From Heterotrichella gracilis (Eukaryota; Sar; Xanthophyceae; Tribonematales; Xanthonemataceae), in assembly GCA_032358255.1 (NCBI GenBank), contig JAULBX010007773.1, forward strand, positions 248,001 through 312,000: a stretch of 64,000 bases of DNA. The letters run 5' to 3'. Every line of letters starts with the position of its first letter. Position 1 is the stretch's first letter. This document shows positions 1 to 64,000 of the stretch, piece by piece. The position numbers and the translations under genes are program-made. The notes under the pieces were generated by a model, which was not told the DNA's origin, made no database searches, and was given only the letters and a program-made list of their open reading frames with translations.

Positions 1-569
1 ATTGTTCTTTGTGTTTGCGCACGCTGCAGCTGCTGCGTCCCTCAAGGCTTGGATGGTCAGCATGCTTGCACAAGTGGCTCGAATTTTACACCTACCACAG
101 ACCCTACCATAGGGTCTCAATCCCTGTCACAGGGCCACCTGCGATGCTATGCAGCAGCTGTTAATATTTGCTCACTGCGGCACAATTACCCTGAAGCCGT
201 AGAGCTTATGCGCCGGTCAACGTGCTCGCCCTGGACGCCTTTGAAAGGCGCCTTATAACTACGGCGTTAATGCAGTCTTTCGTGAGAGGTCCAGAAAAGC
301 TCCCTGGTACCGTACAGGACGCTGCTCGTAGTGAAGTCAACGCTGTCTTGCCAACCGTGTCTTCAGCTGGTCCACACCAGCAAACCACCAACCGTCCAAG
401 GCTTGCACTTAATACGTCAAAGCTCTAGCTTAAGAACTAGTAAGAGCTAAGAGAGTTTCCCCTGGTACCTCAGTATTTTGACTAGTGGTCTGAGACTCTC
501 AAATTCGTTGGTCTGAATTCTAGTCGAGCAGTCGTCACTGCCGTGTGCAAGTAGAGTCCCTGCACAATC
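1..569. other. No gene recognised; upstream region of the hemerythrin-like gene
   Basis: No open frame here resembles a known family. The only structure I see is a short perfect palindrome at 99-117 (AGACCCTA, three bases, TAGGGTCT). The stretch probably holds the promoter and 5' untranslated leader of the gene starting at 570, or the tail of a gene to the left; I cannot tell which. Confidence 0.5.
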
Positions 570-2360
570 ATGGCTGATCCAAATGTTGACCCCCAGTCTC
601 CTGGCCCCTCTCTTGGTGCCCCAACTGATAACATGGAGGACACAGAAATGGCTGCTACTCTGGGTCTCATGGACCAGGATACAGAAGTGAATGATGCTCC
701 AGCTGCTGCACTGGCTGGGAGTGGTGCTGGGGCAGCAGGTGACACTCAGGCTGACCCAACCCAGGCCATACTCACAGATACCGCAGTCACAGCAGATGCT
801 GCTGTTGCAATCTCCAACATTGCTGCAACACCCACCTTCCAGCCAGATCTTTCCAACCAGCTGGTGGGGGACCATAGGACTGTGCAGGCGCTCCTCACGC
901 AGTTTAACAGGGCAGTGGCATCTGGGGATGAGAATCTGGTCTTCAAGCTTGGGGCAGCTATCTGTATACTGGTGAGCGGATTGAATCTGTGCATGCAGCA
1001 TGTGGCCATGGCAATGCGGTATTGCATGCTTCATGGTACAGTTGGGTGTACACATTAATTGTTGGGTGATATATACTAGCTGAGTGTGAGTGCCAACGGT
1101 TGTACCAGACAATCCTCAAGGTGCTGAAAGGGATGCAGTACTGCGATTGCCAATGGTTGTCGTAGGCAGGCAAACTTGAGCATGCTGTTGTACCTGACTC
1201 TGTAGACTTATGGAGGTGCTCCCATGACTGTAAAGAATCAAATACTACAGCATGCTGAAGTTTGCCTGCCGATGGCCTACCATTGGCGCGTGCCGGCAAT
1301 GCGCAGCGCTGCATCCCTTCCAGCAATTTTGAAGTGGTCTGACATTTCAATTTCACAGTGCATGGCCATGGTGCACATCAGCAGTGCTTCCCACTGTTGG
1401 TGAAAATCTCGTGGCAAGCAACCTGGTGCACAATACATGTGCCAGAATTGGGCACTGATACTTGTTGATTGTACGTATATGCTGTTATCAGACTATGTAG
1501 CCCGTCACAGGAAGTCCCTCCACAGATGCGTGTGGAGATGATATGATTGAGAGAGCTCCCGCATACTATTACCGGTACAATACTTCATTATAAATAATGC
1601 TGTTAATTGCAGATGCGCACTCATAGCCAGGCAGAGTTGGATGTGCTGTACCCACTGGTGGCAAGCTCCCTGCCCAATGGAGCAGAGCTGGCATCTGCTG
1701 CCCGTGCAGAGCATTCCCAGCTGGAGAAGGAGATGGCTGCAGTCAATGCCATGGGGCCTCACCCTGTGACGGATGAGCAGAGGAACCGAGTGCTGGAGTG
1801 CCCCTTTGTGAAGATGATGACCAAGATTGGGGCGGTAAGCAACTGCATGCGTCAGTGGAGCTCAGGTTGAGCTCAGAATAGAGAATTGCTTCCCTTATTC
1901 TTCCCCCTCGTTTGCCTGTCACTTTCTTAGAACACCAGGAGTCATGTGGCAGGGTACTGCATGACTGCATATCACGATCAACTGTTTCTTGTTGATTTAC
2001 AATATGTGCATGTGATACTCAATTTTGATTTTTGGCAATGGCTGCTAATGCCACAGTACCAGTCCAGAATTTAGTTTGTTCAGATAAAATGTGTTTACGA
2101 CCCGTTGCAGCCCCAGAACTGCAACGCTACAGCGCGCAGTGTGTGCGTGGTGCCCTGTAATCCTCTCCCAAGGCAGCGTTCCATTTCACCACCCCTCCTA
2201 TGCGCAGGACTTCACCCGCCACATCCTAGGCGAGGAGCAAGTGCTGCTGCCTGCCCTTGCCCAGGCTGTCACTGCTGAGGCGGCGGGTGCAGCGGCCACC
2301 TCCTTCGACATGGTCAAGCAGACTGCGTCACTCAGCCCCAGGCTGGACATCGAGCCCTGA
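570..2360 (+). CDS. Hemerythrin-like (HHE cation-binding) domain protein
   Basis: Exons 570-971, 1613-1834 and 2208-2360 splice to 777 nt, 258 residues. The first 95 or so residues are acidic, Ala-rich and low in complexity; the rest is one four-helix hemerythrin bundle. The ligand pattern of the family is complete: His102, His138 with Glu142 (HSQAE), His168, and His213 with Glu217 (HILGE). Two of the three exon joins fall inside the bundle and rebuild its helices with normal spacing, which supports the model. Such domains bind a di-iron centre and may sense or store oxygen or iron; the actual role here is unknown. There is no RING or CHY zinc finger as in BRUTUS/HRZ iron sensors. The start is the first ATG in frame. 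Intron 1 (641 nt) carries a long foldback. Confidence 0.82.
1100..1345. repeat. Long intronic foldback (inverted repeat)
   Basis: The segment 1121-1222 is an imperfect inverted copy of 1225-1326, with the apex near 1212-1222 (ATGG, short loop, CCAT). Matching blocks include GGGATGCAG with CTGCATCCC, GGCAGGCAAACTT with AAGTTTGCCTGCC, and CAGCATGCTG near the middle. Weaker pairing continues outward to about 1100 and 1345. It lies wholly within intron 1 of the hemerythrin-like gene. It could be a non-autonomous foldback element or a long microRNA-type precursor. Confidence 0.75.
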
Positions 2361-3898
2361 TTAAGCACTACTAGGGGTTTTTCAAGCACACTACGATGAT
2401 GTTGACCAGGCGCGGTGTCGATCCAGTTGGACAAGCAGTTCAGCGGACAGTTGTCTCAGAATATGTGCGTGAAGGGGTATGTGGATGCAGCGTTGCCGCA
2501 ACAGCACTGCATGTGCAGTGGTGGGTGGGCGTGCTAGTTGATACACACGTGATGCAGTGGTAGGTGGGAGTGCTATCTGATATCCAATGGCATGCGGGGT
2601 TTGTAGACCAGTGCAGCAAGCAGCGTCACTCAGCCCTAAAAGCTGGACTCAAAGGGAGGGTTAAAGCTTTTAGGGTTGAATGTGAGCATCTTAGGGTGTT
2701 GTTAGTGGGTCTGTGTTGGCAGTATAGCTAACTGCAAGGTTGAATAGTAGCTCAAATGCTGACAGTTGAATTTAGAACCTTTGTGAACTGTGTACTTGAA
2801 TGGCAGCGGTTCTACTGCATTTGTGGGCTGATGCGCTGCCCAGGATTCAGCTGGCATGTGGGGGGGGCATCTCACTGCAGCAAACAACACTACTTGGCAC
2901 CGTACACTTACAGCGGACTTATTGCAGTAGGGCACATAAAAAGTGCTAAGTGACGTGATTGAGGTTGGCCTTGCAACCTGTGTCTCGCAACTTCGCCTCT
3001 GGTAGCTGCTGTTGATGGTTAAGAGCCAAACCTTTCACACTTCAAAATTGTGCATACCAGATTGGTTGATACAAGCGTCCTGACTGTGCTGCAGTCTGCA
3101 AACCTTTGTGGTTATGTGGCAACGTCAAGTGGGGCTTAGCCAGTAACCCAGCTTGAGTGGCACACTACGCACTGTGTCAGGCTAGCTTCCTCACCTCTGA
3201 GATAAAGTTATCGTGCAGTCAAGTGGCTAGCAGCTGAAGCTTGCGTACAACCACCTTTTAAACCAGCATAAACAGATGTCTACCTGACCTATAGCAGCTA
3301 CAATAAGGTATAGCATGCGCTGCCAAGCTTGGCGAGACAATTATCCTCCCACTTGCATGCATGCAAAATACATGTGAACATGCAGGCTAAGGTTGCAGGC
3401 CGCACCTCGCGCACGTAGAAAAAGACAAGACGCTCGTGCTCTAACAAGAACGACACCTTGCAACTTGAAAGTAACACAATCCTTTTGGTGGGCAGCTGAC
3501 ACTCGGATGATATACGTGGAAGCTGTCGCTAGGGTCACTCCAGCAGAGTCCAAGCAGAATATATTTCTCAGTCTCGGCCAGCAAGTGGTAGCTGCGACGT
3601 TTCAACTGAAGATCTCCCCACCTAGGCACTTACCAACGGGGCTGTTTTGGAAAGTACAGGCCATCTCTGGGTTGGGTCGGTCCACATCCCATGGCGCAAC
3701 GATAGCCCAACATGCATGCATATATGCATGCACAGCGATCTTCACAGGATCGGAGACACCAAAGCTGTCTGTCAGTGTTCAATGCATATCTAGCCTGTTG
3801 ATCAAGTACCTGCTGCAAGCCAGGCTTCAGGAGCCAAACAGTCAACTGCAAGGCACACAAGGCTAGCCTAGCCTCAAACCTAGTACTGGCTGCATTGG
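2361..3898. other. Intergenic; no gene recognised
   Basis: This lies between the hemerythrin-like stop and the ICMT start. It contains a tandem pair of about 32 bp (near 2513-2545 and 2555-2587), a degenerate copy of the end of the hemerythrin gene (2616-2667), and an 11-bp inverted repeat CCCTAAAAGCT / AGCTTTTAGGG inside and beside that copy. A 157-codon open frame at 3393-3866 resembles no family I know and has no splice partners, so I do not call it a gene. The ICMT promoter should lie in the right-hand part. Confidence 0.5.
2616..2667 (+). repeat. Degenerate copy of the 3' end of the hemerythrin-like gene
   Basis: The stretch shares the block CGTCACTCAGCCC and the order of flanking words (AGCAAGCAG before, GCTGGAC and TTAA after) with the last coding bases at 2314-2366. 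It begins about 255 bp after the stop codon. Similarity is interrupted by small gaps, so homology is probable but not certain. Confidence 0.5.
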
Positions 3899-5338
3899 AT
3901 GGATGGACTACAACTGTTTCCGTTCGTCCTCCTCTTCTTCCACAGCTCGGAGTTCCTCCTTGCAGTACTGTACATGAGAGACGAGCTTTCGTACAAATGT
4001 AAGCCTGTGCACGTCGACTGCCTAGCCATGCACATTACCCTAGCTACCTCTGGGCAAGCTTCCCACCTAGACATATTTTGCTTGCAGTTGCTTAAACTAG
4101 CCCTGTCTAGTACTCTAGAATCCGCTTGAGAACCATTAACACAGTCTTACGCCTGTGCAGCCCTTCTCTTCACCACGCCCTACTGCTTGGCAATGGCTGC
4201 GGCAGTGGCAGAGTACTGCGCAGAGCAGCGGTTCTGGCCGTCCATAAAGCGACCATGGGCGCCAGCCACCGGCCTTGCTTTGATTGCCAGTGGAGAGATA
4301 GTACGAAAAATTGCCATGGTAAGGCACCGCCTAAAACTCTTGCAGTATCTCTTTTAAGCCACATGCAACAGCCACAATATGTACTTGGTGTGCGTACAGG
4401 TGACTGCAGGAAGCAATTTTACCCACTCAGTGCAGACACGTAAGCGGGAGGCTCACATGCTTGTCACACACGGGATCTATAGGTGAGCAGCTTGAACCAA
4501 ACCCAATGCTTTTACCCAACCTCACAAGGTCAATGCTGTATTAATTAAAAAAATTAGTAATAAAAGAGCTTTACCCACCCTTTGCGCACCAACTTCCAGC
4601 ATGCGCCTACCCATGTGCAAAAGCCTTGGCAAGAAAGAACTCATGATACTTTGCACACTGGCGTGTGCCACACCTACGCGCCCATACGTCCAACAGCAAA
4701 GCGCACCGGCTCACCTGTCAGCCAAGTGTTAACCTTGCTCTCACCCTGCGGATCCTATGTGCAAATCGATTCTCTGATCTATTTCAATCACGGTCCTCCC
4801 CTTGCTCAGGTACATACGCCACCCGGGCTACCTTGGATGGCTCATCTGGGTGCTGGGAACGCAGGTCATGCTGTGCAACCCGCTGTGCACCATCGCCTTT
4901 GCTGTAGTGGTACGTTCCCGGTTCATGTTATGGGTATGCTTTTACATCTGCTTTCATGTCCAGTGCAAAATCCACATTGTACCCGGGGGGTGAAGTGCAC
5001 GTGGAGGGGGATGCCAGCTCATTGTTCTCATGAGCACATGCATGACAAATTCACAGTGTGGCATTGGTACATGCAGATACTATGCACCCATGTGTTAAGA
5101 GCTGGCAGAAGGGCAGGCGTGGAGTAGTGGTGCAGATTGCATGTGCGTCAGATGACATGGATGTGTAGATATATGGCCCCATATGTAGCTCCCTTGTAAC
5201 CATGTGGCATGGGTGCAGGCATGGCGGTTCTTCCAGCTGCGCATATCTGTGGAGGATCATCGCTTGAAGCAGTTTTTTGGCGCTGCACATGACGAGTACT
5301 GCCGCTCCACACCCTCCGGCATACCCTTCATCCAATAG
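3899..5338 (+). CDS. ICMT: Protein-S-isoprenylcysteine O-methyltransferase
   Basis: Exons 3899-3998, 4161-4318, 4400-4482, 4810-4909 and 5219-5338 splice to 561 nt, 186 residues, close to plant ICMT (about 197). The enzyme methylates the C-terminal prenylcysteine of CaaX proteins at the ER membrane with S-adenosylmethionine. Visible family marks are the FFHSSEF motif in the first helix, EYCAEQRFWPS, the loop AGSNFTHSVQT, THGIYRYIRHPGY (His118-Pro-Gly-Tyr), GTQVMLCNP, and the C-terminal WRFFQLRI...FFG...GIPF block that binds the cofactor and lipid. Several hydrophobic helices fit a multi-pass membrane enzyme. The ATG at 3899 leaves a short N-terminus, so an extra upstream exon cannot be excluded. 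Its substrates would include CaaX-type small GTPases. Confidence 0.9.
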
Positions 5339-6440
5339 CACATCTGATGCTGGTCGGGATGTGTTTCCTCTGTGGCATGGAAGTGTTCCAATGGCATCCG
5401 CCGAGACACAGAGCCAGGGAACATGCAAAACAAAAGCGATGAATATTGCCCACGGCCAGCAGCACAAGGAAACAGCGGTCACCTTTGGGTTTGTGGGGCT
5501 GCATCAGCAAAGGAGCCGCATGCACAATGCTGGTCATGGGTGGGGAGGACCTTGAAGACACCCTATGGCTTCGACACGCCCACATCTTGTTCAATACTGC
5601 AAGGCTTGTCACCCACTCCCAGAACGGCAGCAGCTGCCACAGCACTAGTACGGTAACTGCACTGCGTGTCACAGGACTTCACAAATAACGGCCATAACAA
5701 TCTCTGGGCCATAATGCATATCTATTGGTTTTCTGGCCATGGTGCGCACTTTCCTGTTATACCAGGCCAACAAGTTTTTTTGCTGCTCGTCTTTTGAGTT
5801 TCATTTCCCTTCTTTAGTAGTGCACATGGCCGGCGGCCGCACATCTGGATCAGTGGTTAAATTTTCCTGCAGCAGCAGACCCATATCCTTCTATAAGTTT
5901 TCAGTGTTTGTCCTTTGCAAAGCCGTGCTTTTTTTTACGGGCATTATATTGCCGTGTTAGATCAATGATTGCACTCAGAAAGATAGAAAATCATCGCATA
6001 AGGCGCAAAATGTGAAGGCATCTCCTGAAATGACTTCGTGTAGATATAGAGTGGCCATGGCCCAGTGGGCATTGCAGGTTTGGTATTTTCCAGTGCACAA
6101 GCATATTTTGAAAGAAATTACCCAGCTCAGGAAAATACTCCAGGGATCATATTTCAACCTTTCAGCGAGGAGGAAACCAGGGTGCCCGGGTTGCAACGTG
6201 TTGTCATGCATATCACACACTGAACACAGCCAAAACAGGCACTTTGCAGGGCAGCTACTGTGCTGCATATGCAGTTTGAGTGGCATTACCTTGTCGCTCT
6301 TGAAAAACCTAGTCACGTTCCTGTAAGGCTTGCCGTGCAACAGCAGCTTGCGTCAGTCGTTCCTGCACCTCACCCCATTTCAAAGTTGAAGAACTGCCAG
6401 TAACCCGTGGCCTGTGCACTCTTGGAAGCAAGAAAACGCC
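5339..6440. other. Intergenic; no gene recognised
   Basis: Open frames on either strand (for example 5739-5960 and 5975-6340) are short, unlike known proteins and lacking convincing splice partners. The region should contain the ICMT 3' end and the FtsH promoter. No repeat stands out. Confidence 0.5.
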
Positions 6441-12650
<6,210 letters not shown>

Positions 12651-13973
12651 GGGTAACCCTTTGTGTTGGTAGCCCACCCATCCCAGGGCCGCAGCAGGCT
12701 CTGGGTGGTGTGGTGCAAGTGGAGGGTGTTAATGGTGTTTGATGGCGCAAGGCGATTGAAATACATGCCTTGCCCAGTTTTTCTAGTATTGGGGTCGTAT
12801 GTGTATATTATGTTTGCGGTGGCTGAGTGGTGGTTGGCGGGAAAACGTGTTCACCTTCCGTTGACATATGGCACCCAGGCGGAGCATGCCACCTGTGCAG
12901 GCAGGTTTTGTGTATGGCCAGCTTTGGAGTCTGGATCTGTTCTCGCCTGTATGGTATGTGTGCTGTATAGTAGCAGGGAATAGGGTTCAATTCGACACTT
13001 GGGTAGAAAAACACTGTTCCAGTTTGCAAATGCTGCAGCACTCTCAAACTTTTGCCTACAAAGTTATACTGTTATGCTTCAGTGCTCAATGACTAGTGGC
13101 GACCACTCTTTAAAACACGCTTTACACTGCTTCAACCCAGCAGTGTGCAGGAGTGCGCCAAGCGCATACCTAATCTGTAACCAAATTACCTATCCATTAT
13201 AGCATATACGTCCTTGGAAGCAACATGCTTGCAGATCACTAGATCTATCATTGAGAAATCGGTTGGCATGCATGGTGGCTTGGTTGGTTGACTGGTGGTG
13301 GTGGCTGTGCAGCACCTTTACGGGCAGTAGCACAGAGCCTGCTGATCAGCAACAAATGTGAGGCAATGTCCATCATCTGGATACCTGCAGGATTGGGTTA
13401 CCTCACTGGTTAGGAGAACGTTAGCAGCGCCTGGTTTAGGCCTGAAAGGCTGTGGCTAAGAAAGGCCCCCCCATTTGTAGTAGGCCAGTGACGTCATATA
13501 TGATGTCATCGCCACCACGAGTGGAATTCGCACCACGGAAATTTTGCCTGGCTGGGAGGTGGTGAGCGTTTTGGGCCTCAAAAGTGCATGCAGCCAAAGC
13601 CGCACCGCGTTAGTCATGGCCACAAAAGCAGGCGAAAATGCGAAAAAGTGCCCAAAAAGGATGAGCGGGCGGGCGAGTAACCAGTGATCGTTTCCCAGCG
13701 ACCGTCCGACATGGGAAACCCCTCGAAATGAAGACAAATGTGCCACGCCACCCAGCGCGCCACGCACGATACGACTGGTTGCAGCACCTTGCTGCAGCTC
13801 GAAGTTGCCGCAGCTTGTGGGCGATACATATGCGAACAAACAGCAGAGCAGTCTCCATTCCACAGCATATTTGTAGACGCAGGTTGCTGATTCCTCCTTA
13901 CTTTGCAAGTGTGTTTAGATCACGTCGAGGCAACTGTCTTTGTGCTGCGTGTGACATACACCCTCCTTTGAAA
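12651..13973. other. Intergenic: FtsH 3' region and GME promoter region
   Basis: No coding frame resembles a known protein. The left half is AT-richer and probably holds the FtsH 3' untranslated region. The right half is upstream of the epimerase and includes a near-palindromic TGACGTCA site at 13489. The frame of the epimerase start codon stays open back to an ATG at 13728, which would add 82 basic residues; see the epimerase entry. Confidence 0.5.
13489..13508. promoter_or_regulatory. Near-palindromic TGACGTCA-type site
   Basis: TGACGTCATATATGATGTCA reads almost identically on both strands, with two mismatches. TGACGTCA is the core bound by bZIP factors of the CREB/TGA class. It lies 466 bp upstream of the epimerase start codon. 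Binding is inferred from the motif alone. Confidence 0.45.
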
Positions 13974-16110
13974 ATGTCGAACGCTCAGGTTGCAGAGGAG
14001 TACTTGGCCACTTCGGCCCTGGCCAAGTACCCCTTCGAGCCCTACTGGCCCGAGAAGACCCTCAAGATCTGTGTGACAGGTGCTGGCGGCTTCATCGCCT
14101 CGCACTTGGCCAAGCGCCTGAAATCCGAGGGCCACTATGTTGTGGCCTGCGACTGGAAGAGGAACGAGCATATGCCGGTGCGTATGTGCTGAGCACAACG
14201 TGATTTGCAACCACGCAAACCTGTACCCGCGTGCGCCGTGTGGAGCATTGGCCTCACAGTCTCTGAACCAAGTGCACTTGCTGCTGCAGGAGGAGATGTT
14301 CTGTGACGAGTTCCACTTGGTGGACCTGCGCGTGTTTGAAAACTGCAAGAAGGTGACCGAGGGCTGCCACCATGTGTTCAGCTTGGCTGCGGATATGGGG
14401 GGCATGGGCTTCATCCAGTCCAACCACTCCGTGATCCTCTACAACAACACCATGATCAGCTTCAACGTGATGGAGGCTGCCCGCCAGAACAAGTGTGAGA
14501 GGTGAGACCCGCAGCTGACTAACACCCCCCTGGTAGTGTGTGCACCACACGGGTTGGCCTTGGGCTGCGTGGTCGGTTCTTACTCCTCACACGTGTGAAC
14601 TCCCTCTGTGCAGGCTGTTCTATGCCTCCAGCGCCTGCATCTACCCCGAGTACCGCCAGCTGGATACCGAGATCGAGGGTGGTGGCCTCAAGGAGTCATG
14701 GGCATGGCCCGCACAGGTCAGTGGCTGGGGATGTCTGCGCGACGACCACGCCCTTTGCACCTGTGCTTAGCTGTGAAGGCAGGCTTTTTTATATGTGGGT
14801 TTTTGTTCGTTGTATGCGCTGTCAGGTTTTAAGTCGTGGCGGTGGTGGTTGTGTACACATGCAACGAGTGTGCTGGATCATGATTTATGTCCGTGTGATC
14901 CCTTGAGGGACACCTGCGTTTTAGTTTTGCTAGGGCAGCAGCAAGCTTGAACGTGCACAGTAGCCTGCAACCACAAATCCTCCAGCGTTGTGACTGTCCA
15001 CCAGTAGACGTTTCCTGGTCGTTCTGTGTCGTTTGCTCTCTCGACTGGCTGCCCATGTGTACCTGGTCGTACCTGCCTAGCTGTTACCCCTCGTGGGCTC
15101 AAACAACCTCGCTAGGCTGCTTGGCTAAGGGCTTGTGACAGCATCTGACTGCGGCTGACACACGTGTCTCTGCATGATTGTGGTTTTGAGACACTACTTG
15201 GGATTTGAGGCTGACAAAACCCTGTTTTCTGCCACAGCCCCAAGACGCCTATGGCCTTGAGAAGCTGGTGACTGAAGAGCTGTGCAAGCACTACAACAAG
15301 GACTTTGGAATCGAGTGCCGCATCGCCCGCTTCCACAACATCTACGGCCCCTACGGCACATGGAAGGGAGGCAGGGAGAAGGCGCCTGCTGCGTTCTGCC
15401 GCAAGGTAACCAGTGCACCTGCTCAAAGCTTGTTGCATGCCAACTTGAGCACTGCATCGGCCCAGTTATCCTTTTGCCTGTGCTGCTGTGCAACCTCCTC
15501 ATGTACTTGTCCCCTGTGTACTATGCTTTGTGTGGACCCTTTTAGTACTGTACATGCATGGACTCTTTTCGCACTGTATACACTGATGACTGACGCTGGT
15601 TGACCCCCCCTCCAGGTGCAAAGCTCTACCAAGGAGATTGAGATGTGGGGCGACGGCATGCAGACCCGCTCCTTCACCTTCATCGACGACTGCGTGGAGG
15701 GCATCCTGCGCGTCACCAAGAGCGACTACAGGGAGCCCCTCAACGTGGGCAGCAGCGAGATGGTGAGCATGAACGGCATGATGGAGATGGCCGAGTCCTT
15801 TGAGGGCAAGAACCTGCCCATCAAGCACATCCCAGGACCAGAGGGTGTGCGCGGCCGCAACTCTGACAACTCCCTCATCCTGGAGAAGCTGGGCTGGGAG
15901 CCAACCATCGGCTTGGAGGACGGCCTGCGGTTGACGTACTTCTGGATCAAGGGCCAGATTGCCACCGAGGCCAAGCAACTAGGCGTGGACGTGGCGCAAT
16001 ACGCCACCAGCATGGTGGTGGGCACTTCAGTGCCAAAGGCGCTGGGCACACTCCGGCAGGCAGATGGCGCCGAGGAGTTGAGGGATGCACGCACGCCACA
16101 GTTTGCATAG
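13974..16110 (+). CDS. GME: GDP-D-mannose 3,5-epimerase
   Basis: Exons 13974-14177, 14290-14501, 14614-14716, 15238-15405 and 15616-16110 give 1182 nt, 393 residues; plant enzymes have about 377. The enzyme converts GDP-mannose to GDP-L-galactose, the step that feeds ascorbate and cell-wall synthesis. The N-terminal Rossmann motif TGAGGFIASHL begins near residue 35. The SDR catalytic pair is YGLEK (Tyr178, Lys182) and the upstream SSACIYPEY segment supplies the serine. MWGDGMQTRSFTFIDD is typical of the family. The start at 13974 matches the usual N-terminus of a cytosolic enzyme. An in-frame ATG at 13728 would add a basic leader of 82 residues that could direct it elsewhere; I see no conservation argument for it. 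Confidence 0.95.
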
Positions 16111-17514
16111 GGGGTGCAAGCTTGCAGCAGGGGGGCTAATGTCTGGCCATATTTTGGGGTATTCTTGATGCCTGTGTGTTATTTGCTGCCTTGCAAACGA
16201 ACGGCCTGCCAGTGTTACATGTCCTTTTTCTGCAGAGTGCTACTTGTGAGACAGTAGCAAGGCTGACCTACACTTGCCAGTCAGTGTGGTGAAAGTTGAC
16301 ACTGGAGATCTTTCACTTGGTAGAGGGTCGTGGCTTGTTGTATATGTATAGCCTTTCAGTTGGGAAAGCCACAGCGTGTGTTTTCATAGTTAGTTTTGCC
16401 TAGCCCTTTTAACTGCAGGCTGGGGATGCTTAGAGTAGGCCGCTAAACACACAAATGACAGTTGACCTGTAGTCTGTCACGCAATTTTATTCGCTGCAAC
16501 CGTGCCATTCTTTTGACCGTGCTATTTTTTCATAAGTTTTGTCTGTGCTGTGTCAGCCGACACGTTGTCTTTTTTTTGACAGGCACACAGTGTGTGTGCT
16601 GTGAAGCTTGGGTGGGAGATGAATGGTATAATATATTCCACTGGCTTGTAAAGCTCCCACCACATGTCCACTAAACATCAATGCGCAATGCGCACTACTG
16701 CACCGGAAGCTTCACGTTATATTGACGTGTCAGTTGCAAGTCTAACTGATATGCATGTATCGAAGACGAAGGGAGCTGTTTGAATGGGGAGGGAAAGATG
16801 TGCCATCATGTGAAAGCTAGGCTTGGTGCGGCAACCACTGGCAATGCCATCCTTGTGTAGCCACAGCAGGCTCACATGTTTGCAATAGCCCACCCAAGTA
16901 GGCACCTCTTGTTTCCAAAAATTCCCTCCAGGTGCGGTCTCAAGGCACTCGTGGATATAAAGAGGAAACTATATTGCCAAGTCCTTACAGACAGCTTGCA
17001 ACCTTTATAAGGCTACAACCGCGTACTGTCCCACTGACTTGACCAAGCAAATAGCAGTCCACCTATGACCCAATGGGTGGGCAAAACCAGTTTGAAAATG
17101 AACCCGACAAAGCCTTGTACCATACAGTGGCGTCATCTACGCTTTGCTGCCAACAAGTTCAGTGGGTAAATACCAGCAGCCCAAAAACAACTGTTATGAT
17201 ACGCAAAATTCAAACGGCTCATATGTCCCATGCAGACAAGGGTACAGCGCATACACCACGCGCAGGCAACACTACATTGCTGTGGTTGACACTGTGGTGC
17301 CTATCGCGCGTTTGGTCCCAGGCTTGCTCAGCTTTCAAGCCCCTTTCTTGTAACGTAATCGTATGCTAGCTATTGGCTGGAAGCTTGAACCTGCCAAAGA
17401 GGAGGGTCAGGGTGCCCAAAGCTGCCACCGACAGCCAGGCCACCCGCTGTTTGCACACTGAAAACGCTTGTCATCCTCCCATGCGCTCTTGTGCTGTCCA
17501 GACAGCTGGCTACA
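16111..17514. other. Convergent intergenic region; no gene recognised
   Basis: This lies between the 3' ends of GME (+) and Rab2 (-), so it should hold two 3' untranslated regions. Several TGTAA words, the usual green-algal polyadenylation signal, occur on both strands (for example near 16648 on the plus strand). No open frame looks real. Confidence 0.5.
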
Positions 17515-18807
<1,293 letters not shown>

Positions 18808-19862
18808 CGCAGCCAGGTCCTCAAGCCACTGCGGTGGTGTGGTGCTGGCAGCCTTTCGCAGTCCCCAACCAGGAGCCCAAATCCCTGTCCCACTGTGATC
18901 GTATGTCAAGCAGCGATGCTGTCAGGGCGTTGACAGGGTACGTCCACACGAAAACCACCCAGCTAAGCTTTGGTCCAGAGAAGGCTGCCGTACAGAAGGA
19001 GGAGATTGCAGCACTACCTTATCGACAAGATCCTCGAGAGCGAATGGAGAGGAGCAAACTGCAACGGTGGAACTTGAGTTCAAAAGCTGGGTTTATGTTC
19101 TGGGGAACAGCTTCCGTTGCACTTGGCCAAGGGTGACCTTCCCGTCCCATTGTTGACCTTGTACCGCCTTGGCACCCCTTTGTCAAAGGGCCGTTGGCCT
19201 TGCATATGCAGCCATGGCAGGCTTTTATCCAGCGCAGACACGGCTTGTACTGTAGATTGCTGTACACAACGAGCTAGCTGCATTTCAACTTTGCCACAGG
19301 TAATTGAACCGGCGCCATGCCATGCACAGATGGAGCGCACACAGGAAATGAACACACACGGGCACCCCACAGGCTGCCATTCAAAGGGTTTTTTGTTTTA
19401 TTTGGTGGTAAAGGGGCAATTGGCATTACATCCAACAAGACACTGACTTGGCAAGTTGATTGCACCTGGCTGAGATCTGATATACAAGTTTGCAACCTGC
19501 CAATCGGACACATCAACGGTATTGCTGCAGTCTGCATGCTAGAAGGTGTGTCAACAACCGGATGCTGAACACGTCAGATTAAAAATTTGTGTAGCTGTGG
19601 CATGTACCGTCAGGACATACGCTGCCTTTGCCACTAATCTTGGGCCGCCGTTGAATGCATCCCCAACAACTGGTCAGTCTGCAATACCCATGCTAGCCAA
19701 CAGCACGCTGGGCAAAAGAGTGATAAGCGAGCATGAGCATATAATACCGGGGGCACATAACCCTGTTACATGGACCCTTGTCCTCCGCGTGCCACATTTC
19801 CGGTGTGCCATGGCAGGAAACACTGACCATGGCACCTGCTTTCACTGACCACGGCACTGCTT
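18808..19862. other. Intergenic; no gene recognised
   Basis: This lies between the start of Rab2 and the 3' end of CWC21, both on the minus strand, so it should include the Rab2 promoter. A plus-strand frame at 18777-19136 overlaps the Rab2 start antisense and resembles nothing known. A TGTAA word on the minus strand near 19767 would be a plausible polyadenylation signal for CWC21. Confidence 0.45.
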
Positions 19863-22844
19863 TCACTCTGACCCACTGGAGGTGCCACTGCTTGAGCTGC
19901 TGCCTCCCGAGCTGCTGCTGGTGCTGCCACTGCTCTGGGACCCGCTCTCGCTGCCACTGCTGCTGCTGGGCGACGTCTTGCGCGCCTGCTTGCGCGGTGG
20001 GGAAGGGCTGGGCTTGCGGCGCTCCACCACCTCCCTGCACAGCCACACATGTGGTGTAAGTACGGCTGGGCACAGCTAAGCATGTGACATATGCCCTGGA
20101 GCTCGCATGGGGCACAATGGGTCTGCTGAGCTGGCAGTACAATTTACTGCAAAGACTGGCATTGCAAAATATGCGGCGAGATGCCATCGTGAATATAAGC
20201 AACACGCCATTGCCACCCCGCATGCAGGAGCGACAGACGTGGTCATCGCAGAACCCCGCAAGCCGCCACACCCTCAAGCTGCACACCCCTACAATGCTAG
20301 TTACCTTGCTGCCCGACCGCTCCTCTCCTGTTCAGGCTGCCTGGCACGGGCGCTGCGGTCGTCTACCCTGGCGCCTCTGTCATCTTCCTTGCCATCATCC
20401 CCCCCCCTGGGACGCCTGCCCTCCTCCTCCCGCCTGTCCCTCCCCGGTGCCCGCTCCACATGCCGCTCACGCTCATCCCGCAGTGCTGGCCGCTCACGTT
20501 CATCCCGCTCCACAGGCCGCTCCCGCCTGGGCTCAGCTGCCCGCTGCCTGGTGTCGGACCTGCATGAGGGCGCGTGCCTAACTTCAGCTCAAGAACTGCC
20601 TGCCATGGACAAGGTGCAACGCTGCCATGGTGCACAGCATGTATGAGCAGCAATGGAATTAAATATTAATTATAGATTGCATGCGTTTAACCAGTGCAGC
20701 CAGATTAGCAGTCAGCCTTGCACAAGGAATGCCAAGCAGATCCACCAAATGCAGCGCCAGGAGCAGGCATGTACCTCTCAGCATCATGGCGCGTCGGCTC
20801 ATACCACCCCCGCTTGCTGTCCAGCCTGTCATCCTGCCGCTCCCTATCACCCCGCTTCCTGTCTCGAGGGTCAACTTCATGCACCTCCTTCCTGGTTGGC
20901 TCCTCAAAAATGGTCGGCTGCCGGGTGCTGGCTTTCTCGCCATTGCTGGCAGCACCCTTGCTAGCTTTTTCAACATCTTTGCTGGCCTTTTGGCTTTTGC
21001 GTGGAAGAGGTGGCTCAGAGTCCAAGCTGCTGGTGTCAGAGCCTGATGAGGATTCAGACCCCGAGCTGGATGACGATTCACCGCTGGAGGATGACTCTGA
21101 TCCTGATGAAGGTTCTGACCCCGAGGAGCTGCTACTGGGTGCAGGCTGCTTAAGCTTTTTCCTTGCGTCCTCAGGTGCCTTTGCACGCGCAGCCTTGGCT
21201 TCCCTGCACATGCACCCCAGCGCTGTCACTTCTTGACCTGCCCAATGCCCCACCGTCCACGTCACCACCCACAATGTAAATCACACACACACAAATTGTG
21301 TAGGTGCCAGTGGCAGATGGATCATCATGCAACAGCGATCCACCGCAGCCAAAGCAACTCATACGCCTACGTACCTGGCAGGGGGAGGCGACACCTCCCG
21401 CCCATGACCACCATCGTCATCCGAGTAGCCCTGTGGATCATAGCGCTCAGGAGCCTCCTCGCTTTTCTTGTAGAATTCCCCTGGAGGTGGGGACTCCGCA
21501 TGCTTGCGCTTGGCCTTCTTGGCAGCCCGTGCCAGCTCCTCGGCGCGGCGCTTGCTGATGGGCTTGCCACCCTTCACCACCGCCTGGGACAGCCTTGACT
21601 TGCCCAGCTCTGCAGCCTGCATTAAGCATGACCAGCGCAGAATTAGGAATGAATGGTGGCAGGGCAACAGGCTCAGGGAAACTTGGGCAAGCTGGTGCAC
21701 TGCCTGAACGTTGCACGGGTGGACCCGTGACACGCAGGTAGAGCCATTCCAGTTTAACCAGCGCTGACATGATGGGCAGGCAGGACGCTACCTGCTTCAG
21801 AACGCAGCACAGGCCCAGCTCCAAGGAATGCAGGGAAGTGAGGCACAAGGTGGCCTCTAGCAGCTGTTGCGACCACCGCAGAATGGGGGGGTGCTTGTGT
21901 GCGTGCTGCATGTGACGGCATGGTGCCTACCTTCCTTTGCTCCTCGCGCTGGCGTTCCAGCTCCTCCCGCTGCTGCTTCTCCAGCTTTGCCTTCTTCTTC
22001 TCCGCTCTCTTCCTCTCCTTCTCAGCGAGCTTGCGCTCCTTCTCGCGCTTCTTGCGGTCCTTCTCACGCTGCTTTATCTCCTGCTCCCGCTGGGCGGCCT
22101 TCTCCACCCTGCGCTGCTCCTGCAGCTCCCGGTTGAACGCCTCGCCCTCAACGATGTCACCCAAACCAAGCGCATCCCGCAGCTTCAGCTGCTGCTCCTG
22201 CTTGCGCTTGGCCAACTCATGCGTCTCGTGGGTCAGCCTGCGTAGCAATAGCTGATTGAGTCGCCGCCACATATTCTTGCAAAGATAATGACGACATGGC
22301 GGTAGCTTTTGTTGAAACTAGCGAATGCACTTTGGTGCGAAGGTCACCAGACCCAGGAAAGTGGCGTACTTTTCTGCAGTCTGCGCCTCGCTGGGTTGTG
22401 CAGCCTCAGCCTCGAGCTCTGCACGCTTCTCAGCAACCTTGGCAGCCACTTCCTCTTCACCGAACCTGCAAAATAGTGGTTGGTGGTGTTTAACGCCGCG
22501 TTCATGTGTGCAGGGCACACCAGATGGACTAGAAAGAAACCATATGCATGCATATGCATCATGTGTGCTAGCCGCATGCCTGGTAGCCCTTGTCTCTGAA
22601 CAAATGCTACGCACCCTTGTTCCGTGAGCTCACCCTCCAGCTGCATAAGCTTCAATTCAATGTCGCGCTTTTTGTTATGTTGCAGAATCTCTTGATTTGG
22701 TTTCTTGTGGACTGGGGGTTTGTCCCCATTCTGCTCCTGCTGGTTGCGTTGGGGTGGGCCTCTTCGCAAGTTGAACTTGTTGTTTTGCACATAACCACTT
22801 GTTCCCGACCCCCTAACGCTCAGCAACCCAATCCCATTGTACAT
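19863..22844 (-). CDS. CWC21/SRRM2-like pre-mRNA splicing factor (cwf21 domain)
   Basis: Seven exons on the minus strand: 22615-22844, 22370-22465, 21931-22237, 21375-21616, 20775-21203, 20305-20559, 19863-20034; 576 residues. The start MYNGIGLLSVRGSGTSGYVQ is the hallmark N-terminus of Cwc21/SRm300, followed by the cwf21 helix region (PNQEILQHNKKRDIELK...LTEQGFGEEEVAAKVAEKR). Cwc21 contacts Prp8 and Snu114 in the catalytic spliceosome. Then comes a long charged coiled coil rich in Lys, Glu and Arg (about residues 130-215). Last is a disordered tail with Arg/Glu/Asp stretches and two Ser/Glu/Gly tracts, rather than the dense RS repeats of animal SRRM2. It is divergent from the IDM1-like gene across 22845-24358. 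Confidence 0.88.
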
Positions 22845-24358
22845 CGTGCCACTGAGGGGGAGGTGGGCACCCTGTCAGTGGGTGTCTGGGACACGGTTTA
22901 CACTAGAAGCCACGGTGATTAAAAGCTGCAGCAGCTTTAAGAAAAACTATGTATTGTAGAAGACCTAGCCAGCACTCTGATGGGTTTCTTGGCACGAGTC
23001 CAAAGGAGCACAGTTCCACGTTCACCGTTGCCTGCCAAGTGGGTAATCAGGGCTCAATCACAAACAGCTGATGGACAGCGGCGCAACACTATGCACGCTT
23101 ATAATGTGCCGTGGCCTGATGAAAAGTACTTTCAAACAAACAGCAAGCAGCAAAAGGGTTTCCAAGCTTAAAAGCAATTGAGCTCTGCGCAGCCTTCCCC
23201 TCCCCGTTTCTTGCGGAGTAATAAACAGGTTGGCAACAGGTCGACTTCAACGAGCAATCGTGCCAGAAAGGAGGCAAAAGTGAGGACTAAGTGGTCGCAA
23301 CAAACCACTCCAAGTCAATTTTGCACGCTGTGTGTCCTGTGGACGACGGGGAAGAGGAGCTTGCGCAGGAAGAAGCACCCCCTAGGGAGTGGATGAGGCC
23401 AACAGGTAAAATACTGCGTTTGGCGCCCCAGGTTCTGTCGATTCTCTACATGCTTGTTTTGAACGTTGCCCATAGCTTTGAAAGAAGCTGAAGGGGTTTC
23501 TTGTGTGCAACTTTTCTTGGAAGCCTCCCTTGAATGCACTTGTGTGGAGATTGCCTGTCGTTGAAAACCATGCCCCTTTCTGTTCAAAATTTGGTAGCTA
23601 TTGGTGTCCCGCACTTTGGTCCCACCAGTGGGTAGCAGGCTTTTCATTTGAATGGTCTTCAGTAGGGAAATAGGTGTAACTCCCAGCTAGGTATGACTCC
23701 GGCTGGCCTGTTGGGGTTGACTGCCGGTTCTTATACTTGTGCCCTCAACCTCGCGCCTGTCCGTATGTGCCAGTTGTTTGGACGAAACACTTGGTTGCTA
23801 GTGTATAATGTGGGGTTGTGTTGTGACTAGGATGACCAGGACTTGTGACGCCGTTGAAACGAGCCGTTGAAATGCATACATAGTTTGAATTTCATATCAG
23901 GTACCTGTGAGCCCCTGGTGTTCACAAGCTTGTGACACGGACCACTGCACCGTGCATAATTTTCGAGAAGCTTCTGCATCTATGCGTACACCGGCGCAGT
24001 GTTTCCTGTCACCGCTCTCCACACGGTGCGAGTGTCCTACTCTTGGACCCGCTAGGCGAGCCCTCTCAAGGCCTAGGCTTGCAAGTAACCTCCCTAAGCG
24101 TGCAACAAAGCTTCCCGACTTGCATATAAAACCTGGCAGCGCCTTCTTGTCTGTGCAAGTTACAGAGCGCCTTGTTGCTGCAGGTTCCATGCCTCACCTG
24201 GTGTCAGCTGTCAGTGTCAGGTTGCCTGGGGGTCATCTACCGATCCAGGCTGTGACTTCAAGGCCACAGGAAAGCTGCCGACGGCTTGGAATTAGCTTGA
24301 TGGCGCGACGCAGGAGTGTCTTCTCGTGCCAGCACTGGGAAGCAACTTGAGGTTGGCC
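22845..24358. promoter_or_regulatory. Divergent intergenic region between CWC21 and the IDM1-like gene
   Basis: Both flanking genes point away from this stretch, so it should carry both promoters. A small open frame at 22980-23171 starts with ATG and has a targeting-peptide look (MGFLARVQRSTVPRSPLPAK). A separate acidic open stretch at 23300-23404 ends in a GT donor-like site. I could not join them into a convincing gene. Confidence 0.4.
24125..24131 (+). promoter_or_regulatory. TATA-like box
   Basis: TATAAAA lies 228 bp upstream of the IDM1-like start codon, in the right orientation and at a plausible distance for a leader of about 200 nt. It is called on motif alone. Confidence 0.35.
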
Positions 24359-27300
24359 ATGCCTTCTGACTCGCCTCTGCCGCTACCTACCACTATGTCA
24401 CGAGCACAGGAGGGGCTGGTGACAAGTGGCAAGCAGGATGAAGAAAGCACAGGGCCCTCTGCACCCATCATTGTAGTATCAGAAGCCTCCACGGGGATGA
24501 GTGCGATCGCCCGTCTCTTGCAGCTCCAGCAGTCAGCATTCAGCATGGCTATCAGCGCTGTAGCACCGCAGCTGCAAGCGGCTGAAGACAGCCAAAAGCA
24601 GCTTGAAGATGGTGGCATGGATCAAATAGCAGCAGCAGACAGTGCTCCCACAACTGCAGCGCCACCTGTTGCAGTGATGGCAGCTCCAACGCTGGAGTTG
24701 CACACGGACAGCGCGCTGCAAGAGGAAGCCCTCGTGGACGCCCTTGTTTGTGCAGATGAGAACCCAGCAGACCTAGACGCAATTGCACCAGCAGGGCCAG
24801 TGGAAGCGCTGGCAGGGCCAGTGGAAGCGCCGGCAGGACCAGTGGAAGCTCTCGCACCAGTAGGGCCAATGGAAGCACTTGCACCAGCAGGGCCAGTGGA
24901 AGCACTTGCACCTGCAGGGCCAGTGGAAACGTCTCCTCCCTCAGCCGTAGCATCTGGTGCTTCAGGTGCAGCTGGAAGTGGCTTGGAGGGTGGGGAGGCC
25001 AAGCGCAAAGCGGTGCGTGTCCTGTGCGTCTGTTGACTACAGTTGCAACACTGAGTTGTAAGGCATGAGCGCACCAATCCCTGCGCCAGTAATAGAAGCG
25101 AAGGCAGTCTGTTGATGCAGCAGTGAGGGCTCGGGCATTACTGTGGCTGATTAATCTTTGTTTTGCAGAGCAAGCGGGGCAAGCAGGAGCTGCACAGCCT
25201 GGGCATCACGCCTGGCATGGTCCTGGATGGCAAGCGTTTTCGGCGTTCGGTTGGTGACGCCACCACACCGCCTGCTTCAGCAACGTGCAGCCCACTGGGT
25301 GCAGCAGATGGTAGCAGCAGGTGAGGAAAAGGGTACAAAGGAACCACCTGCCAATATTCTGCCTGTGTCACAGTTCCAGAAGAGTGCGTGTTGCCTCTGC
25401 GCGCTGGGTCAAGACAAGCCTTTCCCTGCTGTTGCGCAGGTTACTTGACGCAGAGGCGTCGTTGCTAGGAGCTCAGGACCTAGCAACACTGACACACAGG
25501 TAGGGTTGCTGAGCACGATGCATACCCTAACTTTTTTGGGGTTGCCGTCCGCACACCACACCCTGTCCCCGTTTTGAACTCGATCTTTGCAGCAAGTTCT
25601 CAGTATCCCCATCCCATGCCTGCTTGCTTCAGGTCCCATGTGCTGGGTGATGGCCTTGGCATGCCAACTGTTGGTCCTGGTCTCCTGCAATCAGCCAGCA
25701 GGGGTGGAGTGGACCTGATGGCTGATATCATCGGGTAAGCATGCTATATACGCACAACCCCACAAGGCGATGCGTGTGGTCTGCATTCCTACCTCAGGCT
25801 AGTACATTGCTGCACGTGATAATGTAGCGGGGTAAAAATTAGTGCTTGCCATGCCACATTACATGGCATGTTGCTCCCATCTGAGGCATGTGCCCCCGTC
25901 CTCACAGGCAAGCTCAGGCTGCCCCGCCGCGCATCCGGGTTGTGCTGCCCAACCCCGGCGGAAGCAGGGCTGCATCGCTACCTGGCTGTTTGCCTGGGGA
26001 CCCGTGCGCATGCCCAGAGCCGCACCCGCACCCGGGCTCCGAGCCAGACCCCGCTGTGGTGCATGTGCCCCCCGGCCTCTCTTTGGAAACGGTGCTCAAC
26101 GCCGATTTCATGCGAATAGTGAAGCAGGTCCGTGCCCAGCACTCTCCACCATTCTTCATTATTTTATATACTATGCAATGCTTCGTTGCAATGTAAAGTT
26201 GTTTATGAATTCGTCCTATTTTTGTGGCGTACATTTTCACTTCACAAGATCAACCTGCGCATCGCAAATTCTTTTATTTGCTCAGCCACATTATTGATTT
26301 GCCCAACCACGTAGCATCCTACGGTGCTCGCCTCGGAAGCCTCACATGATCTTGTGAAACAGGTGGCCTACAGCGGCGACCCGCCCGCCAACGGCATGTT
26401 CCATGTGAAGCACGTTCTGCGCTCGGGGGCGCTGATGGGCCACTCGGTGGAGCACCGCAACCGCCAGGGCCGCATCACGCTGACGGGCATGGTCAACCAG
26501 GACGGCACCATCGCGTGCGACTGCATGGCGTGCAATGGGGGCCCCGTCAGCTGTAGTGAGTTTGAGAGCCACGCGGGGAGCACCTTCAGGCGGCCGGCGG
26601 AGGCGATTTTCCTCACCAGAATCAATGCCTCGCTCAAGGTGCGCGGGGTTGCAGGGGTGGCGTGAAGGGATTTGGGCTTTGGACGGTGTGGGTGTGTGGG
26701 GGATTGAGGCGTTTTGCAGGGGTGGGATTGCATGGAAGGGCAAAAGGGCATGAAGGATTGGGACTGCATTCCGTGGCCAGTGTGATTGGGATGCGGCCCT
26801 GCGTGATAGGTGCAAAGCCATGGCTACATGTGCAATGCCGTGTGTGCTCTGAGGATGTTTTACTTCAGGGCAGCGCCATGATTGCGTGGATGGTTGGTGC
26901 TGTGGTATGCATGGTGATATTAACCAGCTAATCAATGGTTGTGTGTGTGGCTGCAGGACGTCATCCTCATGCTGAACAGCGGCGCGGTCGACCCCAACAT
27001 GGACATTTGCGTTGTGTGCGGGTTTGGTGGAAACCTGCTGTGCTGCGACGGCTGCCCCAACGCATACCACAGGGACTGCTTGGAGCAGGAGGACATACCA
27101 CAGGTGGGTACTACTGAGGGGCGCAGCATTGGTGGTACTGGTGGGGTACTGGGGGCACGGGTGGAGTACTGGGTGCCATTGCACGGCGGCTCGGCAACCG
27201 TAAAACGCACACGCTGATGTAGGAAGTACCGTAATTACCAGGTACAGGGCCTAAGTGCGTCCTTGCTGAGGCTCAAATGGCCCAGGTTGGCTGACAGGCA

Positions 27301-30300
27301 CCGTTCAGGGTTACGAATTTGGGTGCAAATATCTCAGGTCGTGAACATTTTTAGGGCTGAAGCTTGCATGGCATGGTAGAGCGGTGTTTGTTGGACGCAT
27401 CAGCAATGTGGTTGGCTGCGGCTGGCAGGATTCATGCATGCGCTTGTGCACCGTTTGTGTGGCCTGTCCCTCATCTCAATGTGCATAATTTGTGCAGGGC
27501 GATTGGTTCTGTCAAGCATGCCAGGCCTGCCAGAACACCAGCAGCAGGGCCAAGCGCCCCGCCCCAGCCAAGAAGGCGCCTGGTCCCCGGCCCCCCTGTA
27601 GCAAGCCCACCAAAAAGCCCTTGGGGCGGCCCCCCTCTAAGGCGGCCCCCAAGCCCTCCAAGGCACCCCAACCGGCACGCGTGCACATGACGGCCCCCCA
27701 GCAGGTTGGAGTGCAGACTGCCTGGGAGTTACTCTTGAAATCTGTTGAACCCCACAACTTAACCGCTTGCCCGATAGCTTGCTAGTTGGTGACATGCATG
27801 TTGAACAGCTCTGCCACAGTACCAACCAACCTAGCACCTATTTGTACTCGAGTCAAATTCAAATTGATGGCTTGGTACTCAGACTGTCAGAAATTGGCCT
27901 TGCACCTGCGTACGCCAACCAATCCAGTCTTGGCTCCCCGTGGCCCACTTCCCATCACCCACACATGGCCGCCCCCCGTGCAGGGCAACAAGTCGCGGCA
28001 CCAGCGCAACAGCAACAAGAACAAGCGCCTGTTCAGCACAGACCCCGGGGCGCTGCTGCACGGGGAGCGGCTGGCGTACTGCGAGCGGGACGGGGTGCTG
28101 CTGGGGGGCGCCGCGCACATCGACACCGCGGCAAGCTCCTTTGGCATCCTGTGCGACCACTGCGGGAAGGTGCTGTCGTGCTCGCAGTTTGAGGCGCATG
28201 CAGGTAGGGGGCGGGGCTCAGGGGGCCATGGATTGCAGCCACGGGGTGGGTGGGTGGGTGGGTGAAGGGGGGGACCACCCTCTTATGGATGGGCATGGCC
28301 AGGGGCTCACTGAATCCTGCGCCAGACCCGTAGACAGGCGTGTTCAATCTATGGATCATTTTCTCATCCGCATGCCGTGCACAGGCGCGTTGGTCTGTTG
28401 CGCTCGCCGCTCCCGCACTGGCCATATACTGGTGTGTTGCACTGCCCTGTTGGGCGTGCGGCACTGGGGCACGGAAATGAGTTGCATGTGTTTGGCGTGT
28501 GGATGCTCATGTGTGGTGCATTGCAGGCCGCGCCAGCCGCCGCGCGCCCTACGACCACATCTACAACGGCGAGGGGGTGTCCTTGCGCCAGCTGGCGGAG
28601 CGCATGCCGCAGACGGATGATGGCATGGGGGAGTGGCCGGAGGAGAGCGGGGTTGGGTTGGATGGTGCCGCTGGTCAGGGCGTGGGTGGGGACCATGGAA
28701 CCAATGGCTTGGTGGACAGGTGCGGCGCGTGCAGGTGGGAGTTGTTGGTGTGCTTTGGAACACGCTATTGGGGTGGGGTGGCGTGAAGGCTGCGACGTAG
28801 TGGGTTGTAATGTTTGAGCCCCACACCCACCCACCTCCATTTTCATGAAGGAAATGCGAAGAGTTCAAGAACGACAATTTAGAAAACGCAATTACCTTGC
28901 AAGGTGCTTGAGCTGGAAATCTCTGCGGGATGAAGCAAAAAAGTGGGGAATCATTGGGAAAAGAATGCTGAGATTGCGAATCAATGATATGAAAGTGTAT
29001 TCAATACCGCATGCCCCTCTCAGGTGCAAGGAGGTGCTGAGCGAGCTGGACCTGCTGGGCGGCGGCTGCATGGTGTGCCACATGGGCGACTTCCAGCCGC
29101 GCGGCTTTGGCCCGCGCACCATCATCCTGTGCGACTGCTGCGAGCGCGAGTACCACGTGGGGTGCCTGGCTGAGCAGGGCATGGCACAGCTGGAGGAGGT
29201 GCCCACTGGCAAGTGGTTCTGCAGCCCCGCATGCCAGGCGGTGGCCGACATCCTGGCGCAGCACCTGGCTGCGGGGCCCATGGCGCTGGAGGGCGACCAC
29301 TCGTGGCTGCTGCTCAGGGTGAGTGGGGGTTGGGTCAAGGGTTTTGGGGTCTCAAGGCAGGAGGAGCAAGGGGTCAATCTGGCCACCCACTGCGGTGCAA
29401 AGCAGTGTGGCATGAAAACATGTAGTTAATGGAAGCCATTTCCATTCTCTCCACTCCTCCTGCCTTGCATGTCATATGGATTGTATTTTGTGTGATGGGA
29501 TTCATCGTGGTGCCATGCCTCACCTCTTGCCCATGCGGCGCAGGGCAAGGACGGGTCCCACGCCACCACCTGGGCGCTCAAGGCTGTGCACGACACCCTG
29601 TCCGAGTCCTTTGACCCCATCATGGACCTGGTGTCTGGCCACGACCTCATGCCGGTCATGATCTACAGCAAGGAGGTGGGGGAGTGGGACTACAGCAACA
29701 TGTACTCGCTGCTGCTCAGGCACAAGGTGGGTAGTGGTGGTGGGGTGGGATATGGGTGGTGGGGTTGGCTACAGCATCCACATGGGTGGGGGGGTGGAGG
29801 GGTGGGGGGTTGGGGGGGGGGTAGCTACAGCAACGTGTTTCCAACGACGCAGCGCTGCTGTGAGGTACACTATCTGTGGTGTGGTGGCGGTGGCGTGGGT
29901 GTGTAATGGTGGTGGTACCCCTGCTGCTGATCGACTATCCACTGGGGGCTGCGGCAAGCACGGTGGCGCCACAAATGTATCACAAGTGTCATTGTTCCAT
30001 AGAATGTTTTTCACATGTGAGAATTTCTGTGCAGGGGAAGCCAGTGGCGGCCGCCGTGATGCGTGTGTTTGGCCCCCAGCTGGCCGAGCTGCCGCTGATC
30101 GCCACCCGCCTGTCTGCGCGGCGCCAGGGCCACTGCCGCGTGCTGCTCAACGCATTTGAGGAGCTGCTGGAGCGCGCGGGCGTGCGGCGCCTGGTGCTGC
30201 CGGCGGCGCACGAGACGGTTGACACCTGGCGGCGGGGCTTTGGGTTCAGCCAGGTGCAGGCAGAGGAGGTGCAGGTGGGTGCAAGAAGGGGGTTGGGAAG

Positions 30301-31919
30301 CGGCCTGTGTTTAAGTGGGCATGGCGAGGCACTAGAGTGGGCATGGACGTGTTCGTTTTCAAATGTATTTTTCACTAGAATGAGTGCATAATTGTTGCTA
30401 TTACTGCACCTTCATAATTTGTTGTTGGTGAAAAAACACCTGTGCTGTGGTCGTTGCGCCGCGATGCTCCTGCTTACCGTGCATGTGTGCCGCGCAGACC
30501 CTCAAATCCCAGCTGCGCATTCTCGTCTTCCCCGGGACAGAGGTTTTGCAGAAGGGCATCGGCAACCACACGCTTGAGGACCCGCTGCCGCCTACCAGCG
30601 CGCCAGCTGCTGCTCCACTGCCGGCGCCAGACACAGCACCTGAGGGTGAACAGCCATGCACCAGCGCACCTCCAGATGCACTGCCCGATGCACCGGTGGT
30701 GGCCGCTGCGGCTTCAGATGCCCTGCCCAATGCAGCTGTAGTGCCCACCGCGCTTTCAGATGCACTGCCAGATGCAGCTGCAGAGCTCATTGCGCCTTCA
30801 GATGCACTGCCGGCAGTACCAGCCGATTGTGCATTGGAGCCCATTGTGCCTGAGCATGCAGCTGCTGGCGAGCCGATGAGTGAGGAGCCGCTCAAGGCAT
30901 CGGTGGCGGCATCCGACCCAATGGACATTGCGCCTGCGCCACCCGGGGATGCCATCGTTGAGCAGCCAATTGGGCAGCCTGCTGCATCGGATGATGACAA
31001 GGATGCGCATGGCGCTGGGTCACCAGACGGTGCATCACATCCCGCTGAAGTGCAGCCTGCCACCGACAGCTGTCCCATCCTGCCAGCTGCTGAAGCAGAG
31101 CAAGCGGGTGCAGCTACCGGTGATGCACCACAGGGGGTTGAAGCACCAGCGAGCCCTTCGCCTCCATCCCTCGAGGTACCCATTGGTGAGGGGGTGGATG
31201 CGGATGGCCATGCGCACGTGGCCTCCACCTCAGCGGGAGCACAGCAGGCAGCGGAGCAGGTGCAGGGCGGGTGCAGCCAGGCCGCTGCACAGCACCAGGC
31301 TCCCGTCAGGGGGAGAAAGCGAGCCAGGGGGGGAAAGCGAGCCAGAAAGAAGGAGCAGCCTCCCCCGCCGGTGGAACAGGGGGAGGGGGTGGAGCAGGCA
31401 GTGGACCAGGCGCAAGGGGAGTGCAGCCAGGCGGCTTTGCAGCGTCAGGCGCCTCGCAAGGGGAGCAAACGGACCAGGAGAGGGGAGGGGCTGCCACCCC
31501 CGCCGGTGGAACAGGCCGAGGAGGAGGAGGGGGGGAAGGGAGCCCGGCGGCCCAGGAAGCGCACCAAGCGGGGTGGCAAACCCACCTCTACCCGCAGGCC
31601 ACCAGCAGCAGTGCAGGAGGCCCCCGCTCCGCCTGCGCTGCCTGAAGCCAGCCCCGCACCCACACCCGCCCGAGCCCCCGGTAGGGCGGGGCGGAGGGGG
31701 GAGGCGAGCCCATTGGTCGATGTCAGGCGGGGCGCCAGACGGGCGGTGGTGGTGGAGGAAGCGGGTCCGCCTGGGGCGGCGGCTCGCCGGAGGAATACGG
31801 GGGTTCAAGCCAAGAATGCGGCGGCTCAAGACCAGGTGCTTGTCAAGGCGACGACCAAGCCTGAGGCATCGGGCGCCACTGGCTTGCGGGTTCGGCTGCG
31901 CACTAAGAGGGCGGCCTGA
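24359..31919 (+). CDS. IDM1/ROS4-like protein: two TPL-binding-type domains, two PHD fingers, GNAT acetyltransferase
   Basis: Fourteen exons: 24359-25012, 25169-25320, 25440-25499, 25633-25734, 25908-26127, 26363-26638, 26957-27103, 27498-27704, 27984-28203, 28527-28719, 29024-29318, 29544-29726, 30035-30274, 30498-31919; 1456 residues. Order: a low-complexity start with tandem GPVEA-type repeats; a first TDBD-like domain (about 397-488); a PHD finger (about 505-546, [21 protein letters not shown] then WFCQAC); an AT-hook-like [10 protein letters not shown]; a second TDBD-like domain (about 607-720); a second PHD (about 755-830); a GNAT fold with acetyl-CoA motif RRQGHCR; then a tail of about 470 residues with Ala/Pro repeats and Lys/Arg clusters. 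In Arabidopsis IDM1 this architecture acetylates histone H3 and helps active DNA demethylation. The same role here is inference. Confidence 0.85.
29821..29866 (+). repeat. Partial copy of the end of IDM1-like exon 12 in the next intron
   Basis: GCTACAGCAACGTGT and the later GCTGCTG match the end of exon 12 (GACTACAGCAACATGTACTC, GCTGCTGCTC at 29688-29719). A further scrap, GGCTACAGCATCCACATGG, lies near 29766. The surrounding 29727-29822 is very G-rich with several runs of four or more G. Confidence 0.5.
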
Positions 31920-33395
31920 GTGGGGGGTGGAGGCGTGGAAAGGGGAGGGGGATTTCATACAAATAGCTTGTGCATACAGGCCGTGCATGAATGGGGCTAG
32001 GTGGTGCTGCAATGTCATATGCCAATTTGAATTGCTCATATCGATTGTTTTTCGGTACATTTGACCAGTTTTCCTGTGCACCATGCACGCTTTGGTCAGA
32101 CAAGTTGCATGCATGCCAACGAACCTTGGCTCTATTTTGCAGCCAATTGACATATTACATTGGAATGTTATGACCGTTGTCAGCCTCGAGTCTTTTGAGT
32201 GCAAACCCTCTACCCAGCCGATGCGCTGCTTTGCCGTAACATCATTGCCTGTGGACGAGTATGACCCATCATTAGAGTTTCTGCATGCGTTGACATTTTG
32301 ATGTGGCCCCACAGATTTCCTGACAGTGTCAAGTCTTGTTGACAGCCAGTAGATTGGCTGTCAGCATGTGACAGGCACGTATTTCCCGGCAAATTGCAAA
32401 GTCAATTGGTTCAAATTACATTTTCAGATTGTTAGGACTTTGAGGCTCAGGAAACCGTTGCATTTAAATCTGACGTACCAGTAGCCCCAAGTGCAGCATT
32501 TCATCGATACCATGGTGCAGCATCTCATCGATGCGCAGCAACATCATTTTATCGGATGCCATTGCAATTCATTTCGGTAACTGCATGCCATATGGAAATC
32601 TGCCAAATGTTTTTAAGAAACATTTAGAAGAGAGAATTTCCGGCAAGCAATGCACGCATGCAATGAATCAGATTGCCAATGTTGACGGTCAACAATCGAT
32701 GTCACCACACTGCCACCGGGTGGGTCCCATGGGTGCATCTGGAGAACGTTCAGTACAATACTGTAACAGTGAAGTAACGGAGCATGATGCGCCATAGCAG
32801 TCAGCAGTACTACTATAAGCAGCTAGGGGCTTGGAACGCCTTTTGTTTGTTTGTTTGCTTGTACTACTGAGTGAGTTACAGTAAATTTATTGCTTGACGC
32901 TCAGTAAAATGTATTGCAGGCTGCACGCAGCGCTCTCCAAGCAACCCCGCTGCGGAATGGTGTGCACACCAGTGGCCAGTAGGGTCACCAGGGTCTGCAT
33001 TAACTGCCCGGGGATGATTCAATCATGATTGCACTAGTAGTACTACCATACCTCCTACGTTAACAATGCCATTGGTTACAATAACAAACAAAGAGAAAGG
33101 CATCCCCAGCTGGCATCAACAATTGCCGTGTGTGCCCCTGAAGGGCCCCAATAGAAATGGTTACTACCTTCTATGCTCCCTGCCTGGCTGAGCCACACTG
33201 TGTCTGAGTCTCAACTGGCAGCAGTGCTCCCTTGCCAGCAGCAACCAAAAGACCCTACCCCCCGGGGCTCTCCTCCAACCCCGGTCCGCCCCAACTGACT
33301 AATACCCACCCCAACCACCTGCATGCATGCACCACCCCGATGAGTAAACACACCCAAATTCACCTCGGCATCACCTTTCAGCCCCCAGCCCCCAC
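31920..33395. other. Convergent intergenic region; no gene recognised
   Basis: This lies between the 3' ends of the IDM1-like gene (+) and UROD (-). It holds a perfect 9-bp hairpin (32340-32363), a 17-bp direct repeat with one mismatch (32492-32508 and 32516-32532, TGCAGCATTTCATCGAT), and a (GTTT)n run near 32842. It is AT-richer than the genes and has no convincing coding frame. Confidence 0.5.
32340..32363. repeat. Short perfect hairpin
   Basis: TGACAGCCA and its exact reverse complement TGGCTGTCA are separated by six bases. It lies in the convergent 3' region; the function, if any, is unknown. Confidence 0.6.
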
Positions 33396-36291
33396 TCACG
33401 CCAGCGCCCCCACCGCCGCCCCGTTTGCCTTGTGCGCCACCCCAGCCCCAGCATGGATGTCCGCCGAGGCCCTCGCCAAATCACAGAAAATCTTCACACT
33501 CTCCTCCGGGGTGCCCTGCACGACCCCGTGGCCCACATTCAAAATGTGCCCCTTGGGCCCCCCCTGCAGCAGGCACCGGGTAACGGCCTCCTCGATCCTG
33601 TCTGGGGTTCCGAAGAGCACCATGGGGTCCACGTTGCCCTGAAGGGTGGTGGATGCGCCCAGGGTGTGGCGGGCAGATTCCATGCTCACCGCCCAGTCCA
33701 GGCCGATGACGTTGGCGGTGCTGCCGCACATTTGCTCGAGCTTGCCGGTGCCTGCGGTGTGCGGGTGATAGGGTGGTGTGAATCCGTGTGTGTGTTGCCT
33801 TGTGAGCGTGAGTTTGTGTTGGTTCACAATAAGCATGTATTGTGATGTGGTGTGAGCTTCGGCTTGCCGGTGTAGGGTGCGCATGTGCGGGTGGGTGTTG
33901 GTGTGGGCGTGCAAGGCGCGAGCTCCCACCAGCCAGTGGTTGCGGTGTGCAAAGTGGAGGTTGCAAAGTTGGTGTGAATGGTGGTTTACCTTTCCAGAAA
34001 TCTTAAATCCTGGATGACATAACTTAAGACTTACAATTTATAAGATTATTTACATTTTGTAAGATGCGTGGATGCATGCATGCGTGGGTGCATGCATGCC
34101 ACCTCACCTCCGTTTGCGTGGAAGATGAGTGGCGTGTCTGGGTACTTTGCCTTCACAGCGACCATCACCCGCTCAGCGTAGGGCATGCTGAACTCTGCAA
34201 ACTGGTCGGGTGACAAGTGGTGCGCCCACGAGTCAAACAGCTGCACCACCTGCAAAAGGCAAAACATGTAATCTTAGTTTAATCCCACTTCCTGAAAGAA
34301 CCCATTTACTGAGGATTCATAAACCCACATTCTTTTCTACTTCACTACAATCCTCAACACCAATTTCACGCATGCGCCATGGCATCCCTTACTTGTGTGG
34401 GTCGTCGTCGCCGGGCGCAAAGGTGGCAGCAACAAGCATACTGGGCATTGGTTTGTTGAAACCAGCGTTCAGGGTTTATGAGTCATATATTATGACGCAT
34501 GCACGTTGTGCCCGTGTTTGCAGCTCGAGCCACTCTCCAAATGCTGAGCTGGCCGAAGGGCAGTGTTTTTTGTTATTATTTTACTTTCCATTTTTAATTC
34601 CATTTATTTGATTGATTTAATTTATAGTGCGCTGCCTCAACACATTGAGCTTATGGAACCTGTGGTGCAATATATATTGTATACATGCACGCCATCCCGC
34701 CATGGCTGTTCGGCGCACCTGTGCCCCGCTGTCTATTTGGTAGCCCACGTATGCGATCAAGGCCTCGGTGAGGTGGTCCAGGAAGGCATGCAGGATCTCG
34801 GGGTTGTTCACCATGATGGTCTTGGTCTGCTGGCAGTGCCTGCAGGGGAGGAATGGCATTGAGGGCTAGGCATTGCCTGTTTGCGACACAAGAAACACGA
34901 GCGAGCAGCTGAAATCCAAGTATACAGGAGCTATCCATACAAAGTAAAAACTTCATGACATTTCTTCCTGAAAGCCTGAATTAAACAATTCCATAATATC
35001 AGTATTATATTTACTAATAAAAACAAAAAAAGTTAGATTTACGTTCGCCAGGCTGAGCGCCATGCACTACATTTGCCTTCTGTGGATGCACCTTCACCTG
35101 TCTGCCTTGCCCTCCATTGCATATGCTGCCAGCGTCCATGGGGTTCCGATGAATCCCAGCACAGTGGATGCTGACCCCACCTCCTGCCTCAGATTTTGCA
35201 GCGTTTGGGCGACAAAAGGGAGTTTGCTGGTGGGGTCGTCCATCGGCAGCAGCTGCCTGATTTGCTCCATGCTGCAGATGAAAAGGGGATAGTTTGTATA
35301 GTGAGTCAGCCTTGAAAAGGATTGCACGCTCCGGCACATATACGGGGTATTTTGTGCCGCCCTTTTTTGGTTAATTGGGGCAGATCTGCGTGGCGCGATG
35401 CTGGCTGGCAGTAATGCTTGAGCTTGCCATGTGACTACCTAAACAACTGTGGCACAAGGTCTTGCCCACCGTGGGGTAACGGCGCCGTGCCCTTTGCCGA
35501 TGGCGTCAAACCCTAACCCCTAACCCTAAACCCTAACCAGCGTACCTCCTGATGGGTGTTGCGATGACAGGGCCCTTGCCCTTGATGACGTCAAACTCGA
35601 TGCCCAGCGCAGGCAGGGGGGTCAGGATGTCGCTGAACATGATCACCCCGTCGGGCTGGAACGCCCTCCATGGCTGCAATGACAGCTCGGTGGCAATGTC
35701 GGAGTTTTCCGACCGCTCCCGGAAGGGGATCTTGTCAGAATACCTGCAAATTAGGCAGGCTCCCAGTTATGCAAAAGATGAGCAGTATTATGGAGAAGTG
35801 AGCACTTGCATTGCGTTTGTGGGCACTTCATAGTGACTTAGCCCCCATGACGATGGAGCATGTGGGAGTGCAAGTACGTGGTATCCAATTTCTTTGAGGA
35901 GAACAACAGTACCCTGGCATGCAGGACCTGGCCGCAACTGCATAACTGCCAAGTGCACGTACTTCCTGAACGCTGCCATGTAGCGCCCAGCTTGGCGCAT
36001 CAGCCATACCGGTGTCCTTTCACCCTCTGCAAGGAAAGCAAGTGTTGGATTACAGGAGCGGATAGTACAGAACGAAATCCCTGGAAGGAGGTATGCTCTG
36101 AGGTTCTTTCAGCCTGTGCTTTGTAGTAAATGGGTTTGTAAAATGCTCGCACCTTCTCCCCTTGCCACCCTAAGCAACAATGGGTCCGTTGAAGCCGCGA
36201 CTACTCGCACTTGCGAACGTGCCTTTGTGCTACGGGACAAAGTGGGTTTTGTGGCTGCCTTAAAAGCATTTGAAGAGTGCAACACTTGCAT
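33396..36291 (-). CDS. UROD: Uroporphyrinogen decarboxylase, chloroplast
   Basis: Seven exons on the minus strand: 36153-36291, 35963-36026, 35546-35743, 35098-35271, 34719-34839, 34108-34249, 33396-33751; 397 residues. The enzyme removes four carboxyl groups from uroporphyrinogen III to give coproporphyrinogen III, in heme and chlorophyll synthesis. The first 45 residues are Ser/Arg/Ala-rich with a VVAA end, as in plastid transit peptides. Substrate-binding [14 protein letters not shown] starts at residue 50. The catalytic Asp is in [24 protein letters not shown] and [17 protein letters not shown] are family blocks. The C-terminus runs some 30 residues past the usual end and is Ala-rich. A GTGAGT donor word overlaps the stop, so a further exon is possible. 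Confidence 0.94.
35508..35538 (-). repeat. Telomere-like run beside a UROD donor
   Basis: Four CCCTAA-type units on the plus strand, TTAGGG in the sense of the gene, end about 8 nt from the donor after exon 3 (exon edge 35546). Confidence 0.85.
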
Positions 36292-37416
36292 TGTGGCGAC
36301 AGTGTGGGGGCAACCTGGTGTGTCAAACTCGCTGTTTTCTGGCGTGCACTGTGTCGCAAGTATCCACGCCGTTTGTTGGTCGCATAGATGAGACACTGTT
36401 TTTCAACGTCTAGCAAAGCTGAGAGTGTTAGGTTTTGAACGCTGAACACAACCAACAAACGGAAAGCTGCGCTTATGAAGCTTATCCGTTTCTTTACAGG
36501 ATACGACACGTGCGAACGGTCCTTGGGCGCCACGTGGCATGGTTTTTAATATGCATGCATATGCAGGGCACTTAAGAGGCGATTCGCGTTGAGATATCGC
36601 TCTAACCCCGCAATTTAAGACCTGTCGCCTTGATGGGCTACCAACCACGCGAGGTAGACGGTGGACAGGGTCCTGACCTGCTTGCTGTGGACAGCTACTG
36701 GTACCAGCGGATTGTGGTGGGTCACCGGCATGCGGAACGCATGGCACTATTGCGCACCAAAAGATGCCCAACAATGGGCAGAGCTTACAGTGCCCACCCG
36801 GATTGCCATTGCCAGAGTCAGCAACTTGCACGTACTGAGGTATGGCTGTGTTAAATCAATTCCAGTAGGTGCCGTCAGCTGTGCCTCGGTGAGTTTACAT
36901 GGCTCGCGTGCAAACCCAAACGGGGAGGTTGCAATCGGTCCCCCCAGTCAAAAAGTGTGTCAAAGGTGCGTTGCCAACGGGGTACAGCCCAGCCACTACG
37001 CGGGCACTGCTGCTGGTCCAAAAGCACAACTGCTGCACATGGTCTGACTGACCGCTACAGATCACATGGCCTAGAACAATAAACTGCCAGTTGCAGCACG
37101 CAACTACCATACTTAAACCAAGTACCGTACCCACATGCCCTAGCGTTATGTAAACGTAATGTTTCCTGGCCTCCTCATCCCAAATCCCCAAACCAAGCCC
37201 ATGCCACGCACCCGGAACGAACATGGATATGCAACATCCAGGACACAGGCGGAGGGCAAACCCAACTGCCCATCGCCACATTTAAACCCTCATCCCAGCC
37301 TCCTTGCATCCATTCCTATTCTTGTCCACATCCTCCTCCTCCTTCCAAACCACCACCCAATGCAGCCCGCCCGGGCCCTGCCCTTGGAATAACCCAGGCA
37401 GTCAGCACAGTGCAGA
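36292..37416. other. Intergenic: UROD promoter region and aconitase 3' flank
   Basis: The left part is upstream of UROD and includes two CACGTG elements. Open frames at 36403-36831 (-) and 36661-37047 (+) do not resemble known proteins and have no partners. The right part is downstream of the aconitase C-terminal copies. Confidence 0.5.
36507..36538. promoter_or_regulatory. Paired CACGTG elements (G-box type) upstream of UROD
   Basis: CACGTG occurs at 36507-36512 and again inside the perfect palindrome GCCACGTGGC at 36529-36538, 216-247 bp upstream of the UROD start codon. G-boxes are bound by bHLH and bZIP factors and are common in light-regulated genes. Regulation of this tetrapyrrole gene through them is inference. 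Confidence 0.5.
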
Positions 37417-37545
37417 TTACGCGCTGCCCTTGAGGTCGGCACCCACAGCATCCAGTGCAGTGCCGCACAGCCGCTGGCCTCGGCATACAACCCACTTGTT
37501 CAAACGCCGCCATTGCGCACCCACAGCGTCCAGCCGAGAGAGCCG
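37417..37545 (-). repeat. Two degenerate copies of the aconitase C-terminal coding segment
   Basis: Downstream of the aconitase stop, the minus strand codes GTALDAVGADLKGSA followed by a stop at 37417-37419. This parallels the real end [15 protein letters not shown] plus stop at 37547. Between them, at about 37505-37545, a poorer copy reads SRLDAVGA. All three are in the same orientation. The simplest explanation is tandem duplication of the gene end. Confidence 0.7.
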
Positions 37546-37546
37546 C

Positions 37547-40500
37547 TTAGGCGGAGCCCTTGGCGGCTGCGCCCATGGCATTGAGCGCCGAGCCGTGCCT
37601 GAACCACGTAAGCTGGTTCTCATTGAAGGTGTGGTTCACCTTGAACTCGTAGGTGGGGCCGTCGGGGTGCTTGCCAACCACCGTCAGCTGGGGCGCCTTG
37701 CCCTCGGCAAACTCAGCGAGGCCTGCGAGGTGACAGGAGGGGAGGGTGAGGGGACAGTTGGGGAACTGGGTGGCGCTGCAGACATCCGCCCGCAAACTGC
37801 AGGTGCGAAGTGCAGAACCCCAAGACCCTAAACCCTACAGATATATGCGCATCGTCATGCCGTGGCCCCACTTGCACCCTATGCACACACCCCTCACTTG
37901 CAAATCTCTCCCTTTCACACCCTAAACTCCCGCCACCCACCCTTGATGGACAGCTTGTCAAAGGGCTGGATCTTGTCGTAGTTAGTGGGGTCAAGCAAAT
38001 GTGAGTGGCAGCATGCCCTGCTATTTAACCTAACCCTTAATCCCGTCCTCAACCTAAACATGTCACCCCATACCCTTACCCCTCCGCCCCCCCACCACCA
38101 CCCCCTCCCACACCAGACACAAACACAGCACTCACCCTTGATGGACAGCTTGTCAAAGGGCTGGATCTTGTCGTAGTCAGCGGGGTCGGCAAAGGTGAGC
38201 GGCAGCATGCCCTGCTTCTTCAGGTTGGTCTCGTGGATGCGCGCAAAGGACTTGACGATCACAGCCAGGCCGCCCAGGTGGCGGGGCTCCAGCGCGGCGT
38301 GCTCGCGGGATGATCCCTCCCCGTAGTTCTCGTCGCCGATCACCACCCAGGGCTTGCCGGCGGCCTTGTAGGCACGCGCCACGCCGGGCACGGTGTCGTA
38401 CTCGCCTGTGGTGTGTTAGGGGGAGATAAATTTAATATTGATTATTTACTTCATCTGATTTTTAAACCAAGTTCTGCTGTGCGTTGACCTGGTTGCTCTC
38501 TTTTTTAACAAAACCCTAATCCCTGAACCCTGAACCTGAACCCTGCAATGGCCACCTCCGTCCCACCTGTGAGCTGGTTCTTGAGCGTGTTGACCTGGTC
38601 GTTCTCTGCGTTGAGCGCCCCGATGAGCAGGTTGTTTGAGATGTTGTCCAGATGGCCGCGGTACTTGAGCCAGGGACCGGCCATGGAGATGTGGTCGGTG
38701 GTGCACTTGCCCTTGGTCTTGATCAGCACCATCAGGTCCTGGGGGGGTGGAGGGGGGAGTGAGGACGCAAGGCGGTGGTGGGAATGCACTCAAGAGCAGG
38801 TGGCAGGGTTTAATGCACAGTAGTGCACCCGCATGCACCCACTGACTCGCCATTAATACCGCTTTCGTTCCACCACCTATCTTCTACTTCTTTACATCCC
38901 GTCATAATATGCGCCCCAAAATTTCATGAAAGGACGACATCAGCCCCAGGGAGCAGTCATGCACGCGACAAGGCAGCGCTCACATTGTAGTCCTTGCTGC
39001 TTCACTTTGTAGGTGTATAAGTTTAGGTTATTTGGGCTCACATCGTAGACATTGCTGCTCCACTTTTTGCAGATGTTTGAAGTTTAGGGTTTGGGGATTT
39101 TGCACTTACGTCGTAGTCCTTGCCGCTCCACTTTGCAAATGGCGTGAGCAGCTGCAGGCGGGTGCTTGCTGGGTCCACCACCACGTTGATGTCACCGCCA
39201 GCAGGGCCCTGGTAGGTGTCAACACCTGGGGTGGGGGAGGGGGTGGGGGTGAGGGGGGGCTGAAGGGTGGAGGGACGCTGTTTTGGGGGGGCAGCCCCTC
39301 ATGCACGCGGTGATGCGGCAGGTAGCAAGTACAACAGGTAGGTAGGTAGGCAAGCGGGTAGGTAGGCAGGTAGTAGTACAGCAGCAGCAGCAGCAGCAGC
39401 CAAGGCAGCACCAGCACACCTTGAGCAGCACCCCACTAGTTTGCGCACAACCCTGCCCGACTCATCGACCCCACCCATCAGACTCGCACCCAGCACACAC
39501 TCGGCACACCATTTCCACAACAACAATGATGACAGCTCATCACCCAATGGGGCTGTTCAGGCTGATCTCCCATGGGGTAATGGGTTTTTTGTTACAGGGT
39601 TAAGGGTGTGAGCGCACCTGGGTCAAACCCGTCAGCGGGCAGCTCATCCCCGAAGGGGCTGTCCAGGCTGATCTCGCTGCCATCGGCGGTGATGAGGGTG
39701 TCGCTCTCGGGATTGAAGGTGAGGTCGCCGGCAATGGCAAAAGCGGTGACAAGCTCAGGGGATGTGACGAAGGCGTGGGTGGAGGGGTTGCCGTCGTTGC
39801 GCGCCGCGAAGTTGCGGTTGAAGGAGGTCACGATGGAGTTCGCCTCGCCTGGAGGATGGGGTTTAGGGTTTAAAGATTAGGATTGAAGGAGGGGTGGGGT
39901 TTAGGGGTTTTGCCTTGTGGGGTGGCGGGCTTTCTAGTGAATGCTAAAGAGCCAGGTCTTCCGCTCACCCTTCTTGATCTCTGTGCGCCTCCACTGTCCG
40001 ATGCATGGCCCGCAGGAGTTGGACAGCACGGTGCCGCCCACCTTCTCAAACACGTCCATCAGCCCGTCGCGCTCAATGGTGGCGCGGATCTGCTCAGACC
40101 CAGGGGAGATGGTGAAGGGGACCTGCAGGGGAGGAGAGGGGTGAGGGGTTGGGGATGGAGGAAAGGAGGATTTGCATTAACACAGGGGGAGCCACCTGCA
40201 GGGGACAGGATTTTCAACGTTTGCACACAAAATGCAGCCAGCCAATCACGAATGCAAACCCGGTCCCTCAGCCCCAAACCCCTTCCACGCCACAGCACCT
40301 TGATGCCGCCTCCACACATGCACCAGCACCCGTGTATGCCCGTAGCCGGGCCCCCACACACCAGCTCTTGATAGCACACACACCAGCACCCCCACACCAG
40401 CACCCTCACACATGCACCCCACCACACGCACCTGCGCTTTGATTCCAGCTGCCAGCGCCTGCCTGGCCACGCTGGCTGCCCGCTGCATGTCCTCATAGGA

Positions 40501-43500
40501 TGAGTTGGTGCAGGAGCCGATGAGGCCGGCCGACAGCTTGGTGGGCCAGTTGTGCTCGCGCAGCGCATCGGCAAACTGCAAAGAGGAGAAGGGGAGGGGA
40601 AGGGTCACGCGGGTGTTTTGGCGGGCATGATGAGCGGTAATGGGGGGATCATGCGGAGTTCTCGGCACCTTAGGATGGAAGTATTTGCCACATGGCATGC
40701 CAGGCACATACCATTAATCAAACGGAGGGAAGAGATGGGCATGTGCCTGACCGACAATTTCCACAGCGCACCGCCTGTCGCCGATCATGACATGGTAACC
40801 CAATGCAACCTAAAGAACCCTTGCACAACCCGCACCCCATTTCCCAGCCTTCGTTTCCCCTTTTTGCAACGCCACCCTCCACCACCCTGACCCTCCCCAG
40901 CACCACCCAACCCACCTTGGACAGCGGGTGCGCCAGGTCAGGCGTGAATGGCCCGTTCACATGGGGCTCCAGCTCGCTGAGGTTGATCTCGATCACGCGG
41001 TCGTACTCCGCGCCCTCATCGGCCTTGAGGTTCTCTTGGAACGCCTCCGCCAGCTTGGCCGCTGGCTCCCTGCCGGTAGCCGCCAGGTAGTCGTACATGC
41101 GCTTGTTGTAGGGGAACATGGAGGTGGTGGCGCCGATCTCAGCGCCCATGTTGCAGATGGTGCCCATGCCTGCGGGAGGGCGGCGACAACTGTGGTGGGC
41201 AGGTTTGCAATAAACATGTTCCCCTTTGGCCCACCGCACTGCGTAAAGCAGAGACCTTTCAACCCTAAACACAATATAGGCACGACCTAAGAATGGCTGT
41301 ACCTGAAAGACGCCTGAACCATACGCGGACCCCATACCGCCCGCACCTGTGCAGGAGATGGTATCCAGGCCGGGCCCGTACTACTCAGTGACGGCGCCAG
41401 TGCCTCCCTTGACCGTCCAGGAGAGTCCAGGATACATGATAAATTAACCCTACACCCACCTGTGCAGGAGATGTTGTCCAGGCCGGGCCCGTAGTACTCC
41501 ACAATGGCGCCTGTGCCTCCCTTCACTGTGAGGATGCCCGCCAGCTTGCAGATGACGTCCTTGGGGGAGGTCCACTTGGACAGCTTGCCCACCAGCTTCA
41601 CGCCAATCACCTACGCAGCCGCACACGCGCGCTCGGGACCAGGATGAGAGTGTAGGGTTTAGGGTTTCAGATGCTCGGGGCCTGGATCAGGATGGCCCCC
41701 GACATGCGGTTAATGCGCTGGTGGGCATGCCGCGCACCCGCCAGCCCACAAGTTAACACAAGGCCGCATACACGTTGACACAAGGACTCTTAGCACCCCG
41801 GCTGTGCCAATGCGAGAGGAAGCGCCCCTGTCGCCGCCGCCCACTCTTACGCCCCCGTCCCAAGATCCTAGTTGAGTAAGACCCTAACCCTAGAGGGGCT
41901 GGTCCCACCCTACCTTGGGTGCTTTCAGCTCCCACGGCAGGCCCGCCATGACATCCACCGCGTCTGCGCCACCCACGCCCACTGCGCAGGCGCCCAGGCC
42001 CCCGGCGTTGGGGGTGTGGGAGTCTGTCCCGATGATCATCACACCGGGGTAGGCGTAGTTCTCCAGCACGATCTGCACAAGCCACGCCACAGCCGGTTCA
42101 GACGCTGGTGACAAGTTCGGGTAGCCCATTGGTTAGTAGCAAGCGATTCCAAGGGGGTACAGCAACACCAGCAGTCACTCTTGGCCAGTCTGCCCTGGGT
42201 TTGAGGGTTTCAGCCGAGGTGTTCAAAGTCCCAGACCAGGGTGCCAGTGGCAACCGTCACTGATGATAGGTAGCAAGGGCGCCAAGGTGTGATAGGACCG
42301 ATTCGCAAGGTGGTTTTCAGGCGTGCCCACCTGGTGGATGATTCCAGAGCCTGGCTTCCAGAAGCCGATGCCATACTTGGCGCCAGCGCTTGACAGGAAG
42401 TCGTACACCTCCTTGTTGGTCTTTACCGCGGCATCCAGGTCAGCAATGCCGCCAAACTTGTTGTCCCTGTTGACGCAGCAGGGCATATACCGTCGGGGGG
42501 GCTGGCTTGCAACAGGGTTGGTTTGGTTTTGGGTGGCTGGTTAAGTGCATCTCCTTGGGCCACAGGGCTATTGAGTGCATTCCCAGCAGCAACCACGGTT
42601 ACAGAAAAGGCTCTGTGCTTCGCAGGCACTTTGGCTTGGGTTTGGGCGAAAGCAGGTGGCTGCCTGCAGACCTCGCTGCAGACCCCTAGGGTAAGACAGG
42701 GCCCTAAGGCCCTGCCCTAGGGCCCTAGGGCCATTTTCGGACCCATACAACACACTTGTTGTCCTTGCCATGGTCCCACTCCCTGCTTCAAAAAGTACAT
42801 ACTCGATAAAGCAGGCAGTGAGATCACTGCAAGGCCGACAGGCTTGTTGTATGGGCCCGACAGTGGCTGCCAGCAGACTGTCGGGCAAAGAAAGGGTAGA
42901 GGTGCAGCTACCCACCTGTCAGTCTGAGGGGCAGTGGTGCCCTCGATCAGGTGGTCACAGTGGATGGTACTGGGGACAGCAGTCTTGGGCAGGCCTGAGG
43001 AGATGAACTGCAGCACAGCCATCTGGGCAGTGGCGTCTTGCATAGCCACGCGGTCTGCGGCACCACACAAAGAGGTGGTTGAGCTCAAGCTCCTGAAACC
43101 CAGCTGCGCTGTGAAAATGGCCGAGGCTAGTAGCCGGATGCAGTACATGGGTTGAAGAACAGAAATGGGGGTAACCTTCAACTGAGATGTTAATTGCATT
43201 TGATGCTGCTGTCAAAATAAGCAGTCCAAACGCCTGGCAGTGGCACAACAGGCTTCGGCTGTGGCAATGTGATGCCTGTCCCTGACTCGCGGGCTAAGCT
43301 CACCTGGACGGAGCCTCAAGTAGCTGACACCCCTCTGGATGTCCTGGCCCTCTGGGTCATCGAGATGGCCGTAAACCACCTGCCGCACGAGGAGCAAGGA
43401 AACAGTTACGATCCCAGTGATGTCCGGGAGGGTTTCAAGTGTTCACCATGCATACTGCATGTACCTCCTACCACTCGAAACCCAGGTGAGACACCTTCCA

Positions 43501-44101
43501 ACAAGGCTTGCGACCAGTTTGCGATAGAATGCATATTGCTGTCCCAAGATCGGACGAGAAAGCCGGCATGCGATGGAGCACGTGCTGGGGGCGGTTACCC
43601 GCATTTCTGGCGGAAACAAAACAACCTACCTTCTCAGAGAAGGTCAAAGGCCTGTTCAGCCTCTTCCTGACAACCTGCAAGAAGACAAAAGCACAATCAG
43701 CTTCAGCAGTTGGCCATCAGCCCGCAGCCAAGGCCCCGCATCACGAGCACCATGACTCACCTTCAGCCGATCCTCCATGGCCGAATACCTGTCATTGATG
43801 TGCTGATCGGGCTCCACACGGCTCAGAGGCACCTGCAGAACCAGTCGGAAGCGTTCACAACAGCCCAGGTTGACGAAATTCTGCTCAGACAATCACCTTG
43901 TCGAGAGACCTACCGGCTCAAACCCAGCGATGGACGACATCTTTGCCCCATCTTGGAACCTGCCGTACAGGGCCTGGCGCTTGGCCTGCGAGGCAAACAC
44001 AGGGCTGAGCATCGATTACAAGCTGCGAACGGGTGCAACGAGGGTTCCGGGTGTGGGTGTACCTGCGCCAAGGCCCTGCGGGCCGCTCTCGAGCAGTGCA
44101 T
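37547..44101 (-). CDS. ACO: Aconitate hydratase, mitochondrial (ACO2 type)
   Basis: Seventeen minus-strand exons: 44063-44101, 43914-43985, 43761-43832, 43630-43674, 43304-43379, 42916-43054, 42331-42466, 41914-42072, 41460-41610, 40916-41169, 40432-40575, 39969-40122, 39618-39848, 39110-39225, 38567-38738, 38136-38405, 37547-37722. They total 2406 nt, 801 residues. The enzyme isomerises citrate to isocitrate in the TCA and glyoxylate cycles. The sequence follows the animal/algal ACO2 type, not the plant IRP-like type. A basic start [20 protein letters not shown] suits mitochondrial import. The three iron-sulfur cysteines are Cys403 ([10 protein letters not shown]), Cys466 and Cys469 (SCGPCIGQW), with the ACO2 spacing. 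The swivel domain has [13 protein letters not shown] with the catalytic serine. Several introns carry copies of adjoining exon edges, described separately. Confidence 0.96.
37938..38020 (-). repeat. Copy of the donor edge of aconitase exon 16 within intron 16
   Basis: It aligns without gaps to 38133-38215, roughly 90 % identical by eye, at a spacing of 195 bp. It includes the last 80 or so bases of exon 16 and its donor, which remains a GT site (AAGGGTGGGT). The reading frame of exon 16 is open through the intron to the end of the copy, where the peptide [15 protein letters not shown] recurs. Confidence 0.85.
38975..39060 (-). repeat. Two copies of the donor edge of aconitase exon 14 within intron 14
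   Basis: The word (plus strand) GTAGTCCTTGCCGCTCCACT at the exon edge (39113-39132) recurs as GTAGTCCTTGCTGCTTCACT near 38987 and GTAGACATTGCTGCTCCACT near 39045. Both copies keep a GTGAGC donor in the sense strand. Confidence 0.75.
39336..39400. repeat. Microsatellites (GGTA)n and (CAG)n
   Basis: An interrupted GGTA/GGCA tetranucleotide run (about 39336-39373) is followed by about seven CAG units (39378-39400), within aconitase intron 13. Confidence 0.9.
41340..41412 (-). repeat. Copy of the donor edge of aconitase exon 9 within intron 9
   Basis: It aligns to 41454-41526, with shared blocks CACCTGTGCAGGAGATG, TCCAGGCCGGGCCCGTA and GTGCCTCCCTT. The copied donor lies 114 nt (38 codons) past the real one. 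Small indels shift the copied peptide out of frame, yet the exon frame itself stays open across the interval. Confidence 0.8.
41653..41893 (-). repeat. Opposed telomere-like runs at both ends of aconitase intron 8
   Basis: Intron 8 spans 41611-41913. In the sense of the gene a TTAGGG run (41880-41893) lies about 20 nt after the donor, and a CCCTAAACCCTA run (41653-41669) lies about 45 nt before the acceptor. The two are complementary and could pair in the transcript. Confidence 0.75.
42739..42862. repeat. Imperfect foldback in aconitase intron 6
   Basis: The left arm 42740-42796 pairs with the right arm 42801-42857. CCCATACAACA is exactly inverted as TGTTGTATGGG, and CCTTGC...CACT...CCTGCTT is inverted as AAGCAGG...AGTG...GCAAGG. 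About four in five positions pair by eye. Adjoining it, 42855-42886 is a second hairpin with a perfect 10-bp stem (GCCCGACAGT / ACTGTCGGGC). Confidence 0.75.
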
Positions 44102-45201
44102 CTGGGGCAACCACCACGTTTGCCCTAACCGAGGGCTGGGGATGGAGAGCAAAGAGGCAGCCGTGATGGCGCAGGACTTTCACTCAACAGCCGGGGCGGC
44201 TCGGTGTTGACGGGCTGCGCAGGCCAGCAGCAGCAAAGTGTCGTGAGCAAAAAAGTGTGCCAACGTTATGAAGCCCTAGCCTAGTCAGGGCAAGTGCAGC
44301 CCTGCAGCAGGCTGCGGGGAGGGCAACGCTCGCTGAGTCAGTGAGTGTGAGGCACCGACTCGCCTTGGGCGATGATGATCGGCGCTGTTGGGCGCTCTCA
44401 CTTCAGCGTAAGATTTGGGAGGTATCTAAAGTTCCAAGCGCGTATGTCTGGGTGCGTGTGAAGTGCACTGCAGGCTGCATGCATGTTTGTGGGCGAACAC
44501 ATGCCACATTGGTACTGCCAACGCCACAACACTTGTGTTCAGCAACCAGCTACAGGTAGTGGTCCGTGGTGATCTTTACACGTTTCCCATGAGCACGTCC
44601 CCCAAGAACTGCGCTTCCCCAAAACGTGGAAGCATGCATGGGCAAAGCATGCACGCCCACATCAGGTTGAGCAAGCCGCTGTGTTCCCTGGAACCCTGAA
44701 CTGGCAGTAGGTTACCCAACAGAACTTCAGTTACAACGTTTTGCGCTTCAGAATACAACAACAAGTGGCAATACTGCTGTGAAACACGAGAGAATTTGCC
44801 AATGACTGGCCAGCACTGGCTGGAATTATATAACTGTGTGAACGTAGCCAAGAGTTTGTGCGCACATACATCACAGGAGTAAAATATGTGTGGCCAGTCA
44901 ATCGATCCACGGCTGGGGAAAGCAACCAAGCAGTGGATGCCACCAAACTCTGCGAATGCTCACATGTGGTGATTGAGTACCAGCAAGCCCTACCGCGCAG
45001 TCCCAAATAATTGCAAGCGGCCGACGCCACGAAAACAAAAGTCTAACAATTTGGTCCACTGCCCACAATGTGATCCCTTATACAAGCACCCAGCAGCATT
45101 GCTTGCACAACCCAGGCACTTGCGACAGATCCTGCACTGCACGTGCCCTGGTCACGGGCAACACACAGCCACCCTCATCCAAGCACCAACACTGCCAATG
45201 C
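44102..45201. other. Intergenic: aconitase promoter region and NDUFA9 3' flank
   Basis: No coding frame here resembles a known protein. The left end should contain the aconitase promoter. No repeat or clear core element stands out. Confidence 0.5.
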
Positions 45202-47437
45202 TCACTGGTGGGTTGGTCCTGCAAAGCCGCCGGCACCACCAGTCGCCTGGGTGCCCGCGGTTGTGCCAAAGTCGTAGCCTCCGCTGCGGAAGGAGCGGAT
45301 GTGCTCCATTGGAAGGCCCTCCGTCACCTTCTGGGGGGCCACGTCCAGGTCAGCAAACGTGAGCACGCCAGCTGGCAGGGGGTCTAGCACGTAGTCGCCC
45401 TTGGACACCTCATCGATGTAGTCAGCGGTGAACATGTAATTCACGGGGACTGGCATCTGCACACAACAGGGATCCCAAGCAAGTCAATATCATATTATGG
45501 GGTAGGGGGAGTCAGGCTGTGGAGAGGAAGCAGAAGCCTTTCACACAACACTTGCTGCCTTGACACAATGGTTCAGTGGACAGAAAGGGAAACAGCAACA
45601 TCCACATCTCGCAATGCCACGCATGTCATGATATAAATTGCTGCACCGTTGGCTAGTGTAAGGCCGTACCTTCTTCACCAGCCACTCCCGAGGCATGGCA
45701 GCTGCCTTGAGCAGTTGGCTGGGCACGTAGTAGGCGTTGTTCTGCTCCCGGATGACGTCAAACGTCAGGTCAACAATCTGCTTGATCCTGCACACCGGCA
45801 CCGCGCTGATAAGTGGTGCAGGAGTAGCACTGCATTTTGCTTACGCATCGTGGTAGCTGCGGCACAAAGATTAGTTCCGCAACGCAGCATATGCAGCAGA
45901 TGTAGCACAGCATGGCACGCGTTGCTAAAGGCTGTGGCCCAAGTGCACATCATCCAGCCTGGTCAGCGGCTGTGAGAAGCAATCAACAACCCAGTGTGCA
46001 GGCATACTTACGTGAGGACATCGGGGCCGGCCAGGTGGTACGTCTTGCCAAGCGCGTCAAAGACCTTGAGCGAGTTGCTCACTGCCTGGGCCACATCCCG
46101 CACATACACAGGCTGGAGCCTGGTCTCGCCACCATCCACCATGGGCACAAAGGGCATAGTCTTGGCGAACCTGGCGTAGTTGTTGAACAGCTTGTCCTCG
46201 ACGCCAGTGCACACAGCTGGCTTGAAGATGGTGGCGTTGGGGAACACCTCGCGCACTGCTGCCTCTCCTGCTGCCTGTACAAGGGGCACAACAACACTCA
46301 GCTGCACCACATGGGCTGTACAAGGGGCACAATAAATTTCAGCTGCTCCACAAAGGCCAAAAGGTCACCCCCCCAACAGAGGCAGTGACCAATGCAGCAT
46401 TGTGTGCATCTGACCAGGCGGCAAAGCTTTGTGCCGCACGCACCTTGGTCCGCAGGCGCTTTGAGGGCGCATCAGGTGCCGCTCCTAGGCAGCTGAAATG
46501 CATGTAGCGCTCCACGCCAGGGTGCTCCGCAGCGATGGAAGCAATCTTTGCAGCAATGTCAACGTGCACTTCTTGGAAGTCAAAGTTCCAGGTCTCCCTG
46601 TCAGATCCTATCAAGTTGATGACGACGTTGGACTTTGAAATTGCCCGCCGGATCTTGTCCTCATCCCGCACGTTGAAGTCACCCAGCATGACCATCTGCA
46701 ATGCAGCATGTATACCTTGAGCCCACATGCACCTGGCAAAATCATGATGGCATTATGGAGTGCCTACTTCGCCTGAAAACATTTGCTTCTCAGGCAACAT
46801 ACCTGGCCAAGGTCTCCCATTTGCCGTATGTGTTGAATATCTGTGTCATCGCACCGGTATGGGATGACAATCTGTGAGCCCAGCTTGGCAAGTGCGTTCA
46901 CCACATACCGCCCAAGGAACCCAGTGGCACCAAAGACAGTTGCAGTGATGCCGCTGACCTGCAGCAGTGAACAACACCCAGGTGGTCAAGCAGATATGCC
47001 ATGTAAAGGCAACAGCACCACTCCCCCCCTACACCCCCTCACATCACTGAGCTAGGGAACTACACCCAACATGCAGGGTGACCGAAACAGAGAGCCCTTG
47101 CTTCTCTGCACACCCCACTTACCGAGGAACGCCCACCAGGTCCCACAGTGAGGCCTGTGTTGGTGAGTGCCAGTTGGCTGTATGCCCTGGATGTGCAAGC
47201 ATCTGCATAGAGGGTATATCATGTGAGTGCTACGGCCTCAGACGCCGCAGTATGTACCACAGGGCCAACGGCTATGCAGCAAGCTTATTGCTTCAGACAC
47301 GGGGCTTTCAGTGGTGGTAGGTGGCGCCCGCAGGTATGGTGTATGTGCACCCCTGAATGTCCCTGTAACCTACCTTGGGATGACGCTGCCAGTAACCTCA
47401 ATCCAGACAACACTTTCTGTCCCTTACGCAGGTTCAT
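45202..47437 (-). CDS. NDUFA9: NADH:ubiquinone oxidoreductase 39-kDa subunit (complex I)
   Basis: Seven exons on the minus strand: 47374-47437, 47123-47202, 46803-46958, 46444-46695, 46012-46274, 45670-45787, 45202-45456; 395 residues, as expected for this subunit. It belongs to the atypical short-chain dehydrogenase fold, binds NADPH structurally and sits at the junction of the peripheral and membrane arms of complex I in mitochondria. The presequence begins [27 protein letters not shown] leads into the Rossmann motif [13 protein letters not shown] (GATGFLG at 58-64). [27 protein letters not shown] and [10 protein letters not shown] are family blocks. The 21-codon first exon was chosen because it starts with ATG, carries a targeting peptide and matches phase. 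It is divergent from RRP1. Confidence 0.93.
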
Positions 47438-47977
47438 GTTCACGAGATTCCACTACAGCTACGTGGTAGAAGAGAAGCTGCTGCGCCAGCTAAACCCCTG
47501 TGGGTCACGTCTTGACAGGGACTTGTTTTGTCATGCGCTCATCATACGCCCCAGTGCGGTTTCTGACGCCAAGGAGATCCTGCCACACCACTCAGCAGCC
47601 AATTTCAAAGTCCGACGGTCTAAGGGACACAGCGTATGGTGCAAAGGCAGCCAACAGGTCGTAAGCATGCGCTTTGTATCATCGCTAGCCTTCTCCCCTC
47701 AGTTTAAAGACGAGGAAGGAATTGTAATTTCCCCCTTGCTGCAACGGTGGCCGTGGCGGCCAGCGGCCTGGCTGCTCTTGACTTTCTTTCACTGGCCAAT
47801 TGCTTCCTGCTTTAGGAAGAAGTGGGCAGAGAAGGTGGTCCAAACAGACAGAGATACGGTCTTGCACAACCTCGGCTGTCGACCTGACTGCGATCCAGCC
47901 GTTGCTTGCTGAAACCAGGGGCACATCAGGCCGTGGTGGCAGCCACCGCCCACAAGGCTGGCACACGCAGAATCGCA
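47438..47977. promoter_or_regulatory. Bidirectional promoter region, NDUFA9 / RRP1
   Basis: The two start codons are 540 bp apart and point away from each other, so the promoters and leaders of both genes must lie here. A plus-strand open frame crosses the region (47223-47912), but it overlaps the first NDUFA9 exons antisense and has no family likeness. I see no TATA box. Confidence 0.65.
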
Positions 47978-50900
47978 ATGGGCAAGAGCAGCAACAAGCC
48001 CCGCAAGGAAAAGCCCTCCCTAGAGCCCATCGCCAGCCAGCCAGACGATGGCAACACAAAGTTCGCCCGCGCACTGGGCTCGGTTGACTGGGAGACGCGC
48101 GAAAAGGGGCTCACTGCGCTCCGCCTGTATTTGACCAAGAAGGCAGGCATCAGCGAGGGCGATATGCTCAAGCTGTGGAAGGGGATCTTCTACTGCTTCT
48201 GGCACGCGGACAAGGCGCCCTTCCAGGTAACAGCCACACCCATCTGGCGACGCTAGGCTATTCATAAGGGTCTCGCGCAGCCATGTACTGCCGCACTGGC
48301 TGCGGGGGGACCAGCCTCCCTCGCCCATCTCGACTGTGGGCGTTATTATTCCTTGTCGTATACTGCATGCAACCCTTTCAATAACATCATATGCTGGCAC
48401 ATGTGGATACGTACACTGGAGGTGAGACGTTACAATACGTACATTGCCAGTGGACACGGTGCCTCACTGCGGCTGCGCACTGCAGGAAGACTTGGCCTCT
48501 CGACTAGCAGACGTACTACCGCAACTAACGCAAGAGGTACGTATCCGTCTTGCACTCGCTATAGCATACAGGAACTGCCAGCACTGCCCAGTTACCAACC
48601 TGCTGCGTCGTGCGTAGGCCGGCTTCTTGTACTTCCAGCACTTTGTGCGGACCATGCGGCGCGAGTGGTTTGGGATAGACAGGCTGCGGCTGGACAAGTT
48701 CATGATGCTGGTCAGGAAGTTCCTGCGCCAGCTCTTCCAGCAGCTGAGCGACAACCAATGGTGCGGGCGCATATGCATGCATATGCCCTCCACCATGCCA
48801 CACCTCTACCACACGCAGCCCCTCCCCCCTTGCACACACTCCACCCTCCCCTTGCACCTCACCCATGCCACCGCCACCCAGCCCACCGTCAGATCTCCAC
48901 AGCCCGTGCCATTCCCCCGCCACTCCACCCACTCCGCTGCCCACCCCCCACTTAAGACGTTCCTCAAGCGCCACCTGGACGTCTTGCGCACACGCCCTCA
49001 GCCATGCACCACTACAACGCATCTCCTCCCCACCTTGCACACATCCCCCACCCTCCCCTTGTGACACCCGCGTGCCCCCCCCACCCTACTCACCATTGAA
49101 GTCCCCCCCACGTTGTACACCCGCGTCATCCCTCCCACTTCCCTGCCCACCCCCCATCAGGAACGCCCCCCTCCTGAAGCGCCACTTGGACCTGCTGCGC
49201 AACGAGGTGCTGCTGCCCCACGACAACGCCATAGCGCTCAGCCTCAGCTTGCACCTGGCAGACATCTACGTGGGCGAGCTGTGCGACGCGCTGCGCACAG
49301 GTAGGGGATGCCGTGGACAGGGGGGAAGCACCGCCTCTTTACTCTCTTTTTTCTTGGACCCATTTTCTTTCACCGACATGCCTGTCAGAGACAGGCGCGT
49401 AGAAATTTTATGTGATCTATTTATGTATTATTTATTTATTTATTACGCGCTGCGCACAGGCACGCAGCCCAGCGGCGAGGTCCTGCAGGAGCTGCTGGAG
49501 CCGTTTGCCGCGGCAGTGGCGCACACCAACAGCGCGGTGCTCATCCAACGGATAGCGTAAGTTCATTACCACGACACCATCTTTAATTGTGGCACCATGT
49601 CGACTGGCGGCTGCTTCGCTTTGACTGTTGGATTGCCATTGTTGACTGGCCGCTGCAGTGGGTGGGAATCGGCAGGCTGAGATCTCTGCACCATGGGGCA
49701 CTTTTCTGCTGGACCCACCCATTGCTTGGACGCTGGTGGCCCACTCACCTGCTAGCACAAGCGCATGGCGTGCACGCGTACCAGTGCATTGCAATGCTCA
49801 GCACCCACACACCCGCGCCGTTGTTCAGGGATGGCGTGTTTGGAGCGGTTGCAAACGAGGTGCGCAGCCCGTCAGAGGGTGAGCCGCTGGCCAACCTGGA
49901 CGTGCAGCAGATGGCGCTGGACATCTTTGACCTAGGTAAGGGTTTGGGCAGGGGCCGCACACACTGGGCTGGCGTACGGGTGTACGGGTGCGGGGCAATG
50001 CGGCGGCGGATGCACAGAAGGGAATTGCTGCGTGCGCGGTATCATGCAAGGCTAGTGATGACACATCTGTTGCACACACCTGCAAGAAAGACTTCGCGCC
50101 GTAGACTGGCATAGCAAAGCAGGGACCTGAGGGTGACCTGTGGTTATTGTTTGCATGGGTTGTTGGTCTGTCGCAGGGCGTGTACCATGCTGTGTCAGGC
50201 AGGTGTGCACGAATTGTGCCTGAGAATGTCCCCTCTCCCCCAGGTGCCCAGTCAACCACCCGCGGCAAGAACCGTGAGGCGCTGTACCAAATCAGCAAAC
50301 AGCTGGAGAAGACCAGTGCCAAACGGGCCAAGGTTGTGGCCTCGGGGGGTGCGGAGGAGGCGCGCGGCAGGGACGCGGGTGGTGGGTCTGGCGCCGCCAC
50401 CCCCAGTGGGCGCGGGGGCAGTGGGGATGCCCCTCAGCAGGTTGGCGGCAAGCCTGATGGCCAGGGTGGGGCCGAGGGTAGCCAGGAGGGTGGCAAGAAG
50501 AAGGAGAAGAAGGACAAAATGGGGAAGAAAAAGGGTGGGGGCGAGCTGGCGGCGACGCCTGCTGATGGAACAGCAGCAGCCGGCACGCCATTGGCCAATG
50601 GCAATGCACACAGTCAGCCAGCTGATGCTGGGCCTTCGGACTCAAAATCTGCAGCTGAGCCAGCTCCAATGGGCAGCGTCAAGCGCAAGCGCAAGGAGGC
50701 TGTTGCAGGTGGAGGTGCCGATGAGCTGGCGGGTGCGGCGCATGCCAATGGCACCCCTGAGCCTCGCCCCAGCACGAGCACACCGGCGCCTGTGTCTCAA
50801 GGTGAGCGTCATACTGCACCGCATCCACATGTGGCACGGATTGCCTGCCATGCATGCGGTGGAGGGGCGTGCGCGTGCGTGTGCTGCACTGGATAGCCAT

Positions 50901-52334
50901 CATCCGCGCGGTCTTGCCCTCCTGGCTTCCCACGATGCTGCACCATTGTCGGGAGGTGCATTGTACCCATGCACGGTCAACACTGGGCCCAGAGGCAAAG
51001 CCAATCTACATCTAGATCAGTGCATTTTCCTATTACTTGATATCTTCTACACCTCCATATGCTATGGAATACAGTGTAGCAGCTCGTTAGTGAGACATCA
51101 TCAAGCTGGGACGCCGACACAAAAACCTAAACCCTAACTGCGCAGGCAAGCCCGCCCTCAGCACCCCCCAGCGCCTGCTCAAGCAGAAGCTCATCATCAA
51201 GCTGGGCAACTCGGTGCAGAGCGTGACGCCCCTGGCACAGCAGGACGCGCCCAGCACCCCTGCGGAATCCCCCGCTGCCGGGGCTGCTAGCGAAGGGAGC
51301 AAGCGCAAGAAGAAGCGCAAGGGGGGGATGAAGGATTTTACTGCTGGGGAGGGACCCGAGGCGGCGGCCAGCCCTTCGGTGGTGGGCAGTGGAGGTGGCG
51401 ATGCAGGTGGTGGTGGGATGCTTACCCCGCAGCATGCCGGCGCGCAGCTGTCCAACGGCAAGGTGTGTGGTGTGGATGGGGAAGGAGTTCTTTGGGTTTA
51501 GGGTTGTGGTGCAATGCTGTTTGACTATCATTTGCATATGTCTGAACTTAGGTTAAGGGTTTAGGGTTATTTGTAGCTGACTGGGTTATGGGGTGTGGTG
51601 GCGCAGGGTGTGGCCGACAGCACGGATCGCAAGAAGGTGCGGTGGGGCCTCAAGTCCAACCTCTACTTTGCGGTAGGCCAGCCCGTCCCGCCCTCTGACG
51701 TGCGCACGCCACCCTCAGCAAAGCCAAAGGTACACCCCGTAACCTTAAATTTAAACCATTCTTGGCAAAGCCCATGGTAGGCAACCAGCGCAGTACCTGT
51801 GCTGTTGCAGCACCTGCACTGCACATGAAGTGCAGTGGCACAGGAATGGGCTAGCCAAATGGGATTTGCTGTAACCATTATCCAATGCTCCATGGCACGT
51901 CCGTGTGCATGCAGCCTGAGAGCAACTGGGCCTTTTTGTGTCTTTATTTCCCCTTGGAAGCAGCATGGCATGTTGGCTCACACACCCACTGTGCATCCAT
52001 GTGGCATGTTCTTTCACATGCCATCTGGCAGCAGCTGCCAGTCAGTCACACGTTTCAGCTCACACGCCTTTTGTGAACCCCCCAGGGTAGCGCCATCAAG
52101 GCAGCCAGCCTCAGACACTTGGCGCAAAGCAGGCTGGCGGCCAGTGCCAGCAAGGCATCTAAGGGGGGCAATAAGGGGGTAATGCGACAAGGGGGCGGGA
52201 GCGAGCCGCGCCCCACCAGGCCCCGCGGCTGGAAGGACCAGAACGTCGGCTCACCAGCTGACAATGGGGATGCGCTCAAGACAATGAAGAGCCCAAAGAG
52301 CATCCCACGCGCAAAGGCGGCGCTGTTCTTTTAG
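47978..52334 (+). CDS. RRP1: Ribosomal RNA processing protein 1 (Nop52/NNP-1 family)
   Basis: Ten exons: 47978-48226, 48486-48536, 48618-48760, 49161-49300, 49460-49556, 49829-49935, 50244-50801, 51146-51462, 51607-51729, 52086-52334; 677 residues. RRP1 works in the nucleolus in 27S pre-rRNA processing for the large ribosomal subunit. The Nop52 domain fills about the first 270 residues: FARALGSVDWETREKGLTAL, LWKGIFYCFWHADK, FVRTMRREWFGIDRLRLDKF and LSLHLADIYVGEL. The second half is disordered with Lys-rich nucleolar-type clusters (KKKEKKDKMGKKK, KRKKKRKGG) and the conserved-looking RKKVRWGLKSNLYF near the end. Exon 4 and its acceptor have an upstream copy, and the intron after exon 4 ends with the same 15 bases that end exon 4. 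Confidence 0.9.
48938..48996 (+). repeat. Copy of the acceptor region and start of RRP1 exon 4 within intron 3
   Basis: CTGCCCACCCCCCA followed by a gap and CTCAAGCGCCACCTGGAC matches the true junction at 49143-49190 (CTGCCCACCCCCCATCAG, CTGAAGCGCCACTTGGAC). The pyrimidine-rich stretches before each copy also match, so the unit is about 205 bp and includes intron as well as exon. Confidence 0.75.
51124..51570 (+). repeat. Telomere-like runs in RRP1 introns 7 and 8
   Basis: CCTAAACCCTAA lies at 51124-51138, directly before the acceptor of exon 8 (51146). In intron 8, GGGTTTAGGGTT lies at 51493-51506, about 30 nt after the donor, and a second copy at 51549-51570, about 35 nt before the next acceptor. 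Confidence 0.8.
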
Positions 52335-53089
52335 AATCCCGAACAGTTTGAAATTATATGGGGCAAGGGGTCACCCACATGGGATGGTGGTGTGTGGCGC
52401 TGCGTGGCGCCTGCCCGCGCAGTATGGGACACTACAGAGATGCCTCCAGGAGGCTAGGTACAGTATTTTTTGTAGGCCTTCGTGTGAAGATTCGTTTGTG
52501 TGCTCCTTTCCTTTCAGTCGTGGAGGTCAAGCGGCGAGGCCTTCTGCCTCTCAACGTGATGCGTGCGAGGTGGTGACTAAACCTTGTGTTCTTGCTGGGA
52601 TGCTGCCACTGGAACCTTGCATCAGACCTTGCCAGCCCTGTAATACAGCCCTTCTGCCTAGAGCAGTCTGTGCATGCAAATAGATCTCAATAATTAAACT
52701 TTCATCACAATATTGTGCACAAAAATACTATAATTAAATGAATTTATCTAATATAATTAATTGGAATTAAAATTAATTAAATTAAAATTAAAATTGCAAA
52801 GGAGGCGCCATGTGTCATCACCTGCACAGGATCAGGTGCCAGCGTGGCAGGTAAAGTGTATCGAGTTCAACACTGTTTTCCGAAAACAGACATCGCTTGC
52901 TGGTTTAACTGACCAACAAACATACGTGCTGCTACCTTGCTACCTTGTGCATGTACTGTGACGCGCTTGTACTGAAGAAGAGCAAGTGAGCGTCGTTGTT
53001 GCGGTTCCTGCATCGCCCACCTCGATCTTACTAAGCTTGCCGCCACAGGCACTGATTTCCGTTGCCCAAACGCTGCACAGCCGGACACG
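52335..53089. other. Intergenic with an AT-rich island
   Basis: A strongly AT-rich block at about 52690-52800, made of ATTAA/AATTAAA words, stands out from the GC-rich surroundings. A TGTAA word near 52639 is a possible polyadenylation signal for RRP1. No coding frame is convincing. The promoter of the gene starting at 53090 should be in the right part. Confidence 0.5.
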
Positions 53090-55133
53090 ATGCAGAGCCA
53101 GGCGCTATGCAAACCCCAGATGGCCTCAGCACACCGGATGGCGGCCCCAGTGGCTAGCAGCCGGGTGCACAGCAGCTCGGCTGCGCCGGTGAGGCTGTCG
53201 AGGTTCCTTGGGACATCCAGAGCGCCTGCCCACCAGCAACGGCAACTCAGCCTCGTGAGGGCCACAGAGGAGGCGGTGTATGGCTCTGAGAGCTTCTGGA
53301 CCGTTGAGAGCAACGCGTACACTGTCCTGGTACGTGTCCTGGTCGCGGTTGGGTGGTGGTGCTTGGGTGGGGACTTGGACTTGCAGCACAGCGCAACAAA
53401 AGGTGCTTACTTTGTGAGCTTTGGTGCAGGGTCTGGCGCACTGTTTTGAGAAGAATGACGAGGGCAAGCTCGTAGACAAGTTTGTGATCGAGCCCATCGC
53501 AGCAAACAGCGTGGAGTGCATGGCAAACGGTGAGATGTTGCACTCTTGCAGATATCCTCCCAGCCATCCTTTAGGCAGGTCGAGGGGCACCCAGGGCTAT
53601 ATGGGCTGCCCTCAATGCTAATCGAAACAAAATGCTAGAGTAAAAATCGCCATTACAGAAGTGTGCAAGCCTGACTGCTGCCTGACTGTACTGGGTGGTT
53701 ACCCAGTACACTGTCTACCCTGTAGGCAGGTGACTGTGGCACAACCCTTGACCCCTTTCTTGGTGTGCAGGAGCGCCAACCTGCTTCAAGCACGTGTACG
53801 GCTTGACCATGGGCGACGCTGCCAAGAAGAGCAAGGCTGTGCTGCCAGCGGAGTTTGCCGAGGGAAGCTGGTGCGAGTTCTACGAGGAGCGCCTGGAGGC
53901 AACTGGCAGGACCTGGACGCGGCCCCACGCACAAGACAACCTCATGTGAGTAGAAAAATATGCAAGGATACGCTGCCTGATCATGGGGTACAGTTGCGGG
54001 CCCCATTGGGAAGCATCCACCGCTAGTGGCCCTGCGCACTGCTATGCTGCATAAGCATGGGGTCCTGTAGAGGTTCACGCCTGTGCATCCACCGCAACTG
54101 GCCTTCCGCCATGCACTCCTGGCCTCCACCAGCTGCTGCCAGCCACGTATGATTCTGGATCAGGCTCATGCCAGTGCACCCTCTTTATCATACACCAAAT
54201 TGTTGGGTATCAAGAGTTATTGTCCATGTGGCAAGTCACGTGCAACAGCTGCAGTCTTTTGGAGCTCCATTGAAACGTACCATAGGGGCTACCCACCATG
54301 CCCTTACGCTTCCACAAGCAGCTGCCAGCCCCCACATGACCTATGTGGTGTGAGTCACCATGGTTGGCAACAAGGCCCCACCACGATCCCTGAAGCGCGT
54401 CTTACCCCTGTTAACACTTCACATGCATACATGGAATGCTTATCTGGCTCAAAGCTGGAATGCAGATACTTCCACTACACATGCATACATGCGGATTTGG
54501 ATTTTGTCTTGAACCCATGCGTGCGCACTGACCGCACTGTCATATGCGCCCAGGGACCTTGTGCCTCTTGGCAAGACGCTGAGCAAGTTTAACTACAACG
54601 TGGAGCTGAAGCGCGTGCTCAACTTCACCAACGTGGTCAACGATGATGACAACATCAAGCAGGACATGAGCATCGACGTGTACGGCCGGAAAGAGGATGA
54701 CAAGGACAATGATGAGGAGGCGGCAGCAGAGCCGGAGGTAATGCCCTGCACCTTCCTGCTTTGGTCCATGCAACTGCTTTTTCGAGAATATTTTGTTATC
54801 GTTGCCGGCGGTGCAGAGATGGCATGAGTAGTACTGGGACAGGGTTAGTTGATGCAAAGCATGTAGGACTGTTGATATGCCCCTGGACTGCTCAAATGCA
54901 TGTAGCTGTTGCCGCAACTGGCACGCACACTGAAGTAGTGAGTGGGGTTGTGTTGAAGCAGGCCCTGACGGGGACCGATCCCCATTGCATGTGCTGATTG
55001 CATTGCATGTGCTGATGCACCCGGGTGCATGTACCCTGGTAGCTGATGACTGAAGCCCTAAACCCTAAACTTCCTGCAGGCTAAGGAGGCAGCTGAGGAG
55101 GAGGATGAGCTGGACTCCTTGCTGGCGGTGTAG
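53090..55133 (+). CDS. Unrecognised, probably organelle-targeted protein
   Basis: Exons 53090-53329, 53430-53529, 53771-53945, 54554-54737 and 55080-55133 give 753 nt, 250 residues, all junctions in phase. I do not recognise the family. The first 60 or so residues are rich in Ala, Ser, Arg and poor in acid, and end in SLVRATEE, the kind of VRA site seen after algal plastid transit peptides. The body has the look of a conserved soluble protein: APTCFKHVYGLTMGDA, GSWCEFYEERLEATGRTWTR, LSKFNYNVELKRVLNF and SIDVYGR. It ends in a Glu/Asp-rich tail. The start at 53090 is the first ATG; 53120 is an alternative. Plastid location is inference. Confidence 0.7.
55055..55070 (+). repeat. Telomere-like run beside an acceptor
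   Basis: CCCTAAACCCTAAAC ends 9 nt before the AG of the last intron of the unrecognised gene (exon start 55080). Confidence 0.85.
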
Positions 55134-56269
55134 GTGGCTGCCTGATAGGAGTGGTCCCATCTGGGGATGGGGCATGGGTGCTTGGGTGCATATGCCATAT
55201 GGGCAAAGTTGGACAAGGTGGGGTGTGACAAGGGAGTTGTTTCACGGGACCTGTCAACCACAGCTGTCAGATTTCAGTACGATTTTCATCGTGGAACGCA
55301 TGCCGGAACCTTTTGGAGCAACATGGTTGGTCATGGCAAAATTGAAACAGGCATGGTTCGATCACCTGTAGCTTACTGCGGACAAATGTTACTTTTGCAA
55401 GTTTCATGTTTACCCTCCCCATGCAATATAGTTGTCTGGAATCAGTTCTGGGGAGGAGTGCGGTAACAATTATGGTAGGGGAAGATAACGAGACATAACA
55501 TTGATTGCTGGTTCGGCACTGTTTCAGTAGCATGAAACAGGAACATTATATCGCTTGAGCACAAGGGTGTCCACTGCAGGAGTGGTGCCCCTCTGCCATA
55601 ATGTGTAGCACAATCGCTAGCGAGTTGTTTTGAGAGTGGGTCAAGCGGTTCCCCGCTTCCATCACGCAAGACTTGGACTTAGTCCAGATTTTTTCAATGT
55701 CACATTTGCTGCTGTAATTGTGCTGTTTTGACCTGGCGAATGATACAAGGACATATTGAGGTAGACCCTGGACCAGTCGAATCATCACGACTGGCAAGGC
55801 ATGCAGGTCGGTGGCGCTCAGCAGCTTGCTGAAACACAGGCCTCAAGTTACATGTGACTTCAAATCAAAGCCAAACTAGAATTCAACAGAGACAGGTGAC
55901 CTAACCCACTCTGGGCACGGCCAGTGCACTTCGGTGGCCAGGCCACGTCATGCTCAAAGACGAGACCCTAGCCTAGGGTTTCCTGGCCTGGCTCACTTTC
56001 TGCAGACGGTTGCGAAGTTGCAGCACAGATAAGCGTGTGAGCCGCACAACACGCTCTTAAGTTGAGGCCCACAGGGACAGTTGCTATCGCTACAAACTAG
56101 ATTGCAAAGGCTAATGTCTCCAAGGCCCTTCAAGGCTGCTCCAATCTGATCGGATACATGCATGCACTATCGATATGTAGTCTGTGGCAGCCCTGTAGCA
56201 ACTCAGTTCAACGGCCCTGAGGCGTCGATACGATCGTAGTTGTCTCTTCAGTCCTGTTTATTGCTGCCG
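55134..56269. other. Intergenic; no gene recognised
   Basis: This lies between two plus-strand genes. Open frames on both strands are short and unlike known families. No notable repeat is visible. The USE1 promoter should be in the right part. Confidence 0.5.
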
Positions 56270-57976
56270 ATGGCCGTCAACAGAAGCACAGAGCTAAGCT
56301 TCTGTCGCCTTCTGGAGCAATGCGAGAAGATAGCTGATGGCGACACGATGGGGAGGCCTGAGCTAGAGAACTGGGCAGCCAGTCCATTGTACCATCACGT
56401 AAGGCCTTTTTTTAACTTGATCTATAGGTCGTTGGTTTGTCCTGTCCTTGCATTTCTGTCGATCACACATGCATGCATTAAAGTGCATGCAACAGGCATG
56501 CCAAGCGTTCAAGTGTAACCGCAGTATGTGGACACGTTGCAAGAGATGCTTTCAGAGCTACAGACCAGCCATCTGTTGAAGGACAGCCCTGACAAGGCAC
56601 AGGGGTACAAAGACCGCTTGCATGCACTCTCCAAGCAGCTGCAAACTCCTCAGCTACCCAGCTACTGCCACTTGTTCAATGTCAAAGACCGGATCAACAG
56701 CGGTGCAGTTGCATCCACCTCAGCCACGCCTGTTCTCAAGTACGTTCATACTTGACACGCACACCACAAGCTGCCACAATTGAGTTCCCTGACGGTGCAA
56801 CAGCCACAATGCTTCCAATCCTTGATCTTGCCCCAAGGTTGACGCGGTGGTGGATGTTGGCCTCAGGTTAGCCGAGCTGCCAAAAAGGAAGCCTGGCACT
56901 TCTCAGGCGGACGGGTTGCGGCAGCGCAACGCACCAGCCGCAAACGGCATCGCCTTGTCACAGAAAGGCAAGCAGTTGCTACAGACGCATGACGTCGTCC
57001 AGGTAAGGGCCGTGGCAAGATAACAATGAAAGTCATGGGAAGCGGCAATGCATACATAGGGAGCACAGTCACAGGCAAGAAGTGTCCCATCAGGGTACCA
57101 CCACCCGGCTTGGCTGTGGCATTGTGTATCGGGATGCATTGGACGCATATTGGCACAACGTTACGCTTGCCCGCCCTCTGCCTACTTGTCCAGTGGGCGA
57201 TCAGCCCAGTGGCCCTTTCCTTTGCAGGATGCCATATCAGACGAGCTGCTGAACCTGGCTTCCAAGCTCAAGCACAACACCCTGGCCATCGAGCAGTCCC
57301 TCAAGGAGCGGGAACAGGTTCTTGAGCAAACAGATGATGCCCTGGGAACCAGCCTGGAAAATGCCACCTTGGTGGCAAAGCGCGCAAAGCAGGAGCACAG
57401 TAGGTATGGTGCTGCATTGCGCATGACATGCCACCTCTAAAAACCAAAAATGAAAAGATCTCATATGCGCTGGTGGTAATCATTGACATTGTTGCTGGTG
57501 TCAAGCATTCACGGACCGCGGCATTGCATGCCATATTGTTGCATGTCATACCATGGTCTTGGTTCAGCATGTTGCCCTGCCAGGTGCTTTGTGTGCCCAG
57601 CTTGTCCAGCTTTGCCAAGTCGTGCGGTTGGACCAATGAATCCGATCAATCGTTACAAATGGCACAAAACTGCTCCCATCATGATGCACCGCCCTGCCTG
57701 CATCCGTTGCAGCGCTATGGCAGGCATTGCATGCCCACCCCATGGGAGCCCCATCCCCAGGGTTTTTGTGCATTGTACCCTACACCCTGACCCCTACAAT
57801 CCCTGTGCAGGGGCCGCCGCAACTTCTGCATGACGTGCCTGGTGCTGTTCATTGTTGCGCTCACCTTTGCGGGCATGTACATGTTCATCAAGGTCACAAG
57901 CTTTGCGGGGTACAGGACGCTGCGGGCAAAGGCAGCCGCGGCGGCGGCGCAGCGCTTGAAAGGCAAAGTAAAGTAA
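56270..57976 (+). CDS. USE1: USE1-type SNARE (unconventional SNARE of the ER)
   Basis: Exons 56270-56398, 56525-56739, 56867-57002, 57228-57403 and 57811-57976 give 822 nt, 273 residues. USE1 is the ER Q-SNARE for Golgi-to-ER transport, working with Sec20 and Ufe1/syntaxin 18. The N-terminus matches the family (STELSFCRLLEQCEKIADGD, then ENWAASPLYHHYVDTLQEML). A basic linker follows. The SNARE helix runs from about 161 to 219 (DELLNLASKLKHNTLAIEQS, VLEQTDDALGTSLENATLVA) with an aspartate near the central layer, as in USE1. A single C-terminal membrane anchor (FCMTCLVLFIVALTFAGMYM, about 225-245) is followed by an unusually long lumenal tail of some 28 residues. Exact SNARE subtype is less certain than SNARE identity. 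Confidence 0.82.
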
Positions 57977-58966
57977 AGAATCGAGAATAGGACATGCTTC
58001 ATCAGATTCTCCCAAGGCGGCGCAGCTCTTGAGAACAGGGTATGCCTAAAGACTGCTCCCATTTTTCAATGCACCTTAGTGCTGTGTACCAATGTCTCCA
58101 ATGTCTCCATGGATTGTTTTTTATTTAGCACTGATTTTGCAAGCCTTGAATTGTACTGAACTTTGCAGAACCATGATCTCAGATAATGCCTTCCCATCGA
58201 GCGGCGCCGATGCGCACCAGAAAGCTCTTGGACCGTCCAAGAGTAGTACTGCACCTAGTGCATCGATGCATCATCCTGTTTTTCTGATGACTCATGTAAT
58301 TTCTCATGCGCTAAGCAAGTGATAACTACCTAGGTGGTGTGCATGGTCCATGCTCATGGGGGATTAGGTGAAAGCGCTCAGGAGGCTCAGCCTCCAGTGG
58401 ATGCCCGCGTCGTCACTAATCAGGGCATGATGTGTCACTCAGTCTGATAGTGAGACGTATTTCACAATGGTCTGACTGACGGTCAAATGTGATCATTGAT
58501 CCAGATCAGCGCACAGCACGTGTGACCTATAACACCAATTTGAAATTGACTGTCATGTTGAATTCAAGACGAGAGTTAATGCCACTTTTCTTGTGTGAGC
58601 TGGCTAAGTGGCATTGTAAAACGTAGATTTGCGCCGCAAAAAGCAGGTCCTGGAACCAGCAAAAATTACATGGCCGCAGCAAGTGGCGGCGCCAGCGGTG
58701 GAAATGAACCCTCAAAAGAGATGATAATGTACAGACCCACAACCGGTGTGGGCGTGCTGCTAAACGCCCCGCCTTAGCATTCAATGCAGTCTGGCAATGG
58801 CTAATGCCACAGCCAAGCGGGCCGTCTAGGCTGAATACCCTTGCGTAAAGCCTCCACATTTGCCCTTGAGCCTCCTGAACAGCATGATATATTATGATAC
58901 ATCCCAGCCCGCCATTGTTCCCATCCATTGAATCTGCCACGTTGCCTCGAACCCTTTCTACCTGGC
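57977..58966. other. Convergent intergenic region; no gene recognised
   Basis: This lies between the 3' ends of USE1 (+) and ATG6 (-). TGTAA words occur at about 58295 on the plus strand and 58668 on the minus strand, both plausible polyadenylation signals. A 60-codon frame at 58595-58777 starts with GTG and has no family likeness. Confidence 0.5.
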
Positions 58967-61900
58967 TCACATCCTGTACTGCGGCTTGCTGTTCATCCAC
59001 TTGAGGCACCATTTGAGGTGCGTGAGCATGTACTTGAGCGCCTTGGTCCACTTGGCGTCGTTGTTAAACATGTAGCGAATGGTGAGGCCCCCCACCTTGT
59101 CAGAATCGATGGCATAGGGGGGGTCAAACACCTCTGAGCAGTTGTCGGCGATGTCCTTGGCCTGGGCAAACTCGGTGAACTCCTGCAGGGCGGTGTATAC
59201 ATGAGCAAATGCACATGCATATAATAATAAGGGACATAAATAATCATACAGTTGAAAATAATACAAGTGAACTTACATTATTTGATGCAGCAAACAAGTA
59301 GATGTATAATTTAGTGTTTGACAAGTATTTCTGTTCCCCACCACCCACCACCCCACCACCACCCTTTGCCTCCACCACCCACACACGCCACCCCACCCTG
59401 CGCCCTCCCTCACCTTGAGGCAGGTGATGAAGCACACCATTGCCTATTTTATGGTTTAGGGTTTTAGGGTTTGGGGCTACCTTGAGGCACGTGATGAAGC
59501 ACACCATTGCGCGATCGTAGGTTGCACACAGGTACTTGTTGACGGGCCCGTACAGCTCGTAGGTGGTCTTCTTGTCGGAGATGCGCGGGTAGGAGCCCAT
59601 GGGCAGCAGCCGGTACTGGGAGAAGTTGAGCTTGAAGGTCTGCGAGGGTGCGCTGGGGTGGGGTCGGGCAGGGGTCTGCAGGGTTTGCCATTTAGGGTTT
59701 AGGGGAGGAAAAGTTGAGCTTGAAGGTCTGCGGAGAACGGGTGGTGTGGGGTCACGACATCGGGCATCTAGGGTTTAGGGCAGAAGGAGATAATTAGGGC
59801 AGGGGCTTCAAGATTTTAGGGTCTCGTGGAAGACAAGGGCAGCAGGCGGCACAGCAGAGGTTGAGCTGGAAGTCTGTGCGGCAGGAGAGGCCATGCGGCG
59901 CAACATGGTAGCTGATCTCTGGGCATGCACAGCTGTGATTCCCCACTTTCACATGTCAGATTGTGAGCAGCAGCTGCGCCGCCTGCACCCCACCCCCATC
60001 GCCCTGGGGTACATGCCATCCCGCCCCAATCAAACGCAGGGGTGCACCACATCCCCACCCCACACGCAACCACGGCCGGCGCCCGCCACCTCCCACCACA
60101 ACACCCGCCTCCACAACAGCAAGACCCATTGCCACACCTCCCACCACCACCGCACCACCACCACCACCCCACCCACCTGCGCCATGGTGTGCAGCAGCAG
60201 CACCGCCTGGCCCCACGCCGCGTTGATCTCGTCCCACTCCACCGCCTGCGTGGGGGTGCGCCCCAGCCGGAACCCGCTGATGGTGCCAAAGGGCCCATCG
60301 TACCAAATGTAGAACACGTCGTTGTACACGTTGGTGCGGCGCAGGGCATCCAGCTGGCGGGTGGCCAGGTCGATGCGGGTGAGCATGGCGTCCCGCTCCT
60401 CCACGTGGCCCCGCAGCTGATGAGGCAGGGGGGGAATATAAGAGAAGAATTAAAAACAAAAATAATTTGTGTAGATTTTATAATAAAACTTATACTTAGT
60501 GCGGGGGTGAGAGGGGTGTCAGGGACGGGGTTGAGATGGCGTCCCGCTCCTCCACGTGGCCCCTCAGCTGATGGGGCAGGAGGGATATTTAAAAAAAGTT
60601 GAATTTTTGGACAAATCATTTGTGCTTATTTACAACGTATTATGATCATCTTAGTGCGAGGGTGAGCATGGCTTTGTGTTTCTATTGGAAAAGAATTTAG
60701 TGCGGGTACGAGGGTTTGTCAGGGACGGGGTTGAGATGGCGTCCCGCTCCTCCACGTGGCCCCTCAGCTGATGGGGCAAGGAAGGGATATGTTGCAAAAT
60801 GCCTTAAAATAAAACTGTTTTTGTTTTTGTTTTTGAAAAGAATTACATTTAAGTTAGTGCGGGGGCGAGAGGGGTGCCTGGGACGGGGTTGGGGGAAGAA
60901 TTGAGGGGGGGGGGGGTGCAGCAAGTGCGCATCAGCTTGTGTGTGTGAGCGTGGGCTTGCGCCCTTCCATGTGGTCATCCAGCTGCTGGGTGGGCGGGAG
61001 AGGGAGGGGTCAGGGGTGCGGCGTGGTGCACAGGTGGGTGGTGGAGCTGGTGTGGCAGAGGGTGGCGCAGGATGATGCAGCAATAAGGGGTGTGTAAGTG
61101 CCAATTAACAAATGTGATGACAATCATTAGTCAGGGAGTGGTGGACGCCATATCTTTGTCAGGGATCCTTGGTCAGGTGCACTGAACCTGGTAGTCACTG
61201 ATCGTGTAATCCACCACCATTTAATTCCTTGACGGAACTTGCTGTGGAAATCGTTGGTGAAGGGCTTCGAGTTTGGACCACAGCTTCAAACGATTTCCAC
61301 AGCCACTTCCGTGAAGGTAGCAAAGAGGTGGTGGATTACATAATCAGTAACTACAGGTACATTGTGCCTGACAAAGAAACCTCCTTGCGTTCACACTCAT
61401 CAGTAACCGGCACTTCTGGAATTTTGAAATGCCGCAATATGGGCGTGCCAAGCACACATTGCCTGCCGCATTTACCTGCCACTGAAACTCGTTGAAATCG
61501 TGCCAGTAGCGCTCCTCCAAGGAACTCAAATCCTGCACGCCATGCACACAGGACCCAATTAGCGAGCATGCCAGCATCACCATTGACAGTTTGTGATGGA
61601 CTCCCATGCACAAGGATTGCAGATCCCCCGCACGGCCAATATGGCAAGTACGCAACAGCAACGCATATTCTACACAAAATAAGACAGTGAAGACAACATT
61701 GCACCGGCGTATGTGGAGCTGAACGCAGTACCCACACGATGCACGTGTCTCCGACCCCCCAGCACACATTCAAATACCAGCTGCACTGCCCGCAGCAGCA
61801 GCAGTCTACCAGGACCCTAAACCCTAAACCTCAAAACCCTCAACCCACCTTGGATGCCAGGTGCACCACCCGCAGCAGCAGCAAACCACCGGGGACCCTA

Positions 61901-63795
61901 GACCCTAAGCCTCAAAACCCTCAACCCACCTTGGATGTCAGCTGCAGGCGCTGCAGCTCGCGCTCAGCATCCGCCAGCTCAGCAGCCAGGCACGCCACCG
62001 TGTGCCTGCAACATGCAGCGTAATTGGTTGATGCCACATGCTTCAACCCTGGCCCACCAGGAACTGGGGCATATGATTATCACATGGTACAACCGTACAA
62101 GATCGCTTGGTATGACCAGTGCCGGGATAGAAGGCTTGGCACGGCATATGCGACGCTGGCTGCTCATCTGCTGGAATCCATCACACAACTAAAGGAGACA
62201 ATCCAATCCCCTGCACTTACTTACACAACATGGCCATGACTTGTGTTTTGTATCCGCCCATGCACATTGGGCAAGCAATGCCAATGCCTGAATCCACGCC
62301 CTGCTGGACTGCAATCAACGCCCAGGAGTCGCCTGTTTAGGGTTTAGGCGCCTCTTTACTGGCTTGGCAGCAACCCAGTTTCCTCCACTGCTCTGCAGCA
62401 TACCTTTCTTGTTGCAGCTCCTCCTCGGCTTGCTGCAGCTGCTCATCGAATTGGCTCTGTGGCAAGGGCTCCCTGGGATCGTCCTACAGGCAGGGGCACA
62501 AAATTTGGCTTTGTGGCAAGGGCTCCTTGGAATTGTCCTACAGGCAGGGGCACACATGCTGTCACCACCACCTCTGCCACCCCATGCTGTCCCCATAACC
62601 TCTGCCAACACATGCTGCCACCACCATCCCTGCCACCACCTGCTTACCCCCCACCCCTGCCACACCGGCCCTGCCACCACAGGCTTTCACCACCACACCT
62701 GCCACAACCGGCTGTAATTCCCCACTCGTGCCACCACAGGCTTCCACCACCACGCCCGCCAATGCTGCACCCACTGCTCTCATGGCACTACCCCGGAGGG
62801 CGGCACACCACCGTACCTGCAGCCGCTGCAGCGCCTTCTCATACCGCTCCAGCTCCTGTTCTGACTCCACCGCCCGCTTGCCGAGCTCCTCGCGCAGCCT
62901 GGTGGCGCACTCGCGGCAGACCGGCTGCTCAATCTGCGCCAGCAGAGCACACGCTGTTGGCTCACCCTGGTTGCCGCCCCTAACAGGCGCGCGCTGGCAG
63001 ATACAGCCGTAAACAACCAAGTTGGATTCGCGCCAACCCCAAAACCCTAAACCCTGCACTTGATGGAGAAGCACAGTTGGTGCACTACGACACCGCAAGG
63101 GCTGCCACTCCCCGCTCATCCGCGTTTCCCCATATCACTGATGCTGATAAGCAGAGCTAGTGTGGGGTGACGCCAAGGGGGCTGCTGAGAACACTCCTCC
63201 CTTACCTGCGTCTCCCCCGCTGCCACCTCAAAGAGCCTGGTGAGCGCTTGGAAGGTGGCAGAGGGCCCCCCGGGTGGCTGCGTGGCGGGTACCCCTTGGC
63301 CGGGCTTGGGCGTGGAGGAGGGGGCCAGGAGCACAAAGGACTCCTCCATGCTGCGCGGAGGGCCTGTGACACGCAACCAGGGTTGTGGTTGGAGCCAGGC
63401 CTGAGGGATGCTGGTATGAGGTGTTCAGGGACATTTGGCAGCAGGTTGTGAAGGACTGCAGTGCATGGCGTGTGGCTAGTGGTAATTGCAACCCACCCGG
63501 TGCGCAAGTACATGGTATAGGTATGGTATGGGTAGGGGGAGTATCGCACCACACCTGAGGTGCTTGGCTGCTCGTTTGCCATGGAGCCTTTGCGCCCACT
63601 GACAGCATCGTCCAGTAGGATGAAGGACTCGTCGATCTTTGGGAGCCCACTCGTGCTTGCCCCTCCACCCTGGGTGGCCTGCTGGTTCTTGTACGGTAGC
63701 GCACTCCTCAGGGCTTGAGACGTGCTCTCAGTCCACGTGAACTGTAGCTTCACCTTGCACGACTGGCACTGGAAGGTCTCCAGGTTCATGGCCAT
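58967..63795 (-). CDS. ATG6: ATG6 / Beclin-1
   Basis: Nine exons on the minus strand: 63555-63795, 63206-63363, 62817-62933, 62404-62483, 61930-62005, 61476-61532, 60177-60416, 59481-59639, 58967-59182; 447 residues. ATG6 is a core subunit of the class III PI3-kinase (VPS34) complex in autophagy and vacuolar sorting. The start has the CxxC pair [12 protein letters not shown]; two acidic ESFILL/ESFVLL motifs follow. The coiled coil covers about 135-243, ending [13 protein letters not shown]. The BARA domain begins near 244 and has [56 protein letters not shown] and [17 protein letters not shown], closest to plant ATG6. The acceptor of exon 8 could also lie 36 nt upstream, in frame. Introns hold many exon-edge copies. 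Confidence 0.94.
59411..59446 (-). repeat. Copy of the donor edge of ATG6 exon 8
   Basis: The plus-strand word ACCTTGAGGCAGGTGATGAA, followed by GCACACCATTGC, repeats the true edge at 59479-59510 (ACCTTGAGGCACGTGATGAA) with one mismatch. The donor GT is retained, 67 nt further into the intron. Confidence 0.8.
59706..59885 (-). repeat. Copies of the acceptor edge of ATG6 exon 8
   Basis: AAGTTGAGCTTGAAGGTCTG at 59711-59730 repeats the exon start at 59623-59642 exactly for 20 bases, and the similarity continues into the flanking intron (GTGGGGTC). A weaker third copy (GGTTGAGCTGGAAGTCTG) lies at 59859-59876. A telomere-like run (59691-59705) separates the first two. Confidence 0.8.
60527..60990 (-). 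repeat. Serial copies of the acceptor edge of ATG6 exon 7 in intron 6
   Basis: Two strong copies (about 60532-60580 and 60732-60780) share TCCCGCTCCTCCACGTGGCC and the CAGCTGATG acceptor with the true edge (about 60390-60430). They lie 200 bp apart and each is preceded by GTCAGGGACGGGGTTGAGAT. A degenerate fourth at about 60945-60990 still codes [14 protein letters not shown], parallel to the exon start [15 protein letters not shown] copy of the spacer alone lies near 60857-60890. Confidence 0.85.
61168..61375. repeat. Long foldback in ATG6 intron 6
   Basis: Arms of about 95-100 bp are inverted around a loop near 61262-61281. GTAATCCACCACC (61205) matches GGTGGTGGATTAC (61327), GCTGTGGAAATCGTT (61241) matches AACGATTTCCACAGC, and GGTCAGGTGCACTG...ACCTG...AGTCACTGAT matches the far end ATCAGTAACT...CAGGT...GTGCCTGAC. 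Pairing is interrupted by small bulges. Confidence 0.8.
61780..61930 (-). repeat. Tandem duplication carrying a telomere-like run and the donor edge of ATG6 exon 5
   Basis: Two units of about 80 bp (roughly 61784-61858 and 61868-61941) share CCGCAGCAGCAGCA, a CCCTAAACCCTAA-type run, TCAAAACCCTCAACCCACCT and TTGGATG. The second unit's ACCTTGGATGTCAGCTGCA is the true donor edge of exon 5; the first unit's ACCTTGGATGCCAGGTGCA is its copy. Confidence 0.85.
62502..62555 (-). repeat. Copy of the acceptor edge of ATG6 exon 4
   Basis: It lies directly beside the true edge (62449-62500), 54 nt away, sharing TGTGGCAAGGGCTCC and GTCCTACAGGCAGGGGCACA. Use of the copied acceptor would keep phase but meet a stop before the real exon. 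Confidence 0.85.
63041..63056. repeat. Telomere-like run
   Basis: Two CCCTAAA-type units on the plus strand in ATG6 intron 2. A similar TTTAGGGTTTAGG lies at 62336-62348 in intron 4. Confidence 0.8.
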
Positions 63796-64000
63796 GTTGA
63801 CGTGCTCCGTGCCACACTTGTGGCGAGGGTTAAGGTTGAGGCTTGGGGCCAGTGTTGACAAAACCTACCGAGTCGACGTTGGCAACGGTGGTTTACTGGC
63901 CTAGGTGCAACAGTTGGGAGAGCAGCGCACACATTCAGCAACCCAATGCAAACGTGGGTAGTTAACAAACGAGCAGGCAACTGCGTGACGAGCAACAATC
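63796..64000. promoter_or_regulatory. ATG6 leader and upstream region
   Basis: This stretch is upstream of the ATG6 start codon on the minus strand. The reading frame is open a little further upstream but has no in-frame ATG. Nothing else is recognisable. Confidence 0.4.

Follow-up and report, generated by a model that had tools for sequence, protein, structure and literature searches.

In the genome of the alga Heterotrichella gracilis, degenerate same-strand copies of exon ends and exon starts lie in the introns that adjoin them, an observation confirmed here, and these copies are probably, with considerable room for doubt, scars left where staggered DNA breaks were repaired by end joining, with telomere repeats or other filler added. 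When each exon edge was aligned with gaps to its adjoining intron (score at least 14) and judged against a null of mismatched introns, 34 of 259 exon ends had a copy, as did 17 of 259 exon starts (0.6 and 0.3 expected), or 51 of 518 edges against 0.9 when pooled. The sequence-only reading had proposed that edges are copied more often than exon interiors, and on this sample the claim survives, windows in the middle of exons being copied in 1 of 66 and 0 of 74 cases (1/140). Reverse-complement controls matched 1/259 and 2/259 times (3/518) and introns on the wrong side 5/214 and 1/214 times. Beyond the 3' ends of genes a copy follows in 5 of 41 cases against 0.17 expected, and a search at the 41 gene starts gave none. 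Across the 224-kb sample the copies affect 45 of the 259 introns and 16 of the 41 genes, at a density strongly uneven among contigs: 20/60 introns on C20, 5/25 on C2, 2/40 on C10 and 18/134 in the window (the whole 64,000-nt stretch analysed, in whose coordinates positions are given) with its 40-kb flank (C20 against the rest, P = 0.0007).

These four pieces make up the sample, contigs C1 and C100 (80 kb, about 36% GC) having been excluded; the assembly as a whole comprises 903 contigs, bacteria-like contigs among them. Gene models were self-trained without RNA data and include 41 genes and 265 introns, six of which were too short to test. Two models in the window are fused, one joining an NDUFA9-like gene (read by eye) to aconitase and the other RRP1 to the gene after it; FtsH and IDM1-like are names assigned from sequence alone. 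Ungapped repeat events numbered 190, from which 48 of low complexity were removed, and the copy lies on the intron side of the edge in 41 of the 43 events at exon edges. Direct local repeats scoring at least 25 without gaps, within 600 bp, number 79 in the 224 kb, with 5 inverted repeats and 1 in a mirror control, and identity ranges from about 72 to 100%, which bears out the claim of local same-strand duplication of mixed age. A same-strand local copy beside its source is also the arrangement of partial tandem duplication by break repair.

Copies at individual loci

Edge copies had been claimed in six genes of the window, and gapped alignment recovered them in all six, the comparison being made gene by gene. 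ATG6, on the minus strand, has copies in 5 of 9 introns. An exon-tail copy at 59412-59443 (source 59479-59510, score 29.8) has a telomere-phase run in its spacer (59453-59464), as does an exon-head copy at 59707-59732 (source 59619-59644, score 23.8), which is adjoined by (TTTAGGG)2 at 59691-59704, and an exon segment recurs at 59960-59996 (source 60184-60219, score 19.3). An exon head with its 3' splice site is copied at 60513-60573 (source 60359-60422, score 38.0), and a second copy at 60717-60778 is identical over 62 nt to 60517-60578, with 138 unrelated nt between the two, which is non-homologous filler of the kind looked for as a sign of break repair. Two further copies form near-complete tandem duplications, one of 81 bp with an exon tail and 5' splice site at 61843-61865 (source 61924-61946) and one of 54 bp with an exon head at 62505-62543 (source 62451-62489); a low-complexity, minisatellite-like stretch nearby, on the same strand, is copied at 62566-62633 (source 62634-62702).

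Aconitase, also on the minus strand, has copies in five introns of its model and at its 3' end, where the end of the coding sequence recurs beyond the gene at 37417-37465 (source 37547-37595, score 16.0). Exon tails with 5' splice sites are copied at 37935-38021 (source 38130-38215, score 69.3, exon part 94% identical) and at 38979-39009 (source 39105-39135), with a further copy between the latter and its source (38978-39066 versus 39036-39134); exon segments at 38471-38501 (source 38577-38607, score 15.6) and 39533-39569 (source 39640-39675, score 25.9); and an exon tail at 41350-41416 (source 41463-41529, score 42.8), the spacer here holding a telomere heptamer. The remaining genes lie on the plus strand. 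In RRP1 an exon-head copy at 48961-49020 (source 49172-49229) belongs to a full duplication of about 207 bp with no leftover filler, and a perfect 15-bp copy at 51096-51110 (score 15.0) reproduces an inner segment of the exon that follows it (source 51192-51206), with a telomere heptamer between. The tail of FtsH exon 11 (10520-10602) has a degenerate copy in the next intron (10671-10751, score 24.1), 72% identical over the extended alignment, and a 22-nt telomere-phase run lies in an FtsH intron (10875-10896); a weak, G-rich copy of the exon 6 tail at 8562-8641 (source 8484-8550, score 16.8) is repetitive in composition and doubtful. Hemerythrin has a last-exon segment copied beyond the gene at 2615-2648 (source 2317-2348, score 16.9), and the IDM1-like gene a weak copy of an exon 12 segment at 29806-29838 (source 29672-29703, score 15.3).

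Copies that reach the junction keep the donor GT or GC in 20 of 23 cases and the acceptor AG in 9 of 9, in agreement with the suggestion that they are potential decoy splice sites. Lengthening of introns was likewise upheld, the median being 357 with a copy and 239 without, though long introns also offer more room for a match. The further suggestion, that introns could arise by this process, stays a conjecture: flanking direct repeats of at least 10 nt occur in 2 of 265 introns (0.25 expected), one of which (41347-41459) rests on a doubtful micro-exon, and repeats of at least 5, 6, 7 and 8 nt number 46, 28, 10 and 4 against 44.3, 20.6, 7.5 and 2.7 expected. Intron 49301-49459 of RRP1 alone looks like a possible gain by duplication, the flanking-repeat search having matched the last 15 bp of the preceding exon (49286-49300) perfectly to the 3' end of the intron (49445-49459), both on the plus strand. 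With telomere words masked, 16 similar pairs of introns from different genes involve 26 of 259 introns; a dominant shared element, which would point to introners or transposons, was not seen. Two long non-telomeric spacers are single-copy and match nothing else in the assembly, and thus have no known donor.

Telomere repeats in spacers and introns

The edge copies of the sequence-only reading stand, and what it missed is the telomere-repeat filler between them. A heptamer of the alga's own telomere repeat (TTTAGGG) is present in 15 of 44 spacers, against a mean of 4.6 (sd 2.0, maximum 12 in 1000 draws) in position- and length-matched segments of copy-free introns, and in 29 of 45 copy-bearing introns against 61 of 214 others (P = 1e-5; P = 0.005 among introns of 190-600 nt only). 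Perfect telomere-phase runs of at least 12 nt number 40 in 70 kb of intron and 8 in 97 kb of intergenic DNA, an approximately sevenfold difference in density, with none in 57 kb of exon and 2 in a backward control; in the window, all 15 runs found of 12 nt or more fall in modelled introns. Spacers of intergenic duplicates hold a telomere run in 2 of 19 cases. Over the whole genome, telomere 12-mers within 25 nt of AGGTGAGTG lie 13 + 12 times on the intron side and 1 + 2 times on the exon side. Among five places picked for such patterns, four are arrays in which a unit made up of telomere tract, splice site and exon edge recurs 3-5 times in tandem, at periods of 80-110, and the fifth is an irregular array; later copies in multi-unit arrays may be due to slippage.

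The intronic and spacer tracts are exact repeats of the organism's own telomere, in that (CCCTAAA)n begins no more than 10 bases from the start of seven contigs and the same word occurs in the spacers. A telomerase RNA-binding domain is encoded on C626, where PF12009 scores above its cut-off. Tract density per kb is 1.1 in intron 1, 1.2 in intron 2 and 1.5-2.7 in later introns, figures that tell against the crowding toward gene 5' ends seen in plant telo boxes; 5' UTRs lie outside the models.

Proposed repair of staggered breaks and its alternatives

In the repair reading, two nearby nicks on opposite strands would give a break whose overhang, Z, of about 20-100 nt, would be filled in at both ends, and end joining would unite these ends, often after a few telomere repeats, presumably added by telomerase, or other filler F, to leave the Z-F-Z' arrangement that is observed. 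Each of these steps has precedents. Were Z within an exon, the gene would be broken and the event lost; were it in an intron or across a splice site, the added DNA would be spliced out, so that the patch would be tolerated and the exon-edge copy and its splice site would persist in the intron. Close to a 3' splice site, a telomere tract in its C-rich orientation (CTAAAC) would be well tolerated because the copy on which splicing must rely could take its branch point from it. Against this reading, 29 of 44 spacers hold no telomere heptamer, edges are copied about twice as often as a uniform process with purging predicts, and the two long non-telomeric spacers have no known donor. Nor does repair alone predict that telomere runs should be seven times less dense in intergenic DNA, where neutral scars ought to last as well, or that intergenic spacers should seldom hold them. 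Slippage could also have produced the duplications at 49161, 61930 and 62484, which are complete tandems and have hardly any filler or none.

The claimed centring on splice junctions is weakly supported. On the repair reading, exonic duplications would be purged while any that straddle a splice site would be removed by splicing, which makes the centring largely survivorship, with an excess of about twofold remaining: in introns of at least 190 nt (n = 183), copied exon tails number 29 and copied heads 16, against 13/183 and 10/183 for the respective intron-internal windows, whereas ten settings of a simulated uniform process with purging and decay gave edge-to-intron ratios of 0.59-1.10 (pooled P of 0.005, 0.03 and 0.18 at expected ratios of 1.0, 1.2 and 1.5). 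Exon constraint keeps exon-derived copies recognisable for longer. A process linked to splicing or transcription that breaks DNA or switches template at the junctions themselves, for example through R-loops or exon nucleosome edges, would fit this remainder, the predominance of exon tails over heads (34 to 17), the concentration of telomere runs in introns, and the edge-to-interior count of ungapped genic events, which is 43 to 11 as against 25.5 to 27.5 under random viable placement. We nonetheless regard it as improbable, since purging of exonic insertions also predicts edge over interior, duplicates lie inside introns too, the point where gapped homology stops is not fixed but varies between -54 and +112 nt of the donor, and the size of the excess hangs on the assumed decay (P = 0.18 at a ratio of 1.5). 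It is very improbable that the copies are alternative or poison exons under selection, even though most keep their splice sites: each reproduces just part of an exon, from one side, the average score of copied donors is 3.5 against 6.1 for the originals, and in 49 of the 51 copies mismatches are nearly flat over codon positions (15.1, 11.9 and 18.7%) and only 3 of 32 indels in exon-derived parts are multiples of three, so that a reading frame conserved in both copies was not found and the copies decay like junk, neutrally. Assembly artefact, through repeats collapsed or expanded or haplotypes merged, can be brought to mind by the bacteria-like members of the 903 contigs and by near-identical copies such as 60517-60578 and 60717-60778, but is scarcely credible when identity reaches down to about 72%, many copies differ by indels and have unrelated flanks, and the pattern is found on all four algal contigs sampled.

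A more substantial alternative, if still an unlikely one, is that ordinary local tandem duplication, by slippage or nick repair, occurs everywhere and that introns retain telomere-like words, or selection favours such words there, with no part played by telomerase, the two features sharing only their location in introns. Near 5' splice sites TTTAGGG would be favoured for acting as a G-run enhancer, and near 3' splice sites CCCTAAAC for providing a branch point. G-rich tracts do outnumber C-rich ones 32 to 12 in the first 40 nt of introns in the sample, and C-rich ones prevail 24 to 9 at 20-60 nt before the 3' splice site and, before CTTGCAGG, by 45 rows (42 places) against 7; CTAAA, as CTGAC does, has a peak 20-40 nt upstream of the 3' splice site, and masking of telomere words reduces that peak from 14 to 3; and telomere runs between genes are few. 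However, spacers are enriched over matched copy-free intron segments, and the tract therefore goes with the duplication; both orientations are equally frequent beside a strong 5' splice site genome-wide (13 and 12), and perfect multi-repeat runs are longer than a branch point requires. A bolder form of the repair reading, which we offer as conjecture and think rather unlikely, makes telomerase a routine break-patching enzyme of the transcribed genome and its repeat a ready-made intron piece, the C strand CCCTAAAC offering branch point and pyrimidines and the G strand a G-run enhancer, so that breaks at exon borders would be healed, duplicated and at once spliced out. Introns would then be continually rebuilt and extended by telomere repeats, which would also give rise to decoy splice sites and occasionally perhaps found a new intron.

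Comparison with known systems

The growth, shift and origin of introns are usually inferred from rare single cases, and here about one sampled intron in six preserves legible traces of local duplication at the splice sites that bound it, at mixed ages within one genome. Such a record would allow the rate, survival and splicing consequences of these events to be measured directly, and through the telomere link the turnover of introns would be connected with telomerase-based repair of breaks; the arrays built of telomere tract, splice site and exon edge lend themselves to testing how a splice site is chosen among near-identical competitors. No description of this edge-copy density, intron bias or telomere link was found in the literature. 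Vaughn and Bennetzen in 2014 and Schiml et al. in 2016 are said to have described partial tandem duplications from the repair of nick-derived staggered breaks. Those duplications are likewise short, local and on the same strand, some with filler between; what differs here is the mass of splice-site events of mixed age and the frequency of telomere filler, the breaks themselves being conjectured. Staggered ends also lead to tandem duplications in mouse cells, according to the portion of PMC5730883 drawn on. The gain of introns bounded by short repeats in Daphnia, described in PMC3443670, shares the staggered-break logic and flanking direct repeats, but here the number of flanking repeats of at least 5, 6, 7 or 8 nt equals the chance level or exceeds it by little. 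In potato RdRp, a duplication across an intron-exon border copied the splice sites and made a new intron (PMC4974935, in passages that also cite 2011 work); the border-crossing duplicate with splice sites is alike, whereas here the copies sit inside existing introns.

For the telomere tracts one parallel is plant telo boxes, in which telomere units are likewise scattered in genes and a telomerase model has been proposed; the sections of PMC3022908 used here report them concentrated in 5' UTRs in Arabidopsis and rice without intron enrichment, and favouring the first two introns in Arabidopsis, whereas in H. gracilis introns are richer than intergenic and coding DNA and introns 1 and 2 are not favoured. 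Interstitial telomeric sequences that telomerase inserts at double-strand breaks resemble the present tracts in being short, in single-copy DNA and at some loci accompanied by a direct duplication of the flank. In the excerpts of PMC7215372 available, telomeric insertion at breaks in the horse is accompanied at some loci by direct duplication of the target, duplication alone is tabulated for 3 loci (4.5%), and the intronic share of such insertions in humans is said to fit random insertion; in H. gracilis, where insertion would likewise have been at breaks, the tracts are biased to introns and tied to duplications.

Exon-edge copies in the sampled genome

It is clear that duplication of exon edges into adjoining introns is a real, dense and unusual feature of the Heterotrichella gracilis genome. 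When the last 80 nt of each exon (plus 6) were compared with the following intron, and the first 80 nt with the preceding one, in gapped alignments scoring at least 14, copies were found for 34/259 exon ends and 17/259 exon starts, where introns swapped between genes give 0.6 and 0.3. The same test returned 1/259 and 2/259 for reverse-complement controls, and wrong-side introns carried copies in 5/214 and 1/214 cases. Taken together, the copies involve 45 of the 259 introns and 16 of the 41 genes, and their spread is uneven, with 20/60 introns on contig C20 and 2/40 on C10. An ungapped scan (score at least 25, distance within 600 bp) gave 79 direct repeats versus 1 in the mirror control and 5 inverted. 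The sequence-only reading had reported such copies in FtsH, aconitase, RRP1, ATG6, IDM1-like and hemerythrin genes, and all six were recovered, though weakly for IDM1-like, for hemerythrin and for the 3' end of aconitase; the comparison it proposed, of exon edges with exon interiors, likewise comes out in its favor within the 224-kb sample, the exon-middle controls yielding 1/66 and 0/74.

These figures derive from 224 kb of an assembly of 68.5 Mb in 903 contigs, comprising the window (C79:248001-312000), the 40 kb preceding it, and 40 kb each from contigs C2, C10 and C20. Gene models came from a self-trained gene finder, 43 in all, with 265 introns and a clean intron consensus (CAG/GTRRGT at the donor, TGCAG/G at the acceptor). 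Outside checks of the models were partial, consisting of two protein alignments and four Pfam matches: the aconitase model matched pig aconitase over almost its whole length (1080 bits), alignment to Beclin-1 took in the C-terminal two thirds of ATG6 (201.5 bits), and the hemerythrin, aconitase, ATG6 and RRP1 proteins matched their expected families. Two bacteria-like blocks totaling 80 kb (C1:1-40000 and C100:20001-60000; about 36% GC, long uninterrupted ORFs) were excluded. By eye we read Bacteroidota-type proteins on C1, TonB-receptor-like and secreted-repeat ones, and a RadC/methylase-like protein on C100; both are probably bacterial contigs inside the algal assembly. Intergenic perfect 77-bp repeats occur at C10:136872-137529 (block positions 36872-37529), where an assembly join is possible because 100 N lie in the same 40-kb block.

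Shape and fate of the copies

Tandem duplication is complete or nearly so in some events, as at 61930 (period 81), 62484 (period 54) and 49161 (period about 207). Others are interrupted: in ATG6, 60517-60578 and 60717-60778 are identical over 62 nt and are separated by 138 unrelated nt, and the aconitase event at 38136 has a 106-nt spacer, both spacers being single-copy in the genome. Such non-homologous spacers are not easily produced by plain tandem duplication, whereas partial tandem duplication with filler can produce them. Two accounts were rejected. Ungapped alignments had suggested that homology always ends at +2 to +12, directly beyond the splice consensus, but gapped ends range from -54 to +112; and RNA-templated copying of splicing intermediates should yield both orientations, yet inverted copies are rare.

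In the ATG6 intron at 60417-60755 unique AT-rich spacers adjoin GC-rich exon copies. At C2:121116-121608 (block 21116-21608) an exon, adenylate-kinase-like by eye, occurs three times, in staggered copies that lie 178 and 214 nt from one another and carry splice sites; some of these copies are predicted as exons. The coding exons of the IDM1-like gene contain tandem repeats at 24785-24928, 30661-30811 and 31243-31529 of the window (periods 27/21 and 42, plus a duplication at about 150 nt), and a dense intergenic minisatellite with nested periods of 20, 58, 78, 97, 117, 174 and 195 occupies C2:128062-128513 (block 28062-28513).

The copies appear nonfunctional. For 49 of 51, the parts derived from exons differ by 15.1, 11.9 and 18.7% at codon positions 1, 2 and 3, and 3 of 32 indels are multiples of three; the near-flat differences and the scarcity of such indels led us to reject alternative exons as a reading. 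The suggestion that copying creates decoy splice sites holds as far as potential decoys go, GT or GC being retained in 20 of the 23 donor copies that extend to the junction (mean score 3.5 vs 6.1 for used sites, with 9/23 matching or exceeding the score of the used site). As to intron gain, introns bounded by flanking repeats of at least 10 nt number 2/265, with 0.25 expected; that at 49301-49459, with a perfect 15-bp flanking repeat, is a candidate, and the repeat flanking 41347-41459 rests on a doubtful micro-exon. With telomere words masked, 16 similar intron pairs from different genes remain (26/259 introns), and a shared intron element is therefore possible.

Telomere repeats in introns and at splice sites

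Telomere heptamers are among the most frequent intron 7-mers, three- to sevenfold above third-order expectation. Introns (70 kb) contain 40 perfect telomere runs of at least 12 nt, intergenic DNA (97 kb) 8 and exons (57 kb) none, versus 2 runs for the same words backwards, and all 15 runs found in the window are intronic. TTTAGGG is very probably the real telomere repeat here, since (CCCTAAA)n arrays begin within 10 bases of the start of seven contigs (C70, C140, C526, C609, C717, C770 and C824, among 78 matches listed, some internal or unplaced in their contig; backward control 0) and contig C626 encodes a telomerase RNA-binding domain.

The telomere repeats go with the duplications. Of the 44 edge spacers that measure 15-200 nt, 15 hold a heptamer, where segments taken from copy-free introns and matched for position and length give 4.6 (sd 2.0, maximum 12 in 1000 draws); among other duplicates the spacers of 9/19 intron-internal and 2/19 intergenic ones contain it. 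Copy-bearing introns contain one more often than others (29/45 vs 61/214; P = 1e-5), as they do among introns of 190-600 nt alone (P = 0.005). By intron position, telomere tracts showed no preference for first introns, their density being 1.1 per kb in intron 1, 1.2 in intron 2 and 1.5-2.7 in those further along. Base composition also shifts along the sampled introns, from G 0.296 and C 0.218 in the first part to C 0.295 and G 0.209 in the last.

Six genome-wide exact-pattern searches for telomere 12-mers beside splice-site patterns (backward controls 0) bear on how these tracts are oriented. Within 25 nt of AGGTGAGTG the intron side has 13 G-rich and 12 C-rich tracts, and the exon side one and two; before CTTGCAGG there are 45 C-rich (42 distinct places) versus 7 G-rich. 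The reading that the telomere strand always points away from exons, which healing of exon ends would require, was rejected, as orientations are equal at strong 5' splice sites genome-wide; at 3' splice sites the bias is equally compatible with selection for branch points, and is better explained by survival. CTAAA and CTGAC both peak 20-40 nt ahead of the 3' splice site, and masking telomere words reduces the CTAAA peak from 14 to 3, which suggests that a telomere tract may act as a branch point; branch points would then be expected in CCCTAAAC tracts near 3' splice sites. Five places, a non-random choice made for recurring patterns and with exons and splice sites labeled by eye, hold repeated arrangements: telomere tract, 3' splice site and exon head in three units on C195 (head about 34 nt, period 80) and five on C446 (period about 94); exon tail, 5' splice site and TTTAGGG in three units on C244 (period 110); three exon-head copies on C604 (periods 96 and 83); and an irregular array on C323.

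Preference for edges and a possible route of origin

The proposal that duplication is centered on splice junctions stands in part: about a twofold edge excess is left to explain, its size depends on the model, and duplicates also lie inside introns (13/183 and 10/183 windows, null 1.5 and 0.7) and in 15/415 intergenic windows, a raw count without a null. Any duplication inside an exon is bound to disappear, and copies derived from exons remain recognizable for longer because one partner is under constraint. When a uniform process with purging and decay was simulated under ten settings, edge-to-intron ratios came out at 0.59-1.10; the 183 introns of at least 190 nt show 29 to 13 for tails and 16 to 10 for heads, with pooled P of 0.005, 0.03 and 0.18 at expected ratios of 1.0, 1.2 and 1.5. 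Random placement points the same way. Of 99 ungapped genic events, edges account for 43 and interiors for 11, with 20 intron-intron, 21 exon-exon and 4 exon-intron cases; when the exon-exon and exon-intron classes are excluded, the same number of random placements gives 25.5 edge, 27.5 interior and 46.0 intron-intron. Copies of donor edges are twice as frequent as those of acceptor edges, a bias that would fit a higher cost of an upstream decoy acceptor.

We infer that breaks occur and that telomerase writes the repeats. The weakest point of a pure repair model is the sevenfold intergenic deficit of telomere runs, which points either to breaks linked to transcription or to selection acting within introns. 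A search of open papers, covering titles, abstract openings and some passages, returned no account of the pattern, and the parts examined of the Coccomyxa genome paper (PMC3446292) make no mention of it; the ingredients are known, and their combination was not found described. According to the available passages on mouse cells, nick-derived staggered breaks with filled-in overhangs lead to tandem duplications (PMC5730883), and those on the horse report direct target duplication at some loci with telomeric insertion at breaks (PMC7215372). Combined, the mouse and horse routes would yield the overhang, a telomeric filler and a second copy of the overhang.
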